This document shows positions 1-64,000 of a stretch of 64,000 bases of DNA, piece by piece. The translations under genes and the position numbers were made by a program. A model generated the notes under the pieces. That model saw only the letters and a list, made by a program, of their open reading frames with translations. It was not told where the DNA came from and searched no databases. Source of the stretch: Emticicia sp. 21SJ11W-3 (GTDB taxonomy: Bacteria > Bacteroidota > Bacteroidia > Cytophagales > Spirosomataceae); contig NZ_CP092074.1 of NCBI RefSeq assembly GCF_024138715.1, forward strand, positions 3,224,001 through 3,288,000, written 5' to 3'. Each line of letters starts with the position of its first letter. Within the stretch, counting starts at the first letter, position 1.

Positions 1-80
1 CCTGCCCCTCTCCTTGGAGGAGAGGGGTTTTAAAGTCTCCCTCTCATTTAGGGAGAGGGAGATTTAGTGGGTGAGGTGTA
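1..80. repeat. CCCCTC-type intergenic hairpin repeat
   Basis: Two back-to-back hairpins are visible: CCCCTCTCC...GGAGAGGGG, then CTCCCTCTC...GAGAGGGAG, ending in GGGTGAGGTG. The same design recurs at 3352-3435. It lies directly 3' of the tail tube gene, so it may also act as that operon's terminator; that role is inferred. Confidence 0.6.
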
Positions 81-96
81 GATTTGTCAATCAAAA

Positions 97-621
97 TCAA
101 TCTTCTTCTTCACCTTCATTAGCTGCCAAAGACAAAATCATTGGTGCTGCATTACCTGCAGGTTTCAGAACAGTAATCACCACTTCAACTTTCAGAGTTT
201 CAGAACGACCAAACTGACCCGTAAACTTGGCAGTAATTTTGGCTCTCGGAATTTTAAATACAATTCCCTCTTTAGGTGTAATTTTTACCGATTTTTCGAT
301 TGTCTGCAAGCCTGAAGGATAGTTCCAAGTGGCTGATACGCCAGTACCAGTTACACTACCGCCAAACACCTTGGCACATTGTGCTAAATCGGGTGCTGCC
401 AATTGGAAGGTAATAGTGGTTACAGCCATTTTAGCAGCTGTGTGGATAGGTTCGTCCTGCTCTTCGGAAAAAAACTCGGTTATCTCAGGGTCTGCTGTTT
501 CAATGGTGCAGCTACCTTCTGCAGTGTGTCCGATAGTTGCCAGCGGACTGCCCATTGCTCCGTCAGTTCCCAGAGGAGCTACTTCAATTTTGGCTAAGCC
601 AATCGTTACTAATTTATCCAT
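97..621 (-). CDS. phage tail tube-like structural protein
   Basis: 174 aa with no signal peptide. The protein is Thr/Val-rich with predicted beta segments and a very acidic C-terminus (EGEEED). It is the last gene of a minus-strand run after connector and completion genes, the usual place for a tail tube or major tail subunit. Residues about 15-55 (AMGSPLATIG... then SEEQDEPI) resemble the N-terminal part of Bacteroidota phage tail tube proteins. The tail tube call rests mainly on gene order and fold-like composition. Tape-measure and baseplate genes would lie beyond the left edge. Alternative: another virion structural protein. Confidence 0.5.
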   Translation of the reverse strand: MDKLVTIGLAKIEVAPLGTDGAMGSPLATIGHTAEGSCTIETADPEITEFFSEEQDEPIHTAAKMAVTTITFQLAAPDLAQCAKVFGGSVTGTGVSATWNYPSGLQTIEKSVKITPKEGIVFKIPRAKITAKFTGQFGRSETLKVEVVITVLKPAGNAAPMILSLAANEGEEED

Positions 622-637
622 TTGAATTTTGTAATTT

Positions 638-1048
638 TTAATTTGTATCCATTAATCTGAATTCAATTCTGAAATGAAGCCTGGTTTGTTTCATCTCAGG
701 CTCATCATAATCTCCCTGCCGCGATGTCCAAAGTGAATAATAGCTCCCATAAGCCTCTCTCAACACCCCTCGCGCTACTGCCAGCACCTCGTCTACCCTT
801 TTGGTATCTTTCAGTGTCTGCTTTTTGCCGTTAATGTTCTGGTAAACCTTGGGTACATAAATATTTACGTTGGCCACACCTGCCTGCAAGGTTCCGTCTC
901 CTACCAACATACTGCTGATCACCACGTCTTCGCCGGGCGAGTCCAGCGGGCGTTCGCCCTTGTAAACGCCACCTCTGATAAAGGTTCTGAGCGGCGAGCT
1001 ACTGATTAAGTCATACAATATGTTGTCCTGATCGGCTGTTGTTCTCAT
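638..1048 (-). CDS. phage neck or tail-completion-like protein
   Basis: 136 aa. The sequence reads as a compact alpha/beta protein: an N-terminal DQDNILYDLI segment, a middle part with GERPLDSPGEDVVISS, and a C-terminal RLHFRIEFRLMD strand. Proteins like this sit between the gp10-like minor head gene and the tail tube in HK97-type modules and cap or complete the tail. It starts 11 bp downstream of its neighbour's stop, within the minus-strand head-to-tail operon. The function is inferred from position, not from a motif. Confidence 0.5.
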   Translation of the reverse strand: MRTTADQDNILYDLISSSPLRTFIRGGVYKGERPLDSPGEDVVISSMLVGDGTLQAGVANVNIYVPKVYQNINGKKQTLKDTKRVDEVLAVARGVLREAYGSYYSLWTSRQGDYDEPEMKQTRLHFRIEFRLMDTN

Positions 1049-1059
1049 TTTTCTGACGA

Positions 1060-1542
1060 TTAAACTTTCCCTTTCCTGAGCTTTTCAAGCGCATCCGTCA
1101 CCGTTTTACCTACATACATTTCAGCGCCGGTCAGTACGTCTTTCGACATCGACTCGGCCTGCACCGCATATTCCGACCCCGAAACCACAATCAGCGCATA
1201 GCCCTTGCCATATTGGGCCGCCAGTTCATAAGCCAGGCTTTCGCCTTGTTGTGCTTCGTTCACCGGTGGTTCGGCCTCTGTGCCATCAGGGGCGCTGGCA
1301 GGCGCATCGGGCATAGGCAAAAAATCTCTGGCTACCACCATCCCGTCTGCCACTATCACGTAGCCAATAGAAGCCGCCAGCCTGCCCGAAGCATCAATTG
1401 TGTGGGCATTGGCGCGCGCTTGCTGCACGCTCTCCTCACCCGCCTGCTTCAATATCTGCAGAAACGCCTCCTTTACCTGTTTAATGCCCGCCTCCAGTTC
1501 CTTCCTGATGTCGGCATGGCTGAAAGTGGATTTCAGAGCCAT
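1060..1542 (-). CDS. HK97 gp10-like minor head/tail joining protein
   Basis: 160 aa. The first half is helical and ends in EESVQQARANAHTIDASGRL, followed by LAASIGYVIV. This 'long helix, A..nAp..tG.Lr.SI' layout is the hallmark of HK97 gp10-like neck proteins. A low-complexity Pro/Ala insert (about residues 77-98) follows, then a C-terminal AQYGKGYALIVVSGSEYA segment. It overlaps the upstream adaptor gene by 10 bp, which suggests translational coupling. Likely role: joining head and tail in the virion. Confidence 0.6.
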   Translation of the reverse strand: MALKSTFSHADIRKELEAGIKQVKEAFLQILKQAGEESVQQARANAHTIDASGRLAASIGYVIVADGMVVARDFLPMPDAPASAPDGTEAEPPVNEAQQGESLAYELAAQYGKGYALIVVSGSEYAVQAESMSKDVLTGAEMYVGKTVTDALEKLRKGKV

Positions 1543-1853
1543 AATCTTGTATGAAAACGGTCTTTACTTGCAAAAATCACCTCGCCCTCCAACCGGATAG
1601 TGCCGTCAGCCTCCAACACCCTTACGCGCTCGCCGGCCTGCAAAGGCGGTACACCCTTCGGGCAGTGTATCAGGTGTGTGGCCTGTAAATAGCTGCCATC
1701 TTCCTTGCTGAACTTCCTTTGCCTGCCTGCTTCGTTACGGCAGGCGCTCACTACTATCCAGGCGGGTTCGTCGGTCACAAAATTGCCCCGGGCATCTTGT
1801 GTAGCCACCGGCACATGGAGCCTGTGTAATACGTATGGATACTGGATTGACAT
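1533..1853 (-). CDS. phage head-tail adaptor-like protein
   Basis: 106 aa from the ATG at 1853. A longer reading would begin at a GTG at 1859. The ATG is preferred because it overlaps the upstream stop as TGATG, a typical coupled start. The sequence is a small beta-rich protein: YPYVLHRLHVPVATQDARGNF, then AWIVVSACRNEAGRQRKF, then GERVRVLEADGTIRLEGEVI. It resembles the SPP1 gp16 / HK97 gp7 class of head-closure proteins in size, order and the opening 'rhrv.i......d..G....W' pattern. Neighbouring connector genes overlap on both sides. Confidence 0.5.
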   Translation of the reverse strand: MSIQYPYVLHRLHVPVATQDARGNFVTDEPAWIVVSACRNEAGRQRKFSKEDGSYLQATHLIHCPKGVPPLQAGERVRVLEADGTIRLEGEVIFASKDRFHTRLWL

Positions 1854-2188
1854 CACCACAAATCAGATTTGTTTTTAATTTTTGGTTGTGCTGCTTTCTG
1901 CACTTTGTTTTCGCGCCCCAGGTTATGGCACAGCAATGCGTAATAATCCTGAATGCCTTCCTTGTCGTAGCTGATGCTATAGCCCCCTTCAGAGACCGAC
2001 GAGACCACCAGCAATTCGGGAATAAAACCATACAACGCCTGCTCGGTTCTATCTACACTATCCAGCGTATACGTTTCATCTGAGGCTATGCCGTTTTTCA
2101 ACAGCAGGGCTTCAATCTCATTGTGGTCAATGATGAACCCAAACCTCCCGAGCTTACTTCTTATGTAGTCCGCAACTAGCATCGGCAT
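1853..2188 (-). CDS. phage head-tail connector-like protein
   Basis: 111 aa. The N-terminal half is helical (MLVADYIRSKLGRFGFIIDHNEIEALL) and is followed by a disordered basic tail. This fits gp6/gp15-like connectors that dock on the portal, which come directly after the major capsid gene in siphophage modules. It starts 5 bp after the capsid gene and its stop overlaps the next start. The connector call is from gene order and length. Confidence 0.45.
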   Translation of the reverse strand: MPMLVADYIRSKLGRFGFIIDHNEIEALLLKNGIASDETYTLDSVDRTEQALYGFIPELLVVSSVSEGGYSISYDKEGIQDYYALLCHNLGRENKVQKAAQPKIKNKSDLW

Positions 2189-2193
2189 ATCGT

Positions 2194-3276
2194 TTATTTA
2201 GACCACGCAGGGTTCAAACCATCTACCAGCCATTTAGCGCTGGCGCTGTTCAGCACCGGAAACGCATTGGCAATACCCAGGCAGGTTTCAACCAGTGGTT
2301 CTTCGCTCGCAAAGCGTTTAATCAGCACGTGTTCACGTTTGATTTTCAAAGCAGTTGAGCTCTCCACATCTTCATCTGCCAGGCGCGTATGGGCAGTGTT
2401 GCCCAGCACCGGGGTTTCAGAGAACAGCAGCACTCCCGCTTCCCAGGGGTTCACCTGTGTGCGTACGCCTTTGATTTCGATGTCGATGAAACTTTCTACC
2501 AGACCAATCACCGGTAGCCCCTGCGCTTTCAAAGCCATGTTTAAGGTTGAAAGCAGCGTAACCTGTGTAGGTGCAGGCGTCTGATTAGCCCACGGAGCCA
2601 CAAAGGCTATGGTTTCGGCCGATACCAGAATGGCATCAATCATATCCTGGTCTGTAAAAATGTAGTTCAGCTTTTTGCCTTTGGCTCTGGCGGCCTTCAC
2701 TACGTCTCTTATTTTGGTGATAGGCTTTGATGTTTCGGCATTGGCCACCGTGATGCTCACCGACACGCCCGACTTGTTAGCCGCCGGAATCAGGAAATCA
2801 ACATTGGCTTCTGTTACCAGCCCGTCGTTATTGGTATTGGTCAACACCACTTTGCCTGTGGATGCCGCCCGTAACGCCAGCCATTCCAGCCGCGCATTTA
2901 CCCCATTGAACACAAAGAGCTGGTCTTCCCAAATCCAGTTCAACAATTCTTTTTTGGCTGCATCGTCTTCGTAGCGTTTCAGCGTGTTGTACTCGTTCAT
3001 CTGCGATTCGGTTTTTTCACGAGCCACCCCGATTTTCGGGATACTGCCGCTCAGTTTAGAAACCACCTCACGTCTTTTACGAGGCGCACGTGTATCCCAC
3101 GAAATCACATCACCCGCCACCGGTGCACCGAACTCTCCTTCCAGCGACTCCCACTTCAGAGAGGTGACGAATTTGAGCGGAAAAAGCGTCGGGAAGTAAA
3201 AGTCTGTCAGGGCATATTCATTGGCCACTGCCTGCATATCCTTCTCGCTCAGTCCGTTTATCAATGATTTTATCAT
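2194..3276 (-). CDS. phage major capsid protein (E-like family)
   Basis: 360 aa. The protein starts with an alpha-helical arm, then a beta-rich stretch YALTDFYFPTLFPLKF and EGEFGAPVAGDVISWD. It continues through a long helix around residues 85-130 and a central domain, ending in an arm with MALKAQGLPVIGL and the beta-strand VNPWEAGVLLFSE. This layout and length match the gpE-like/HK97-fold capsid proteins of Bacteroidota prophages. It is a single-copy structural subunit of the icosahedral head. A 201-bp gap with hairpin repeats separates it from the upstream head fiber gene, unusual inside a head operon. Confidence 0.7.
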   Translation of the reverse strand: MIKSLINGLSEKDMQAVANEYALTDFYFPTLFPLKFVTSLKWESLEGEFGAPVAGDVISWDTRAPRKRREVVSKLSGSIPKIGVAREKTESQMNEYNTLKRYEDDAAKKELLNWIWEDQLFVFNGVNARLEWLALRAASTGKVVLTNTNNDGLVTEANVDFLIPAANKSGVSVSITVANAETSKPITKIRDVVKAARAKGKKLNYIFTDQDMIDAILVSAETIAFVAPWANQTPAPTQVTLLSTLNMALKAQGLPVIGLVESFIDIEIKGVRTQVNPWEAGVLLFSETPVLGNTAHTRLADEDVESSTALKIKREHVLIKRFASEEPLVETCLGIANAFPVLNSASAKWLVDGLNPAWSK

Positions 3277-3477
3277 TTACTGAATCAATTTTGAATGAAA
3301 AAATAAAATACTTAGGTTGTAAAGTCCGTGGGAGGGTTTAGTATAATGATTTCACCTCACCCAACCCTCTCCTTGAAGGAGAGGGCTTTTTTGAATCCCC
3401 CTCTCCTCTTAGGAGGGGGCAGGGGTGAGGTGTAGTCGTAAAGCCAACCCCTCCCATTCCTCACAACCATACAATAA
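3277..3477. repeat. hairpin repeat inserted inside the head operon
   Basis: This 201-bp gap between head fiber and capsid genes holds no ORF. Bases 3352-3435 carry two CCTCTCCTT..AAGGAGAGG / CCCCCTCTCC..GGAGGGGG hairpins and the CAGGGGTGAGGTGTAG tail, the same element type as at 1-80. An A/T-rich stretch follows the capsid ATG on its 5' side (3277-3312). Nothing else is recognised. Confidence 0.55.
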
Positions 3478-4059
3478 TTACACCCACAAAATCTGAGGCA
3501 GGGCCGCTTTCATCTGGGCAGTGGCCACCGGAGCATTGGCTTCAAAAAGCGTAGCTCTCAGCCAGGCATCTACCGCGTTGGTTTCGCCTGCTTTCACCTT
3601 AATGGCATGGCCTGTAACCGCAAACGGCGTTACTTTAAAGGCAGATGTGTTGGTGGTAGCCTCGGCCGCTGCCTGAAAAACACCCCCATACTGCGCCACA
3701 GCCACACCCAGGGTGGTAGCTACGGTAAGGGTGTCGTAATCGGCATTTGAGGTATCAATACCTGTAATTGCATAGGCTTTGGCACCGGTAAGGGCGGCAA
3801 TGAAATCGCCGGTTTTAAAGCCGTGCCCCTTAAACACCAGATAACTGGTAGCCGTATTACCGGCAGCCGTATGCAGCCTGGCAGTTTTCAGCACGTGGTA
3901 TAAACCGTTGTTGTCTTTGCCCACCACCGACCCGGCCTGAACAACCGTGCCGTCGGTAAAATCGGCAGCTGCAATGGTAATACCTCCGCTGATATCTTCC
4001 AGCTTGGTAGCGAACGCCAGCTTATCGGCCAGGTCGCTCTCTTGAAAGTTTTGCATCAT
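3478..4059 (-). CDS. phage head fiber/decoration-like protein
   Basis: 193 aa, Ala/Thr-rich and without Cys or a signal peptide. It has short repeated beta-like segments such as GTVVQAGSVVGKDNNGLYHVL and FKVTPFAVTGHAIKVKAGE. Proteins of this composition are encoded between scaffold and capsid in many Bacteroidota prophages and are annotated as head fiber or decoration proteins. It begins 12 bp after the scaffold stop. An alternative is a capsid cement protein unrelated to fibers. Confidence 0.5.
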   Translation of the reverse strand: MMQNFQESDLADKLAFATKLEDISGGITIAAADFTDGTVVQAGSVVGKDNNGLYHVLKTARLHTAAGNTATSYLVFKGHGFKTGDFIAALTGAKAYAITGIDTSNADYDTLTVATTLGVAVAQYGGVFQAAAEATTNTSAFKVTPFAVTGHAIKVKAGETNAVDAWLRATLFEANAPVATAQMKAALPQILWV

Positions 4060-4071
4060 GAGATTTTGAAA

Positions 4072-4794
4072 TTAAGAATGAAAAACCTGCTTGCCCATAC
4101 CCGCAACACTGCCTGCCTCAGCTGGCGCCAAACCTAAAACCGGCTTGCCGGGCGTTGGCCCTTTGCCTTCTTTCTCGGCTTTTCTGGCATCAATGTAGGC
4201 CTGCGTATCAACCGACACCCCGTTTCTGGTGGTGCGGCCGGGCATAGGCTGTGGAATCTTACCCAACCCTTGGTCGCCAAACAGCGGTTTCACCTCATCC
4301 AGCCCTGCTTCCAGTTCAGTTTTATAGGTTTCAAACTCGCTTTCGTCTCTGAAATTCATCCGCCCAAAATCGCGCAGTTTCATTTGTCTGAACGACTCCG
4401 GCGTGTCTTTCAGCAGCGTCTCAAGTGTTGCCCTCCGCAACTCAGTGGTTTTGCCGTTTTCCAGCGCGCTTACTTTGTCTATCAGCGCTCTGTTGGCCTC
4501 CATCAACCCCTGCGCCCAGGCAGGCACATCATCATTGTCGGGCCTTGTAAAGCCGTTTTCGTTGCCCTCTCTGGGTCCTTTTTGTTTGGCAATGGCCTCG
4601 GTTACCCGCTTGTCGGCATCGCCCTGAAAAGCCTTGAGCAGCGCCTCTACCCCTCCGGTTGCGGTGTCAATTTCACTTTCGTCTGTTACCGTGGTTTCCA
4701 GCATGGTGGCAACAGCGTCAAAAGTTTTTTCGCCAAACCCCAGGTGCTTGTATCTGGTTTTCAGCGCTTGCAGAATTTTCCCCTTTAATAACAT
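4072..4794 (-). CDS. phage scaffolding-like protein
   Basis: 240 aa, highly charged and mostly helical with low-complexity linkers. A central helical segment runs from about residue 90 to 165 (LMEANRALIDKVSALENGK onward). A Pro/Gly-rich C-terminal tail contains GKIPQPMPGRTTRNG. Scaffold proteins have this profile and lie directly upstream of decoration and capsid genes. It is the first gene of the third phage-derived block. A promoter with a palindromic operator lies 48-88 bp upstream (4842-4881). No maturation protease domain is visible. Confidence 0.55.
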   Translation of the reverse strand: MLLKGKILQALKTRYKHLGFGEKTFDAVATMLETTVTDESEIDTATGGVEALLKAFQGDADKRVTEAIAKQKGPREGNENGFTRPDNDDVPAWAQGLMEANRALIDKVSALENGKTTELRRATLETLLKDTPESFRQMKLRDFGRMNFRDESEFETYKTELEAGLDEVKPLFGDQGLGKIPQPMPGRTTRNGVSVDTQAYIDARKAEKEGKGPTPGKPVLGLAPAEAGSVAGMGKQVFHS

Positions 4795-4841
4795 AAGGTG
4801 TGGATTGTGTGAAAAATTTAATGATTATGTTGTGTTCATAA

Positions 4842-4881
4842 CAAAGATAAAAACATTATTTTTGTACTTATAATATAAGCA
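4842..4881 (-). promoter_or_regulatory. operator site A and -7 element upstream of the scaffold gene
   Basis: Bases 4865-4881 form the palindrome TGCTTATA-T-TATAAGTA (minus strand), with one mismatch between arms. It is the same sequence as sites at 29286 and 33057. Reading toward the gene, a Bacteroidota-type -7 element TATCTTTG lies at 4842-4849, 15 nt away, and the ATG 47 nt further. The spacing is longer than at the other two sites. The site also faces the divergent ORF at 4934. Confidence 0.7.
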
Positions 4882-4933
4882 CATCCAATAACACAAAACC
4901 GTGTTAGTCGCATAACCATCACGGATTCCACAC

Positions 4934-5140
4934 ATGAAACACCGCAAAGACATCATCTATCGCCTCACATTCAGGCGCATCGAAAAGGCAGAATATTACC
5001 ACCAGCTAAAGAGCATCTACGCCTATCACACCCGCGACGAAATCGGCTGCCGCATTGGCCACCTGTACGACTCTAAAATTGAACCCGACAAACCCTTTAG
5101 CAATAAGAAAGTGATAATTGAAGTGATAGAAGTGAGGTGA
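4934..5140 (+). CDS. small basic protein, unrecognised
   Basis: 68 aa, rich in Lys/Arg and Tyr, without signal peptide or membrane segment. It has a plausible two-part layout: helical KAEYYHQLKSIYAYHTRDEI, then SNKKVIIEVIEV. It is divergent from the scaffold gene and shares the region containing operator site A, so it could be a regulatory or accessory gene of the phage block. No family was recognised. Chance ORFs of this length exist, so confidence is moderate. Confidence 0.4.
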   Translation: MKHRKDIIYRLTFRRIEKAEYYHQLKSIYAYHTRDEIGCRIGHLYDSKIEPDKPFSNKKVIIEVIEVR

Positions 5141-5145
5141 AGGAT

Positions 5146-5248
5146 TGTGGCCGGTGCGCCGATGCGACGAACTTTCAGTTCGCAGCATATATTAAAAAAT
5201 TGCGAAACATTGCCGCAATGGAATTGTGCCTTTTGTGTACATAGTGGC
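5146..5248. repeat. 103-bp direct repeat, left copy
   Basis: The copy at 7255-7357 matches with two visible mismatches. Both contain the small hairpin GCGACGAACTTTCAGTTCGC and end in TTTTGTGTACATAGTGGC. In this left copy the end is followed by GCCACTATGT, so GTACATAGTGGC can pair with it to make a longer stem. The two copies bracket the M28 peptidase gene. Confidence 0.85.
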
Positions 5249-5402
5249 TAATAATTTTGCCACTATGTCCTCAAAGTACTCAATGTTTCACAATTCAAAT
5301 TTTATGGCAATCTCATACACTTACATCATTTATGTACGTTTATACATAAACGCCGGCTTGAGGATCAGGATATTTCATTTCATTTTCTGTCAAATCCCTT
5401 GT

Positions 5403-7244
5403 ATGTCTACTAACCTTTTAATTGCCCTATCTGCTTTTCTATGTTTTTTCAATGGCTTTGTGCAGGCACAAAATCCGGCTGATAGTGTAGTGCTCCGCAA
5501 AATCAGAGCAGCGGCAGAAACAAACCGTCTGCAACAGATAGTTACCACTCTTGCCGATATAAACGGCCCGCGACTTTCAGGTACCCGCAATTACTATGAA
5601 TCGGCTCGTTGGGCAAAGCAGGAACTGGCTTCTTACGGGGTTGACAGCACCTGGTTTGAATCGTTCGACGAAAAATACAGGGGTTGGCAGGTGAAATCAT
5701 TTAATATAGAATTGACTTCCCCCACCTACATGCACCTCATTGCCTATCCGCTTGCCTATACACAAAGTACCAAAGGAACTGTAAGTGGTGAAGCCATTAT
5801 AGTAAACCATATAGATAGTCTTCCCAAATTGAAAGGCACACTCAGAGGCAAGGTTCTTCTTCTGGCACAGGATTTCCGTTCTTTTAATGCTTCTACGCAG
5901 ATTCTATCAGAGCGTTTATCAAAAGAAACGCTGCAACAGGCTGCCGATAACCCCGACCCCAACGACCTAATGATTGGGTATCATAGTCGAAGGTCCACCA
6001 ATCAAGCCATTGAAAACCAGGAAGCAGCGCGAAGTAACCTGAAAGACTTTTTTACTTTTTGTGAGAAAGAAGGTGTTTTAGCCCTCATTGAACCCAGCGA
6101 TTATCCTTATGGCATTCTTCATGCAGATGGGAATCACCATGTACCCTCTTACCGGCATTTGACAGAGATAAAACCTATAGCTTCTTTTGTAGTTGCTAAC
6201 GAGCATTTCGGACGGATAGTAAGGCTGATAAAAGCCGGAGAAAAACCAATGCTGAAACTGAACCTGCAAACTGAATTTAACTACAATCCTGAGTATAACG
6301 TGAATGTCATTGCTGATATGAAAGGGCATGACCCGGCATTGGCACAGCAGCAGGTGATCATAGGCGCACATCTGGACTCATGGCATGCAGGCACCGGAGC
6401 TGTTGATAATGCGGCAGGTTGTGCAGTAATGATGGAGGCCATCAGGCTATTGAAAGTGGCTGGCCTGCAACCCCGCCGAACCATCAAAATAGGCTTATGG
6501 GGTGGTGAAGAACAGGTCTTTGCTGGCTCCAGAAAATATGTAGAAACGCACGTGGGGAGTTTGACTGATGGCAAACCACAGAAAGACTTCTCTCATATTT
6601 CGGCTTATTTCAATCTTGATAACGGCACAGGTAAAATCAGAGGTATTTATGCGCAGGGAAACAGCAAAGCAAAACCCATACTTGAGCAATACCTGCACCC
6701 TTTTAACGCGGCAGGTAATGGCACTGTTACTTTACAAAATGCCAACCAAACCGACCATGAGCTATTCGATGCCCTTAATATACCTGCTTTTCAATTCATA
6801 CAAGATCCGCTCAATTATATTTCGGCAGTGCATCATACTACAATGGATGTGCGCGAATACGTCAACTTCAAAGACCTGAAAGAAAGTGCAATTATTGTGG
6901 CCTATATAGCCTATAAAACTGCAATGGCTGATGATTTACTACCTCGTCGCGACCACATCAGTATTCTGCCAAGCACAGAAGGTAACACCACTTTTTTTCT
7001 CAAAGGCTTCGAAACTGCCCGGGCAGTTTCAATAGTAAGCGATTTCAACAACTGGAATATGTTTGGCACACCACTCGCCAAAGTGCCGGGTGGCTGGCAA
7101 TGCAAGCTGAATCTGCAACCAGGGAGATACCTTTTTAAGTACATTGTAGACGGCGACTGGACAGCAGACCCAAACACACCCACCAACCAATTACTAAGAG
7201 ACGGCAAAGGCCACGCCGGACTTACAGAAGTGATAGTGAAGTAA
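5403..7244 (+). CDS. secreted M28-family metallopeptidase with C-terminal glycogen-binding-like domain
   Basis: 613 aa from the ATG at 5403. The open frame runs to 5226, but only this start gives a signal peptide, with cleavage after FVQA. The M28 zinc ligands and catalytic residues are all in place: H323 in AHLDSW, D335 in AVDNAAG, E369/E370 in GGEEQ, D406 in NLDNG and H477/H478 in AVHHTT. Residues about 525-613 form a separate beta domain (VSIVSDFNNWNM, RYLFKYIVDGDW) typical of AMPK/CBM48-like modules. The predicted role is aminopeptidase or carboxypeptidase Q-like hydrolysis in the periplasm or outside the cell. The peptidase-CBM48 combination is uncommon. Confidence 0.85.
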   Translation: MSTNLLIALSAFLCFFNGFVQAQNPADSVVLRKIRAAAETNRLQQIVTTLADINGPRLSGTRNYYESARWAKQELASYGVDSTWFESFDEKYRGWQVKSFNIELTSPTYMHLIAYPLAYTQSTKGTVSGEAIIVNHIDSLPKLKGTLRGKVLLLAQDFRSFNASTQILSERLSKETLQQAADNPDPNDLMIGYHSRRSTNQAIENQEAARSNLKDFFTFCEKEGVLALIEPSDYPYGILHADGNHHVPSYRHLTEIKPIASFVVANEHFGRIVRLIKAGEKPMLKLNLQTEFNYNPEYNVNVIADMKGHDPALAQQQVIIGAHLDSWHAGTGAVDNAAGCAVMMEAIRLLKVAGLQPRRTIKIGLWGGEEQVFAGSRKYVETHVGSLTDGKPQKDFSHISAYFNLDNGTGKIRGIYAQGNSKAKPILEQYLHPFNAAGNGTVTLQNANQTDHELFDALNIPAFQFIQDPLNYISAVHHTTMDVREYVNFKDLKESAIIVAYIAYKTAMADDLLPRRDHISILPSTEGNTTFFLKGFETARAVSIVSDFNNWNMFGTPLAKVPGGWQCKLNLQPGRYLFKYIVDGDWTADPNTPTNQLLRDGKGHAGLTEVIVK

Positions 7245-7254
7245 ATTTGTGGCT

Positions 7255-7357
7255 TGTGGCCGGTGCGCCGATGCGACGAACTTTCAGTTCGCAGCATATA
7301 TTGAAAAATTGTGAAACATTGCCGCAATGGAATTGTGCCTTTTGTGTACATAGTGGC
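7255..7357. repeat. 103-bp direct repeat, right copy
   Basis: This is the right partner of the repeat at 5146-5248. The right hairpin arm present after the left copy is missing here. The sequence continues AAAAAGTACACT, only partly resembling it. The copy begins 10 bp after the peptidase stop codon. Confidence 0.85.
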
Positions 7358-7394
7358 AAAAAGTACACTAAACTAATTAAAAAATCACCCGTCA

Positions 7395-8279
7395 CTACTC
7401 TTCCACCTTATTGATTAATCTGATTTTATTATTGGTTCGATTGCTTTCGATCCGACCCATAATTGTTAAATTGATGGCCGAATAAACATCCAATTCAATA
7501 TTCTGAATAAGCATTTGGTATTTTTCAGACATGCCGATAACCCCTTCATACTTTACTTCTACTATTTCACTTTCAGCTTGTATGCCCTTGCCCGGCACCA
7601 GATTATTGTAATCGTCATTGTTCTTTTTCAAGGAAGCATCCGCTGATTTTTTGAGTGGCACAAAGTATCCTTTTAATTTATACTGCTTTTTGGCTTCGTC
7701 CAGAACCACATAGCTATTTACATAATATCCTTCTCGAACGGCAATACTGTCTGTCCAGCCAGTGTTACCTACCGGCCAATTCAACAAAACCCCCGACAAA
7801 GCACCCGCTGAGTGGAGTTCGGGTAAATCAACCCTTGAAAGCTCAATTATTTCTTCCTCAGTTTTGGTAAGTTCATTGCTCTCTTTCAGCTTTATTGTAA
7901 TACTTTTTTTAACCAATGGAAGATAATTTTCAACCGCCATTTTAGAAATCTCATCACTCCCAAACGGTGCATGGGTATCTATGCTGTATCGGCTGTTTTT
8001 ATCTTGCACGCGCATAATTTTAAACGTCAGTATAGGAGCATCCTTGCCCTTAAACGCCAGGTTTCTGGTAACAGAAAAACGATTGACACCCTTCGAATAA
8101 TTGGTAATGATAGTCATGTTGTTTTTTTCATCAACAACTGTGGTGGGTTCGGTATCAAGGTGGGCGGTCTCTTTATAAAAAACCGAAACTATGGTTTTGT
8201 TATCTAAAACCTGATAAACACCGCTTTGTGCAAAAGCATGATGAATGGTAAGCGCCAGCAAAATAAATATTTTTTTCAT
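7395..8279 (-). CDS. secreted protein of unknown function
   Basis: 294 aa with a Sec signal peptide (MKKIFILLALTIHHAFA, then QSG). The mature part is a charged, beta-rich protein with no Cys. It contains the segments TIVSVFYKETAHLDTE, ILTFKIMRVQDKNS and SVVLDEAKKQYKLKGYFVPL-type strands. The pattern resembles Bacteroidota periplasmic proteins of unknown function. It is transcribed alone toward the peptidase. No catalytic motif is evident. Confidence 0.75.
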   Translation of the reverse strand: MKKIFILLALTIHHAFAQSGVYQVLDNKTIVSVFYKETAHLDTEPTTVVDEKNNMTIITNYSKGVNRFSVTRNLAFKGKDAPILTFKIMRVQDKNSRYSIDTHAPFGSDEISKMAVENYLPLVKKSITIKLKESNELTKTEEEIIELSRVDLPELHSAGALSGVLLNWPVGNTGWTDSIAVREGYYVNSYVVLDEAKKQYKLKGYFVPLKKSADASLKKNNDDYNNLVPGKGIQAESEIVEVKYEGVIGMSEKYQMLIQNIELDVYSAINLTIMGRIESNRTNNKIRLINKVEE

Positions 8280-8422
8280 GGGATTATCTTTGCTGCAAAA
8301 AAAGGAAAAAATCCGGTTATGTTTTATCTAATTAAGTTTTTTTAACTATCCCTGCAAAATAAAAACCCAACCACAAAGGTTTAATATGTGGTAATATCCA
8401 AAAACCTCTGAACCCACCCTTT

Positions 8423-11089
8423 ATGCGTTCCCCGTGCCTGGCAACCTTGCTGTGCTGTGTCACTTTCATTACTTCATTTGGTCAGGGCAGCAGGCACGTC
8501 CGTGTCTGTGTTAGGGCAACCGCCAACACAAAAAATTACACCATCAGGCTTATCCGGGTTTCGGGTATCGCAGAAAAAATGGTCTCTCAGCAAACCGTCT
8601 ATTCCTACTGCACCGATATCGCCGTGGCCGCACATGGCACCTACAAGCTATCGGTTCAGTCAGACTGCTGCGCTGCCATAACAGAAGCCTGGTTAGCAGA
8701 TACGCTCAAGAACAACCACCAGTTTAACATCAATCTTGAAGAAAAAAGCATCCAGCTGAAAGAGGTGGTTGTAAAAGAAAAAAAAGACCGTTTTGAACGC
8801 CGCGGCGACACCCTTTTTGTAAACATTGCCGATACCGACGCCCGCCCCCATGCCGCAGCGGCTACACTTTTTGATAGAATCAATGGTCTGAATTCTTCTT
8901 TTGGAAGCGTAAGCATTTTAGGCGAAGACGTGCAGGAAATAACCATTGACGGAAAGCGGATTTTTGGAGGAATATCGAAACTGACGCTTGAAAGTATCAG
9001 AGCAGACATGATTGAGCGAATGGAGTTTATACAAAAAACACTAGCCAACGGACAAAAACAAAATCTGCTCAACATCAAACTGAAAGCCAACAAAAAAGAT
9101 GGCATATATGGCGATATTGAAGCCGGACCAGGAGAAAACCGAAACTATATCGGCAGGGCAAGTGTCAACAAAATTACAAAGAATGGGTTTATTAATGCCT
9201 TTTCAACGGCCAACTCAATTAATGAAACAGGCATTGATACAAAAGTTATGGACAGAATATCTCTCAACACCTTCAGAAACGCCTTAAATGCCAGTAGCTC
9301 GGTTATAGGGCTTTATGAACCGCGCACCATAGAAAACAATACAGAGAAACTGGAGCCACGGTTCAGAGGCATCAACAAATATTTTGATACCGGCCTCAAC
9401 TTTACTCATGAACAAAAAAAGCTGGCCTTTGATGGATTCATTTTTGGTCATTTCAACCGCCAGACTTTCTGGCAGGCCTCTACCCAACAGCAGTTTTACC
9501 CCAACGTCTCCCAGACAATCAATAGCCAAATGCAAGATAAAAGCCGGATCGGAAACATAAACGCCAACATTAATCTGAAATGGAATATAAACGAAAGAAC
9601 CAGTCTGCGCGTTTCCAGCCAGTTAAACCATCAAAACCAAAGCAGGTCAGTTGCTGACACCACCATTACCGGTTTTTCAAGCGTACCTGCCAGCACTTTA
9701 ATTATCTCCCGAGGTCAGAAAGGTATCAATGCACTGAACCACATATCTCAACTGAGCCTGGTGCAGAAAGGCCGCCGGGGTGGCTTTGTAAGTTCACTGT
9801 ACTTTAGGCTCGACAACCAGTTTCAGGCAGATTCAAACCATTTTGACAATTCACTGCAGAACCCCGCTGCCCGATTGCACCAAAACCAGATAATCAACAA
9901 AAGACAGAATAATACCACCCAAACCGTTCAGCTGGTACAGTCTGTACCGCTGTCCAGCCAGTTTCTGATAGAAGGCAAATTAAAAGGCTTGTTTGAGAAC
10001 TATTCCATCCGCCAGCATACTTCCTGGCCGATTGAGGGCAATCCGCCGGTGCCTGTCGCCAATTCTATCAATAACCAAATTATTGAAACCGGCATCTATG
10101 TCTTATACAAACGCGCAAAGATTGACATCATCAGCGGGCTGGCCTATTCTCACTGGCATATACACAGGCAAACCCTAAAAGACTGTTTTACAGACAGGCC
10201 CTCTTTTTTGTTTAATCCGTTCACTAAAATAGAGTACCGCTTTCCATCAGGAAAACTATCGGCAAGATTCGCTCAGGAGCCTCTTTTACCCGGAGCAATC
10301 GCATTGATTACACCACCGGATAGCAGCCATCTGAATCAGATTACTGTGGGCAACTTGTTTCTGAATCCCTATCAGCAGAAAACATTTGAACTCACTACGC
10401 ACCTACAGACAAGAAACGGGCATCAGTTTAACCTCAACTTCAACTATAAGCGGCTCAATGGCGCTGTCATTAATGAGAACTTTTACCAGCCAGATTTGAA
10501 TATATTTACTTCGGGCTTCATCAATGCCCCGGCCCCAGTAAGCAACTGGAACCTGAATTTCAGCGCGTATCAGATAAAACTTAAAAGTAAATTTTCTTGG
10601 TTCTTTATGGGCGGCATGTATCAGATAAACTCCCTGACAAAAACCCTCGAAGCGCTTTCGCCGTTACAACTAAACCTGGCGTATCTGAATGTAAATACAA
10701 CACTAAAACTGAAAAGCACATTTAATCTGAAGGCCAACTGGGAGTCTCAGTTCAGGATTATCCGGAACAATGCCATCATCAATCATTTAGTAAATCTAAA
10801 AAGTGAAGCCGATATATGCAATAAATGGTTTGTTGACAGTGGTTTAAGGCTGAACATCAACCAAAGCGGCACCACAAGCACCCAGTTATTGGCAGATGCA
10901 GTAGTAGGTAAATTCTTATTAAAAAACAATGCTTTAAAAGTATCTCTGGCAGCCAGAAACATTTTTAATACAAAACAGCAAATAACCATTGAGCAGGGCA
11001 ATAACTACCAGTCAACCATGAGCGCCAATACCCTACCCCGGGTTATACTGTTGAAGTTTACCATCTATCCTGAATCATGGAAAAAGTAG
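8423..11089 (+). CDS. outer-membrane beta-barrel protein, TonB-receptor-like
   Basis: 888 aa. It has a signal peptide ending near ITSFGQ, then an N-terminal beta-sandwich-like domain. A KEVVVKEKKDRFERRGDTLFVN stretch (in two parts: linker, then plug-like start) leads into VQEITIDGKRIFGG. The rest is a long barrel with alternating aromatic strands and a C-terminal ending in ILLKFTIYPESWKK. This matches the Bacteroidota 'outer membrane beta-barrel family' related to TonB-dependent receptors. No SusD-like partner is adjacent, so polysaccharide uptake is not supported. The substrate is unknown. The Cys-rich first 90 residues are unusual for the family. Confidence 0.75.
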   Translation: MRSPCLATLLCCVTFITSFGQGSRHVRVCVRATANTKNYTIRLIRVSGIAEKMVSQQTVYSYCTDIAVAAHGTYKLSVQSDCCAAITEAWLADTLKNNHQFNINLEEKSIQLKEVVVKEKKDRFERRGDTLFVNIADTDARPHAAAATLFDRINGLNSSFGSVSILGEDVQEITIDGKRIFGGISKLTLESIRADMIERMEFIQKTLANGQKQNLLNIKLKANKKDGIYGDIEAGPGENRNYIGRASVNKITKNGFINAFSTANSINETGIDTKVMDRISLNTFRNALNASSSVIGLYEPRTIENNTEKLEPRFRGINKYFDTGLNFTHEQKKLAFDGFIFGHFNRQTFWQASTQQQFYPNVSQTINSQMQDKSRIGNINANINLKWNINERTSLRVSSQLNHQNQSRSVADTTITGFSSVPASTLIISRGQKGINALNHISQLSLVQKGRRGGFVSSLYFRLDNQFQADSNHFDNSLQNPAARLHQNQIINKRQNNTTQTVQLVQSVPLSSQFLIEGKLKGLFENYSIRQHTSWPIEGNPPVPVANSINNQIIETGIYVLYKRAKIDIISGLAYSHWHIHRQTLKDCFTDRPSFLFNPFTKIEYRFPSGKLSARFAQEPLLPGAIALITPPDSSHLNQITVGNLFLNPYQQKTFELTTHLQTRNGHQFNLNFNYKRLNGAVINENFYQPDLNIFTSGFINAPAPVSNWNLNFSAYQIKLKSKFSWFFMGGMYQINSLTKTLEALSPLQLNLAYLNVNTTLKLKSTFNLKANWESQFRIIRNNAIINHLVNLKSEADICNKWFVDSGLRLNINQSGTTSTQLLADAVVGKFLLKNNALKVSLAARNIFNTKQQITIEQGNNYQSTMSANTLPRVILLKFTIYPESWKK

Positions 11090-11121
11090 CTATAGCAACC
11101 GGCTACTTATCTTACCGCCAA

Positions 11122-12105
11122 CTACAAGTTCGCGCCACAACTATTTTCCATCATCCGCATCACCTCTGCTCCCTCAAAGCCGTTGCAGGGGTTGGGGGCG
11201 TTGCCTAAAAAGTATTGCACCGTTGCGGCTATCATGGGTTGTTGCACGTGTGCAAGGGCATCAAAATGAATGGTTTCTGTATTACCGCCGGTTTCAACAG
11301 TAATGCTGTCTGTACCAAAAACCGCAAAACTGATTTTGCCCTTACTACCTTGAATCTCGCAATAATCAACGGCCTGTGCGGCATTAAAACACCAGGTACC
11401 ATTAAAAACCACTCCGTTTTTAAACAGCACATTGCTCACCACCATATCGTCGGCAGGATACAAGCCCCCCTGATTCGTCGCCAGTCCGGTTACCTTTTCT
11501 ACGTCGCCAAAGAAATAATACATCAAATCTAGCTGGTGCGGAGCCAGGTCATGAAACAGCCCGCCTCCGGCCGTTACGGGGTCTACGCGCCAGGCATTCC
11601 GGGGGTCAGCCAGTTCGTGTTCAGTCAGCGGCGGCTTGGCCAGCTCCAGCCTCACCAGCCGCACATCGCCGATGGCGTGTCCGGCCAATAGTTCCTTCAC
11701 TTTCCTGAAACGCTGCTGCGCACGCCTGTAATGCGCCACCACCAGTTTTACGCCTGCCTTTTGGGCGGCATAGGCTATTCGCAGGGCGGCGGCGTAATCG
11801 TCGGCCATTGGTTTTTCTACATACACAGGTTTGCCTGCTGCTATGGCTGCCAGCGCGTATAGCTCGTGGCTTGATGGCGGCGTGGCCACATAAATGGCAT
11901 TGATGGCCGGGTCGTTTATCAGCGCATGGGCGTCGGCATACCATTTGGGTACCCCGTGCCTATGGGCGTAATCTTCAGCCCGGGAGGCATCGCGCCGCAT
12001 TACGGCTATCAGGGCAGAGGCCGGCACCTTGTTAAAGGCAGGCCCGCTCTTTACTTCGGTTACGTCTCCGCAGCCGATAATCCCCCAGTTAATTGTATCA
12101 GGCAT
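11122..12105 (-). CDS. Gfo/Idh/MocA-family NAD(P)-dependent oxidoreductase
   Basis: 327 aa. The N-terminal Rossmann fold begins INWGIIGCGDVTEVKSG with the GxGxxx nucleotide-binding motif. The family EKP motif is at YVEKPMADDY (about residue 98). The C-terminal alpha/beta domain carries GGGLFHDLAPHQLDLMYYFFG, where the His of the HxxD-like segment is the usual catalytic base. Likely activity is oxidation or reduction of a sugar or cyclitol. The specific substrate cannot be read. It is a single gene, tail to tail with the beta-barrel gene upstream. Confidence 0.9.
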   Translation of the reverse strand: MPDTINWGIIGCGDVTEVKSGPAFNKVPASALIAVMRRDASRAEDYAHRHGVPKWYADAHALINDPAINAIYVATPPSSHELYALAAIAAGKPVYVEKPMADDYAAALRIAYAAQKAGVKLVVAHYRRAQQRFRKVKELLAGHAIGDVRLVRLELAKPPLTEHELADPRNAWRVDPVTAGGGLFHDLAPHQLDLMYYFFGDVEKVTGLATNQGGLYPADDMVVSNVLFKNGVVFNGTWCFNAAQAVDYCEIQGSKGKISFAVFGTDSITVETGGNTETIHFDALAHVQQPMIAATVQYFLGNAPNPCNGFEGAEVMRMMENSCGANL

Positions 12106-12289
12106 ATCGTTTCTTTTTCAGATTTTGAAGCAAAGCAAATATCGAAAGAATATTCAACTTAGCAAAGGGCACAGGTTGAGGCACATATTTACGCCTTCAA
12201 TATTTGTACGCAGCCCGAACAATATCGGCCTTGTATTAGTTATAACGGCACGGGGGAAACCCTACACGACTTTATCATTAAAATATACC

Positions 12290-12871
12290 ATGAAAAAAAA
12301 CATCATTCTTCTTTGCCTTGTATTAGGCGCTTTTGCGGGCGCAGTTGCGCAGGAATCTAAACCCAGATTTACCATTACCGCAGGTTACGGGCTGTTGACC
12401 ATGCCGCAGTTTGCCGAAGGCCTGAGCGATATCCTAAGCACCACCGTTACCGGCGGCACCGTACGTTACGAAGACGCCAGTTTTTCTGGCGCGTTGGTGC
12501 TGGGCGTAAAAACCGCAGGCACAGGCCGGGTAAAACTGGGTATTGATGTAGTGAGCGAGCGTTTCTCGAAAAAGGTGTACAACACCAGCAATAACGAGTT
12601 TCTGGGCGACAGCCGTGGTAGTTACCTCAGCTTTATACCGCGGATAGACTACCACTGGTATAACAAATCATTGTTGCGCCTGTACTCTGGCGTTGGGGCG
12701 GGTATTTCGTTTGCGTCGCAGAAATTCCAGAACACAAAAGACAACCATACTTTTTTTGCTTTCAACGTAGTGCCGGTGGGTGTTGAAATAGGCGGCAATT
12801 TGTCTGTTTACGGCGAAACCTCAGTTGGCTACAACGGCCTTATCAACCTGGGGCTTCGATACAAACTTTAA
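12290..12871 (+). CDS. small outer-membrane beta-barrel protein
   Basis: 193 aa from the ATG at 12290. A longer frame starts at 12029 but would overlap the divergent oxidoreductase gene and hide the signal peptide MKKNIILLCLVLGAFAGAVA. The mature protein has about eight amphipathic strands, for example RFTITAGYGLLTM, GALVLGVKTAG and VGVEIGGNLSVYG. It ends in LINLGLRYKL, a barrel-type C-terminus. It is probably an OmpW/OmpA-barrel-like porin or structural protein. A strong terminator follows at once. Confidence 0.75.
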   Translation: MKKNIILLCLVLGAFAGAVAQESKPRFTITAGYGLLTMPQFAEGLSDILSTTVTGGTVRYEDASFSGALVLGVKTAGTGRVKLGIDVVSERFSKKVYNTSNNEFLGDSRGSYLSFIPRIDYHWYNKSLLRLYSGVGAGISFASQKFQNTKDNHTFFAFNVVPVGVEIGGNLSVYGETSVGYNGLINLGLRYKL

Positions 12872-12897
12872 AAACAGTGTGCTTCTTACAATCCGGA

Positions 12898-12939
12898 AAC
12901 TATCCTTTTACCACAATTAGTAAAGGATAGTTTTTTTAT
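12898..12939 (+). terminator. rho-independent terminator
   Basis: The 13-bp stem AACTATCCTTTTA / TAAAGGATAGTTT with a 10-nt loop is followed by a T-run at 12931-12937. It lies 27 bp after the beta-barrel gene stop. Confidence 0.85.
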
Positions 12940-13060
12940 TCCCCTCGCTTACTCATTCTTCAGTAGCAATCTCGCGGCTGTCATTTGGCCTCTGCACAAT
13001 ACCCTTTTAATTGTCATAATATTTTCTTTTCTTCGTCAGATAACTCAATCTATCAACCTG

Positions 13061-14629
13061 ATGAAATCATTAAGCGTATTTATTTTACTTACATTCCTGT
13101 TTGCTTTCAGCATACAGGCTCAGAAGCGCACCCCTGTTAATACCTACCGAAACCCCGTTATTGCCGGAGACTTTGCCGACCCGTCGGTCATTCGTGTGGG
13201 AGACACCTATTATGCCGCCGGAACATCGTCTGAATGGGCACCGGCTTACCCGATTTATACATCCAAAAACTTAGTCGACTGGGAATATCTCGGCCCGGTT
13301 TTTAATGAAATACCGACATGGACAATGGGCAGCTATTGGGCACCTGAGTTGTTCTATCGCAACGGCACCTATTACGTCTATTATACCGCCCGCCGGAAAT
13401 CAGACAAGCAATCATACATTGGCGTAGCCACTACCAAAGACCTGAAAAAAGGCTTCACCGACCACGGACTGATTATTGAATGGACAAACGAAGCCATTGA
13501 TGCCTACGTGGTGGAAGACAAAGGCAAGCTGTACATTACCTGGAAAGCCTACGGACTCGACAAAGGCAAAACCATCGAACTACTGGGTGCCGAATTATCA
13601 GCCGACGGTCTGAAAGTAACCGGAGAAGCATTTACAATGATATCAGCCAACAAAAACGATTGGGAAGGCGGCGGTGCCGAAGGGCAATCTATCTTTAAAC
13701 GTGGCAAATACTGGTACATGCTGTATTCGGGCAACTCTTGCTGCGGTAGCAAATGCAACTATATGGTGGGCGTGGCAAGGGCAGAAAAACTGCAAGGTCC
13801 CTGGACAAAATTCGCAGGTAACCCCATATTGGTAAGTGACGATGCATGGAAATGCCCCGGACACGGCACCGTAGTAACCACGCCAGATAACCGTTATTTT
13901 TACCTGCACCATGCCTACAGCGGCACCGACTTCACCTACGTGGGCCGACAAGGCGTGCTGACCGAAATGGTATGGAACGAAACCACCCAGTGGCCTGCTT
14001 TCCGTTACGGCAAGGCTACTCCTGAACAGGCAGAATCACCAGCCGAAACCAGTGTAGCCAATTATGAAGGTTTTTCGGTAGATTTCAGCAAGAATATACC
14101 TAATCTGCGATGGATATTCGATGTGCGCCAGCCAAAACCTGCTTATGCAGTTCAAAACGGAACACTACAGATTGAAAACAGCAACACTACCCAAACCGGA
14201 AACTTCATTGGTTTCAATATCAAAAATGGAAGTTTTGCTTTCTCGGCACAGGTGCTGCCAAAGGCTGACGTAATGCAGAACATTGTCATTTACGGCGATG
14301 CCAACAACGCCTTAGGCTACGGAATAATGCAGAATACGGTTCAACTATGGCGCGTTAAAGACGGCGTGCATGAGGTAATAAAAACGCAGGGGTTACCCCA
14401 CACCAACAAAGAAATAACCCTGAAACTGCAAAGCTACAACGGCCGTTTTTATGAATTCAGTTGGGAAATAAAAGGCGAAAAAACCGATGGCAGCAACAAA
14501 CTGGCAGAAGTAGACACTTTATGGCTTCCGCGTTGGGACAGAGCCCCCCGCGTAGGCCTCAATGTATCAGGCAAACCCGGCGGCAAGGGCGAAGTAAAGC
14601 ATATAGAGATGAAGTACTTGTCAAATTGA
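13061..14629 (+). CDS. secreted GH43-family glycoside hydrolase
   Basis: 522 aa with signal peptide MKSLSVFILLTFLFAFSIQA. The five-bladed propeller residues of GH43 are all present: catalytic base D40 in FADPSVIR, pKa-modulating D147 in AIDAYV and acid E207 in GGGAEGQSI. The FADPSVI and GSYWAPEL segments are typical. A C-terminal beta-sandwich (about residues 330-522) follows, as in many two-domain family members. The likely substrate is an arabinan or xylan side chain. A Cys-rich loop (NSCCGSKCN) sits near the active site. No other polysaccharide genes flank it. Confidence 0.9.
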   Translation: MKSLSVFILLTFLFAFSIQAQKRTPVNTYRNPVIAGDFADPSVIRVGDTYYAAGTSSEWAPAYPIYTSKNLVDWEYLGPVFNEIPTWTMGSYWAPELFYRNGTYYVYYTARRKSDKQSYIGVATTKDLKKGFTDHGLIIEWTNEAIDAYVVEDKGKLYITWKAYGLDKGKTIELLGAELSADGLKVTGEAFTMISANKNDWEGGGAEGQSIFKRGKYWYMLYSGNSCCGSKCNYMVGVARAEKLQGPWTKFAGNPILVSDDAWKCPGHGTVVTTPDNRYFYLHHAYSGTDFTYVGRQGVLTEMVWNETTQWPAFRYGKATPEQAESPAETSVANYEGFSVDFSKNIPNLRWIFDVRQPKPAYAVQNGTLQIENSNTTQTGNFIGFNIKNGSFAFSAQVLPKADVMQNIVIYGDANNALGYGIMQNTVQLWRVKDGVHEVIKTQGLPHTNKEITLKLQSYNGRFYEFSWEIKGEKTDGSNKLAEVDTLWLPRWDRAPRVGLNVSGKPGGKGEVKHIEMKYLSN

Positions 14630-14651
14630 GCAGAATTAATTGCCATATTTT

Positions 14652-14751
14652 AACCACAGAGTTTCACTAAGCAAGACACGGAACTGTATATTCAGTTCTA
14701 AACTCACTCCGTGACACTCTGTGCTTTAAACTTAGTAACACTCCGTGGTTA
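14652..14751. repeat. imperfect long inverted repeat, ACCACAGAGT type
   Basis: The outer arms ACCACAGAGTTTCACTAAG and CTTAGTAACACTCCGTGGT pair imperfectly. An inner GAACTGTATATTCAGTTC hairpin lies between them. It sits between the convergent GH43 and response-regulator genes, and the T-run AAAAAATTT follows. Such CTCTGTG/CCACAGAG repeats are a known type of dispersed bacterial intergenic repeat. Confidence 0.6.
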
Positions 14752-14831
14752 AAAAATTTACCCATCTGCCCCATGCCTTTTGCAATTACATTCCCAATTC
14801 GACATTCTGCAATCCAAAATCGACAATAACT

Positions 14832-15557
14832 TCACTTACTCAACAGCCTACTCTTCACCACCAGCTCAATCACCTGCTCGCGCATGGTGCGGCTCACAGG
14901 TATCAGATGCCCCCCAATCGTCAGGTCGTTGTTTTCAATGCTTGCTATTTTGGCCCTTGCCACCAGATAAGACTTATGCACCCGTAGAAATCTATGAGGG
15001 TCCAGGTATTCCTCCACCGCTTTCAGGGGCAGCAGCGTCATGTACTTACCCCGGCTGGTGTATATCATTACATAATTTTGCATGGCCTGCACAAACAAAA
15101 TCTCGTCAATCAGTATCTTCTCATACTTGCTTTCGCACTTAATAAACAGGTAGTCCGGCTCATTACTCACCACCATATTCCCCGGCTTGCGGTTCTTCAA
15201 CTCATGCAGTTCGCGCGCCTTGTTGGTGGCTTTGTAGAAACGGTTAAAAGTGATGGGTTTCAGCAGATAATCAACCACATCGAACTGAAACCCCTCCAGC
15301 GCATAGTTGGGGTAGGCAGTAGTAATAATCACCATAGGCAGCTTAGGCTTTATTTTCAGGAAGTCCAGCCCCGTCATGTGGGGCATCTGAATATCCATAA
15401 AAATCAGGTCTATGGCCTCATTTTCCAGTATTTTGTTCAGCTCAAGCGGATTCTCAGCCACAGCCACAGCCTCAAGGTAATCAATTACCTCCATGTATTT
15501 CAGCAGGCCTTCGCCCGCCAGTGGTTCGTCGTCTACAATGACACACCTGAGTTTCAT
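14832..15557 (-). CDS. LytTR-family response regulator
   Basis: 241 aa. An N-terminal receiver domain (MKLRCVIVDDEPLAGE) has the acidic pair D9/D10, phospho-acceptor D55 in IFMDIQMPH, and the conserved T/K pair in VIITTAYPNY and LLKPI. A C-terminal LytTR DNA-binding domain covers about residues 135-235 (IFVQAMQNYVMIYT, RVHKSYLVA). It overlaps the histidine kinase gene by 4 bp, so the two are translated together and probably form a two-component pair. The target genes are not evident. Confidence 0.92.
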   Translation of the reverse strand: MKLRCVIVDDEPLAGEGLLKYMEVIDYLEAVAVAENPLELNKILENEAIDLIFMDIQMPHMTGLDFLKIKPKLPMVIITTAYPNYALEGFQFDVVDYLLKPITFNRFYKATNKARELHELKNRKPGNMVVSNEPDYLFIKCESKYEKILIDEILFVQAMQNYVMIYTSRGKYMTLLPLKAVEEYLDPHRFLRVHKSYLVARAKIASIENNDLTIGGHLIPVSRTMREQVIELVVKSRLLSK

Positions 15558-16615
15558 TTCAAATCTATGGTCAGGTTTACCTGATACGTTTGTTTGTCAG
15601 TATCAATCCATAATTTATGCCGATGCGGATACACCAGATTCAGCCGCCGTTCCACATTCTTTAAGCCTATCCCATTTGCAGTGGCGGGTTCATCATTTCT
15701 GCTGTTTTCAATCTGCATTTCAAGGGTCTGATGCCCCTTTACTGCCAGGCACATCCTGATAAAATGCGGCCGCCCTTTGCCCTTCGACACATGCTTGAAG
15801 GCGTTTTCAACAAAAGGCAGCAACATAAACGGAGCGATGCGAACGCCCTGCGCCGACGCGTGGTTAATCTCAAACTGCAAATCGGTCTGGTTCTCGTTCA
15901 GCCTCAGCGACTCCAGTTCAATAAAATTTTCTACAAAATGCAGCTCTTTGCTGAGCGGAATCTCCTCGTCGTTACACTCATAAAGCTGATACCGCAGCAT
16001 CTCTGAAAACGAAGCGAGCGACTCCGACGCCCTGTCGGGGTTTTTGTGTATCAGCACAAAAATAGAATTAATGGTATTGAACAAAAAGTGCGGATTAATC
16101 TGCGATTTCAGGTATTTCAGTTCTGTTTCCAGGTTGTCTTTTTCGAGCGTGAGCCTTTTCTTCTCGGCTTCCAGCCAGTTTTTGCCCAGCTTTACGCTCA
16201 TGGCCAAAGTCATGCTGGCCGCCGTAGACGGCAGCGCATTGATAGTAAAAATAAACAGGTAGTCGGATGGCGGGCGACCAAACATCTCATAAAAACTGAG
16301 ACCCGAGAAATACGGAGCCAGATAATACCCGCCCGTAATCAGTGCCGAACAAACCAGAATAGTAACAATAACCAGCGCAATGTAAGTATGGTAAGCCCCC
16401 ACGTACAAAAACCGCGGGATAAGATAATACAGATTAAAATAGGCGCCCAGTGCCTGAAAAACAATATAACCCAGAAACTTAACCGGCAGCGGCCCCAGAA
16501 AAAGATACGCGAAGGCATCGTGCAGGTTACCCACGTTAATGAGCATCCAGAGCAGATGATACCCTATCCAGAACGGAATATGGTGGAGTTTATACCTGAA
16601 AAACCAGTTTTGCAT
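15554..16615 (-). CDS. LytS/YehU-type sensor histidine kinase
   Basis: 353 aa from the ATG at 16615. The frame stays open to 16729, but starting at MQNWFFRYKLHHIPFW matches the usual N-terminus of the family. Four membrane segments come first. Next is a coiled coil (WLEAEKKRLTLEKDNLETEL), then the phospho-acceptor motif QINPHFLFNTINS with its His. The HATPase part has the N-box MLLPFVENAFKHV and a G-box GIGLKNVERRL. It acts in the inner membrane on the adjacent LytTR regulator. The CRISPR leader lies immediately upstream. Confidence 0.9.
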   Translation of the reverse strand: MQNWFFRYKLHHIPFWIGYHLLWMLINVGNLHDAFAYLFLGPLPVKFLGYIVFQALGAYFNLYYLIPRFLYVGAYHTYIALVIVTILVCSALITGGYYLAPYFSGLSFYEMFGRPPSDYLFIFTINALPSTAASMTLAMSVKLGKNWLEAEKKRLTLEKDNLETELKYLKSQINPHFLFNTINSIFVLIHKNPDRASESLASFSEMLRYQLYECNDEEIPLSKELHFVENFIELESLRLNENQTDLQFEINHASAQGVRIAPFMLLPFVENAFKHVSKGKGRPHFIRMCLAVKGHQTLEMQIENSRNDEPATANGIGLKNVERRLNLVYPHRHKLWIDTDKQTYQVNLTIDLK

Positions 16616-16740
16616 CAATAAAGCCTTAACAATCAATAGCCCTAAGATACAGATAATCTCCCACCCCCCAAACCCTGATTGACGTATGGTATTAAATAGA
16701 TGATGAAATGCAGAAACCGAACACCGCATCGTATATTCAA

Positions 16741-16891
16741 ATAAATTACTACCTTCGTTAGTTTGCAGACGGGCATCGGGTTGTCGTCGATGATAAGGGA
16801 AAAACCTATTATTGGAGGTCGACGACTTTTTTATTTGGATTTCTCCTCAAAAACCCCTAAAATAGCACCTGCAAAGCCACTTTCGTAACGG
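16741..16891 (+). promoter_or_regulatory. CRISPR leader candidate
   Basis: This is the A/T-rich stretch before the first intact repeat. It contains the inverted repeat GTCGTCGA (16783-16790) / TCGACGAC (16819-16826) followed by TTTTTTATTT. The orientation is inferred because the opposite end of the array carries the degenerate repeat, and the repeat ends in ATTGAAAC. Confidence 0.6.
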
Positions 16892-18377
16892 CTTTTAATC
16901 GCACCATGTAGGAATTGAAACATTCCAAAATAGCTTTAAATGGCACCGCCACAATTCTTTTAATCGCACCATGTAGGAATTGAAACTTCAGTTGATGTAT
17001 TTCTACTTGAAAACGACGGCAATCTTTTAATCGCACCATGTAGGAATTGAAACTATTTTTAAAATTTTTTTAGATTAATACTTTATTGAACTTTTAATCG
17101 CACCATGTAGGAATTGAAACAAATTAAAAGCCACCAAAACAATCAGTTTTTGACCTCTTTTAATCGCACCATGTAGGAATTGAAACATAACGCCCGTGAA
17201 CTTGTCAGGCATTGAACGGAACTTTTAATCGCACCATGTAGGAATTGAAACATACGAACTATTCGGGGTTATTTCTACGGGCAATCCGGCTTTTAATCGC
17301 ACCATGTAGAAATTGAAACATAAAATAAGAATCGTATTCTTGTGTCTGGAAGGTTTCTTTTAATCGCACCATGTAGGAATTGAAACTTACATTTTTTTTG
17401 CCGTTTTGTTCGTAATTGTTGACTTTTAATCGCACCATGTAGGAATTGAAACAAACAAATGATTATATTCTTGGAAAGTCTCTCTATCTTTTAATCGCAC
17501 CATGTAGGAATTGAAACTAGCGTAGGTCTATCCCAACTCATTTGTACAAGTATACTTTTAATCGCACCATGTAGGAATTGAAACACCAGTGGCCTATGTT
17601 CTTTCTGTTTAGCTCTTCTTTCTTTTAATCGCACCATGTAGGAATTGAAACTTCACATCGCGCATCACTTCACCTAGTTTGCTTTCACTTTTAATCGCAC
17701 CATGTAGGAATTGAAACTTTTTATCACTTAATGTTCCTGTTTCTGCATTATAACTTTTAATCGCACCATGTAGGAATTGAAACATCGCATCAGCTACGCA
17801 GAATCTCTTTAAAACAAGGCTTTTAATCGCACCATGTAGGAATTGAAACTCTACTTTTGAAATGACAACCATTTTCATAAGATACCTTTTAATCGCACCA
17901 TGTAGGAATTGAAACCTAATCCAATACGCTAAACCATAAATTTTAAATTACTTTTAATCGCACCATGTAGGAATTGAAACTACTTCCGCTTCATTAGTAT
18001 TATTAAATACTAAAGGGCTTTTAATCGCACCATGTAGGAATTGAAACCATATTTGCGCCTGCTGTTTCTAATTCTTCATGTGTTCTTTTAATCGCACCAT
18101 GTAGGAATTGAAACAATAGGTTTGTCAGGAGACAACTTCATTAATAACACTTTTAATCGCACCATGTAGGAATTGAAACTTCTTAAAGCCGCATTTATTT
18201 CTTCCTCGCTTGCATTCTTTTAATCGCACCATGTAGGAATTGAAACCAAGCAATTAGGGTTCGAGCAAGAACAAAAGTATAACCTTTTAATCGCACCATG
18301 TAGGAATTGAAACACTATACCATGTTGTTTGTATGGTATCGTCTTCACCATTAATCGCACCATGTAGGAATTGAAAT
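16892..18377 (+). CRISPR. CRISPR array 1, 23 repeats and 22 spacers, no cas genes in view
   Basis: The 30-bp repeat starts CTTTTAATCGCACC, continues ATGTA and ends GGAATTGAAAC. Repeat starts: 16892, 16957, 17024, 17091, 17157, 17222, 17290, 17357, 17423, 17488, 17555, 17622, 17688, 17754, 17820, 17886, 17951, 18018, 18085, 18150, 18217, 18284, 18348. Spacers are 34-38 bp and all different. The repeat at 17290 has one change (GTAGAAATTG). The last at 18348 is degenerate at both ends (CCATT..., ...GAAAT), marking the leader-distal end. A 3' ATTGAAAC tail is common in type I-B and type III repeats, but the subtype cannot be set without cas genes. Confidence 0.98.
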
Positions 18378-18388
18378 CAGTATTCTAA

Positions 18389-18736
18389 TTCAGTTACCCA
18401 GCAATGCCTGCTGCAAGCAGTTCATCTATTGAACTGATAAAATACGACTGCATCAGACTAAAGAAAATATTCTGGGCGCACTATCAGTATAAGAAAGTGG
18501 GATTCTATATAAGTGAAATTATGCCAGAAGAAAATATAGTCCCTGACCTGTTCGATACAGTTGACAGAGAGAAGCATAAAAAGACTATGATGGTGTTGGA
18601 TAGATTAAATATCAAGCACAGTAAAGAAAGCATCAATACAAAAGTAGCACATCAAGGCTTTGGCCGGGAGAGGAAACTAAGGCAGGAAAAGATTTCGCGC
18701 CCCTTTACTACTAATATGGATGAAGTAATTAATTGA
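18389..18736 (+). pseudogene. umuC: umuC 3' fragment (DNA polymerase V subunit, C-terminal part)
   Basis: About 115 codons readable from 18389, after an in-frame TAA at 18386. The sequence matches the C-terminal little-finger region of UmuC. It has the YQYKKVGFYISEI strand, PDLFDT, the MVLDRLNIKH helix and the RPFTTNMDEV tail (compare SPRYTT in UmuC). A complete UmuC is about 420 aa; the catalytic part is absent. The remnant begins 12 bp after the last CRISPR repeat, so array and truncated gene abut. No umuD is nearby. Confidence 0.75.
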
Positions 18737-18769
18737 AGTTTGGTGAATAAAAAAACCGATGTTATGGGC

Positions 18770-19150
18770 TTATGGTTTATTTAAGAAAGTTTTAAGCCTG
18801 GTTAAGTGACCCTTTGCTTGATTTGCGCTTGATAAAGAAGTATTATAGCGTTTATATCTAGCTGTCATACATGAATCATGTAGCCATTTATATAAAGGAT
18901 ATGCCCCTGCAATGTGTCTTCTGACTAACTTTATTGTAAGCTTATGTTTACTCTCCTTGCTCCGCGTTATAGTTTTATATTCATCTATGCTATTATAACT
19001 ATTACCCCCTTCGCTTAGTGGGAATATTTCGTATTGCACAAAATGTAATGCAGAATAAAAAGCTGTAGTAACAACCCAATCGTAATAATCTGGGCTATTT
19101 AAAAGGTAATCACAAGCTTTTTCGTTATGTTCAGCGTGTTGCTTTCTCAA
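18770..19150 (-). CDS. HEPN-like domain protein
   Basis: 126 aa. An all-alpha protein: RKQHAEHNEKACDYLL, then YYDWVVTTAFYSALHFVQYE, and a final helix with DSCMTARYKRYN. This layout, with a helix pair around YYDW..t.aFYsaLH and a late SrxaRY motif, fits small HEPN proteins. The canonical RxxxxH RNase motif is not clear. There is no in-frame ATG; TTG at 19150 is the best start, 2 bp after the upstream stop. It likely forms a two-gene unit with 19153-19620 as a toxin-antitoxin-like pair (inferred). Confidence 0.6.
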   Translation of the reverse strand: MRKQHAEHNEKACDYLLNSPDYYDWVVTTAFYSALHFVQYEIFPLSEGGNSYNSIDEYKTITRSKESKHKLTIKLVRRHIAGAYPLYKWLHDSCMTARYKRYNTSLSSANQAKGHLTRLKTFLNKP

Positions 19151-19152
19151 TT

Positions 19153-19620
19153 CTACAAAACATTATGCTTAAAAATATAACCATCGGATGAAACACACCC
19201 TTCATCAAAAGTATCTGCAACGCCAATAATTGACACGCTCAATTTATAAAAATCCTCTTTAACCTTGTCTTCAAATTCTCCAATAAAATTGTACAAATCT
19301 AGCATTTTCTCAGACAAATAATCTTCTTCAGATACTACTATCAATATATCAAAGTCTTCCCAATCATTTACCCTTAAAAAACCACTTATAGTACGAATCT
19401 CATGTTCCTTAAATACACCAAAAATTGCATTAATATTCTCAGCACTCTTATTGATGTTTTGGGAGAGCTGTTTAATTATTAAGCGAGTCTTTTCTTCTAA
19501 TCCATATTTTTTGCCCTGAATATACGCATCAATTACATGGTCGCTTGTGAAGAAATTTTCGGCAGAAGGCGTAAGTGACCAACCTTTTTGTTCGGTGAAT
19601 ATTTCTGTTAGAGCTGTCAT
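19153..19620 (-). CDS. partner protein upstream of the HEPN-like gene
   Basis: 155 aa. The N-terminal half is helical (EEKTRLIIKQLSQNINKSAENINAIFGVF). The second half holds VNDWEDFDILIVVSEEDYL followed by a VSIIGVADTF strand. The WEDFDILIVVS stretch resembles the SDiDLlV part of minimal nucleotidyltransferases, the usual partner of HEPN toxins. The GS signature before it is missing, so the assignment is weak. The stop lies 2 bp before the HEPN start. The AT-rich composition differs from the neighbouring receptor genes. Confidence 0.55.
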   Translation of the reverse strand: MTALTEIFTEQKGWSLTPSAENFFTSDHVIDAYIQGKKYGLEEKTRLIIKQLSQNINKSAENINAIFGVFKEHEIRTISGFLRVNDWEDFDILIVVSEEDYLSEKMLDLYNFIGEFEDKVKEDFYKLSVSIIGVADTFDEGCVSSDGYIFKHNVL

Positions 19621-20016
19621 TTTCGTAGATTATTTATATCTAAATTATTGCAATTTAAAAACTAAAGACTTAAAAAGCCTACACCACAATAGAGTAAACT
19701 ATATGATATTTTATTACTATGCACAATAACTAGATTAAAAAGGAATAAAACAGTATATTGTGGAAATTTAAAGACAAAAATATTTTGATTTTACAGGTTA
19801 TTTCATTTTTTACCATATTATAGAATTATCTAGCTAAATAATTGTATTACAAATTTTACTCTTGTAATATAACTAGTATAAATTTAAAACGAATTAATGT
19901 AGATGTTTAGTTCGTTGCCTAGTTGGATATCCTTATCTCCCCTGTTAGTATCAGTTTCAAGACGGGTTGTTATAAACCAAAAAAGGGGGCTGTTACACCT
20001 TTGTATTTAAGGCTAA
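19621..20016. other. AT-rich gap without a gene
   Basis: This stretch has several stop codons in all frames and no RNA or repeat that I recognise. A short plus-strand frame begins at 19903 but shows no family features. It separates the HEPN pair from the decayed antirepressor. Confidence 0.5.
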
Positions 20017-20640
20017 TTAAAACAAATAATGTATAAGCATTCTTCCTGCTTCTGTCCAGACTAAATATGGCTTAGTATGTAAAACGCCGGAACTATCAAC
20101 CCATTGATGCGTTCTTGTAGAGGCATAGCCCTTTTCAGCAAATTTCTGATAAAGTACATAGTGTCCATCATGAAAGAATTGTCGTCTCTTTTAATTAGCT
20201 CAAGGTTGAGTTCTACTGCACATATTCATTTCTTTTGCAATGGTCGTAGAGGTCATACTATCAACCGATGCAAGAACCTTATCGACATACTCGGCCTTTG
20301 GTCTTAGATCTGCCTTTTCAAGAGATAATATTTCGATAGCTTCTATAGTTTCAGGATCCAACCTTAAAGCCAGTGAAAGAGTTTTGGGAACATTGTTCAT
20401 TGGGTTCGTTAACTCAAGCCATTCTGAATTAATTTTGTGTCTCAGAGGAGCTGAATCAAAAGAAAGTACTTCATCTAATAGAATCTTAGAGATAAAGTCT
20501 CTTTCATCCTTAATTGCCTGATACTGAAGATTGCCCTAATTTGAAAAATCTCTTTCTAGTTTAGAAATCATATTATTGATATCTCTGATAACATTATCAT
20601 GACGTTTACCTTTCAATTCTGCAATTCGCTTGCTCGACAT
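20017..20640 (-). pseudogene. decayed Rha/KilAC-type phage antirepressor
   Basis: From an ATG at 20640, the minus strand reads SSKRIAELKGKRHDNVIRDI, the N-terminal signature of Rha phage regulators. A TAG at 20538-20536 interrupts the frame. After it the same frame continues through EKADLRPKAEYVDKVLAS and TTIAKEMNMCSRT, the start of a KilAC domain. Two frame changes near 20160-20215 then lead to HYVLYQKFAEKGYASTRTH and KPYLVWTEAGRMLIHYLF, the end of KilAC. So the whole gene is recognisable but broken by one stop and at least two frameshifts. It is a phage remnant between the two CRISPR arrays. Confidence 0.75.
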
Positions 20641-20882
20641 CCTATCGGTCTTTTGAACATTATACTTGTTATATAGTTGTGTGATATAGATTTTTATAGT
20701 TGTGGATTAACACTATCATCAAATGTATCTGACGATACAAGAATACCATCCTGCATAAACGGTCTATGTCAAGACGTGAGGATTCTATTCCGCCATAGCT
20801 GAAATAAGGAAATTCCAAGATAAATCTTAATATCCTCAAGACTGCAGTTGTGGTTAAAAAATACGTTGATTTGTTGTTGCAG
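20641..20882 (-). other. fragments upstream of array 2, unrecognised
   Basis: On the minus strand a short frame reads NCSLEDIKIYLGISLFQLWR and ends in a stop just before the antirepressor region. Another reads FMQDGILVSSDTFDDSVNPQL and stops. Both look like C-terminal ends of broken genes, but I could not assign a family. The left edge joins the Rha remnant and the right edge is array 2. Confidence 0.35.
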
Positions 20883-21113
20883 TTTTTAATCGCACCATGT
20901 AGAAATTGAAACCTAAATCCTTTTTCAGCTTAGCCGTTTCCGGGCTAACTTTTAATCGCACCATGTAGGAATTGAAACGAAAACAGGCGATATGCCCGGC
21001 GGCGGGGGTTATTACACTTTTAATCGCACCATGTAGGAATTGAAACTAAGAGCAGATGGCAAGTACGTAATCGAGGGCGTATACCTTTAATCGCACCACG
21101 AAGAAATTGAAAT
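20883..21113 (+). CRISPR. CRISPR array 2, 4 repeats and 3 spacers
   Basis: The repeat is the same as in array 1, starting at 20883, 20949, 21016 and 21084. The first has T for C at position 1 and an A in GTAGAAATTG. The two middle repeats are intact. The last is strongly degenerate (CCTTTAATCGCACCACGAAG..., ending GAAAT). Spacers are 36-38 bp. There is no leader-like sequence before the first repeat; the flanking DNA is broken gene remnants. Confidence 0.95.
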
Positions 21114-21174
21114 CAATAGTTTTTCGTAGAAAAACACCCTAATTACCTTTAAAGAACCAAATTTATAACATTCA

Positions 21175-21351
21175 ATGATAAAAAACCTTGCCAGAACCAT
21201 TCCTTCTCTCCTGATTATCCTATGTATATTACTTTATAAAACTAAGGTTTTAGACTTAAACGGCGCATCCATCCTGTTAGTAGTTGCCGTTGTGGTAGGT
21301 GTTTACCTGAACCTGTCTGGGGCTGGCTCAAAAAAACGCAGAAGGTTCTGA
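21175..21351 (+). CDS. small two-segment membrane protein
   Basis: 58 aa from the ATG at 21175. It has a positively charged start (MIKNLARTIP), a hydrophobic segment SLLIILCILLY, a polar turn, a second segment SILLVVAVVVGVYLNL, and a basic tail GSKKRRRF. The arrangement suggests a helical hairpin in the inner membrane with both ends in the cytoplasm. The function is unknown. It follows array 2 by 61 bp with no shared features. Confidence 0.6.
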   Translation: MIKNLARTIPSLLIILCILLYKTKVLDLNGASILLVVAVVVGVYLNLSGAGSKKRRRF

Positions 21352-21385
21352 GTCAGCCCGTTCATTCTTCCAGGTGTGCCAAAGC

Positions 21386-21724
21386 CTACGCCTTGCGCAC
21401 AAACTCCGACTTCAGGCTCATGGCGCCGAAGCCGTCAATCTTGCAGTCAATGTTATGGTCGCCGTCGGTAAGGCGTATATTCTTTACTTTCGTGCCGGCT
21501 TTTAAGGCTTTAGGCGCTCCTTTTACGGGTAGGTCTTTTACTATTACTACGGTGTCGCCGTCTTTCAGCTCGTTGCCGTTGGCATCCAGTATTTTCGCTG
21601 CGCCCTCTTCAACTTCTGCCTCCTCAGGGTTCCACTCATAAAAACATTCAGGGCATATCAGCATACCATCGCTCGGATACACATACTCACATTTACATTT
21701 CGGACAAGGCGGAAACTCAGACAT
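21386..21724 (-). CDS. yjdM: PhnA/YjdM-family zinc-ribbon protein
   Basis: 112 aa. An N-terminal zinc ribbon has two Cys pairs (CPKCKCEY and [10 protein letters not shown]). The PhnA-type domain contains [25 protein letters not shown] and the [18 protein letters not shown] tail. Length and motifs match the full family. Despite the old name the protein is not shown to act on phosphonates, and its cellular role is unclear. Single gene; about 170 bp separate it from the next. Confidence 0.9.
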
Positions 21725-21897
21725 ATTCTGTTCTTTTTACTGTTTATAGAAGAAAACTACTGCCGCAAAAGTACAGATATTTTACAGATAAACATATACT
21801 GTATTGAAACCGGCCTCATTTCTGCCGCCCGATACCCAAAAACACTAAACCGGTGGTATAGTTTTTTTGGCTCAAACTTTATTAAATCAACCCAATT

Positions 21898-22173
21898 ATG
21901 AAAAGTCTACATTTTTTGGCACTGGCTCCGGCACTGATGTATCAATTCAGATTTCTTAATTTTTTTCTGAATCCCGGTCATGGTACAACTTATAACGGCG
22001 GAGCCATTGCAGATGAAGAACAACTGGCCGACGAAAACCTGGAAGACGAAGACCTGCCCGACGAAGCCCCCAAGCCCGCCGCTGACGGTTTTAACTATAC
22101 GCAAACAGACCCCAATACCCCACACGAGCGCGAAGTGTCTGAAATAGAAACCAATGATATGGATGAGAAGTAG
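21898..22173 (+). CDS. small acidic protein, unrecognised
   Basis: 91 aa. The first part is hydrophobic (SLHFLALAPALMYQFRFLNFF). The rest is strongly acidic (ADEEQLADENLEDEDLPDE) and ends VSEIETNDMDEK. It could be a secreted or membrane-anchored acidic tail protein. Composition argues for a real gene, but no family was recognised. It is divergent from the PhnA gene and convergent with the membrane protein downstream. Confidence 0.5.
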   Translation: MKSLHFLALAPALMYQFRFLNFFLNPGHGTTYNGGAIADEEQLADENLEDEDLPDEAPKPAADGFNYTQTDPNTPHEREVSEIETNDMDEK

Positions 22174-22197
22174 CCCCTTGCCCGGCACGGGCAGGCC

Positions 22198-22749
22198 TTA
22201 TTTTTTTACCTCCTGCGGGCGCCCCTTCGGCTCGGTATCTACCTGTTTTATCGGATACACATAAATGAGGTACAAATAAAAAAACGCCAGCGATATTACC
22301 AGTATAATAGCCCCCAGTATAGAAGAACTTACCTTTACCCCGCTGAGCGAAATCTCAACATTGGTTGGGTCTTCCTTGTTAACCACTTTCATCGACTTAT
22401 AAAACTGTATGGCAGCAAATGCCAGGCCGCAGAATACAATCAGCAGCACAAAGGTAAAGATAATTCTGGACGACAACGCCTGAAAATCATACACCTTCTG
22501 TGTATAAGCCAGTTGTTGGACATAATGGTCATGCGCGACCTTCACTGACTCAAATTGAAGGCTTTTGATAGCGGCAGTAATAGCAGAATCGAGCGAATCT
22601 AATGCCGCAGGCTCTACAGCAGAATCAGGCTTTGATGCCACATACTGCTTGTAAAGCGCCTCTAATGATTTAACTGTGGTATCCTGAGCAAAGCAGCTTT
22701 GCCACCCCACTACACACAAGAATGCAAAAAAGAAAAAGCTAGTTTTCAT
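22198..22749 (-). CDS. secreted membrane protein of unknown function
   Basis: 183 aa. A signal peptide (MKTSFFFFAFLCVVGWQSCFA) comes first. A helical periplasmic part (about residues 25-85) follows, then two membrane segments (FVLLIVFCGLAFAAIQF and GAIILVISLAFFYLYLIYV). A short Pro/Lys tail ends the protein. Its first ATG overlaps the upstream gene's end as ATGA (22746-22749), so the two genes are co-translated and the products may interact. Confidence 0.7.
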   Translation of the reverse strand: MKTSFFFFAFLCVVGWQSCFAQDTTVKSLEALYKQYVASKPDSAVEPAALDSLDSAITAAIKSLQFESVKVAHDHYVQQLAYTQKVYDFQALSSRIIFTFVLLIVFCGLAFAAIQFYKSMKVVNKEDPTNVEISLSGVKVSSSILGAIILVISLAFFYLYLIYVYPIKQVDTEPKGRPQEVKK

Positions 22750-23399
22750 TGCCCATCTTTTAGTTTGGTCAGTAATCCAATCATGTTTGTTCTATATTTA
22801 AGCCTGTCTGCTTTGGTTATACACAACTGGTTTTCGAGATTCCGCCATTCAGATGGATTTCTGGTCGGGTAAACTATCTTCCATAAACTATCAATTCTGG
22901 TTTTCAGCTCATTTAATTTTGTATCAATCTGATTGGCATTATTAGCAGCCGGAGTTACAGGCGTGGGCACATAGTTCGGAGGCTTGATTATCGGCACGTC
23001 CTGATACACCGTCATGGTCTGAGCTTTAATTTCCTGCAATACCTTGTCGTAGCTTAGCTTCCCATCCTGCAAAATACTGCTTTTTTCAATCAGCGTAAAC
23101 CCGAGTACATACTTGCCTTTATCCTGATTCTTTTTTAAAATTTCCTGAATGGCTTTCTTCGATACCACCGTATCCTGCCTTTGGATACTGACAATATCGT
23201 CTGCCTCATTTTTTACATACGCGAATGCTATGAATCTGGAAGTATCCAGCAAGGTCGGATATTTCTGCGAAAAAGACTTCCAATCTTTAATCTCCAGAAT
23301 CTTTTTGGTATTAGCATTTACAGGTTGCTGACCAAATAGAGGAGCAGCCGACAACAAAAAGAAAAATGCAGATACGAGGCAGGCCGTTTGAGTTTTCAT
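22746..23399 (-). CDS. secreted protein of unknown function, coupled to the next gene
   Basis: 217 aa from the ATG at 23399. The open frame begins at 23432, but only the inner start gives a signal peptide (MKTQTACLVSAFFFLLSAAPLFG). The mature part contains KDWKSFSQKYPTLLDTSRFIAF, then a helical linker, a Pro-rich middle (KPPNYVPTPVTPAA) and a C-terminal helical segment. It is the first gene of a two-gene minus-strand unit with the membrane protein at 22198. No known domain was recognised. Confidence 0.7.
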   Translation of the reverse strand: MKTQTACLVSAFFFLLSAAPLFGQQPVNANTKKILEIKDWKSFSQKYPTLLDTSRFIAFAYVKNEADDIVSIQRQDTVVSKKAIQEILKKNQDKGKYVLGFTLIEKSSILQDGKLSYDKVLQEIKAQTMTVYQDVPIIKPPNYVPTPVTPAANNANQIDTKLNELKTRIDSLWKIVYPTRNPSEWRNLENQLCITKADRLKYRTNMIGLLTKLKDGQ

Positions 23400-23659
23400 T
23401 GCAAAGCATGAGTTACATAGCGAAGAGAACATAATTACCTAAATATCTATACGCAACCCCAACCATACAAGTTATTTTTATTTTGCGGTTGCTGAATTTC
23501 AGGTTGAAATTAACTTTATCAATCTTTGGCCTGAAATTTTGCGCCTCAAAAGTAAAAATTGAATCTTTCTCTTTAGTTTCTTTAAAAACGAAAAACACAT
23601 CGAACAAACTAAAACTGATTTAATTTTGTAGAATAACTACTTACAAAAAATGATGAAAA

Positions 23660-24085
23660 ATGGACGTTTTAACTAAAGAACAAAGACGGAAAAACATGCA
23701 GGCTATAAAATGTAAAGATACAAAGGATGAAGTTCTTTTGGCAAAAACACTATGGCGGCTAGGTTATCGGTATAGAAAAAATGATAAAAGAATATTTGGT
23801 AAACCAGACCTTACTTTTACCAAACACAAACTCGCCGTTTTTGTGGATAGTGAATATTTCCATGGAAAAGATTGGGATACTGAAAAGTATAGAATAAATA
23901 CAAACCGCGACTTTTGGTGGAAAAAAATTGAAGGTAATATTAAAAGAGATATGCAGGTAAATAATGAACTAACAGAGAAAGGCTGGAAAGTTTTAAGGTT
24001 CTGGAGCAAAGAAATAAAGAAAAATTTAGCAACTTGCGTTGAAAAAATTGAGCAATTCAAATTAAAAAAAAGCACAATGCATTAG
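23660..24085 (+). CDS. vsr: very short patch repair (Vsr) endonuclease
   Basis: 141 aa. Vsr motifs are in order: an N-terminal RRKNMQAIKCKDT helix, GYRYRKNDKRIFGKPDLTF with D50 as the metal-binding Asp, then FVDSEYFHGKDW with H68, and DFWWKKIEGNIKRD. E. coli Vsr has D51 and H69 at the equivalent places. The usual DGxFWHG is altered to DSEYFHG. Vsr normally nicks T:G mismatches from 5-methylcytosine deamination and is paired with a cytosine methyltransferase, none of which is in view. AT-rich compared with the flanking receptor gene, which suggests transfer. Confidence 0.9.
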   Translation: MDVLTKEQRRKNMQAIKCKDTKDEVLLAKTLWRLGYRYRKNDKRIFGKPDLTFTKHKLAVFVDSEYFHGKDWDTEKYRINTNRDFWWKKIEGNIKRDMQVNNELTEKGWKVLRFWSKEIKKNLATCVEKIEQFKLKKSTMH

Positions 24086-24172
24086 ACTAAGAAAGGGTTT
24101 ACGATTATAAATTTCTCCCTTAATGCAGGACTATCTACTTCAACATTAAACTTGTAAAAAAAAGGCCCAATA

Positions 24173-24337
24173 ATGGACAAATTAGAAATATTTTTAAACT
24201 CTGAACAACCAGCCACTTGCCCTAAATGTGGCAACAGAACTGAGATAGTCAGAGATATTAAAACCTCTCAGCACCACAAGTGTTATTCAGAAAAGTGTAA
24301 TTTCGAATTCATTTTAGAGTTTGAAAATGAGGAGTAA
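24173..24337 (+). CDS. small zinc-ribbon protein
   Basis: 54 aa. The two Cys pairs are CPKCGNRTE and CYSEKCNFEF, spaced as in a zinc ribbon. The N-terminus is MDKLEIFLNSEQPAT and the C-terminus is acidic. It is separated from vsr by 87 bp and from the HNH gene by only 2 bp, so it is translated together with the nuclease. It may be a cofactor or DNA-binding subunit of the HNH protein (inferred). Confidence 0.65.
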   Translation: MDKLEIFLNSEQPATCPKCGNRTEIVRDIKTSQHHKCYSEKCNFEFILEFENEE

Positions 24338-24339
24338 TC

Positions 24340-25110
24340 ATGAAAGAAGGGCAAAAATTATGGACAAGAGATGAATTAGTATTAGCAATAAATTTATATT
24401 GCAAACTTCCTTTTGGAAGATTACATAGATTAAACCCAGATGTTATAAATCTCGCAAATCTTATTGGAAGAACTTCTAGCTCTGTTGCCTATAAACTAGT
24501 AAATTTTGCAAGTCTTGACCCCAGCTTGCAAGCAAGAGGAATAAAAGGTGCGGCTAACACTAGTAAACTGGATAAAGAAATTTGGAGTGAGTTTTATAAT
24601 CATTGGGATATCCTACCTTATGAAAGCGAGAAATTACTGGCACAGTTAAAACACACTACGATTGAACGATTGAATAATATACCTGAAGATGAATTACCGA
24701 AAGAAGGTAAAATTAGAGAACAGGTTGTAAAGGTTAGGGTAAATCAATCATTCTTCCGTAGCTCGATTTTAGCGGCATATAATAACACTTGTTGTATCAC
24801 CGGAATTAACCAATCTGAACTTTTAATTGCAGGCCATATTCGTCCATGGGGAGTTGATGAAAAGAACAGGTTAAATCCTAGGAATGGAATTGCTGTCAAT
24901 GCACTTCACGACAAAGCATTTGAAACAGGGTTTATAACAATTACACCCGATTATACAATCAAAGTTTCACCAAGAATTTTAAAACAAAAAGACCATCATA
25001 CGTTTGATTTCTTCGGAAAATATGAAAATCAAAAGATCATTCTCCCATCAAGATTTTTACCTGATAAAGATTTTTTAAAATATCACAATGATGAAAGGTT
25101 TAAAAAATAG
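24340..25110 (+). CDS. HNH endonuclease, restriction type
   Basis: 256 aa. The N-terminal half is helical with an LNPDVINLANLIGRTSSSVAYKL helix-turn-helix-like segment. The C-terminal half carries the HNH core: CCITGINQSELLIAGHIRPW, then NPRNGIAVNALHDKAFETG with the His and Asn. The extended GHI.PW...NRLNP.NG form is typical of restriction-like HNH enzymes. The operon with vsr and a zinc ribbon suggests a mobile restriction unit without its methyltransferase. The host must protect its own DNA some other way or the enzyme may be restricted to modified targets (inferred). Confidence 0.85.
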   Translation: MKEGQKLWTRDELVLAINLYCKLPFGRLHRLNPDVINLANLIGRTSSSVAYKLVNFASLDPSLQARGIKGAANTSKLDKEIWSEFYNHWDILPYESEKLLAQLKHTTIERLNNIPEDELPKEGKIREQVVKVRVNQSFFRSSILAAYNNTCCITGINQSELLIAGHIRPWGVDEKNRLNPRNGIAVNALHDKAFETGFITITPDYTIKVSPRILKQKDHHTFDFFGKYENQKIILPSRFLPDKDFLKYHNDERFKK

Positions 25111-25278
25111 TCTCTCAAAGAGGTATATAAGTATCTAATTTGGTTTTATACTAAATATGCCTTTACCAGCTCTTCCACCCCCCAAACCGCTACATTTCAT
25201 CAACCGCCACCTGCAGTTCGTCAATTCTCAATAAATCCTGGGCAACAGTTTTCTAAACTTGAATAAAATTCAAGATAT

Positions 25279-27705
25279 ATGAAAACGCTATTGCTGACCC
25301 TATCAGGCCTTCTGTCTTATCCGCTGCTGGCACAAATCACGGGCAGGGTACTCACCGCCAAAGCCGAAGCCGTTCCGTTTGCCAACGTGGTATTGCTTTC
25401 GGTGCAGGATTCAACCATCATAAGCGGCACCACAACAGACGAAAACGGAGGCTTCCGCCTGAACCCCACCCAAAAGGGTACGTTCTTTCTGCGTATCAGC
25501 AGTATCGGCTATTATACCTATCAATCGCCCGGTTTCAGTTTCGCTGATACCCCACTGGCCATGCCTGTTATACAATTGATAGACGAAAACAACACCCTCA
25601 ACGAAGTAACGGTATCGGCACGCAAAGAACTGATTCAGCATACGCCCATCGGCAAGATTATCAACATCCAAAGCAGCCTCATGACCAAAGGCAGCAATGC
25701 CATGCAGGTGTTAGAACGGCTACCCGGTGTGATATCCGACCGCCGCAATAACCAGTTCAGCCTGAACGGACAAGCCGGTGTAACCGTCTTATTCAACGGA
25801 CGGCGTATCCAGATGGCCATGGACGAACTCATGGCGCTGCTGGAAAGCACCCCTGCCGACAACATCGAAAAAATAGAGCTGATAACCTCGCCAACGGCTC
25901 AATATGATGCAGACGGCGGCGCGGGAATCATCAACATTGTATTTAAAAAGAATGAAAACGAAGGCACACGCATCAACCTGTCGGCCACTGCCGGATACGG
26001 CTACCGCGAGAAAGCGCAGACGGCCATCAGCCTGTCGCGCGGATTCAAAAAAGCGAGCCTCAATGCCTCTTATGCGTTTGGGCATAACCATAGTTACTCG
26101 GGCTACCGCGGGCATGGCACAGCAGATTTTCCGTTTATGGGCGGCTTGAATAGTACTGAGTTCGGAGGCTTAACCGACCGCAGCCAGCAATCGCATAACC
26201 TGAATCTGGCTGCCGAATACCACCCTGTTACAAATACCACCATCGGTGCCGAACTCACCTTTTCGGCTTCCAAAAGCCATAACCGGGTGGCCATACTGGG
26301 CGACAGAATCATGCCCGACAGCAGTTTTCTGGGCTCAACAGGGCTATCAGACGGCACATCCGGGTTGCAGAATCTCATATCATCGGTCTACGTCAATCAC
26401 AAGTTTTCATCACGCGCACAATTGAATGTAGATGCCAGTTATATCGCCTACCGGAACAACAGCCCCACGCTGGTTACGTACCGGTATTACGACGAATCCG
26501 GAACCGACATCCCCCCCACTAACCCTATTTTCAACTATGGCAACCGTGGCCAAAGCCACTCAACCATTCAGGTAGGGGTTTTTAAGGCTGATTATATCCT
26601 TGATGTTTCACCCAAAATAAGGCTTGAAACAGGGCTGAAAGCCAGTTATGCCCGCAACGCCAACGATAGCAACGTAGAACGCAAAGTGAGCGACGCCTGG
26701 GAAATTGACCCCCGCACCCAAAGCAATATTCACGGCAACGAGAATATTCTGGCCGCCTATGTTCAGTCGCGTTTTATACCTGACCCGAAGGTAAACTTGC
26801 AGGCAGGCATACGGTATGAATACTGGCAACGCGACATCAGCACCAGCCATGAGGCCTTTACTATTGCGCAGTTTTTCCCGTCGGTGCTATACACTTACGC
26901 GCCTAATGCCCATACCTACCTCAGCTTTAATTACAGCAGGCGCATCAGCCGCCCTGCCTATACCGATTTAATCTCTAACCTGTTTTATAACGATGCCACC
27001 TTTGTTTTTTCGGGGAATCCGCTGCTTAAACCAACCCTTACCGATGCGCTGAAGGCTGAATACAGCTACAAAGGCTTCAGCGCCGGACTAACTTTTCAGT
27101 ACGATTTGCACCCGATACTGCGCTACCAGATTACAGCCAACCCACAGAACGACATCGGCGTGTCATCACCCCAAAATCTGGATTACCAGAAAAGCTTCAC
27201 CCTAAACCTGAACGCTCCGATACAGTTAACAAACTGGTGGAAATTAAACCTCGGTAGCACCACCGCCCTACGCCGATACAAAATATCGTACACCCTGCGC
27301 CCCGCCACAGAAACGTATGTGTACCAGAACCTGAACTTCACCCAAACCATCAGCCTGCCCCGAAACTTTGAGGTTGAACTCTCGGGCTGGCAGAACTTTG
27401 CCTTTCTTGATGGAGCCAACAAGCTGAAAGGCTTCGGCGTGGTAAACCTGGGCATTGCCAAAAAACTGAAAGGCGACAAAGGCACATTCCAACTGTCACT
27501 ACCAGACCTCTTCCAGACCTTTTCCATATACACCCACATCGGCAGCGTTGCGCCCATTGCTTTTAACATCAGAAGCGAATCCAACTACAAAGACGAAACC
27601 GCCTTTTACAGGGTCATCCGCCTCACCTACTCCCGCAGTTTCGGAAAGAATACGAAGAGTATTAGCAGGAATAATGAGAATGAAGAAAGGGAAAGAGTAA
27701 GATAA
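25279..27705 (+). CDS. outer-membrane beta-barrel protein with carboxypeptidase-regulatory-like N-domain
   Basis: 808 aa. A signal peptide ends near YPLLAQ. A carboxypeptidase-regulatory-like domain follows (ITGRVLTAKAEAVPFANV, DENGGFRL). A short plug-like region has VTVSARKELIQHTPIGK and the ERLPGVISDR motif, then VLFNGRRIQM. A long barrel completes the protein. This is the 'outer membrane beta-barrel family' of Bacteroidota, related to TonB receptors. No SusD-like protein is next to it, so the substrate is unknown. It begins about 170 bp after the HNH gene and has higher G+C, which marks the boundary of the nuclease island. Confidence 0.85.
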   Translation: MKTLLLTLSGLLSYPLLAQITGRVLTAKAEAVPFANVVLLSVQDSTIISGTTTDENGGFRLNPTQKGTFFLRISSIGYYTYQSPGFSFADTPLAMPVIQLIDENNTLNEVTVSARKELIQHTPIGKIINIQSSLMTKGSNAMQVLERLPGVISDRRNNQFSLNGQAGVTVLFNGRRIQMAMDELMALLESTPADNIEKIELITSPTAQYDADGGAGIINIVFKKNENEGTRINLSATAGYGYREKAQTAISLSRGFKKASLNASYAFGHNHSYSGYRGHGTADFPFMGGLNSTEFGGLTDRSQQSHNLNLAAEYHPVTNTTIGAELTFSASKSHNRVAILGDRIMPDSSFLGSTGLSDGTSGLQNLISSVYVNHKFSSRAQLNVDASYIAYRNNSPTLVTYRYYDESGTDIPPTNPIFNYGNRGQSHSTIQVGVFKADYILDVSPKIRLETGLKASYARNANDSNVERKVSDAWEIDPRTQSNIHGNENILAAYVQSRFIPDPKVNLQAGIRYEYWQRDISTSHEAFTIAQFFPSVLYTYAPNAHTYLSFNYSRRISRPAYTDLISNLFYNDATFVFSGNPLLKPTLTDALKAEYSYKGFSAGLTFQYDLHPILRYQITANPQNDIGVSSPQNLDYQKSFTLNLNAPIQLTNWWKLNLGSTTALRRYKISYTLRPATETYVYQNLNFTQTISLPRNFEVELSGWQNFAFLDGANKLKGFGVVNLGIAKKLKGDKGTFQLSLPDLFQTFSIYTHIGSVAPIAFNIRSESNYKDETAFYRVIRLTYSRSFGKNTKSISRNNENEERERVR

Positions 27706-27721
27706 AAGTTATTGGTTCTTT

Positions 27722-27838
27722 GCTTAAAATTTCCCCCGTGCGACGGTCGCTCCTTTTAAAGGAGGGGTGGCAATTTTCCCAACAAAAGTTGGGAAAATTG
27801 ACGGGTCGGACCGCCGATGCGGTGGTTGAGGCCTTTAA
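27722..27838. repeat. hairpin repeat with a perfect 13-bp internal stem
   Basis: After CTCCTTTTAAAGGAG comes GGGGTGGC, then a perfect stem CAATTTTCCCAAC (27771-27783) / GTTGGGAAAATTG (27788-27800) around AAAA, then an ACGGGTCGGACCG segment and GGTGGTTGAGG. The element at 33700-33846 has the same frame with a different but again perfect stem. It ends 28 bp before the portal stop codon. Confidence 0.7.
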
Positions 27839-27865
27839 ATGAGCTTTGAACCTATTCAGCTCCAC

Positions 27866-29251
27866 CTACTTCCCAACTTTCCCTACCCCTTCCTCACTCT
27901 TAATCCGCTCCCACTCCAACCCGGCGTCCGCCACAAGGCCCGATTTCTCAATAGCCGTTTTCTGCGATAGAATAGCCTTGCCACCCACTGCGCTTTTCAT
28001 GTTCCGCACCAGGCTGTCGAGGTCGTTAATCAGATACGGTGTAATTTCCTGGCGGATATCCATTGCCCCCAGCGTAGTTTTCAGTTCAGGTTTCAGCCAG
28101 GCAATATGTGCTTTTACCAGGCTCAGGCGGCGTTGCAGGTATTCATCAAAAATCTCGCGTTTTTCCTGCACTTTCAGGTGGGCATCCATAAACAGCATTT
28201 CAAGCGCCACGCCCGATATCCCCTGTTTTAAGTCTTTCAGGGTATCGAACGAAATATCCGGCGTTTGGGTGAACGAATAAATCACCTTAAAGAGCGTTTC
28301 AATTTCCAGTCTGATAGACTCAGGCGCGTGGTCCCAGCTCAGGTATGACGCCTTAGAACCCTTCTCGCCCTGTATAATCGCCCCCGATTCTCCTTTTTTT
28401 ACAAAGCCCTCAATTTCGCCCTCAATAAAAATCTTGGGGTTACCGTGGTAGTCGTTGGTATCGGCAAAATTGCTGAGCAAATGCTCCAGCCGCTCAATAG
28501 CCGTTTGCACATCTGCCCAGTCGGCCTGTTCTTCCTGCGCAAAAATAACCGGAACCTTCCCGATGCTATTCACCGCCGACTCCCTTTCCAGCCAGCCGTC
28601 GCCGGTCTTTTCAAAGAGTTTATATTCTTCGTCGGTAAACACCTCAAAAAACGCCACTTCCCTGTTATCACGGTAAAGACTATACGCACGCGAAAACGCC
28701 ACCAGATCGCCATAGCTATTAAAGCAAGGATACAGCTCGTCGCCGTCCCAGGGGCTTAGTTTCAGCACCTTTATCCGGTAAGGCGTTTCAAAGCCGTAGT
28801 CATTATGCTTGCGGTCGGTACTTTCGCCGCTTACAAACCAAACCTCGGCCACGGCCGTAGCCCTCAGTAAATCGCGGGCAATTTTGCGGTTAAAACTATC
28901 CATCTTATTGGCCTGCAGCACTTTTTTTACCAGACCAAGCGCCTGTGCCTCGGCCTCATTTTTAGTCTGACAAACCAGTTTTACCGGATTCCCGAACAGA
29001 AATGCCACCGATGCCCCCACAATTTTTTTCTGGATAGGCAGCCCGAGGCGATTCACAGAATCCCAGCGGTCAAAGCTGCCGTCTTCTTTCAGCACCTTGC
29101 GGTCGGGGCGTTTGTGCAAATCAAATACCGGGTGTTCAGCCACCTGATACTGCGCTTTCAGTTTCTCAATATCGGGTTGGCTCACAGCGCCTTTCAAGAA
29201 CTTCACCAACGCCTCAATGTCGTCAGTCTCAGCAATTTCAAATACTTTCAT
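27866..29251 (-). CDS. SPP1-like phage portal protein
   Basis: 461 aa. The architecture fits SPP1 gp6-like portals. An N-terminal helical part (about 1-60) is followed by NRLGLPIQKKIVGASVAFLFGNP. A wing domain then contains VKVLKLSPWDGDELYPCFNSY-type strands (written here only in part). The stem/crown part follows (ERLEHLLSNFADTNDYHGNP, TQTPDISFDTLKDL). The family signature ...NxKI.V..S.LFGNP is recognisable as ...QKKIVGASVAFLFGNP. It stands alone: no terminase or scaffold is adjacent. It has its own operator-containing promoter at 29270-29302. It forms the vertex channel and motor docking ring of the head. Confidence 0.8.
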   Translation of the reverse strand: MKVFEIAETDDIEALVKFLKGAVSQPDIEKLKAQYQVAEHPVFDLHKRPDRKVLKEDGSFDRWDSVNRLGLPIQKKIVGASVAFLFGNPVKLVCQTKNEAEAQALGLVKKVLQANKMDSFNRKIARDLLRATAVAEVWFVSGESTDRKHNDYGFETPYRIKVLKLSPWDGDELYPCFNSYGDLVAFSRAYSLYRDNREVAFFEVFTDEEYKLFEKTGDGWLERESAVNSIGKVPVIFAQEEQADWADVQTAIERLEHLLSNFADTNDYHGNPKIFIEGEIEGFVKKGESGAIIQGEKGSKASYLSWDHAPESIRLEIETLFKVIYSFTQTPDISFDTLKDLKQGISGVALEMLFMDAHLKVQEKREIFDEYLQRRLSLVKAHIAWLKPELKTTLGAMDIRQEITPYLINDLDSLVRNMKSAVGGKAILSQKTAIEKSGLVADAGLEWERIKSEEGVGKVGK

Positions 29252-29269
29252 TTAGTTGTGTTTTTTTAG

Positions 29270-29302
29270 TAAATATACTATTTTGTGCTTATATTATAAG
29301 CA
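29270..29302 (-). promoter_or_regulatory. operator site B and -7 element upstream of the portal gene
   Basis: A perfect 17-bp palindrome TGCTTATATTATAAGCA is at 29286-29302. In the direction of the gene it is followed after 8 nt by TATATTTA at 29270-29277, a near match to the Bacteroidota TAnnTTTG -7 element. The ATG lies 18 nt later. The palindrome therefore overlaps the expected -33 region. Confidence 0.75.
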
Positions 29303-29343
29303 TATTTATTAGAATAAAATTGTGAGACAGGATAGCCACAAGG

Positions 29344-29414
29344 TACGCTAAGGATACACCATGTTTCACGATTTAAAATTGTGATACCTAGTGTCATTTG
29401 TGTTCATAGTGGCA
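29344..29414. repeat. TTTCAC...CATAGTGGC dispersed repeat
   Basis: GTTTCACGATTTAAAATTGTGATAC can pair internally, and ATTTGTGTTCATAGTGGC follows. The last part resembles the ends of the repeats at 5146, 7255 and 36232, so it belongs to one dispersed family. Confidence 0.5.
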
Positions 29415-29524
29415 ATATTTCAAATCTTTCATCAGGCTATGCTTAAATGTCCATTTCTTACCACTAACCAATCGTTTCAACCAACCATCTTTGCTGGCAT
29501 ATTGAACCTAAAACAGCATCTGAT

Positions 29525-30067
29525 ATGCAACGCAGAAAATTCATTCAGGCCTCTCTGGCATCTATGCCCATCATGGTTGCCCCTTACACCGGCAAAGCCC
29601 GCGCTGCCAAAAGTTTTACAGTGCCGGCCGGTAAAGACCGCTTCAACCAGCCCACGCCATTTAAAGGCGTAAACCCCAACGATGTTAAAATATCTGCCAA
29701 AGACACCGACGGCGAGCTTTCGGTATTTGAATACACAGGCTACCAGAAAACCGGGCCATCGCTGCATGTACATTTGTATCAGGATGAAACCTTTTATGTG
29801 ATAGAGGGTGAATACCTGTTCCAGGTGGGCGACGAACGCTCAACACTTAAAGCGGGTGACACCATTTTTCTGCCCCGAAATATACCTCACACCTGGCTGC
29901 AACTGACCGACAAAGGCAAAATGATTTACTTCCTGAACCCTGCCGGTAAACTGGAAGAGTTTTTTAAAAAAGTATCTGCCGCCCAGGGGCCACCCACCCG
30001 CGAGGCCATAGACAAATTGCACCACGAACACGGCATGAAAGTACTGGGCCCGCCCATTTCTTTATAA
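29525..30067 (+). CDS. cupin-domain protein with Tat-like signal
   Basis: 180 aa. The N-terminus MQRRKFIQASLASMPIMVAP looks like a Tat signal (RRKFIQ). The cupin core has GPSLHVHLYQDETFYVIEGE (motif 1 His/Glu ligands), then GDTIFLPRNIPHTWLQL (motif 2 His). The substrate is unknown. The following AraC-type gene starts 40 bp later on the same strand and may sense the product, an inference from position. The pair lies between two phage-derived blocks on the opposite strand. Confidence 0.85.
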   Translation: MQRRKFIQASLASMPIMVAPYTGKARAAKSFTVPAGKDRFNQPTPFKGVNPNDVKISAKDTDGELSVFEYTGYQKTGPSLHVHLYQDETFYVIEGEYLFQVGDERSTLKAGDTIFLPRNIPHTWLQLTDKGKMIYFLNPAGKLEEFFKKVSAAQGPPTREAIDKLHHEHGMKVLGPPISL

Positions 30068-30107
30068 AAAATGCTTATCTTTGTTAACATACCCATGTTT
30101 GCAAGCC

Positions 30108-30932
30108 ATGCCATTTTTTTATGACATACCGCCGGGGTTTGCGCTGAGGCAGCACGTAAGGGTGTATCGGTTTCTGAATTTTTCATTTACCGATACGGCT
30201 CCGGTAAAGGCTTACCCTCCGCGCCCCGAAATAACACTGGCGTTTTATCCGCGAGACCCCGAGCAGGTAAGCTATGCCAAAGGTAAGCCATTACGATCGG
30301 TAAAATCGGCGATTATAGGTCAGCAAAGCGTCGTGAGCCAAAGGCAGGTCGGACAAGAATTTCTGCTGATACAGGTGGTTTTTCAACCGGGTGGGTTTTA
30401 CCGCCTCACGGGTATTCCAAGTTTCCATCTTACCAATCAATACCTGGACGCTGAAGCCGTTCTGGGCGCCGAATTGGGCAGACTGAACGAACAACTGGCC
30501 AATATCAGCCATTATCCTGCCATGATTCCGGCTGTTGAAAATTACCTCATGTCTTTGCTTTTCAAATCCACCTACCAGCTTCGCCCTATCGATAAGCTGG
30601 GTTTGGTGATGCTTGAAAACCCGGGCGGCTACACATTAGACCAACTGGCCAAAGAAGCCTGCCTCAGCGCCAAACAACTGGAACGCAACTTCAACGAACG
30701 AATGGGCATTAACCCCAAATACTTTGCCCGCATCATCCGGTTCGACAAAGCCTTCAGGATGAAAAACGCGTACCCCCATAAAGACTGGCTGAGTATTGCG
30801 CTCGACTGCGGTTATTACGACTACCAGCATCTGGTGCGCGACTACAAAGAATTTACAGGCGCAACTCCAACAGCCTTTTATCTCCAAGACACCCAATCGC
30901 CCGAACGTAAATTTGGCATTGTGGAAGTGTGA
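30108..30932 (+). CDS. AraC-family transcriptional regulator
   Basis: 274 aa from the ATG at 30108. The open frame also allows a TTG at 30081, but MPFFYDIPPGFALRQHVRVY is the typical N-terminus of the group. An N-terminal effector domain precedes a C-terminal AraC double helix-turn-helix, with LDQLAKEACLSAKQLERNF and SIALDCGYYDYQHLVRDYKEFTGATP as the two HTHs. It probably regulates the cupin gene upstream. Confidence 0.9.
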   Translation: MPFFYDIPPGFALRQHVRVYRFLNFSFTDTAPVKAYPPRPEITLAFYPRDPEQVSYAKGKPLRSVKSAIIGQQSVVSQRQVGQEFLLIQVVFQPGGFYRLTGIPSFHLTNQYLDAEAVLGAELGRLNEQLANISHYPAMIPAVENYLMSLLFKSTYQLRPIDKLGLVMLENPGGYTLDQLAKEACLSAKQLERNFNERMGINPKYFARIIRFDKAFRMKNAYPHKDWLSIALDCGYYDYQHLVRDYKEFTGATPTAFYLQDTQSPERKFGIVEV

Positions 30933-30957
30933 TGGTCATTCTGGGTGCCGATACTTT

Positions 30958-31003
30958 GTTTTTCATTCCCCTTTAGGGCGGTCCGACGTTTCGGCTAGGG
31001 GCT
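30958..31003. repeat. CCCCTTTAGGG-type repeat
   Basis: CCCCTTTAGGGCGGTCC, then GACGTTTCGGC and TAGGGG, lie just after the AraC stop and just 3' of the large terminase gene. A part resembles the GTCGGACCGCCG stretch inside the repeat at 27722. Confidence 0.4.
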
Positions 31004-31006
31004 GCA

Positions 31007-32569
31007 TTAAAATAAATTCGCCAGATTCTTCACCCGCCTGCTCACCCTAACCGGATAAAACGTATTGGCCAGGGCATCAAAAGCATCGGTACTTCTGCCG
31101 AGGCGTTTCTTGATTTCTTCTTTCGGCTCTATGATAATCGCCCCATTGCTCTGAAACCTCCACCGTATCTCTGTTGCCTCCTCCGTCAGCCCGAAACCCG
31201 GCGGCAACATTGCCTGTTGGTTATTCTTTGGGTTCAGCCAATCCCTCACCGCCCAGAACAAATACGCCCGCATGTTGGCAAAAGTGTACTGGCCAGTCAG
31301 GTCGGTCAGCTTTTCTCCTCTGGTATCACTGGCGGCCTCGCTATACTTGCAAGACAAAGCCCTGGCTTTAAACCCCAGCTCTGCTATGCGGGCATACACC
31401 CCTGCCCCCTCGCCAATGGTATCTATCAGGCTCATGGCGTGGGCATCATGCTGCAATACCGACACAATTTTTCCGGCCACCTCCATGTGGTCGGCGGTGC
31501 CGCCGCTGTTGGCCATGGTAAATTGCTTTACAATAGGGCCGTAACGGTAGCAAAATACGGTGCTGTCGCGCCCCATGCCGGCTACATCAACGCCCAGTCG
31601 TAATTGCTCCGGGTAATTGCTCTCCAACCCATGCGACTGGTGATACTCCGCCCAACGCTTCTGTGCCAGTTCAATCCATATTTCCGGAATCAGGCTGTCT
31701 TCCGCTACTTTCGGAAACCGCCCCAGTACTTTCTTGCGGAAATTATCTTCCGGCCTGTACCATACCCCCTCAAACTGAAAATCATCAAGCGTTTCGTTAA
31801 AATCACTGGCCTGTATAATGCTGCACCAGTTTTCAATCTTGTCTTTTACCCAGGGATAATCTACCTGCCCGGGTATAATCACCTGCTTTTGCACCACATT
31901 GGGGGCAGTTAAAGAATTAAGCCTGAACTTCGCCCAACGTTCGCCTTTCTGGCTGCGGGCAGCGTAACCGATAGTGGTATTGGGGTTAAAGACAATCAGC
32001 ATCCGTGAGTTTCCCTGCAAATTGCCCTCAATAGCCGCAAAAGTATCATCCAGAATCCCCGATGCCTCCGTAACCACAAACATGGTATTAACTGCATGAA
32101 AACCCGACCATGACTCATGCCGGTGCGGGTCAGCCCTGAAAGCCGTCAGAAACCACTCTTCGTGGTCTGTGCGTATATCAAAGGCCGTCAACTTGCCGGG
32201 CAACTCAATGCCCCGGCTGCGCGCACGGTTAAACAAGCGGGCAACCTCCGGCACACAGATGTTCTTCACCTGTCGTTCGGTTGGGGCTGTCATAGCCACC
32301 TTTGTGTTGGCAATCAGCTCACCTTTTTCGTTCCATTTGGGGGTCAGGTACATAAAGCAGACAGCCGCCACAGCCGCCACAAAGTCTTTACCCCGGGCTG
32401 TACCCGAAGCCACACTGGTGCGCGGATACACCTGCACCGACCGCAGAATGGCCTCCTGCTCGGCATCCAGATGCACACCCAGCGCTTCACGCGCAAACAA
32501 ACACCAATCCTGTCGCCACTCTATGATTTTGGCCTTGGCGGCCAGTTCATAGTTTTCATTCATCTTCAT
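31007..32569 (-). CDS. phage terminase large subunit
   Basis: 520 aa. The N-terminal ATPase begins with a helical segment, then the Walker A-like SGTARGKDFVAA at about residues 55-66. The Walker B-like strand is MFVVTEASG, and the coupling motif region follows. The C-terminal nuclease has RLGVDVAGMGRDSTVF with the first Asp, SLIDTIGEGAGVYARIAELG with a further Asp, and RLGRSTDAFDALANTF with the last. It packages DNA into proheads, docking on the portal, which in this window is encoded 1.8 kb away beyond two host-type genes. Overlaps the small terminase by 14 bp. Confidence 0.9.
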   Translation of the reverse strand: MKMNENYELAAKAKIIEWRQDWCLFAREALGVHLDAEQEAILRSVQVYPRTSVASGTARGKDFVAAVAAVCFMYLTPKWNEKGELIANTKVAMTAPTERQVKNICVPEVARLFNRARSRGIELPGKLTAFDIRTDHEEWFLTAFRADPHRHESWSGFHAVNTMFVVTEASGILDDTFAAIEGNLQGNSRMLIVFNPNTTIGYAARSQKGERWAKFRLNSLTAPNVVQKQVIIPGQVDYPWVKDKIENWCSIIQASDFNETLDDFQFEGVWYRPEDNFRKKVLGRFPKVAEDSLIPEIWIELAQKRWAEYHQSHGLESNYPEQLRLGVDVAGMGRDSTVFCYRYGPIVKQFTMANSGGTADHMEVAGKIVSVLQHDAHAMSLIDTIGEGAGVYARIAELGFKARALSCKYSEAASDTRGEKLTDLTGQYTFANMRAYLFWAVRDWLNPKNNQQAMLPPGFGLTEEATEIRWRFQSNGAIIIEPKEEIKKRLGRSTDAFDALANTFYPVRVSRRVKNLANLF

Positions 32570-33023
32570 CCCTCGCTGATGTTTCCTTCAGAAAATCAAA
32601 AAAACCTCTGTTTATACTTTCTCCGCCCGACGTATGGTCTTTTTTATCAACCAAGCCCAGTTTGCGGGCTATTATATTGGCATTGAGCAGCCCCGAAGCC
32701 ACCCCCTCAAACTGCTGATTATCAATTATCTGCCGTATACGGGCGGTAGTAGAGGCAAATTCCTGGCGTGCTTCATAAGTTTTAAAAGTACCCAGGCTGA
32801 TGTCGATAAAATTGCAGAGACCCTCAAGCGTAAACGGGCGCATACGCCTGATATCAGCAGAAACAGGCCGCCCCTGATGCTGAAAAACCTTCTCTTCCAG
32901 CAGCGGATTATCTGAGCACCATCTGAAATATTCATTGCAGGCTTCAATCAGGGCTTTCGGGGTTCTGAATACCCTGTCACGCCCGGTTGTCGACCGTAGT
33001 TGGTAGTATTCTTTCTCAGTCAT
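32556..33023 (-). CDS. phage terminase small subunit (gp3-like)
   Basis: 155 aa. An N-terminal helix-turn-helix-like region has FRTPKALIEACNEYFRWCSDN, then RRMRPFTLEGLCNFIDISLGT. The C-terminal helix and NANIIARKLGLVDKKDH tail are typical of gp3-like DNA-packaging proteins. It binds phage DNA and feeds it to the large subunit. It is the first gene of the terminase block and starts 18 nt after a -7 element with an operator at 33057-33073. Confidence 0.85.
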   Translation of the reverse strand: MTEKEYYQLRSTTGRDRVFRTPKALIEACNEYFRWCSDNPLLEEKVFQHQGRPVSADIRRMRPFTLEGLCNFIDISLGTFKTYEARQEFASTTARIRQIIDNQQFEGVASGLLNANIIARKLGLVDKKDHTSGGESINRGFFDFLKETSARDEDE

Positions 33024-33040
33024 GCAGATTTAATTTACAC

Positions 33041-33073
33041 CAAATATAAACATTTATGCTTATATTATAAGCA
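33041..33073 (-). promoter_or_regulatory. operator site C and -7 element upstream of the terminase genes
   Basis: A perfect palindrome TGCTTATATTATAAGCA is at 33057-33073, extended by A/T to 19 bp. Toward the gene it is followed after exactly 8 nt by TATATTTG at 33041-33048, a match to the Bacteroidota TAnnTTTG -7 element. The small-terminase ATG is 17 nt further. Layout is the same as at site B. Confidence 0.8.
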
Positions 33074-33120
33074 TGATTTTGGAAAAATATTCGGGCTTAA
33101 AAACATAAAGATATATAACG

Positions 33121-33253
33121 GTAGTGACGCACTGCGTGCGTCTTCAGAGGGCTGTCTAGTAAACGAAAATGTTTTCAGGTGCAGAACATACAAGAAACTA
33201 TTCGGGCATAACCAAATTCGTCGATGAGCCGCATTGCAACTCGGCTCTACCCA
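33121..33253. repeat. dispersed ACGCACTGCGTGCGT and GAGCCGCATTGCAACTCGGCTC hairpin repeats (shown split)
   Basis: GACGCACTGCGTGCGTC at 33125-33141 is a hairpin. The second part contains GAGCCGCATTG followed by CAACTCGGCTCTACCC, a loop flanked by CGAGC-type arms. Similar pairs recur at 40091-40212 and 41323-41345, as described there. Confidence 0.55.
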
Positions 33254-33409
33254 ATTCAATAAATTCTACACCACCACCACCAAAATCCCTTCTTCTCCAC
33301 CCAAACACGCCACCAATTCACCATCAACATGGGCATACGGTATAGTTTAACAATTGTGGAGTTTTGTCGATGCCCTTCTGACATTTAACAACACTCGCCA
33401 GAAAACAAT
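33254..33409. other. gap without a gene
   Basis: No gene or clear repeat was found in this stretch. It has low coding potential on both strands. Confidence 0.5.
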
Positions 33410-33504
33410 ACAAAGACAAACCAAATAAAGTCCCGATAGGGACGGTATATCTGTAGAAACGACACAAAGACAAACCAAATAAAGTCCCGTCAGGGACGGT
33501 ATAT
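33410..33504. repeat. tandem 41-bp repeat carrying GTCCCG hairpins
   Basis: Two copies, at 33410-33450 and 33464-33504, differ at only two positions (ACAAAGACAAACC... at the start, GGTATAT at the end). Each holds a GTCCCG..GGGAC hairpin: GTCCCGATAGGGAC, then GTCCCGTCAGGGAC. Downstream are two further short copies of this hairpin family: ATCCCGAAGGGAT near 33528 and ATCCCTGACGGGAT near 33580. No gene is present to 33640. Confidence 0.7.
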
Positions 33505-33699
33505 TAATTCTCCGTTACTAATATACTATCCCGAAGGGATACAAAAACATTATTCAAAGCTTTACTACAGATATAACATCCCTGACGGGATTTAGTTAAT
33601 CACAAATTTTTTAACAATTCTTTAAATGGGCTAATGCACCATTACTTTATCTACACCCTTCACAGCGCGTACTTGTGCTAATGCAATTTTCATAATGCC

Positions 33700-33846
33700 G
33701 CCCCTAGCCCCTAAAGGGGAACCTTTTTAACTAAATCTAAATGATGTGTTTGATACGTTCTAGCAGTTCCCCCTCCTTTTTTCAAGGAGGGGTGGCATTT
33801 TTCAAGACAGGGTCTTGAAAAATGCCGGGGTGGTTGAAGGTGTTGT
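33700..33846. repeat. hairpin repeat with a perfect 15-bp internal stem
   Basis: A CCCCTAAAGGGG piece, a gap, then CCTCCTTTTTTCAAGGAGG and GGTGGC. A perfect stem follows: GGCATTTTTCAAGAC (33794-33808) / GTCTTGAAAAATGCC (33812-33826), then GGGGTGGTTGAAGG. It is the same frame as the repeat at 27722-27838 with another stem sequence. Confidence 0.7.
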
Positions 33847-33975
33847 AAGCCCCTTAACCCAATATTTACCACAATTCTTCCTACACTTCCCTCACAATAG
33901 CCTATCATCTTTCAAATTAAGTATTTATTTTTGTAACCCATAGGCACAACCCGCATTTCATCACGCAAACAACTT

Positions 33976-36222
33976 ATGAAGTTTTACAAACCTCTACTAT
34001 TCTTACAACTATTAACGTCTACAACCGCCTTTGCCCATTTGGGTACTATTGTGGGCAAGGTAACAGACGCCCGCACCAGACAACCCGTTCGCGGAGCCAA
34101 CATTGTTTTAACCGGCCTTAGTCGCGGTGCCATTACCGACGAAGCAGGGTATTTCCAGATTAACAATCTGTCACCGGCCACTTATACCGTCGAGGTGTCA
34201 TTCATTGGCTACACCGCCCAGACCCACACCGCCGAGGTAAAAGCCGACGAAGCCACGGTAGTAAATTTTATACTAACCGATACCGAGGTATCGCTTAACG
34301 AAGTGCAGGTGTCAGCCACCAACCCACAGCATCAACAGGTTATTTCGGGGCTGGATATCCGGCTGCGTAACATCAATAATTCGCAGGAAGTGCTGCGCAT
34401 TATTCCGGGCGTGGTTATCGGGCAGCATGCGGGAGGCGGCAAAGCCGAACAGATTTTCCTGCGGGGTTTTGACCTCGACCACGGTACCGATATCCGCCTG
34501 ACAGTAGACGGAATGCCTATCAACATGGTTTCTCATGCCCACGGACAAGGCTATGCCGATGCGCATTTCATTATCCCCGAACTCATTGAGGGGGTTGATT
34601 TCAAAAAAGGTTTATATGATGCCGACAAAGGCAATTTCAGCACGGCTGGCTGGGCTAATTTCCGTACCAGGTCGGTTCTGGAACAGAACTTCGTGAAGGC
34701 CGAAGCCGGACAGTTCAATACTTACCGACTCGTAGGCGGTGCCAATGTGTTGAAAAAGAACGACCAGAACGCCTACCTGGCCGGAGAATACAATTATTCT
34801 GATGCCTATTTTGATGCGCCACAGCATTTCAAACGGCTTAACCTGCTGGGCAAATACCACGGGCATTTAAGCCCCAATACCAATCTCAGCTTGACGGCTT
34901 CTACTTTCTGGAGCAAATGGCTGGCATCAGGCCAGATACCCGACAGGGCGGTTGAAAGCGGACAAATCGGCTTTTTCGGTGCCATTGACCCCGACGAGGG
35001 CGGCCAGACCAGCCGTACCAATCTGAATGCCGAACTGGTTACACTTACGAGGCATAATCATGTCTGGAAAAACCAGTTCTTCTATTCAAACTATAATTTT
35101 GACCTGTATTCAAACTTTACTTTTTTCCTGGAAGACCCCACAAACGGCGACCAGATTAAGCAAAAAGAAGCCCGCAACCTATGGGGATACAACAGCCATT
35201 ACTCTATTGCGCATGGCATTGGCCAGAAACAAGCTACGTTTAACGCCGGCCTTAATTACCGCCACGATATAACCCACGATTCTGAGCTTTCGCATACCTT
35301 AAACCGTACCCGGCTGCTGAAAGCCATCAAACTGGGCGATGTAAACGAAGCCAATTTGGGCATTTATGCCGACGAGAGCATCCAGCTGAGCAACCGCCTG
35401 TCGGCAACTGTCGGTATCCGCTTTGATTATTTCCATAATCAGTACCTCGACCACCTGCAAAACACCACCACCACCAAAGCCAGTGCCTCTATTGTATCGC
35501 CTAAACTGAATCTGTATTATACCCAGAATAAAAACCTGCAGTTTTATCTGAACATGGGCGAGGGTTTCCACTCGAACGACACCCGTGCCGTAGTAGCACA
35601 AAACGGACTCGAGATTTTACCCCCTGCCTACGGAGCAGACCTCGGCACTACCTGGAAGCCCTTCCCGAAACTGCTCATCAACGCTGCTTACTGGTATTTG
35701 TGGATGCAGCAGGAATTTGTGTACGTAGGCGATGCCGGAGTCGTGGAACCATCTGGACAGTCAGTCAGAACCGGCTTTGACGTATCGGCGCGCTACCAGC
35801 TAACCCGCAGTCTATTTGTTGATTTTGACGCCAACTGGGCAAAACCACGCGCAGTGGGCGAAGCCGAAGGACAAAGCTACCTGCCGCTGGCGGTAAAATT
35901 CACCAGCATAGGCGGTTTGACATTGAAGAACAAAAACGGTTTCAGCGGAAGCCTGCGCTACCGTTACCTGGCCGACCGCCCCGCCAATGAAGATGGCAGC
36001 ATAGTAGCCAAAGGCTATTTTGTAACCGATGCCCTGGCCAGCTACACCAAAGGCAAATACACGTTGGGCGTTACGATACAAAACCTCTTCAACACCCGTT
36101 GGAAAGAAACCCAGTTTGCCACCGAAAGCCGCCTGAAAACCGAAGCCGAACCGGTAGAAGAAATCCACTTCACACCCGGCACACCCTTCAATGCAAGAGT
36201 GTTTTTGCAGGTGAGTTTCTAA
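33976..36222 (+). CDS. TonB-dependent receptor
   Basis: 748 aa. A signal peptide ends at TTAFA. A carboxypeptidase-regulatory-like domain spans about residues 25-105 (GTIVGKVTDARTRQPVRGAN, DEAGYFQI). The plug domain follows, with NEVQVSATNPQ, EQIFLRGFDLDHGTDIRLTV and the GMPINMVSHAHGQGYADAHF segment. The rest is a 22-strand-like barrel with C-terminal NARVFLQVSF ending in Phe. The His-rich loop in the plug suggests a metal-related substrate, an inference only. No transporter partner lies nearby. Confidence 0.9.
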   Translation: MKFYKPLLFLQLLTSTTAFAHLGTIVGKVTDARTRQPVRGANIVLTGLSRGAITDEAGYFQINNLSPATYTVEVSFIGYTAQTHTAEVKADEATVVNFILTDTEVSLNEVQVSATNPQHQQVISGLDIRLRNINNSQEVLRIIPGVVIGQHAGGGKAEQIFLRGFDLDHGTDIRLTVDGMPINMVSHAHGQGYADAHFIIPELIEGVDFKKGLYDADKGNFSTAGWANFRTRSVLEQNFVKAEAGQFNTYRLVGGANVLKKNDQNAYLAGEYNYSDAYFDAPQHFKRLNLLGKYHGHLSPNTNLSLTASTFWSKWLASGQIPDRAVESGQIGFFGAIDPDEGGQTSRTNLNAELVTLTRHNHVWKNQFFYSNYNFDLYSNFTFFLEDPTNGDQIKQKEARNLWGYNSHYSIAHGIGQKQATFNAGLNYRHDITHDSELSHTLNRTRLLKAIKLGDVNEANLGIYADESIQLSNRLSATVGIRFDYFHNQYLDHLQNTTTTKASASIVSPKLNLYYTQNKNLQFYLNMGEGFHSNDTRAVVAQNGLEILPPAYGADLGTTWKPFPKLLINAAYWYLWMQQEFVYVGDAGVVEPSGQSVRTGFDVSARYQLTRSLFVDFDANWAKPRAVGEAEGQSYLPLAVKFTSIGGLTLKNKNGFSGSLRYRYLADRPANEDGSIVAKGYFVTDALASYTKGKYTLGVTIQNLFNTRWKETQFATESRLKTEAEPVEEIHFTPGTPFNARVFLQVSF

Positions 36223-36231
36223 ACAACAAAC

Positions 36232-36315
36232 CGTGAAACATCGTGTAATTCGTGTACATCGTGGCTATTTTTAATTTGCCACGATGTACACAAAGTGCGC
36301 ACTAAGTTTCACAAT
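36232..36315. repeat. dispersed inverted repeat acting as possible terminator
   Basis: A perfect 14-bp stem GTGTACATCGTGGC (36252-36265) / GCCACGATGTACAC (36278-36291), flanked by outer arms GTGAAAC and GTTTCAC. It lies just after the receptor gene. It belongs to the same family as the repeats at 5146 and 7255. Confidence 0.7.
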
Positions 36316-36382
36316 CTTTAAAAAAACGCTGTAACCTTTCCCCAAACCCGGAGTTTCCCCATGAAAATCACTTTACATTTTC

Positions 36383-37807
36383 ATGAAGAAGCTACTTACT
36401 TTATTACTTTTAATCAGCCAACTGGCCAACGCGCAATCGAAAGAAAAACAAACCGAGGCTTTTCTGCTCAGGCAGATGAAAGACCTGAAAATACCCGGCC
36501 TGCAAGCCGCCGTGGTGCAGAATGGCAAAATTGTGTTCAGTAAAGCTTATGGCATGGCCAATCTGCAAGATAATGTGGCCGTAGATAACCATACCATCTT
36601 TGCCATTAACTCCTGCACCAAGGCGTTTACAGGTGTAGCCATTATGCAACTGGTAGAAGAAGGCAAACTGAGCCTCTCTGCCCCTATCTCCCATTTTGTC
36701 GACAGCCTGCCTGCGCTCTGGCAGCCCATTACCATTAAGCAATTGCTGACACATATTTCCGGCCTTCCTGATATTCTGCGCATACAGGACCCCGCAGGTG
36801 CTGCCAACGAAGAAGCCTCATGGAAAAAAATACAAACCCTGCCGATGGACTCGCCCACCGGTACGCAGTTCAGTTACAACCAGACCAATTATGTGCTGCT
36901 GGGCAAGGTAATAGACAAACTACGCGGCCAGCCATTTGCCCGGGTGTTTCAGGAAATGCAGTTTAATGTAGTGGGCATGCCGCATACGCTATTTGGTGAC
37001 TCGCGCGACATCATCCCTCATTTTGCCCCTACTTATAGCTTCAAAAAGGCAATGGATGGCATAACCTTACCTGAACCCCGACTGACCAACAATTATGCAG
37101 AATTTATGCCTGCTCGCCGGACAGGCTCAGGCCTGAACAGCACCGCCGAAGACATGGCCCAATGGATAATTGCCCTTCAAAAAGGCAAATTATTTAAAAA
37201 TAAAGAAACACTGAACGCCCTCTGGACACCCGCTACCTTCAATAACGGCCAGCCTACCCAATGGGCTATGGGTTGGGGTGTTAACAAATGGCGGCCGCGC
37301 CACCGCGCCTTTGGCATGACAGGCGGTGCCCGTTCTGCCTTTCTGGTATATCCTGATGATAACCTGGCCGTTATTGTACTCACCAATCTGGGTGGTGCAT
37401 CGCCCGAAAACTTTCTGGAAGAACTGGCAGGTATCTACAATCCTGATATTCCGGCGGCCGACCCGATTACTACCTTAAGAATTGAACTCAATAAACGTGG
37501 CTACAACAAAGCCATAGAAACAGTGGCCGACATCCGTAAGAAAGACCCCACCTTTAAACCCGACGAAAACGAGCTGAACGACTGGGCCTACCGTGTTATG
37601 TCATCTGACCGTACGGCTGATGCCCTCGCACTCTTTCAGCTAAACGCCCATCTGTATCCTGAAAGCTGGAATGTGTTTGACAGCCTGGGCGAAGCCCTGC
37701 TGAAACTGGGTCGTAAAGAAGAAGCAATCCTGATGTATCAGAAATCAATAGAACTCAACCCTAACAACAACGGCGGCAAGAAAGTATTGGAGCGGTTGGG
37801 GAGATAG
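36383..37807 (+). CDS. serine hydrolase (class C beta-lactamase family) with TPR tail
   Basis: 474 aa with a signal peptide ending in LANAQS. SxxK motif SCTK at about residue 77 gives the nucleophile. YxN is seen as YNQTNY near residue 170. The HxG-type third motif is not exact in the later region around FGMTGGARS. After about residue 365 the protein continues with helical TPR-like units (NDWAYRVMSSDRTADALALF, SLGEALLKLGRKEEAILMYQ). Probably a periplasmic esterase or peptidase rather than an antibiotic-resistance enzyme. A single gene. Confidence 0.85.
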   Translation: MKKLLTLLLLISQLANAQSKEKQTEAFLLRQMKDLKIPGLQAAVVQNGKIVFSKAYGMANLQDNVAVDNHTIFAINSCTKAFTGVAIMQLVEEGKLSLSAPISHFVDSLPALWQPITIKQLLTHISGLPDILRIQDPAGAANEEASWKKIQTLPMDSPTGTQFSYNQTNYVLLGKVIDKLRGQPFARVFQEMQFNVVGMPHTLFGDSRDIIPHFAPTYSFKKAMDGITLPEPRLTNNYAEFMPARRTGSGLNSTAEDMAQWIIALQKGKLFKNKETLNALWTPATFNNGQPTQWAMGWGVNKWRPRHRAFGMTGGARSAFLVYPDDNLAVIVLTNLGGASPENFLEELAGIYNPDIPAADPITTLRIELNKRGYNKAIETVADIRKKDPTFKPDENELNDWAYRVMSSDRTADALALFQLNAHLYPESWNVFDSLGEALLKLGRKEEAILMYQKSIELNPNNNGGKKVLERLGR

Positions 37808-37966
37808 AAAATGAAACCCCAACGAGGGGCAAGGGGGAGAATATGCCCCCCTCAAAAAATTCTCTACCGTTAAATCACTAATCCGCTCATATTCAAGCCT
37901 TTTCTATTGCTTTTTATTAAATTTGTTTAGCGCCATAAACGTATTCATACAAATTCGGTAAACACC

Positions 37967-38686
37967 ATGAAAAAGCTTTTTGTCTTTTCTGTTATTTCAC
38001 TAGCTCTCGGTTGCGCCAAACCCTCAACCGAACCAAATCCTGTAGCCGGAGAAAAAAAACTGGTAGCGCTTACAGCCAACAACAAACCCAACCAGAAATT
38101 TGAGTACAATAACCATTTACTGGTAAAAGAAAACCTGTTCATTGGCTGCGAAACCAACCCAACCGACGAATACACCTACGAATATAAAAATGGCAGGGTA
38201 TCGCGGCTGCTCACCACACTCCGTAGCTTATATTCAAGTAGTACGGCTTTGTGTGACCCGGCGGCAGGCATGAAATCAGAAGAAACATTTGAATATAACA
38301 ACGCCGGGCAACTGACAAAGATTATCAGAGCCAGCTCAACTACCGAATACACCTACAATGCCAAAGGGCAGGTTGAAAAACAGGCGGTTGTCAGTAGAGG
38401 CAGCGCTTACGTTACCACTTATGAGTATGACAACAAGGGGAATCTTATCAAACAAACCGACCCCGGCGGAGCATCGGCTTATTATACTTATGACGACAAA
38501 ATCAATCCATATTATAAAATCAACCATCGCCAGCAATGGATAAGCGCTTTCAACAAAAGCCCTAACAATGTAATTAAAGCTACCGGTAAAGTAAGTTTTG
38601 AACGTACATTCAGATACAGCGCCGACGGCTACCCCATTGAAGTGTACGAAGACAACCTTGTTACTTACAAGTTTGTATATAAATGA
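37967..38686 (+). CDS. lipoprotein with YD/RHS-like repeats
   Basis: 239 aa. The lipobox is SLALGCAK, so the mature protein is anchored at its Cys. Repeats of the EYxxNG / YDNKGNL type recur (EYTYEYKNGR, EYNNAGQLTKI, YNAKGQVEKQ, YEYDNKGNLIKQ), as in YD-repeat proteins. It is likely on the cell surface or in the periplasm. No toxin domain is visible. Confidence 0.75.
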   Translation: MKKLFVFSVISLALGCAKPSTEPNPVAGEKKLVALTANNKPNQKFEYNNHLLVKENLFIGCETNPTDEYTYEYKNGRVSRLLTTLRSLYSSSTALCDPAAGMKSEETFEYNNAGQLTKIIRASSTTEYTYNAKGQVEKQAVVSRGSAYVTTYEYDNKGNLIKQTDPGGASAYYTYDDKINPYYKINHRQQWISAFNKSPNNVIKATGKVSFERTFRYSADGYPIEVYEDNLVTYKFVYK

Positions 38687-38726
38687 TACAGCACCCTACA
38701 AAGTGCAGAAGAAAAACTTCCGGCAC

Positions 38727-39095
38727 TTAGTTGTTCGTCATAGTAGCCCGGCGGTGGTTCAGCCCCCACATCAGCATACTGTCAATCACGTCTGACAACT
38801 TACGGGCAGACTCCGTCAACTCATATTCTACCAGCACCGGGGTGGCATCGTACACCACCCGCTTCACCATGCCGTTCAGCTCCAGTTCTTTCAGTTCTTT
38901 AGAAAGCATACGGGGTGTTATCTTCGGTATATTCCGCTGAATCTCCGTAAATCGTTTAATTCCAAACAGCAAAGAACCCAGAATAGGCATCTTCCATTTT
39001 CCGGTCAATACATTCAGGGTGTCGTTTAGCGCCAGCACAAACTGCTCGGGGCAGGCTTTTACATCGGCAAAATCCATTATTGTTGTAGGTACCAT
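38727..39095 (-). CDS. HxlR-family transcriptional regulator
   Basis: 122 aa from the ATG at 39095. The open frame reaches 39140, but that start would overlap the palindromic operator. A winged helix-turn-helix with VLTGKWKMPILGSLLFGIKRF and RNIPKITPRMLSKELKEL matches the family. An N-terminal Cys (ADVKACPEQF) is typical of redox- or electrophile-sensing members. It is divergent from the NAD(P)-binding gene at 39223, its likely target. Confidence 0.9.
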   Translation of the reverse strand: MVPTTIMDFADVKACPEQFVLALNDTLNVLTGKWKMPILGSLLFGIKRFTEIQRNIPKITPRMLSKELKELELNGMVKRVVYDATPVLVEYELTESARKLSDVIDSMLMWGLNHRRATMTNN

Positions 39096-39124
39096 TTTCT
39101 GATTTTTTTCTTTACTATACTTTA

Positions 39125-39165
39125 GTATAGCGCTATACAAAAGTATATCACTATATTTTATATAG
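39125..39165. promoter_or_regulatory. divergent promoter region with two palindromes
   Basis: The perfect 14-bp palindrome GTATAGCGCTATAC is at 39125-39138. A second, CTATAT...ATATAG, is at 39151-39165. Both lie between the divergent hxlR-type and NmrA-type genes, fitting operators for the HxlR regulator. Confidence 0.65.
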
Positions 39166-39222
39166 CAAATATATATACTTTTGCAGCAACATAATTATTT
39201 TATAAAGAAAATTTTCAAGAAC

Positions 39223-40092
39223 ATGATTTTAGTAACAGGCGCAACCGGACAATTCGGTGCCACAACTATCGACTTCCTTTTAAAAAAAGGCACACCAGCC
39301 AACGAAATAGCCGCATTGGTAAGAGACGAAGCCAAAGCAGGCGACTTAAAAGCCAAAGGTGTGCGTATCGTAACCGGTGATTATGACAACTACAGTTCAT
39401 TGGTTGAAGCCTTTAAAGGCGTAGACAAACTATTGTTTGTGTCAGGCAGCGACGTAGTGAACCGCATTAAACAACACGAAAACGTAGTAAAGGCGGCCAA
39501 AGAAGCAGGCGTAGGCCATGTGGTGTACACCAGTTTTATACGTAAAAATGAAACCGAAACGTCGCCCATTGCCTTGGTGGCGCAATCGCACTTGTTTACC
39601 GAAAATGCTTTGAAAGAGAGCGGTATCACCTATACTATTCTTCGCAATAATATTTATGCCGATATCCTGCCTATGTTCCTGGGGCCTAATGTTACTGAAA
39701 CAGGCGTGTTTTTCCCTGCCGGCGATACCCCCGTGGCCTTTACATTGAGAAGGGATATGGCCGAAGCAGCCGCCAACATACTAACAGGCACCGGCCACGA
39801 AAACCAGGATTACCGGATTTCAAACACCGAAACCGTTACTTTTCATGACATTGCCCGTTTCATAGGCGAAGCAGCAGGCAAAGAAATAGGCTACGTAAGT
39901 CCGGAATCGGCCGTTTATAAACAAGTGCTAAGCGGCGTAGGTTTGCCTGAAGAGGTAGTGGCCATATCGGTAGGTTTTGCCGAAGCCTTTAAACAAGGAG
40001 AGTTTGATTCAACCGAAACCGATTTAGATACACTACTGGGCCGCAAACCAGGCACCGTAAAAGATTATCTGACAGCCGTGTACTCGGCGTAG
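39223..40092 (+). CDS. NmrA-family NAD(P)-binding protein (quinone oxidoreductase-like)
   Basis: 289 aa from the ATG at 39223. A longer frame begins at 39181 inside the promoter region. The Rossmann fold starts ILVTGATGQFGATTIDFLLK with the GATGxxG motif. GDYDNYSSLVEAFKGVDKLLFVSG follows, as in QorB/YtfG-like NAD(P)H:quinone oxidoreductases. Likely role is electrophile or quinone reduction, controlled by the divergent HxlR regulator. Confidence 0.88.
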   Translation: MILVTGATGQFGATTIDFLLKKGTPANEIAALVRDEAKAGDLKAKGVRIVTGDYDNYSSLVEAFKGVDKLLFVSGSDVVNRIKQHENVVKAAKEAGVGHVVYTSFIRKNETETSPIALVAQSHLFTENALKESGITYTILRNNIYADILPMFLGPNVTETGVFFPAGDTPVAFTLRRDMAEAAANILTGTGHENQDYRISNTETVTFHDIARFIGEAAGKEIGYVSPESAVYKQVLSGVGLPEEVVAISVGFAEAFKQGEFDSTETDLDTLLGRKPGTVKDYLTAVYSA

Positions 40093-40212
40093 AGACAGAT
40101 TGCATCCGTCTTCAGGCTATGATATCACCCAATACATGATTATCAGCCCCAATGGTTTATTATCTGCTGAACAGACAACCCCGGAGCCACATGCAATGTG
40201 GCTCTACCCATT
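40091..40212. repeat. GAGACAGATTGCATCCGTCTTC and GGAGCCACATGCAATGTGGCTC repeat pair (split)
   Basis: The left part, GAGACAGATTGCATCC then GTCTTCAGGC, resembles the repeats near 33121 and 41323. The right part, GAGCCACATGCA then ATGTGGCTCTACCC, forms a good hairpin. It fills the space between the NmrA gene and the alpha/beta hydrolase gene. Confidence 0.55.
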
Positions 40213-40231
40213 TCTATCACTAATTCAGACC

Positions 40232-41200
40232 CTACTTCACAAACATTTTATCCAGCCAGCTGACACACGCCTGCCATGCCTCAACCGGAATTTTGGCATG
40301 ATACGTATCTTTCAGCACCACAAATGCTTTCTGGTTGCCGGGTATGGTATCATAAAACTCTCTGGCTTTTTCTACCGTAAACAGCTCGTCTTTATCGCCA
40401 ATGCCTACCATTATCGGCAGGTGCAGGTCTTTCTCAATTTTTAGTTCTTTTACGGGTATCATGGTTACAAACCGCAGCGTGTAAGCATAATTATACAGCG
40501 GGTCTTGGGCAACCGTCATGCCCTCCCGGTAGTATTCCACCGCCTGGTGCGACGGCCGGAAAATAGAGCTGGCCACAATACGGGCCTTTTGCAGTAACGA
40601 CGGCTGCACTACCTCGCCCTCTTTTTTGCGCTCATAAGCCGCCGAAAGCAATATTAAACCTGCCATTTCCTGAGATGCCGCATTGGCCGAAACAATAGCC
40701 GACACCACCCCCAGGCTATGCCCCATTACCACCACTTTAGCAAAACCAAGCCCTTTAATGTACCGGATAGCCTCTACCAGATCGGCAATAAAGCGATCTT
40801 TGCCGGGTGCATCGGCTCTGTTGCCGCCCGATAACCCATGCCCGCGGTAATCAAGCCCGAAAGTGGTATAGCCCCCGGCTGCCAGGGTTTTTCCGGCCAT
40901 GTCGTACGCACCGCTATGCGCCGTAATGCCATGAAAAATAAGCACGGCCAGGTCTTTTTTGGCAGGCACAATGCTATCCGGGTTCCATCGCCTCATAAAC
41001 AGCGTTTCACCGTCAGTGGTAGTCAGCAGCTCATGCGGGGCCTTATAACCCTTTCTTAAAGACGCTGCCTCGGCAGGCGAAATACCCTTATGATTGGTCT
41101 TAGATTCAGCAGGCAGATAAGCCAGCGCCACCCCGGCCAGCAGGATAACCACTATAAGCGCAAGAACTATATACACTATTTTTCTGGTAGTTTTTTTCAT
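40232..41200 (-). CDS. alpha/beta hydrolase (monoglyceride lipase/lysophospholipase type)
   Basis: 322 aa. An N-terminal membrane segment (IVYIVLALIVVILLAGVALAY) anchors the protein. The Ser hydrolase part has LIFHGITAHSGAY (oxyanion region), GLDYRGHGLSGG and the nucleophile elbow VVMGHSLGVVSA. The acid and His are in VGIGDKDELFT and the TYHAKIP segment. It probably hydrolyses esters at the inner membrane. Single gene with convergent neighbour. Confidence 0.88.
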   Translation of the reverse strand: MKKTTRKIVYIVLALIVVILLAGVALAYLPAESKTNHKGISPAEAASLRKGYKAPHELLTTTDGETLFMRRWNPDSIVPAKKDLAVLIFHGITAHSGAYDMAGKTLAAGGYTTFGLDYRGHGLSGGNRADAPGKDRFIADLVEAIRYIKGLGFAKVVVMGHSLGVVSAIVSANAASQEMAGLILLSAAYERKKEGEVVQPSLLQKARIVASSIFRPSHQAVEYYREGMTVAQDPLYNYAYTLRFVTMIPVKELKIEKDLHLPIMVGIGDKDELFTVEKAREFYDTIPGNQKAFVVLKDTYHAKIPVEAWQACVSWLDKMFVK

Positions 41201-41812
41201 AGAATTCCAGGGGCAGGGTTTATATACAAAAATAAACCAGAAAAATGCAATTTTGGTGAAATGTTGGAGATTTTTTTGAGGGTGCTATTTTAATGCCCAG
41301 AATATACATTTATCAATTCTGGTAGAGACGCACTGCGTGCGTCTTCAGGGGCAGATGCGTGTTTAGTAGATTGTTTAACAGCATAATAGTGTTCCGCTAA
41401 ATGTTTCATCTGCAACGGAGGTGTTAGTCGGTGCGTCAGGCGTTCTTGAATCTCAAATAATAAAAGTTATAAAAGCATAATGATATAAGGAGGATTAACC
41501 ATTATAAAGTATTGGATAATAAAAAGAATTTGAATTACCCTTTTAATGTAACTTTAAGTGTATAACATATGAATAGAGAAAATACAATAGAAATCAAAAT
41601 TTTGGTGGAAAATATGGCTTACAACAAACTTTTAGAACATCGATACAGTAGTTTGACAATCTAGGCTTTTTGTCGTTCTGTAACGGACAAAATAATTTTA
41701 CTTTACAAAATGATGACACATGTACAATTGCACTATTTAAAGAATTCAAGAAAAACAGACGTAATTTAATTGGATTTTTCTTGTTTTATAATGGTTTTTA
41801 CTATAAGTTTAC
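41201..41812. other. gap with repeat and a possible gene remnant
   Basis: An ACGCACTGCGTGCGT hairpin repeat lies at 41326-41345. A 31-codon frame from ATG at 41571 reads NTIEIKILVENMAYNKLLEH. This recalls the N-terminus of metallo-beta-lactamase-fold hydrolases (IKVLVEN...EHGLS), but it stops soon and is not reliable. The rest is AT-rich with no gene. Confidence 0.35.
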
Positions 41813-42082
41813 ATAACAAAAATACCCCAGCCTATCGACTGAGGTATTTTTTGTCAGCGGTCTAACGACCTTTACCCTTCAAGCAAATAGCAAAAACTTT
41901 TGCTTTTTTGGGATATACTTTTCGACCTTTCACGGTTATAAAGCGTCGAAAAATTAACTGACCTCCTTTCTCCTCGCATGAACACATGGTGAAATTGGGT
42001 TAAGTTAAAAAAACTGAGGATACCGAGTTTCCCTCCACTATTGCCCGTTGGTTGTTGGCGCAACCTTCGGGTAATTTTTTTT
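41813..42082 (+). ncRNA. possible structured non-coding RNA between two terminators
   Basis: A hairpin AAAATACC..GGTATTTT with a T-run is at 41819-41852. Two further perfect stems follow: AGCAAAA / TTTTGCT (41889-41904) and TTTTCGAC / GTCGAAAA (41919-41952). The far end is ATTGCCCG / CGGGTAAT with an inner GGTTG / CAACC and a T8 run (42040-42082), a strong plus-strand terminator. A promoter-like TTG...TATAAGTTTA lies near 41781-41811. No ORF fits the region. I do not recognise an RNA family, so this remains a hypothesis. Confidence 0.4.
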
Positions 42083-42641
42083 ATATTTTTACCATTCTAA
42101 TTTCTCCGTTTACACTTATTTTTCCTTTAACTTATATATAAGTTGATTATGTAAATTTACAAAAATCAGTATGCTCGTAAAAGACCATTTTCTATACTTA
42201 TTTAGCAAAAGCAAAAAAGCTCAAAATTAGCAAAACCTTAAAGTCTAGTAATCAAGCAATTAGTTTTTGTAAAAAATAAAAAAATCTAAAATAAAAAGTT
42301 ATCCACAAACTTATTGATAATTAATATCTTAATAAGAGATTTATTTCTAATCATTTACATTTGTTATTAATAAACCTATGCTATGCTACTAAACATTTCC
42401 TTATTCGGCTAAATTTCAATTTAGTCACTATCAAACATTCTTAGAACTTCATTTAGACAATCATTGAAAATTAAAGACTCAGTTCATTTAAAATCTTCTC
42501 CTGCTCACACAGGTTTTAAGCCGTATTTCAAAACGGCTCTACCTAAAATACCTCAAAAACCTAATCCCCATAGATGGCGTTTGCAGAACGCAAGCAAAAA
42601 ACAATATTTAAAGAAAATCAGCTACACTGCCTATATCTATA
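42083..42641. other. AT-rich gap with small repeats
   Basis: The 16-bp palindrome AACTTATATATAAGTT is at 42129-42144. Later repeats are GCCGTATTTCAAAACGGC and GATGGCGTTTGCAGAACGC (about 42510-42590). No gene was found. Confidence 0.4.
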
Positions 42642-43685
42642 CTACTCAAAATACCTTTTCAATTTCAAAAACGGAGATTCCAGCACGTAAAAAGAAATGG
42701 AAGATACCATCACCGTAAGCACACAAATCAGCAGGAAATCAAATGCCATGTTCCCCGGGTTGAAATAATGGCTGTGCAGCAACATTACCAGCCGGTGCCA
42801 AACATAAATACCATAACTTATTTTGCCCAGGTATTGCATCAATCCGCTGTTTAGAAAGCGGTTAACTACGGTGGCAGACTGTTCTGCAATGCAATAGCCC
42901 GTCAGGCCCATGTACAAAAGCCCATAGGCATTGTGCTTAAACACATTCAGGTAAAAATAATCAAGCCTGCTGCACAGAGCAACAGCTATGGCGCCCAGGG
43001 CAGTAAGTGCCAGAAACCAGCTGCGGGCTTTGGCATTAAGGTAGCCTTTGCTTTCCAGAATGGCCAATATGCAGCCTAAAGACAGCTGGTCGAGGCGGGT
43101 AAAAGTAAAAACATTTATTTCATAATTATCTATCAGCATCAAATAACGCAGGGCTGTTGCCCCGGCAACCAACGCTAACGATAGCAGCAACAGGCGGTTT
43201 TTGCTTTTACTGATAACCCAATAAACCAGGGCTGGCCAGATGAGATAAAAATGCTCTTCAACCGCCAGCGACCAGAAATGCGACGGCCAGGATATGGGCC
43301 AATTGAAAGTCCGGGCAAAGTTCTGCAGATACACATAAAAATACCAATGGGTGCTGAACTTCGGAAAAACCGGATTAATACCTAGCAAATAAGGTAGAAA
43401 ATGGTAGCAAAGCAGAGCAAAATAATAAAGCGGAAAAATGCGGAGCGTACGACGGCCATAAAAATTACGGAAGTAATGAGCCCCTTGAACCGATTTCAAC
43501 AGAATGCGCGTTATTACAAAACCCGAAAGCACAAAAAACCACGACACCCCCGTATGCCCCTGCAACGACACCGCCTTTAAAAGCGGAAAGGCATTGAGTT
43601 TATCTTCAAAAAAATGCGCTACTACCACACCTAATGCGGCAACGGCGCGCAGGCCGTCGAGATTACGGAAATAGGTAAGTTTCAT
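42642..43685 (-). CDS. acyltransferase family 3 membrane protein (OafA/YrhL-like)
   Basis: 347 aa from the ATG at 43685. The longer frame to 43748 lacks a plausible start context. The protein begins MKLTYFRNLDGLRAVAALGVV, the family motif with R in the first membrane segment. It has about ten membrane segments with the conserved His in VVVAHFF. It ends in YVLESPFLKLKRYF. It is expected to O-acylate a cell-surface sugar. No polysaccharide locus is adjacent. The repeat at 43886 and one at 42571 (GATGGCGTTCGCAGAACGC-like) flank it. Confidence 0.88.
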   Translation of the reverse strand: MKLTYFRNLDGLRAVAALGVVVAHFFEDKLNAFPLLKAVSLQGHTGVSWFFVLSGFVITRILLKSVQGAHYFRNFYGRRTLRIFPLYYFALLCYHFLPYLLGINPVFPKFSTHWYFYVYLQNFARTFNWPISWPSHFWSLAVEEHFYLIWPALVYWVISKSKNRLLLLSLALVAGATALRYLMLIDNYEINVFTFTRLDQLSLGCILAILESKGYLNAKARSWFLALTALGAIAVALCSRLDYFYLNVFKHNAYGLLYMGLTGYCIAEQSATVVNRFLNSGLMQYLGKISYGIYVWHRLVMLLHSHYFNPGNMAFDFLLICVLTVMVSSISFYVLESPFLKLKRYFE

Positions 43686-43748
43686 ATATATTTTGTTGGC
43701 GTAGATATCAAATCCAGGCATCAGATATGCCAGTTTCTCTGAGGCCAT

Positions 43749-44086
43749 AAAACTATCTACCGCAAAACAAATATGAGAAATTTTCCGGGTTTTATAAGAA
43801 AAAGAAGCAAATAAGCAGTTTTAAAAGGCAAATACTCACAAAAGCCTTTAATCGGGTTCTGCTTGATTACAATTTAGTCGGTGGGGATGGCGTTCGCAGA
43901 ACGCATAAAAAAACATAGCCCATGCAGTCTGCAAGCCAAATGCGACAGATACAATACCTGATAATCAGTAAAAATTCACTTACCGGTTAAATGAAGTAAC
44001 TAATCATAAAAAGCTACCCGGCAGCACATTCAGGCAAAAATAATTGCCCCTCGCCCATTTGCCGTCAGTGCACAAGGGGCAATGCC
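43749..44086. other. gap with a hairpin repeat
   Basis: GATGGCGTTCGCAGAACGC at about 43886-43905 is a hairpin (GCGTT/AACGC). Nothing else is recognisable to 44086. Confidence 0.4.
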
Positions 44087-44461
44087 TTACTTGTCTCGGG
44101 TATAAACTCTTTTTCCGCCTTCTACTTTGCCCATGTTGGTATTCAGCACGCCGCCAACGGCAATGCCACCAATCTGGGTTTTGTCAATCTTCCAGAAAAC
44201 AGAGTCATTCTTTACGTAGTAAGTACCTTGCTGGGTGTTAGTACCCGAGCCAAAACCTTTTGTTTTGCGGATATCGATTTGCTGGCATTTATCACCAGAC
44301 ATAAATTCGATAGTAGTAGTGCAGGTCGGGCCGTACAAAAATTCGGCGATGTCGTCTGTGGCTGTCCAACTCGTGCCAACATACGGGTTTTTGGGTTTTA
44401 CATCTTTTTTACAAGCAAAAGTGAGTACAACCAGGATTAGAGGGAGTGATTTTTTCAGCAT
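44087..44461 (-). CDS. small lipoprotein of unknown function
   Basis: 124 aa. The lipobox is VVLTFACKK, giving a lipid anchor at the Cys after about 16 residues. The mature part is a small beta-rich protein (GTSWTATDDIAEFLYG, TTTIEFMSGDKCQQ, GTYYVKNDSVFWKI), like single-domain lipocalin-type surface proteins of Bacteroidota. No known name applies. Confidence 0.7.
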   Translation of the reverse strand: MLKKSLPLILVVLTFACKKDVKPKNPYVGTSWTATDDIAEFLYGPTCTTTIEFMSGDKCQQIDIRKTKGFGSGTNTQQGTYYVKNDSVFWKIDKTQIGGIAVGGVLNTNMGKVEGGKRVYTRDK

Positions 44462-45033
44462 AAATGACAGTTGTTTTAATTTTTTACTTTTCTTTTGGGG
44501 TTACTCCATAGGATATGGCTTTCCCGCTACGGTCGTTTCACTCAAAATCAACCAACCACGAGACATAAAGGAGACACTATATGTTCCTGACACTCAAATA
44601 AATTGAAGCAGCTTAAAAATGCAGAGTTGGGTTTAATAAGAAAACAGCAGTGATACACCCAACACCTTTTTTTCACAGACAGTGTTACTATTCTACTGCA
44701 AAGGTATATTACTAATAAATTAATTCAAAGTAAATACCCCGACAGAATTTTGTACCGCCTTTTCGTATTTATGCCAAATGCCTCATCAACTGGCTTTTAG
44801 TTCAGCCTGTCAAGACAAATTCACCCAACCTGGATAGGTTTCTTTGCCAGCTTCATTGCAGAACAATAACCTGCGAAACCCGTCCTGAAACCACCTCTCA
44901 ATCTTCCATTTATTCTGCCTGCCGCTGCAGGTTAGTTTTACCTGTTGCAAGGCTCACCTTATTTTGTCGTTTTTTGGCTTATCTCTTTTTATTAATTTGC
45001 ATTTCCTTTGCAAATAAAAACCCACCTGATTGA
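44462..45033. other. gap without a gene
   Basis: Stop codons occur in all six frames. A fragment TTTTGGGGTTACTCC near 44498 may be a remnant of a dispersed repeat. No RNA was recognised. Confidence 0.4.
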
Positions 45034-45497
45034 ATGGCACCCGAAAAAATAACATTTACTGCCGAGCTGCTGCTGGCGCAAAAAACAGCCACAGGCATTG
45101 AGGTACCACCACAAGTGGTAAACCAACTGGGCACAAGTAAGCGCCCACCCGTAAATTTACCATTAATGGCCACACTTACCGCAGTAAAGTAGCCGTAATG
45201 GGCGGCGCCTTTATGCTGCCAGTGAGCGCCGACGTTAGAGAAAAAGCGGGCATAAAAGCAGGAGACACCATAGAAATAACCCTTGAAGCAGACACCCGGC
45301 CAAGGGTGGTTGAGGTTCCGGCCCATTTCCGGGCTGCATTAGATGCCAACCCTACCACCGCACAGTTTTTTGAGGGACTTTCTAACAGCAACAAAAAGTT
45401 TTATATTGGCCCCATTGAACAGGCTAAAACTGCCGATACCCGCACCCGGCGGATTGAAAAAGCAGTAGCAGACCTGCAACTGCAAAAAAAAATATAG
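45034..45497 (+). pseudogene. frameshifted DUF1905/YdeI-OmpD-associated gene
   Basis: The frame from the ATG at 45034 reads MAPEKITFTAELLLAQKTAT and IEVPPQVVNQLG, the DUF1905 start, but stops at 45190. From about 45145 the next frame reads FTINGHTYRSKVAVMGGAFM and continues to 45497 with the rest of DUF1905 and the YdeI-like tail (FFEGLSNSNKKFYIGPIEQA, TRRIEKAVADLQ). A single-base indel near 45141-45153 explains both. Such proteins are small cytoplasmic proteins of poorly defined function. Confidence 0.8.
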
Positions 45498-45630
45498 ACG
45501 GCCCCCGGTTAACTTAAACAGAAACAAACCGGAAATTGCCATGCTAACTGAATAAAGTGTTGAATTACCTGCCGCTCCACCGGCATTTTGTGTTTGATTC
45601 TCTGATTTTTCTAATTTTCAATGCTGAAGC

Positions 45631-46473
45631 ATGATCAAGATTTTAACAGAAGAAAACATCTTTAAAAACATAAATAAGAGTGTTTCTTTCAGGCCTAGTA
45701 ACTATGCACTGTTTATTATTTATCAGGGAACTTTAGAAATAGAACTCTCTGGGGTGTTGAACATATACCAGGAAAACAGTATTCTGGTGGTTTCTCCGCT
45801 AAAAGTTTACCGGCTGAAAGAACACTCGCAAAACCTGAAAGTATATATACTGGTACTCGACAGGGAGGTACTTCGCGCCAGAATCAATTTTAATTTTAGT
45901 TTGTATGATGTTTACCGGTTAGCCAATTTTGAATGGAAAGGCGATGTAATAAAAGTCGAGAAAAGTGAATTTGATTCCCTTTTAAGCATTGCCAAACAAA
46001 TCTACAACTACCTTTACGCAGATACTCACCGATTTTTTAAGGCAGAAATCATTACTGGCCTGGTTACGTCTGTCGTCTATATGATCACGGGTCTGTTAAT
46101 TGAAAAAAAGGATTTTGATTTTAAAAACAGCTCCCGGAAAGAAGAAATTACAATTAAATTTTTCAACCTGGTTTCTCTCCATTTCAAAGAACAAAAAGAA
46201 CTGCGGTTCTATGCCGACCACCTGTCGCTTTCTGTCAAATACCTATCCAATTGTGTGCGCGAAATAACCGGCGTACCGCCTACCACGTTTATTGCCGATA
46301 TCCTGGTCAATGAAGCAAAAATAGCATTGCTCAACTCCAAAGCTACCATAAGTATGATTACTGACACGCTAGGATACTCTGACCAATATGCGTTCGGCAA
46401 GTTTTTCAAAAAACATACGGGTTTAAGCCCCAGAAACTTCAGAAAACAGAATCAGCTCAGCAATATAGTATAG
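45631..46473 (+). CDS. AraC-family transcriptional regulator of the efflux locus
   Basis: 280 aa. An N-terminal cupin-like effector domain (IYQGTLEIELSGVLNIY) leads to a C-terminal double HTH: EQKELRFYADHLSLSVKYLSN and ISMITDTLGYSDQYAFGKFF followed by HTGLSPRNFR. The three efflux genes follow on the same strand after 126 bp, so they are its probable targets. A -7-like AATCTTTG lies just before the tolC gene. Confidence 0.9.
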   Translation: MIKILTEENIFKNINKSVSFRPSNYALFIIYQGTLEIELSGVLNIYQENSILVVSPLKVYRLKEHSQNLKVYILVLDREVLRARINFNFSLYDVYRLANFEWKGDVIKVEKSEFDSLLSIAKQIYNYLYADTHRFFKAEIITGLVTSVVYMITGLLIEKKDFDFKNSSRKEEITIKFFNLVSLHFKEQKELRFYADHLSLSVKYLSNCVREITGVPPTTFIADILVNEAKIALLNSKATISMITDTLGYSDQYAFGKFFKKHTGLSPRNFRKQNQLSNIV

Positions 46474-46599
46474 CTGGTAGCCGCATTTCTATGCGTTTCA
46501 GCTCATTTGATACCATCCGGACTTCTTTTTGCGTTTTTACGACCTTTTTTAATCAAGCGTTTGATTGAATCTTTGCACTGTAAAAACAAGTGTAAATTA

Positions 46600-47919
46600 A
46601 TGAAACGCAAACGATACAACATTTTATTACTGCTGGCCATTTCACTATCCTCATTACAGCCTGCCCATGCCCAACAGGTAGAAAGAAAATTTTCGATAGC
46701 CAGCCTGCTTGCCTTGGTTGAAGAAAACCACCCGAGCCTGGCTGTATCAAAAACCGATATTTATATCGCAAAACAGGGCATAGAGGTAGCAAAAAATGCC
46801 ATGTTGCCCACCATCAGCACAGCTTTGCAGGGCTATTATCTGGGCGATGCTCAAATCATCACAAAAGATTTATCTGATAATACCCGCATTAATATGCCAC
46901 ACCTGGGTAATACTTTTTCGGTAGATGCCAGCCAGCTTATCTGGCGCGGAGGCATGGTACGCAATGGTATTGAGGTACAAAAACAACGAAAAGAACTAAC
47001 CGAACTGAGCTACAAAGGCAACGAGCAAAACATCAAACTTCTGGTTTTAGGATACTATCTGGACTTGTATAAGCTCATCAATCAAAAAAAGATTTATGAA
47101 CAGAACATCATACTTGCCGAACAAAGGCTGCTAAACATCAACAGGTTTTTCGGCGAAGGCATGGTTACGCGCAATGATGTTATCCGCGGGCAGTTGCAAT
47201 TATCTAATCTCAGGCTTGCCCTGCAGGTATTAGAAAACAACCGGCAGATACTCAACAGGCAGCTAACCACCGCCTTGGGTTTAACAGACCAGACACAAAT
47301 AATACCCGACGAAGCCCTGCTGACTGCAAGACCGCAAATTCTGGCGCCAGACAATTACCGGAAAGAGGCAGTGAATCATCCTATGGTGCTCATGACCCAA
47401 AAAGCCGTTGAAATGGTCAGAACCTCAGAAAATATCACCAGAGCAGAGCTGATGCCCGCACTGTCGGCCTTTGCCGGAAACCGCTTGGCGCGCCCGATTA
47501 CCACTTCTCTGCCAGCCCGTGATATGTACTACAACGGTTGGAGCGCGGGCTTATCGCTCAACTTCAATATTGATGCTTTATACAAAACCCCAAAGAAAAT
47601 AAAACAAATACAGTTTGAAAAAGACAAAGCCCTGGCACAGGCAAACGAAGCCCGGCTGATGATAGACGTTGCCATTAATGCCGCTTACATTAAGTACAAT
47701 GAAGCCCTGACACAGAATAACACACTGGCAACCAACAAAAACCTGGCCGACGAAAACTACCGCATCATGGAGAGTAAATACAACAACCAACTGGCCATTT
47801 TACTGGACCTGATTGATGCCAGTAACCAGAAACTGGATGCCGGGCTGCAATATGTTAATTCTGAAATAAACATCATTTATGCCTATTATAAGCTACTGAA
47901 AGAAAGCGGCAAACTGTAA
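46600..47919 (+). CDS. TolC-family outer-membrane efflux protein
   Basis: 439 aa from the ATG at 46600. The frame opens at 46507 without a signal. From 46600 the signal peptide reads MKRKRYNILLLLAISLSSLQ and is cleaved near HAQQ. Two TolC repeats are seen, with ALVEENHPSLAVSKTDIYIA and later DVAINAAYIKYNEALTQNN as the coiled-coil start of each half. It forms the trimeric outer-membrane exit duct for the HlyD-MFS pump encoded next. Confidence 0.92.
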   Translation: MKRKRYNILLLLAISLSSLQPAHAQQVERKFSIASLLALVEENHPSLAVSKTDIYIAKQGIEVAKNAMLPTISTALQGYYLGDAQIITKDLSDNTRINMPHLGNTFSVDASQLIWRGGMVRNGIEVQKQRKELTELSYKGNEQNIKLLVLGYYLDLYKLINQKKIYEQNIILAEQRLLNINRFFGEGMVTRNDVIRGQLQLSNLRLALQVLENNRQILNRQLTTALGLTDQTQIIPDEALLTARPQILAPDNYRKEAVNHPMVLMTQKAVEMVRTSENITRAELMPALSAFAGNRLARPITTSLPARDMYYNGWSAGLSLNFNIDALYKTPKKIKQIQFEKDKALAQANEARLMIDVAINAAYIKYNEALTQNNTLATNKNLADENYRIMESKYNNQLAILLDLIDASNQKLDAGLQYVNSEINIIYAYYKLLKESGKL

Positions 47920-47954
47920 AATATTTAACAGCAAAAACAAAAGAAACAAAGAAG

Positions 47955-49130
47955 ATGTCACAAAATAAAGCTAATACAACCACAGAAACTCAACAGCCCG
48001 CAGCCGTGCAACAGGCTGCTCCTGCACCCAAAGTAACCGCACATAAAGCAAAGCATAAAACTAAAAAAAGAGGCGCATTTATAGTAAATATGCTTGTGCT
48101 GGCGCTGGTACTGGCAGGCTTGTATTATGTTGCAAAGTCGTACGTTAGTGTTGGTGAAGACAACTACACCAATGCCGCACAGGTGGAGGCGTTCATAAAC
48201 CCTGTCAATACCAGGGTGTCTGCCTACATAAAAGAAATCCGTTTTATTGAGCACCAGTACGTAAAAAAAGGCGATACACTGCTCATACTTGACGACCGCG
48301 AGATACAAACCCAGCTGGGGCAGGCAGAAGCCGCCTACATGGCTGCGCTGGCTTCACGCAATGCCACCTCTAACGCCATTAAAACGGTAGCTAACAACGT
48401 AAAAACAGTGGTGGCAAATGTCGACGCCGCCAAAGCCAACATTGAAGCATCTAAAGCCCGGTTGTGGAATACAGAACAGAACTTTAAACGTTACCAAAGG
48501 TTATTAAAAGACGAAGCCGTAACCCAACAGCAGTTCGACCAGATAAATAGCGAATATCAGGCACAGAAAGCACAACTGGAAGCACAGATATCGCAGTACC
48601 AGTCTGCAATCAACACCAGAACGTCCAGCGAATTATCGGTAAACGAGGTACAATCACGGCTTGGCATGAACGATGCCGAAATCAAACGGACAGCCAGTGC
48701 CTTGCAAATGGCAAAACTCAACCTTTCATACACAGTCATTACGGCTCCGCATGATGGAATAATGGGCAGAAGAACCGTCAATACCGGGCAGTTGCTCAAC
48801 CCCAGCCAGCAGGTAGCTACCATCGTTGATATTGATCATATCTGGATTACAGCCAATTACCGCGAAAAACAAATGGGGAACGTTAAAATAGGTGGATTGG
48901 CCACGATAAAGGCCGACGCACTGGGAGGCAAAGTCTTTGAAGGAAAAATAGTGGCCATTTCCGGAGCAACCGGGGCAAAGTATGCAGCCGTGCCGCTGGA
49001 TAATTCAACAGGTAATTTTGTAAAAGTTCAGCAGCGGATACCGGTAAGAATTGAATTTACGGCCAACAACCGTCCCGGCGACCTTAAACAGCTTCGGGCA
49101 GGTATGAATGTAGAAGTAACTTTAAATTAA
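47955..49130 (+). CDS. HlyD/EmrA-family membrane fusion protein
   Basis: 391 aa. A Gln/Ala-rich cytoplasmic tail (about 1-35) is followed by one membrane segment (FIVNMLVLALVLAGLYYVA). A lipoyl-type half (NPVNTRVSAYIKEIRFIEHQ) and a long coiled coil follow. The second lipoyl half has LSYTVITAPHDGIMGRRTVN. The beta-barrel part ends MNVEVTLN. It links the MFS pump to TolC. It starts 35 bp after the tolC stop. Confidence 0.92.
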   Translation: MSQNKANTTTETQQPAAVQQAAPAPKVTAHKAKHKTKKRGAFIVNMLVLALVLAGLYYVAKSYVSVGEDNYTNAAQVEAFINPVNTRVSAYIKEIRFIEHQYVKKGDTLLILDDREIQTQLGQAEAAYMAALASRNATSNAIKTVANNVKTVVANVDAAKANIEASKARLWNTEQNFKRYQRLLKDEAVTQQQFDQINSEYQAQKAQLEAQISQYQSAINTRTSSELSVNEVQSRLGMNDAEIKRTASALQMAKLNLSYTVITAPHDGIMGRRTVNTGQLLNPSQQVATIVDIDHIWITANYREKQMGNVKIGGLATIKADALGGKVFEGKIVAISGATGAKYAAVPLDNSTGNFVKVQQRIPVRIEFTANNRPGDLKQLRAGMNVEVTLN

Positions 49131-49150
49131 CCGGCAGGTAATTACTGCCA

Positions 49151-50716
49151 ATGTCTTACAAGAAACAAACCATGTATAACAAAGGTCCGTTTGCAAGCTG
49201 GGTTCCCAAGCCGGTTATGCTGATACTTATTTTGGTCATTCTATTTCCGATGATGACCATTTCGGGGGTGTACCCAACCACGCTCACAGACGTAACAGGG
49301 GCCATGGCAACTTACACCGAATACATTTCTTTGGCCAACAATGCAGGCACAATAGGCATGGGAGTCATTTTTCCGATAGCCATGCGCTTAAAAATGCGTT
49401 TCAGAAGCAAAGAAATTATTACCACAAGCGCCATTCTGCTGGCAGTGTTATCTTATATGTGCGCCACCACCGACAACCCCCTGGTGTTAATCGGCTGCAG
49501 CTTCATGATTGGATTCATAAAATTTTTGCCCATTATTGAAATGATTCTGCCCGTGATGTTTATGATAGCGCCCACCGGAGACAGAGGCAAGTTTTACGCC
49601 ATATTTTATCCTTTATCTATCGGTTTTGGTCAGCTTTCGGCCTATACCTTTGCTTCATTGGTATTCAATGGCAGTTGGCAGGCGCCTTATTTTCTTATGT
49701 CGGCCATAATGCTGTGCATTGCAGCCTTGTCGCTCATATTCCAGCATAACCAAAGGTTCAGTTTCAAAATGCCATTGTACCAGGTAGACTGGCTTTCATT
49801 GGCTTTAATGGCGGTTTCATTAATGTGTTTCAATTATTTCCTTGTCTTCATGAAACAACAGGGCTGGTTTATTTCTCCCGCCGTCGTGGGTACGTTAATA
49901 GCCGGTGTTTTACTTTTTGCCGCGCTTATTTACAGACAGCAATTCCTGAAAAGAAAACTCATTGATTTCAGTGCATTAATGAAGAAAAACGTAATCCATT
50001 CCATAATTCTATTACTTTTTCTGGGTGCGTATCTGGCAAGTTCAAGCATTTATTCTCAATATTCTGTGGCTGTTCTTGGATACAACAACCTTATCAACGC
50101 TCAGCTGAACCTCTGGATGATACCAGGCATTGTGCTGTCCGGAATAATGGCCTACTTTGGCTTCAAAAACAATTGGTATATCAAATACTACATAGCGGCA
50201 GGTTTTGTATCTTTTTTCCTGCATACCCTGCTCTTGTATCTTATTATTCAGCCCTATGCCGACATCCGTTATCTGGCATTCGCCATGTTTTTGAAAGGCC
50301 TGGGTATGGGCATACTTTTTATCGGAATATGGTTTTACACCTCATTGAACCTCTCTATGCAGCAATTATTAGGCATAATGGGCATATTAATTGTTATCAG
50401 AGCTTTTCTTGCCACCGCCATTGGTGGTGCCATTATAGGCTGGGCCGGTTATCAGGCACAATGGCAAAGCCTGAACGACATTTCGGCTTACCTTGATACG
50501 GGAGATTTCCCGAACGGAATGGCCATTTACCAGAACATAAGCCTGAATGCCCTGATGGCCTCCGGAAAAATCGTGCTGGGGTCTATGTGCTGGCTTATTA
50601 TTCCGGTTCTGATAATCATTGCCACACATAGCTATGGTAAGTTTCATTTCAAGAGAATTGTTCTTTTAAGAAAAATCATAAGAGGAAATTCAATAAAAGG
50701 ATACAGGCTTACCTGA
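49151..50716 (+). CDS. MFS drug-efflux transporter (EmrB-like)
   Basis: 521 aa with about fourteen hydrophobic segments, the DHA2 size. PTTLTDVTGAMATYTEYISLA in the first loop region and QVDWLSLALMAVSLMCFNYFL are typical. It starts 20 bp after the HlyD gene, so the pair forms a tripartite pump with TolC. Probable role: export of hydrophobic toxic compounds. No specific substrate can be read. Confidence 0.88.
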   Translation: MSYKKQTMYNKGPFASWVPKPVMLILILVILFPMMTISGVYPTTLTDVTGAMATYTEYISLANNAGTIGMGVIFPIAMRLKMRFRSKEIITTSAILLAVLSYMCATTDNPLVLIGCSFMIGFIKFLPIIEMILPVMFMIAPTGDRGKFYAIFYPLSIGFGQLSAYTFASLVFNGSWQAPYFLMSAIMLCIAALSLIFQHNQRFSFKMPLYQVDWLSLALMAVSLMCFNYFLVFMKQQGWFISPAVVGTLIAGVLLFAALIYRQQFLKRKLIDFSALMKKNVIHSIILLLFLGAYLASSSIYSQYSVAVLGYNNLINAQLNLWMIPGIVLSGIMAYFGFKNNWYIKYYIAAGFVSFFLHTLLLYLIIQPYADIRYLAFAMFLKGLGMGILFIGIWFYTSLNLSMQQLLGIMGILIVIRAFLATAIGGAIIGWAGYQAQWQSLNDISAYLDTGDFPNGMAIYQNISLNALMASGKIVLGSMCWLIIPVLIIIATHSYGKFHFKRIVLLRKIIRGNSIKGYRLT

Positions 50717-50834
50717 TGCTTTTAAAAATGGTTTTCATAGTCTGGCAAAGCATACCAAGCGCAAAGACATTATGTATCTGAATGCCGATGCAGGCAATAA
50801 GCCAAGGCATAACCAACCACAACAAAACCTTAAC

Positions 50835-51356
50835 ATGAATACCAAAGCACAAATACTGAAAGCGGCTGAAGATTTATTCTTCCGTAAAGGTTACCACGCC
50901 ACCACCATCCGCAATATTGCGGCAGAGGCCTCGGTTAATAATGCAATGGTCAATTATTATTTTCAGAGCAAAGAAAACCTGTATCTGGCTGTGCTACAAC
51001 AACTCCAGAAAAGTTTTGACACGGTTCATCCTCCGGTCGACAACGGCCGGGGGCTAACCGAAACACTAGAGTTATTTATCAGACAAACCATTGAAGTATG
51101 TCATAATCATGACAAGGTATTTCATCTCTTTATGCAAGAGCAACTGCAGGCCTCTACCCCACAGACAGCAGAAATAGTAAAAAACGTAGAGAAAAATCAC
51201 TTTGAATGCTTTTGTTCTATCCTGAAAAGCCACCACAACTATAAGGCTTCTGTTCCCGACAGTTGCACAACCTTGAAATACCATGCCATTTTCGGAATGG
51301 TAAAAGAATTTATTCGAATTGAGAACAATAAAATAATGATGAAAGCAGCATCATAA
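50835..51356 (+). CDS. TetR-family transcriptional regulator
   Basis: 173 aa from the ATG at 50835. An earlier ATG at 50772 would add an unusual Gln-rich leader. The N-terminal HTH is typical: AQILKAAEDLFFRKGYHATT, then RNIAAEASVNNAMVNYYFQS. The C-terminal ligand-binding part is short. As the last gene of the efflux locus it is a second candidate regulator, after the AraC gene. Confidence 0.88.
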   Translation: MNTKAQILKAAEDLFFRKGYHATTIRNIAAEASVNNAMVNYYFQSKENLYLAVLQQLQKSFDTVHPPVDNGRGLTETLELFIRQTIEVCHNHDKVFHLFMQEQLQASTPQTAEIVKNVEKNHFECFCSILKSHHNYKASVPDSCTTLKYHAIFGMVKEFIRIENNKIMMKAAS

Positions 51357-51377
51357 ACTGAATACCCGGCCGTTTTT

Positions 51378-51460
51378 TTTAAGCCCAAAACTGCCTATAC
51401 TCGCACCCGCCATATTGCCGATACAATAACAGACCTGCCACAGCCAAAAAAAAACAAAAT
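51378..51460 (+). pseudogene. 3' fragment of a DUF1905/YdeI-like gene
   Basis: About 83 bp resembles the 3' end of the gene at 45034-45497: CCCAAAACTGCCTATACTCG against GGCTAAAACTGCCGATACCC. Both continue into GCACCCG... and ...ACCTGC with a long A-run. Only the last 25 or so codons survive. With the complete copy on the left, it brackets the efflux locus. Confidence 0.65.
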
Positions 51461-51691
51461 CGGCCTCAGAATATTACCTGAAGCAGTTTTTAATATGATA
51501 GCCGTCATATTTTTTTTTAAAAAACACTTACCGTTTAATAAATTTATCATAGATTTGCGGTTACCTTCTATTAACTTTGAATAACAATTTTAAAGGGCGT
51601 AGAAAAATCGTGTTTTCACTAATAATTACAAACAAAAAGTAAAAATAATCTGCTGTAGATTGTTTTAATTAACCTCCCTTTAGTAAATCTT

Positions 51692-52429
51692 ATGAAAAGA
51701 TTTTCACCAATGCTGTTGGTGCTATGCGTTGCATGCACTACTGTTGAAGAACCGTTGACCATCATGGACGACACAAACGTTCAATTAAAGTATGATGGCT
51801 CGCATCAATTTGTTGTGAAAAGAGGCAATTCAATTGTCTCAAGCAGTGAAATTACCTGGCAAAGTGCCGACGCCAAAGTTGGTAACATTAGCAAATCAGG
51901 TAAATTCGAAGGCCGTAAAATCGGCACTACAGAAGTTACCGCCGCTACTCAGAATGGCTCCTTTAAGGCAGAAGTTGACATTGAGCCTTATTACAACACT
52001 TATTCAGAACCCGTGCTGGACTTCTACTCGTCAAAGCAATCTATCAAAGCAAAAGAAAAGCGTGAGCTGGTAAGTGACGACGGAATCATGCTGGTTTACC
52101 ACATCGGTAACACCAAAGCACAAAGGTTGATTTACTTTTTTGAAAAAGACCAACTGATTGGCTGTGGCGTGTTCTTTACCGACAAATCGTTCAGAAAAGA
52201 GGTAAACACTTTTCTGCGCGAACGCTACCCCGAAGCCATTACCCGTGGTGATTTATCCGGCTACATGGCAGACACCGAGCAATTTGCGGCCCTTATTAAC
52301 GAACAGGCCGCCGCAGGTTTGGCTGTTACCTACCTTCCTGAAAGCGTCAATGGTCGCCGCATAGCCAATAGCAATGCACAGGCAGGTAAAGTATTAAGTC
52401 TGGTACAAAGCTATAACTGGCAAAAATAA
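51692..52429 (+). CDS. Ig-like (BIG2-type) lipoprotein, paralog 1 of 3
   Basis: 245 aa. The lipobox is LVLCVACTT. The N-terminal Ig-like domain has the pattern QLKYDGSHQFVVKRG, ITWQSADAKVGNISKSGKF and GTTEVTAATQNG of BIG2 domains. The C-terminal half is helical-strand mixed, with FLRERYPEAI. Two close paralogs follow at 52673 and 53779. A promoter candidate TAGATTTG lies about 140 bp upstream near 51550. Confidence 0.8.
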   Translation: MKRFSPMLLVLCVACTTVEEPLTIMDDTNVQLKYDGSHQFVVKRGNSIVSSSEITWQSADAKVGNISKSGKFEGRKIGTTEVTAATQNGSFKAEVDIEPYYNTYSEPVLDFYSSKQSIKAKEKRELVSDDGIMLVYHIGNTKAQRLIYFFEKDQLIGCGVFFTDKSFRKEVNTFLRERYPEAITRGDLSGYMADTEQFAALINEQAAAGLAVTYLPESVNGRRIANSNAQAGKVLSLVQSYNWQK

Positions 52430-52672
52430 CATTAATACCACTGGTGGTATTAAAAACTGAAGGCGGGCAACAGGCAGAGTTGGTCGCCTTTCAGTGCTTA
52501 TATTCTACATAAGGTACCGTTAAATTATTTTTTTTGCAACGCTGCACTAATCTTTTTATATTTACCACAGAAAGCCACACAATATAGCTTCAACCACCTG
52601 TCATTCGTTTATAAAATTTGTAGCTGTAGACTTTTAGGTTCAAAGCCCATACCTTTTCCCAGTGTACATCTG

Positions 52673-53332
52673 ATGAAAAAGCTAACCATACTTTTCATAT
52701 CATTTGCTGTTGTCTCCTGCATTGGCGAAGAAGAGCCGGTAACCACTTTGTCTGACACCAAAATTGAACTCAACCATGATGGCAAACATCAGTTTGTGCT
52801 AACGTATGGCACTATGCCCATTGATAACACACGGATTATCTGGAAATCGCGCGATGAAAAAGTGGGTACCATTGATGTTAGCGGCACATTCCATGCGCGC
52901 AAGCTGGGCAAAAGCGTTGTTTCGGCCTATACCAAAGACGCCATTTATCAGGCCGATGTAGAAGTGGTTACTTATGACAGGTCTATTCAAGACCCTGTTC
53001 TTGATTTTTATGCCACAAAAGCTGCTATAAAGGCCAAAGAGAAAAGAGTACTTCATAAAGAGAGCTCTGAAACGCTTCACTACTCCAATGGCATAAAGGG
53101 CCTGCCATGCAGCCTTATGTATTACTTTGAAAACGGGAAGATGATCAAGTGTATGGTTACCATCCCGTACAGTATTTTCAGGAATGATGTAGAACGATTC
53201 TTAAAAGAAAGATACCCGGTTATGGTAAAAAATGGTAACACCGAAGTTTACTACCCTGATGAACAACTGTTTACTGCATCATTAACGCAAACCCAAGACG
53301 AAGACTTAACAATAATTTACTCAGCCAAATAA
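52673..53332 (+). CDS. Ig-like lipoprotein, paralog 2 of 3
   Basis: 219 aa. The lipobox is FAVVSCIGE. The Ig-like domain again has IELNHDGKHQFVLTYG, IIWKSRDEKVGTIDVSG and RKLGKSVVSAYTKD. The C-terminal half keeps FLKERYPVMV. Sequence divergence from paralog 1 is clear, but the same domain order and the conserved KAKEKR/FLKERYP segments show a common origin. Confidence 0.8.
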   Translation: MKKLTILFISFAVVSCIGEEEPVTTLSDTKIELNHDGKHQFVLTYGTMPIDNTRIIWKSRDEKVGTIDVSGTFHARKLGKSVVSAYTKDAIYQADVEVVTYDRSIQDPVLDFYATKAAIKAKEKRVLHKESSETLHYSNGIKGLPCSLMYYFENGKMIKCMVTIPYSIFRNDVERFLKERYPVMVKNGNTEVYYPDEQLFTASLTQTQDEDLTIIYSAK

Positions 53333-53778
53333 AAAGAGAGCATTAATTTCTATTAAAATTCAAAGCGCCAAATTGTAGAAATATCTCTGAGAGATTAAAT
53401 AACAACTAAAAATTAAAGTCCTCTAAACATCATTTTCTATTGAGGCGAACGGCTAGTTACCGATTAAAAATCGAGTAAAATATTTAGAAAAGATAAAAGT
53501 AATATCGGATTTTTAATTGGGCGAGTTTAAATGATGCTGGTTGCGGACGGCTAGTTTTGGTTACTTTTTGCGTAAAAAGTAACAACAGGGGAATATAAGT
53601 ACAGTAGGTTTTATTAAAACAAATTCTTAAGAATCCTTAGAAGTAAAGTTTAAATCAGAATTAACAGTAAAACTCAGCAGAACTCGCTGTAAAATATCAC
53701 CAACTGACAACAAGATTTTCTTAATCCAAACCATAATAATTTAAACCACGTATTACAAAAAAATCATTTGTCACATTT
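53333..53778. other. gap with a perfect hairpin repeat
   Basis: The 24-bp element GTTACTTTTT-GCGT-AAAAAGTAAC is at 53560-53583. GACGGCTAGTT-like sequence occurs twice (about 53446 and 53547). No gene is found in the gap. Confidence 0.5.
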
Positions 53779-54507
53779 ATGAAAAAACTCACTATCCTTT
53801 TCATAGGTTTATGCCTTGCTGCCTGCTCTAAAGAAGACCCCATGACTATCAACCAGCCGAATGGTCAGTTAAAATATGACGGCACCCACCAATTTACAGT
53901 AAAAAAAGGCGGCAATAGCGTTTCAGGCATTACCTGGAAAAGCAGCGACACCAATGTGGGCACGGTAGACAATACCGGTAAATTTAAAGCGCGCAAAATT
54001 GGCAAAACCGAAGTAAGTGCTGCCACTAAGGACGGCACAGTGAAAGCATCAGTAGAGATTTTGCCGTATAGCAAACTTTATACCGAACCCGTACTTGATT
54101 TCGGCCAGACCAAGGCCACTGTTAAAGCGAAAGAAAAACGCAAGGTTATATTAGATGACGGCGACCTGCTGGCTTACCAAGGCGAAAACAGCAGTATTGA
54201 ACTCGTATTATATGTTTTTGTTAGTAACAAGTTGGAGGTTTGCGGTCCGGTTTTACAGGAAAGCTCTGCTGTAGTGAAAGAAGCCGGTACTTTTCTGAAA
54301 GAACGCTATCCTAATAACGGTGTTGTTAATGGAGAAATAGTGTTTCTTGACGATAGCAAAAAGTATGGTATAATACTTGGCTATGATGAACAATACGGCC
54401 CAACAGCTATTTATGCAGCAAATACCCCAGGTGGTAGAAAAGCCCTTACTCCTAAGCAAACAGAAAGTTTCAAAAAAGCATTGGCCGCCTTCAAAGCACG
54501 CCGATAA
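53779..54507 (+). CDS. Ig-like lipoprotein, paralog 3 of 3
   Basis: 242 aa. The lipobox is LCLAACSKE. The Ig domain shows QLKYDGTHQFTVKKG, ITWKSSDTNVGTVDNTG and RKIGKTEVSAATKD. It is nearer to paralog 1 than to paralog 2. A FLKERYP segment recurs in the C-terminal half. Surface exposure and a binding role are likely, but the ligand is unknown. Confidence 0.8.
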   Translation: MKKLTILFIGLCLAACSKEDPMTINQPNGQLKYDGTHQFTVKKGGNSVSGITWKSSDTNVGTVDNTGKFKARKIGKTEVSAATKDGTVKASVEILPYSKLYTEPVLDFGQTKATVKAKEKRKVILDDGDLLAYQGENSSIELVLYVFVSNKLEVCGPVLQESSAVVKEAGTFLKERYPNNGVVNGEIVFLDDSKKYGIILGYDEQYGPTAIYAANTPGGRKALTPKQTESFKKALAAFKARR

Positions 54508-54586
54508 AAACCCGGATTAAGAAAATATTGTTTGCAGAACCGAAGTCATGTGATACCTTCACATGGCTTTTGTTTTTTTAGCGGCT

Positions 54587-54931
54587 TTAATTAAAGGCTT
54601 CAAACTGCCGCAGCAAAGGTATCAGCTGCTTGCCTTTGTCGGTCAGGCAATATTCAATATGCAGGGGTTTCAGTTGAATGGTGTTTTTCAGAATATAACC
54701 GTTTTGGGTTAAATCTTTCAGTGCAACAGACAACGTTTGTTTATTAGAGCCATGAATACGGCGCAGAAACTCGCTAAAGCGCGATTTCCCCGTTACATGC
54801 AAAATAAACAGCACCTGCAACGTCCATTTGCTGGTAAGCAATTTTAATACATCCTGTGTAGGGCACACAGGCACGCCTCCCTCCAGAGGGCAAACCAGAT
54901 TAGTCTTGATTTCGGCAGTAGTAGTGGTCAT
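54587..54931 (-). CDS. HxlR-family transcriptional regulator
   Basis: 114 aa. The winged HTH has VLKLLTSKWTLQVLFILHVTG and RRIHGSNKQTLSVALKDLTQ. Cys residues in the N-terminal part (LVCPLEGGVPVCPTQD) fit an electrophile-sensing member. It is divergent from the Old Yellow Enzyme gene at 55004, its likely target; the 72-bp gap holds the shared promoter. Confidence 0.9.
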   Translation of the reverse strand: MTTTTAEIKTNLVCPLEGGVPVCPTQDVLKLLTSKWTLQVLFILHVTGKSRFSEFLRRIHGSNKQTLSVALKDLTQNGYILKNTIQLKPLHIEYCLTDKGKQLIPLLRQFEAFN

Positions 54932-55003
54932 GTTTTTCTGACTAATTGACTCTCAATTTCATTTATTGCAATTTTGCAACATAAATTTTAAACCATTAGG
55001 TTC

Positions 55004-56083
55004 ATGTCTGAAACAATAAATTTATTTACTCCTTTTAAGGGTAAACTAAACCTGAAAAATAGAATTGTAATGGCGCCCATGACACGCTGCCGCGCCATAG
55101 GCAACCTGGCCAATCCGCTTATAGCTACCTATTACAGCCAGAGAAGCACAGCAGGGCTGATTATAACTGAGGGGGTAGCCCCCAGCCCTAACGGATTAGG
55201 CTATGCCCGCATACCGGGGATATTCAGCCCCGAACAAACCGAAAGCTGGAAAACCGTAACACAGGCCGTGCATGCAGCCGGAGGCCAGTTATTTATGCAG
55301 CTGATGCACACGGGTCGTGTGGGTCATTCGGCCAATTTACCTGCCGGTGCGCAGTTACTTGCGCCGTCGGCCATTAATGCCGACAGCCCCATGTGGACCG
55401 ACACCCAGGGTATGCAAACGACCGAAACACCCAAAGCCATGACGGCTGACGAAATCAAAGCCACCATCGAAGAGTTTGCACAGGCCGCCGCCAATGCCAT
55501 AGAAGCAGGTTTCGACGGCGTAGAACTGCACGGTGCCAACGGGTATCTGCTTGAGCAGTTTCTCAATGCAGGCACCAACCAACGAACCGACGAATACGGC
55601 GGCAGCATAGAAAACAGAGCCAGATTTGTGATTGAAACCGCCCGGGCAGTAGTAGAAAGAATCGGAGCCGACAAAACCGGAATCCGGTTGTCGCCCTATA
55701 ACAGTTTTAACAATATGCCTGCTTATGATGATACCGCCGCGCTGTATGATTACCTGGCCATTGAGCTGAACAAACTTGACCTGGCATATCTGCACCTGAT
55801 AGACTACGCATCACGTGCCACCGAAGAAGGCCGTGCATTGTTGCAAAGCATCAGAACCAGTTTTAAACCGGCCTTGATACTTAATGCGGGTTATACCAAA
55901 GAGAGAGGGAATCTGGCACTGGCCAATAATGAGGCTGACCTGATATCGTTCGGTACTCCGTTTATCGCCAACCCAGATTTACCGCATCGCCTGGCCAACG
56001 ATATTGAGCTGGCACAACCAGAAACCAATACTTTTTATACAGCAGATGCCGTAGGCTTTACAGACTACCCCGCTGCCGTATAA
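55004..56083 (+). CDS. Old Yellow Enzyme-family alkene reductase
   Basis: 359 aa. FMN-barrel motifs: LKNRIVMAPMTRCRA at the start, LFMQLMHTGRVGHSANLPAG with substrate-binding residues, and FDGVELHGANGYLLEQFLNA (His-Asn type). The RTDEYGGSIENRARF segment and the C-terminal LISFGTPFIANPDLPHRL follow. Probably an NADPH-dependent ene-reductase of electrophiles, regulated by the divergent HxlR gene. Confidence 0.92.
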   Translation: MSETINLFTPFKGKLNLKNRIVMAPMTRCRAIGNLANPLIATYYSQRSTAGLIITEGVAPSPNGLGYARIPGIFSPEQTESWKTVTQAVHAAGGQLFMQLMHTGRVGHSANLPAGAQLLAPSAINADSPMWTDTQGMQTTETPKAMTADEIKATIEEFAQAAANAIEAGFDGVELHGANGYLLEQFLNAGTNQRTDEYGGSIENRARFVIETARAVVERIGADKTGIRLSPYNSFNNMPAYDDTAALYDYLAIELNKLDLAYLHLIDYASRATEEGRALLQSIRTSFKPALILNAGYTKERGNLALANNEADLISFGTPFIANPDLPHRLANDIELAQPETNTFYTADAVGFTDYPAAV

Positions 56084-56096
56084 AACCAACAGGTGA

Positions 56097-56150
56097 AAAA
56101 CGCAAAAACGCCGTTGAATGCTCATTCAATGGCGTTTTTGCGTTTTATAG
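56097..56150 (+). terminator. strong long hairpin terminator
   Basis: The arms AAAACGCAAAAACGCC and GGCGTTTTTGCGTTTT pair perfectly, extended by GTTGAATG / CATTCAAT with one G-T pair, around CT. It lies 13 bp after the Old Yellow Enzyme stop. The T-run is inside the stem end rather than after it. Confidence 0.7.
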
Positions 56151-56240
56151 CAAGTATCCTTTATAATAAATTGATTTGGAGCCTTCCTGCATTTAACCTA
56201 ATATTGCGGCAAAATAATACTCACACATAAAACTACCTTC

Positions 56241-57014
56241 ATGAAAAAAATTTATTTGCTGTTAACAGTATTGCTCACACAATTTAACTCTTTTGCACAG
56301 TGCATTGAAAAGCGTATCAAAGACAAGACTACCGAAACGTTTTACCTTAATGCACATAAACAGCCAACGAAAGTTGAAATTATAGAAGAAAACAAGACAA
56401 AATCGATTGCGAATTTTAAATATGATACAAAAGGCAATTGCATTCTGGTAAATATTGCAGGAAAAATGCAAATTAAAGGAAAGTATAACACAGCAAACCA
56501 GTTAACTTCCACAGCAACTTCCATCGATAAGGATTTCACTATTATTAATGAATTAGAGTATAAAGATAATCTGGTTACCAAAATAAAAACATCAGTGGTG
56601 ATGTTTGGTTCCTCACCTGATCTGGCAAATGAAACCAATTTAACCTATGAAAATGGCAATCTAACACAAATAGAAGTACGAGAAGTCATAAAAGATAGCG
56701 TTTTTACTGTAATTCAGAAAGTCACTTATGATGAGGCCATCAATAATGATACGAAAACTGAACGAATGCTTCATATAGCTACCTATACAGGTTATGACGG
56801 TTTCAACTCTTTATTGGCACTAAGTCGTAATAATCCTTTAAAACTGTCTTACTCCGGAAAAGAACCAAAAGAGGGATGTACATCGAAAATTGTACATGAG
56901 GAATATGATTATCAGTATGATTCCTCAAAACGGTTGATAAAGTCTATCACAAAGACAACTTGTGATGAAACAGTAGAAACCAAAACTACCAGAATAGAAA
57001 CTACCTGCAAGTAA
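56241..57014 (+). CDS. secreted protein with YD-like repeats, unknown function
   Basis: 257 aa. Signal peptide MKKIYLLLTVLLTQFNSFAQ. The mature part has repeat-like strands (KFDYDTKGNCI-like turns, YNTANQLTST, EYKDNLVTKI, YENGNLTQIEV, YQYDSSKRLIK), similar in style to the lipoprotein at 37967. It may be a surface or periplasmic repeat protein. No partner was identified. Confidence 0.65.
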   Translation: MKKIYLLLTVLLTQFNSFAQCIEKRIKDKTTETFYLNAHKQPTKVEIIEENKTKSIANFKYDTKGNCILVNIAGKMQIKGKYNTANQLTSTATSIDKDFTIINELEYKDNLVTKIKTSVVMFGSSPDLANETNLTYENGNLTQIEVREVIKDSVFTVIQKVTYDEAINNDTKTERMLHIATYTGYDGFNSLLALSRNNPLKLSYSGKEPKEGCTSKIVHEEYDYQYDSSKRLIKSITKTTCDETVETKTTRIETTCK

Positions 57015-57031
57015 GAAAATACGAGCAATGC

Positions 57032-57079
57032 AATACATAACGAGCGTCTCATTAGCCAATGAGACGCTCGTTATGTATT
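57032..57079. terminator. perfect 22-bp hairpin between convergent genes
   Basis: Arms 57032-57053 and 57058-57079 pair without a mismatch around a four-base loop (AGCC). The stem begins AATACATAACGAGCG. It lies between the plus-strand gene ending at 57014 and the minus-strand gene ending at 57102, so it can act as a bidirectional terminator. Confidence 0.8.
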
Positions 57080-57101
57080 TACCAGTAATACAACCAAAAC
57101 C

Positions 57102-57515
57102 TTATGGGTTAGTAGTAGCAGCATCTACCGGCATAGATACCGTACAGGTCTGGCCACCAAAGTTAATCATAAATGAAGCCGTACCTGCCACAGATGGCGT
57201 ACCGGTAACATTAAATGTTAAATGGCCGCCATTTACTGCCAGCGTGCCGGGTGTAAGCGTGGCCGACAACCCCGTAACACCAGTAGAGGCTATACCTGTG
57301 CTGGTGGTATAAGTTACTCCGTTGCCCTCTGCATACGGTATTTTAAATGTACTTGTGTAGCTTGTACCTGCCTTGGCTCTGCTGGCAAATTCAGCATCCT
57401 GGCATTTCAGTCCTGATATCGTCCCGATAATTATCTGGTTATCATCGTCTTTGTCACAGGCCTGTAAAGTAAAAAGCGCAATCAGCGTAAGTCCTAAAAT
57501 TTTAACAATTTTCAT
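57102..57515 (-). CDS. surface lipoprotein with a GGQTC-type repeat domain, paralog A
   Basis: 137 aa. The lipobox is LFTLQACDKD. The remaining domain is Gly/Thr-rich, with the pattern GVTGLSATLTPGTLAVNGGHL and SFMINFGGQTCTVSM. This domain occurs as repeats in Bacteroidota surface proteins. Paralog B at 57741 shares the same layout, so the two come from a duplication. Confidence 0.75.
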   Translation of the reverse strand: MKIVKILGLTLIALFTLQACDKDDDNQIIIGTISGLKCQDAEFASRAKAGTSYTSTFKIPYAEGNGVTYTTSTGIASTGVTGLSATLTPGTLAVNGGHLTFNVTGTPSVAGTASFMINFGGQTCTVSMPVDAATTNP

Positions 57516-57689
57516 AGCATTCTGTTTTTTTGATTTGTAAACCGAAAGCTAAAAACGCCATGCCATAGCCCCCGGAGGCACTGTTTCTACAACATCAGGC
57601 ATAAAAACCTCTTTTATGACGCATTTCAGGGATATTATTCAGCAACAACCCTCAGGCATACCTCATTGCTGAAAGGCGGGCTAAGCAAA

Positions 57690-57716
57690 TAAAAAAGCCC
57701 CTGCACGCAGAGGCTC
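57690..57716 (-). terminator. minus-strand terminator
   Basis: The near-perfect hairpin AGCCCCTGC / GCAGAGGCT around AC is followed, on the minus strand, by a T-run (57691-57695 read as A on plus). It lies 25 bp beyond the stop codon of the gene at 57741. Confidence 0.7.
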
Positions 57717-57740
57717 CCAAATATATTTTTGCAGGGCACG

Positions 57741-58169
57741 CTATTGCCCCAGGGGTTGCGGTTCAACCGGCGACCCACCCACTGCCATAGACACCGTGCA
57801 GGTTTGTCCGCCAAAATTAATCACAAAAGATGCAATGCCTCCCGTATTGGGGGTTCCGGCAACTGAGTAGGTCAGCATACCCGAACCTTGGGCCAGCGTA
57901 CCCGGCACCAATATGGCCGACAACCCCATTACACCCGTTGACGACACCCCGTTGTTAGAACCATACGTACTGCCGTCGCCGCCATTATAAGGCACCGTAA
58001 ACACACCATTATAAGTAGTACCTGCCGTAGCCGAACCAGTAAATACAGCCCCGGGGCAGGTTAGTTCTGCAATGCTTACGGGTTCGTTAGTAAGCTCCTC
58101 TTCTTTTTCACAGGCCTGCAAGGCAAAAAAAGCCAGCACGCCTAAACCCAGTATTCTAATAGTTCTCAT
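57741..58169 (-). CDS. surface lipoprotein with a GGQTC-type repeat domain, paralog B
   Basis: 142 aa from the ATG at 58169. The longer frame to 58202 would put extra residues before the signal. The lipobox is AFFALQACEKE. The domain has GVMGLSAILVPGTLAQGSGM and SFVINFGGQTCTVSM. The C-terminal tail is Pro/Gln-rich (SPVEPQPLG). It has its own terminator, so it is transcribed apart from paralog A. Confidence 0.75.
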   Translation of the reverse strand: MRTIRILGLGVLAFFALQACEKEEELTNEPVSIAELTCPGAVFTGSATAGTTYNGVFTVPYNGGDGSTYGSNNGVSSTGVMGLSAILVPGTLAQGSGMLTYSVAGTPNTGGIASFVINFGGQTCTVSMAVGGSPVEPQPLGQ

Positions 58170-58437
58170 AGTATTTAATTTTAAATTGTGTGAATACCCC
58201 ATACAATCAAAAATCTATGCCAGTTGGTGCGCAATTAAACAGGCATAGCTAATCAGGCATTTAAAAAGGCTCAATAATGTTTGTGCCTGGCTGTTGCACA
58301 CCACATCTTGTTGGCCATAAAAACAGAAAATAAATAAGAAACCATATATTTGTGCAGGGAAAATGATTTTCTGGCTTCACATCAAATCAAAAGGATGCCT
58401 TACCAGCACCAAAATTTCTTACAAAAACACTAAAAAC

Positions 58438-59211
58438 ATGAGCGGAGATAAGTTTAACATTGCGGTTCTGATTGATGGCGACAACGCTCAGGCAAAATTA
58501 ATCAAGGAAATTCTGGCTGAGGTATCCAAATACGGAAAGGCCACCATAAGACGTATCTACGGCGACTGGACCAACACCGGCATGAAAAGCTGGAAAGAGG
58601 TTCTGAACCAGTATTCTATCAACCCTATTCAGAAATTTGCCTATACTACCGGAAAAAACTCAACCGACAGCTCGCTGATTATTGATGCCATGGATATTCT
58701 GCACGGCAAGAGCATCAATGGTTTTTGCATTGTTTCCAGCGACAGCGACTACACCGGGCTGGCCAAAAGAATACGTGAAGAAGGCCTCTTTGTAATGGGT
58801 ATAGGCAGAACCAATACGCCAACCGCCTTTGTTAATTCCTGCGACATCTTTACTTTTTCAGAAAACCTGATAGCCGAATCGGAAATGGCCGAGGCCATAC
58901 AGGTAAGCAAGAAAAAAGACCGCCAAAGCAAGGTGGTACAAAAAGAAGCCCCGGCCGTTACCCACCTCAAAAAATTTCAGGAACTCGACGAGGCCATTAT
59001 CGACAAAGCCTTTGAGATTTCAACCACCGACGACGAAACCTACGTATCAAACATCGGCCTTTCGTTAAGAAAAATCGACCCAAGTTTTGACTCCCGTACG
59101 TATGGTTACAAAACGCTATCGAAACTGCTGGAGAACCTGGACAAATACGAAGTAATCAGAAAAGAAATCAACGGCATCAACCACCCGTTGTTGAGGTTGA
59201 AGCAGGGGTAG
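58438..59211 (+). CDS. NYN-domain nuclease with C-terminal OST-HTH/LOTUS domain
   Basis: 257 aa from the ATG at 58438. The frame opens at 58363, but MSGDKFNIAVLIDGDNAQAK is the typical start. NYN (PIN-like) acidic residues: VLIDGDN near residue 10, DSSLIIDAMDIL, and VSSDSDYTGLAKRIRE. A charged linker precedes the C-terminal winged-helix OST-HTH (KAFEISTTDDETYVSNIGLS, SFDSRTYGYKTLSKLL). It is expected to cleave RNA. Proteins of this type are widely spread in bacteria without a known target. Confidence 0.9.
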   Translation: MSGDKFNIAVLIDGDNAQAKLIKEILAEVSKYGKATIRRIYGDWTNTGMKSWKEVLNQYSINPIQKFAYTTGKNSTDSSLIIDAMDILHGKSINGFCIVSSDSDYTGLAKRIREEGLFVMGIGRTNTPTAFVNSCDIFTFSENLIAESEMAEAIQVSKKKDRQSKVVQKEAPAVTHLKKFQELDEAIIDKAFEISTTDDETYVSNIGLSLRKIDPSFDSRTYGYKTLSKLLENLDKYEVIRKEINGINHPLLRLKQG

Positions 59212-59382
59212 TAAACAAGACCCTCCGGGTACTAATAACAATCTCAATACTTCCAGGCAAACATCTAAGAATAACAGAATAAACCATTTTTTAGTCCGTT
59301 TCTGCAATTCATTTACAAAAACAGACACAAAAAACTATTATCAATACTTTTTTGTTATATTTACAACGAAATAACTATAACA

Positions 59383-60678
59383 ATGATTATTGATTTTAGC
59401 ATAAAGAATTTTGGCCCGGTAAAGGAAGAACAAACGCTTTCTTTTGAAGCGGATAAATCAACTCATCTGGAAGACCATTATATCATTGATGCAGGCAATG
59501 GTTTACGGCTTTTGAAAATGGCCTTGATATACGGGGCAAATGCTTCCGGCAAAACTACTATACTCAAAGCCCTTGAGTTTTTGAGAAAGTTAGTACTTGA
59601 CCCCGAAAAGAAAAAAACGGATGAATTAGAATACAATCCTTTTTTATTTGACCCTGAAACGCCGAAACAAAACTCGGTGCTTTCAATCAATTTCATCCAG
59701 AATCAGATAAAATACTTTTATGAGGTAGAGTTCACAAAAAAAGCAATTGTGAAGGAAGAACTCTATTTCTACAACCCGAATAAAGCGAAGGTATTTACCA
59801 GAACTACTGATGAAGTAAATCAATTTTCTAAAATTGATTTTGGTGGAAAAATTAAAATCGACACAACCTCTGAAAAAGTGCTGGAAGGCAATACGCTCTG
59901 GAACAACACTGTTTTAGGCGGCTTTTTAAAAACCAATATTGAAGTAAAAGAATTAAAAGAGGTAACTACGTGGTTTAGGGAATATCCAAAACCTCTGATA
60001 ACAACAAGAACTAGTTTAAAACAATTTATTAATAATCAAATCAAGAACTCATTCATCTCGAAAAATGATGTAGTTAACATTCTTCAAAAAGCAGACTTTA
60101 ATATCTCAAATGTAATTATTGAAGAAAGGGATATTACTGAAAAACTCCTCGAATTACTCGAAAAAGATGATAGATTTACTAAAGAAAAATTAATTGAATT
60201 AAAATCCAAAGGTTTAATTAAGTCTGATGAATTAATAATTGAACATTCTATTAAATCTGATAAATATCAGTTACCATTTGAACTTGAATCAGAAGGCACC
60301 AAAAGATATTATGAGTTTTCAGGCATACTGGCTATGCTCATAAAAGACTCGATGGCTTTTCCCATAGATGAGTTAGAGAGTTCATTGCATCCTGAGCTTT
60401 TTCAGCACTTTATTATTTCGTTTCTTATCAATGCTAAAAATTCTCAGATAATTGCTACCACGCATAATCGCGAGATTCTGGATAATCGCGATTTGTTCAG
60501 AGATGATGCCATCTGGATAGCAGATAAGGACGAAAACGCAGCTACTATTTTATATTCTCTGGCGGATTTCGACAGCTCTATAACAAGGAATAACAAAAAC
60601 ATATTAAATGCCTATAAAAGTGGCAAACTGGGTGGAACCCCAAATTTAGGTGACTATTATATTGAACTTAATCCATGA
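59383..60678 (+). CDS. rloA: RloA-like AAA ATPase (AbiL-type defence pair)
   Basis: 431 aa. Walker A GANASGKTTI is at about residues 51-60 after a FGPVKEEQTLSFEA N-terminal strand. The signature part is followed by the Walker B region FPIDELESSLHPELFQHFII with an acidic pair, and the switch His in ATTHNREIL. It is an ABC/SMC-type ATPase of the AAA_21 group. It overlaps the RloB gene by 4 bp (ATGA), and pairs like this are part of restriction-linked and AbiL-type anti-phage systems. The A/T-rich sequence and isolated position suggest transfer. Confidence 0.85.
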   Translation: MIIDFSIKNFGPVKEEQTLSFEADKSTHLEDHYIIDAGNGLRLLKMALIYGANASGKTTILKALEFLRKLVLDPEKKKTDELEYNPFLFDPETPKQNSVLSINFIQNQIKYFYEVEFTKKAIVKEELYFYNPNKAKVFTRTTDEVNQFSKIDFGGKIKIDTTSEKVLEGNTLWNNTVLGGFLKTNIEVKELKEVTTWFREYPKPLITTRTSLKQFINNQIKNSFISKNDVVNILQKADFNISNVIIEERDITEKLLELLEKDDRFTKEKLIELKSKGLIKSDELIIEHSIKSDKYQLPFELESEGTKRYYEFSGILAMLIKDSMAFPIDELESSLHPELFQHFIISFLINAKNSQIIATTHNREILDNRDLFRDDAIWIADKDENAATILYSLADFDSSITRNNKNILNAYKSGKLGGTPNLGDYYIELNP

Positions 60679-61301
60679 GAAAAACAAGAAAAATTTCTTC
60701 ATCCAACCCAACTTATGCTGTTGTTGGAGATGGTGAATGCGAAGCTTGGTATGTAAATATGCTGAAAAGAAACGAGCGTTCAATAAGGGTATCTATCAAA
60801 CCGGAACTGCAACAAAAGAAAAGCTTATCTCAACAATATGAAATGGTCTGTGACCTTTCCAAAAGTTACGATAAAGTTTTCTGGATTATTGATTTAGATG
60901 CCATTTTGCTTGAAACCAGACAACATACGAATCCTGTCAATAAAACCGCATTGCAGCAATTTGAAGCATATAAAAAGGAGTTTAAACCAGAACAAAGTAA
61001 AGTTAAAATAATAGTGAACAACCCATGCCTTGAGTTTTGGTTTTTACTTCATTTTGAAAGCACTAATAAATACTTCGATAATTGCGATAAAGCAGGAACG
61101 CAACTTAAAAAATATCTTGCTGATTATAAAAAGTCTCAGAAATACTTCACACAAAACAACAATGATATTTACCTTAAGTTAAAGCCAAACTTAGGCAATG
61201 CAATTACAAATGCAGAACGCTATGACCAAACCGGATTAGATTTATCAAGCACCAGTATATCTCAGATGTATCTTTTATTTCAGGAACTAGGCATTAGTTG
61301 A
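60675..61301 (+). CDS. rloB: RloB-family protein, partner of the ATPase
   Basis: 208 aa. AVVGDGECEAWYVNML near the start resembles the Glu-containing beginning of TOPRIM-like folds. KVFWIIDLDAIL contains the Asp pair, and IIVNNPCLEFWFLLHF is the RloB signature. The C-terminus is helical. By analogy with ATPase plus TOPRIM-nuclease systems it may be the effector nuclease, an inference. Its last 15 bp overlap the convergent transporter gene. Confidence 0.85.
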   Translation: MRKTRKISSSNPTYAVVGDGECEAWYVNMLKRNERSIRVSIKPELQQKKSLSQQYEMVCDLSKSYDKVFWIIDLDAILLETRQHTNPVNKTALQQFEAYKKEFKPEQSKVKIIVNNPCLEFWFLLHFESTNKYFDNCDKAGTQLKKYLADYKKSQKYFTQNNNDIYLKLKPNLGNAITNAERYDQTGLDLSSTSISQMYLLFQELGIS

Positions 61302-62483
61302 TTTCGCCCCCCTCCCCCACAAAAACAAGCCCAAAGCCAGGCAGCCGTCTATGCAGTAGGCAATGGCCAGCGGGGTGGTTGAATTTACCAGAAGGCTGTC
61401 GATAACAGACCCCAGAAACGCCCCGATAACCAGATAAGACGTGCCGTAAATAGAGGCGGCCATGCCTGCTTTGTCGCCCATTGGCTCCAGCGCCAGCGAA
61501 CTGCTGTTGGGTTCAATGGCTACGTTGACACTCTGCAACAAACCAATAATACCAAACAGCACAAACAGCGGCACTGGTGCCTGCCAACCAAGCGTAAGCG
61601 CCAACAGAACCAGGGCCCCGGCCACATATACCAGCAACAACATACGCAGGGTGCGCCTGGCGCCGAATTTTGCAACCAGCCTGGCATTCATAAACGTAAA
61701 CAGGCTCATACAAAAACCAATACTGCCAAATATATACACAAACCATTGCGGCTGGCCATAAATAGTGCCGATAATGCGTTCAGAACTACCTACATAAGAG
61801 CTGAAAGCCGCAAATAATACCGTAGTAATGGCGGTGTAACGCACAAACTGCCGGTTGCTGAAAACAGCGCGGAACGATTTCACCAAAGCCAGCACATCGG
61901 TTGTTTGCCGCCCTTCTGCTGGTGCCGACTCAGGCAAACGCAACGACCACACAAAAAACACCACCGCAAAAGCAGCAGGCGTAAGAAACACCACCTGCCA
62001 GTTAGAAACCGACAGAATAGCTGCCCCCAGCAGCGGAGCCAGCACCGGGGCAATCAGAAAAATAGTCAGTATCAGCGACATCGTACGAGCCATTTCGTTG
62101 CCCGAAAACCGGTCGCGCACGCAGGCCAGCACGCTTACAAACATAGCCGAAGACCCCACGCCCATCACAAACCGCGCCGCCGACAGCCAGATAATATCAG
62201 GAGCCAGCGCGCCACCCACACAAGCGCTTATAAACAACACAAAACCTGTGCGCATAACGGGTATGCGGCCGTATTTATCAGCCATCGGCCCAAAAATCAA
62301 CTGGCAGACCTGTCCCATAAAAAAGAAAGTAACCAGCCGCGCCGTAGCCGCCGACACACTGCTTAGGCCAAAATGCCTGCGTACATCGGCAAAAGTGGGT
62401 AGCATAATATCAATGGCCAAAGCCGTAAGCAACTCAATGCAGGCCATCATGGCAATAAATTCGGCGCGGCTTATGTTTTTCAT
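61287..62483 (-). CDS. Bcr/CflA-family multidrug MFS transporter
   Basis: 398 aa with twelve hydrophobic segments. N-terminal SRAEFIAMMACIELLTALAI, then DIMLPTFADVRRHF and the FMGQVCQLIFGPMADKYGRI motif A loop identify the Bcr/CflA DHA1 group. It presumably exports drugs by proton antiport. The C-terminal end (GRGAKSTNA) overlaps the tail of rloB on the opposite strand by 15 bp. Confidence 0.9.
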   Translation of the reverse strand: MKNISRAEFIAMMACIELLTALAIDIMLPTFADVRRHFGLSSVSAATARLVTFFFMGQVCQLIFGPMADKYGRIPVMRTGFVLFISACVGGALAPDIIWLSAARFVMGVGSSAMFVSVLACVRDRFSGNEMARTMSLILTIFLIAPVLAPLLGAAILSVSNWQVVFLTPAAFAVVFFVWSLRLPESAPAEGRQTTDVLALVKSFRAVFSNRQFVRYTAITTVLFAAFSSYVGSSERIIGTIYGQPQWFVYIFGSIGFCMSLFTFMNARLVAKFGARRTLRMLLLVYVAGALVLLALTLGWQAPVPLFVLFGIIGLLQSVNVAIEPNSSSLALEPMGDKAGMAASIYGTSYLVIGAFLGSVIDSLLVNSTTPLAIAYCIDGCLALGLFLWGRGAKSTNA

Positions 62484-62655
62484 GTAGGGTTTGGTCTTAC
62501 TTATGGTTGGCGTGGTAAATTGGCCATCCGTTTACACCTGCAAAGATACCCCGGCTTATGTGCCCGGCAACGGTGCAAAAACGCCAAAATGAGGGGTAAA
62601 CGAGACAATTATGCTCAAAACCGGCAAACAGTATAAAGTGTGGGGGCTGGCAGTA

Positions 62656-63585
62656 TTATTTACGCACAAATTCATAAACCAGCAGGTCATCTTCCATGGG
62701 CGATACGTACTCATCATACTGATACACAAATCGCTTCATTACTCCGTTTGGCTTTTCAAAAACAGCCAGCATGGTCTCTTTTCTTTGTGGTTGAAATGCC
62801 TCCAGCCGCGCTTTGGCTGTAGCCATAGATTCTACCGGCAAACCCATCTCAATCCAGGCTTTTTCAAAACCGGCCGTTTTGAATTGCTTGAAAGCAGCAG
62901 GCGAAAGCGCAGTATTAAGGCTAACCTCATAGCCCGCTGCTGAGGTGCGCACCGCTCTGTTTATTGTTTTGGGTATCTCCATCCTACCAGCCAGCTCGTT
63001 TTCCATTACTGTAACGGTATCGCGGGTCAGGTGAGAGTCTGCTTTTAATAACATTAAAGACTTAAAAAACTGTTTAACCTCAGGTACATAACCAGACAAA
63101 AAATCTGACGAATCGCCCTGCGACTTACGTATAAAATCCTGCATATAAAAGCAGTCGTCGCTCCGTTTCTGATGGTTACTCAACCCTTGGGTGGCCAACA
63201 GTGCATTCCTGAGGCCGGGCAGGTCTGTCCATCCTTCAAACCCACCATCTTTACTGAAACTAAGCCGCAGGGGCGTATGCAATAAAAATTTCCTTACAAG
63301 GTTCAGGCAACTGTCATATTTGTTTTCGTCAGGCAGGGTATTAATAGACAAATACCGCCATTCAGCTTCGTAGCTCCCGGCCTTGCCGGGCTTGCGGCCT
63401 GTTATTTTCAGCTCAAAAACAATCAGGCTCTTTTCATCTCGTTCCTGCCATCTGGTAGCCTCACGCTTTTTTAATTCGTAAGTCCATACATCCCCAGCCT
63501 GCCAGTCAGTCGGTACGTCATTCGGCTGCCCAAAAACAACTGCCGAACCTAATAAAAAAATAAAGCACACCAAAATTGTTTTCAT
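62656..63585 (-). CDS. secreted protein of unknown function
   Basis: 309 aa from the ATG at 63585. A GTG nine bases earlier (63594) would also be possible. Signal peptide MKTILVCFIFLLGSAVVFGQ. The mature part contains two apparent halves: WTYELKKREATRWQERDEKS and later DSHLTRDTVTVMENELAGRM, and it ends DDLLVYEFVRK. No known domain was recognised. Single gene, about 170 bp from the transporter. Confidence 0.75.
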   Translation of the reverse strand: MKTILVCFIFLLGSAVVFGQPNDVPTDWQAGDVWTYELKKREATRWQERDEKSLIVFELKITGRKPGKAGSYEAEWRYLSINTLPDENKYDSCLNLVRKFLLHTPLRLSFSKDGGFEGWTDLPGLRNALLATQGLSNHQKRSDDCFYMQDFIRKSQGDSSDFLSGYVPEVKQFFKSLMLLKADSHLTRDTVTVMENELAGRMEIPKTINRAVRTSAAGYEVSLNTALSPAAFKQFKTAGFEKAWIEMGLPVESMATAKARLEAFQPQRKETMLAVFEKPNGVMKRFVYQYDEYVSPMEDDLLVYEFVRK

Positions 63586-63704
63586 TTTAGCCACAAAGTT
63601 TTGTTTCAGGGCGCAAAATAAAAAAAAACCAAAACATTGACACGCCTAAACGCGCAAATAAAAAAGAGCCTGGCTAATCTGACCAACCGTACATTTACCC
63701 TGCC

Positions 63705-64000
63705 CTATCTCGGCGAATACGTTACGATATCAATGCCAATGCCGTTGGGGTCAACAATGGCAAAGTGGCGGTCGCCCCAGGGTTCATCTCTCAGGTCGAC
63801 ACTGATAGCCACCCCCTTTTTCTTCATCTCTTGGTACACGCGGTCAACGTCGGCCACCTCAAGGGTCAGGTACATGCCCTGCCCGTTAAAAGGCGTCTGA
63901 AAAAGCGGCTGCTGACTGGGGTGGTTAGGCAGCAGAAAACTGATTTCGGCCTCCTGCCCCGGTGTGTGCATCAGCAGATAAAATTCGTTTTCAAACGTAA
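63705..64000 (-). CDS. VOC/glyoxalase-family protein, truncated at the window edge
   Basis: At least 98 codons; the start lies beyond the right edge, because the frame continues upstream of the first ATG as TFENEFYLLMHTPG. A VOC half is visible: GMYLTLEVADVDRVYQEMKK, VDLRDEPWGDRHFAIVDPNG, and GIDIVTY. The DPNGIGI segment is typical of glyoxalase-like metal-binding proteins. Function cannot be set. Confidence 0.8.
   Translation of the reverse strand, partial: TFENEFYLLMHTPGQEAEISFLLPNHPSQQPLFQTPFNGQGMYLTLEVADVDRVYQEMKKKGVAISVDLRDEPWGDRHFAIVDPNGIGIDIVTYSPR

Follow-up and report, generated by a model that had tools for sequence, protein, structure and literature searches.

The window, i.e. the whole stretch of 64,000 nucleotides analyzed, holds three of five minus-strand phage operons, 25.0 kb in total, that are scattered across 157 kb of the 5.18 Mb contig of Emticicia sp. 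21SJ11W-3. Along the chromosome the operons follow the order of a siphophage genome: terS-terL; portal; scaffold-capsid-neck-tail tube; tape measure; and distal tail-tip-fibre-lipase-amidase-holin. We propose, with a probability of about 65%, that they represent a domesticated siphophage, whose five operons are kept at five host loci and are probably co-switched by one regulator, likely as a gene transfer agent (GTA). As a related species has all five operons at matching chromosomal places, the particle is presumably kept for the bacteria's own use, most likely moving pieces of their DNA between cells.

The ORFs that the original prediction had assigned to the three blocks were found at the same coordinates, all on the minus strand. 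The features of the window are given below, with identities to the orthologs in Emticicia agri and with gene positions compared to those in Porphyromonas phage phage005b_ATCC49417 (PP754928), hereafter phage005b.

33059..33071, minus strand: operator CTTATAATATAAG of operon 1, with the -7 box TATATTTG at 33041-33048
32556..33023, minus strand, operon 1: terS, terminase small subunit (Pfam GP3_package, 2e-27; phrog_606, 7e-40; E. agri, 79%)
31007..32569, minus strand, operon 1: terL, terminase large subunit (phrog_2, 8e-24; no Pfam match; E. agri, 86%)
29288..29300, minus strand: operator of operon 2, with the -7 box TATATTTA at 29270-29277
27866..29251, minus strand, the single gene of operon 2: portal (SPP1_portal, 2e-48; E. 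agri, 80%)
4934..5140, plus strand: small divergent gene of 68 aa beside the operon 3 promoter (phrog_10608, function unknown, 1e-6)
4867..4879, minus strand: operator CTTATATTATAAG of operon 3, with the -7 box TATCTTTG at 4842-4849
4072..4794, minus strand, operon 3: probable scaffold (phrog_5824; precedes the head fibre and capsid genes, an order shared with phage005b)
3478..4059, minus strand, operon 3: probable head fibre or decoration protein (phrog_20501; 'head fiber protein' of phage005b at the same position)
2194..3276, minus strand, operon 3: major capsid protein (phrog_29, 4e-33; no Pfam match; E. agri, 93%, dN/dS 0.035)
1853..2188, minus strand, operon 3: probable adaptor (phrog_7935; order as in phage005b)
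1533..1859, minus strand, operon 3: probable head closure protein (phrog_13251; order as in phage005b)
1060..1542, minus strand, operon 3: probable neck protein (phrog_5377; order as in phage005b)
638..1048, minus strand, operon 3: probable tail completion protein (phrog_5597; order as in phage005b)
97..621, minus strand, operon 3: probable major tail (tube) protein (Phage_TTP_17, 1e-4, a weak match under the Pfam cut-off; phrog_6767; position of the major tail protein in phage005b)

The PHROGs of seven operon 3 products (phrog_5824, phrog_20501, phrog_7935, phrog_13251, phrog_5377, phrog_5597 and phrog_6767) are of unknown function, and the role of the 4072..4794 product as a scaffold is probable from gene order. 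Operon 3 extends past the left edge of the window by one gene (genome 3223460-3223999). What we take to be the ATPase and nuclease motif residues of TerL are invariant across seven aligned TerLs, indicating that the terminase motifs are intact. The 68-aa divergent gene is a candidate member of the particle system; it has counterparts at the same position in E. agri (71%) and in a prophage of Emticicia sp. BO119 (49%), and no relatives in the viral contigs or phage records searched. The predicted fold of its product has a mean pLDDT of 58.

Two more blocks are present on the contig outside the window, both with the same promoter type: a lone tape-measure operon (genome 3146760-3151160) and an operon encoding the distal tail protein (Dit), the tip and the lysis proteins (genome 3099688-3111525), the latter including an amidase and a holin. 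Thus the three blocks originally described were confirmed, but their number should be five. Host genes lie between the operons in both carrier species, 21SJ11W-3 and E. agri. In the window, the gap between scaffold and portal spans 23.1 kb, with host-type genes among those scanned, and a cupin and an AraC gene sit between portal and terL. A misassembly is unlikely, because the 21SJ11W-3 genome is a single contig and the independent draft of E. agri agrees with it. No integrase, replication or repressor genes were seen among the block genes scanned, and a tRNA scan of the five stretches gave none. Related phages have a minor head (MuF) gene, for which neither 21SJ11W-3 nor E. agri has a match. 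ORFs of IS110-type transposases adjoin one block.

All five operons are preceded by the dyad CTTA-N5-TAAG and a -7 box of the Bacteroidota type, in line with the palindrome that had been noted ahead of all three window blocks. A search of the whole contig for GCTTATATTATAAGC with at most one mismatch returned only four places, namely the three window operators and one site before a distal-tail gene, compared to none for the reversed pattern. Within the window alone, a three-mismatch search gave 6 matches against 2.99 expected, which is not significant; the evidence therefore lies in the count for the whole genome. Exact matches to a 19-base promoter consensus occur only at the five operons in 21SJ11W-3 and the five in E. 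agri; as the consensus was built from these same ten sites, the independent part is the absence of other sites only. The dyad is invariant in all ten promoters and the letters of its spacer vary between sites. Its centre lies 16-18 bases from the -7 box in eight of the ten, and 24 bases in both scaffold promoters. In E. agri, CTTATAWTATAAG alone was found at four places, one apparently by chance, with two for the reversed control, a count that is not exceptional; a third palindrome type there (C12:104604), within or beside a short ORF and without promoter context, was set aside as chance.

Another idea is a split phage that would use the palindromes to recombine its pieces into one genome prior to packaging. 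The blocks do share one strand, a phage-like order and a short common site each; however, these sites are promoter elements, with varying spacers and a fixed spacing to the -7 box, exchange between them would join host DNA rather than phage genes, and no integrase was seen in the blocks. We consider such rejoining barely credible.

The domesticated-particle reading suggests the following course of events. One putative trans-acting protein would bind CTTA-N5-TAAG, immediately ahead of the -7 box, and is probably an activator, since the dyad occupies the place expected of a -33 element. In a subset of cells, this shared regulator would activate the five operons together, and heads and tails would assemble from the products. 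The terminase would then fill the heads with chromosomal DNA, because there is no contiguous phage genome that could be packaged. Finally, amidase and holin would lyse the producing cell, and the particles would deliver DNA to kin, acting as a gene transfer agent.

Comparison with E. agri revealed the same five operons with the same promoter, between orthologous host genes and at corresponding chromosomal places; for example, the portal gene adjoins the same 808-aa host gene in both species. The dN/dS values are 0.03-0.18 in 13 of the 16 shared phage gene pairs, the other three being saturated, compared to 0.06-0.11 in 8 of 13 flanking host pairs, five of which are saturated. For terL the value is 0.03 at a dS of 3.5, which is near saturation. 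The synonymous divergence of the phage genes resembles that of the flanking host genes and is saturated or nearly so. GTAs are expected to be inherited mostly vertically and to diversify along with their hosts. On this point, in a comparison limited to two carriers, the operons show orthologous places and host-like synonymous divergence, but two relatives lack them.

The same data weigh against the alternative raised in the original prediction, a prophage recently broken by rearrangement and now decaying. The IS110-type ORFs beside one block, the missing MuF gene and the existence of related contiguous prophages would fit such a history. However, a second species holds the same five positions at saturating synonymous divergence, dN/dS is low and the operators are kept in 10 of 10 promoters. 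As the synonymous sites are saturated or nearly so and yet the 16 compared genes keep open frames, we regard recent breakage as very improbable, and this alternative as largely refuted. The preferred reading of that prediction, a functional dispersal of a domesticated, GTA-like head system, gains support from the conserved places in E. agri, the low dN/dS and the common promoter. The satellite dependent on other loci, which that prediction also named, may still apply.

Conservation is uneven among the genes, which, like the missing MuF gene, speaks against our main reading. The tape measure and the tip share only 36% and 34% identity with E. agri, and the fibre-region ORFs have no E. agri counterpart at the filter used. 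Fast divergence of tip and fibre genes is expected of a targeting device, and the same gene content with its intact lysis set would also serve a domesticated particle of another kind, devoted to PBSX-like killing or altruistic lysis and transferring few or no genes. Nevertheless, TerL (86%), portal (80%) and capsid (93%) are among the best conserved proteins, which would be surprising for a particle whose benefit lay in its tail, and we consider a killing or lysis function rather unlikely. Alternatively, the operons might provide structural proteins in trans for a specifically packaged satellite or plasmid that lies at another place in the genome. Such a helper role would suit the lack of an apparent self-packaging unit, and the retained terS (79%) could give packaging specificity; however, the conserved operators front these operons only, making this role improbable. 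A GTA is our best guess for the function of the particle system.

In two relatives nearer to E. agri, BO119 and G002, the order of host genes is largely conserved, but the syntenic sites lack the phage operons. As a further point against our main reading, the particle system is dispensable, since only two species carry the operons and these two nearer relatives do without them. An intact prophage at the same site had been named as the case against functional dispersal; a related contiguous prophage does exist in BO119, but on a separate contig (NZ_JACETV010000005). It resembles the scattered operons in capsid (73%), portal (68%), Dit (59%) and the small phrog_10608 gene. It differs in occupying one locus, in having its own terS and terL of another family, a helicase, a reverse transcriptase and a MuF gene, and in the letters of the palindrome at its portal promoter.

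The empty sites were searched for remnants by tblastn with 33 queries (21 from 21SJ11W-3 and 12 from E. agri) at E values up to 1. There were 18 matches in BO119 and 13 in G002, compared to 6 and 10 with reversed proteins. Nine of the BO119 matches, the best at 2e-18, were obtained with residues about 675-1064 of the E. agri tip; this region also matches other BO119 proteins. One group of the nine falls within an ORF close to the capsid site. The remaining matches have E values of 0.01 or weaker. Shared end repeats as a sign of transposition were not found: the block borders have 54 11-mers in common, against a mean of 97 for random placement, and the element common to four of the five borders is the promoter dyad.

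The AraC and cupin genes were rejected as the regulator, as E. agri has other genes between portal and terL. Host S24-type regulators (PF00717) were found; the regulator gene of 21SJ11W-3 includes one CTTA-N5-TAAG, at its 3' end and outside its promoter. The LexA-like SOS operator of Bacteroidetes is CTAA-N5-TTAG, which is expected to front the regulator gene itself as well, and diverged dyads of the same spacing are described in parts of PMC8565304. The present operators share this 4-N5-4 layout but differ in their letters. Moreover, in four genomes the reg1/polymerase pair has promoters with different motifs and no match to the palindrome, so the palindrome was rejected as the host LexA box. 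The dinB promoter of 21SJ11W-3 has an operator site with one mismatch, scoring 22.2 compared to 30.4-36.1 for the ten operon sites; the dinB promoters of E. agri, BO119 and G002 score 2.5, 1.3 and -6.9, respectively. The regulon is possibly connected to dinB, which we take as a lead only.

More specifically, we give even odds to a Bacteroidota GTA of independent origin: a scattered regulon in phage order along about 157 kb, fired by one activator, apparently on the leading strand and possibly linked to DNA damage via dinB. To our knowledge no GTA was previously described in Bacteroidota; our literature search found none for this phylum, and nothing on scattered domesticated prophages. If true, this proposal would extend GTAs to a major phylum and would mean that virion core genes were turned into an ordinary host regulon. 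The common operator also provides a practical handle to find scattered particle genes where prophage finders see only fragments.

Among known phages, phage005b and the Riemerella RAP44-type siphophages match the operons gene for gene in order, with 38% identity in capsid and 41% in portal; the order common to phage005b is terS-terL-portal ... scaffold-head fibre-capsid-neck genes-tail tube-x-tape measure-x-Dit. These phages differ in two respects: their genomes are contiguous and include integrase, repressor, replication and minor capsid genes, and their terminase belongs to a different branch (about 28% for the best TerL match among phage records). The present set is not an intact prophage, as host genes separate its operons and no integrase, repressor or replication gene was seen among the block genes scanned. 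Tailocins consist of tail genes without capsid or terminase, whereas capsid, portal and terL are present here. RcGTA has its structural genes in one main cluster, with regulators, fibres and lysis genes at the remaining loci. In the present system, by contrast, even the structural core is split among five operons that all have the same operator. Compared to known GTAs, the present system belongs to another phylum and derives from another phage ancestor. The criteria for GTAs and the five RcGTA loci are given in part of PMC9662315. Against these, the structural proteins are caudoviricete-like, endogenization is complete at five loci over 157 kb with the same places in E. agri, and the genes, 25.0 kb dispersed along 157 kb, may not be packaged in full, depending on head size. 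GTAs are further defined by encapsidating mostly random host DNA and by delivering it to other cells, as is predicted for the present system. Overall, as in RcGTA, BaGTA and BhGTA (viriforms), head, tail, packaging and lysis genes derived from caudoviricetes are endogenized at several loci and do not form a contiguous phage genome. Such dispersal across loci is often found in GTAs according to PMC9662315 and PMC11841831.

The original prediction, which placed phage head genes in three minus-strand blocks each behind one 17-bp palindrome, was borne out gene by gene and site by site by window ORFs, profile scans and a palindrome search. The genome is a single contig of 5,177,490 bases, in which the window spans C1:3224001-3288000. 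Searching the whole contig with at most one mismatch revealed the palindrome at four places; the fourth precedes a distal-tail (Dit) gene and is 117 kb to the left of the one at the scaffold. A tape-measure gene, with CTTACATTATAAG and TATATTTG upstream, was located using the tape-measure protein of Emticicia sp. BO119. With these two further blocks outside the window the operons number five, and every one of them is on the minus strand.

Phage operons outside the window
Genome 3099688-3111525, minus strand: Dit-to-lysis operon
First gene of this operon: Dit (phrog_14220, 3e-63; Dit family phrog_33, 1e-9)
Same operon: tip protein, 1771 aa (phrog_19846, 1.5e-120)
Same operon, after the tip: further fibre-region ORFs, GDSL lipase, amidase and holin
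Same operon: 127-aa gene, common to the BO119 prophage
Genome 3146760-3151160, minus strand: tape-measure gene, alone in its operon (Pfam TMP_3, 5e-14)

The five operons comprise 24,977 bases of genes across 157,336 bases of chromosome, with gaps of 1.8, 23.1, 72.3 and 35.2 kb between successive operons. Their order equals the gene order of the contiguous Porphyromonas siphophage phage005b; by plain arithmetic, one fixed order of five has a chance of 1/120 under random placing. GC skew is negative in all 12 bins, so replication probably makes the minus strand the leading one here. An 8-kb stretch downstream of the capsid operon (genome 3210993-3219210) contains five ORFs, each exactly 350 aa long; the two scanned are both IS110-family transposases with identical scores. 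Three genes adjoin the tape-measure gene (genome 3143856-3145483): one for a helix-turn-helix protein, one for a protein whose HE..H motif is metallopeptidase-like, and another small one. By eye the trio resembles a toxin-antitoxin or ImmA set.

All five blocks are also present in Emticicia agri, as revealed by polyprotein, portal and tape-measure queries.

Phage blocks in Emticicia agri
C36: scaffold-to-tail block
C36, 39 kb from the scaffold-to-tail block: portal
C60: terS/terL
C41: Dit-to-lysis block
C62: tape measure

An apparent second terL copy was rejected as a contig end, since C36:61476-62895 and C60:1-1420 share 1,420 identical bases inside terL. Orthologous host genes, not always immediate neighbours, flank each block on both sides, with portal and terS/terL flanked as a pair; the portal-terL interval holds different genes in the two species. 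The tape measure has 741 residues in E. agri versus 1466 in the window's genome, so the predicted tail lengths should differ.

Across eleven host proteins (4857 columns), the window's genome is 71.4% identical to E. agri, and E. agri, BO119 and G002, a further relative assigned to the same genus, are about 81% identical to one another; the unrooted four-taxon tree groups E. agri with G002 (support 0.94). In BO119 and G002 the host gene order is largely that of the carriers, with some local shuffling, and none of the corresponding places holds a phage operon. Nor were recognisable phage remnants found at these empty sites, apart from matches to a C-terminal stretch of the E. agri tip, which other BO119 proteins also share. 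The simplest history puts the operons in the common ancestor, followed by loss in the other lineages; they may instead have inserted into an old host backbone and then been lost, one of several possible orders of events.

Selection was assessed between the window's genome and E. agri with a custom Nei-Gojobori script, for which 16 pairs of phage genes and 13 of host genes were compared. Thirteen phage pairs gave finite dN/dS values of 0.027-0.179, with tape measure, tip and lysin saturated, and eight host pairs gave 0.059-0.106, with five saturated; large dS values, such as 3.5 for terL, are unreliable. Median pS, read off the dN/dS table, is similar for phage (about 0.69) and host genes (about 0.71), which makes recent transfer of the phage genes between the two lineages unlikely. 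Seven aligned TerLs agree in every residue of the presumed Walker A and B and nuclease motifs.

Bacteroidota promoters are described by -33/-7 elements. In all ten promoters of the two species, five from each, the dyad CTTA...TAAG is invariant and its five spacer bases vary; from its centre to the TAnnTTT(G/A) box that follows, the distance is 16-18 bases in 8/10 and 24 in both scaffold promoters. The dyad thus occupies the place of the -33 element, from which we infer that a trans regulator binding it would be an activator. It occurs seven times in 223 kb of the window's genome, five being the operons. The pattern CTTAYDWTRTAAGYAYRAA, derived from the ten promoters themselves, matches exactly only there in the two genomes; with up to two mismatches, its 38 matches in the window's genome (reversed control, 19) and 43 in E. 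agri (control, 32) are mostly noise. Of 13 other genomes searched with CTTATAWTATAAG, 12 have no match, and E. agri has four (reversed control, two per strand), a count that is weak taken alone because the reversed control also gives 0-4 per strand. In the dinB promoter of the window's genome (about 5108699) a site resembles the operator, scoring 22.2 where the operon sites score 30-36, and dinB promoters of three other genomes score poorly; the link is a lead only. At window 33430-33620, behind the terS promoter, stretches around gtcccgatagggacggtatat recur in either orientation.

The portal query matches six of 148 relatives, including the window's own genome; related phage genes lie close together in G030, G041 and G076, and the contiguous BO119 prophage has different terminase genes together with genes for a helicase and a reverse transcriptase. 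It also has a minor head gene of MuF type, for which no match was found in the window's genome or E. agri. The reverse transcriptase (C24:45290-46255; phrog_1423, 2e-118) perhaps belongs to a diversity-generating element, and the prophage's tape-measure gene (C24:70351-75042) is inverted relative to both neighbours, with a divergent promoter towards Dit. Best identities in phage records are about 28% for TerL, 38% for capsid and 43% for portal. TerL reaches 60-63% in four viral contigs, and the capsid values there are 73%, probably from the BO119 prophage, with 48% in two.

Altogether, the operons most likely represent a gene transfer agent (GTA), the best fit to the sequences, since packaging, head, tail and lysis functions are complete and maintained by selection with no unit for them to package. 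Judged by title or abstract opening, none of the literature matches listed concerns a GTA in Bacteroidetes/Bacteroidota, and the excerpt of PMC12946183 names GTAs of other groups. According to excerpts of PMC9662315 and PMC11841831, GTAs are often dispersed over several loci, some with one or two genes.
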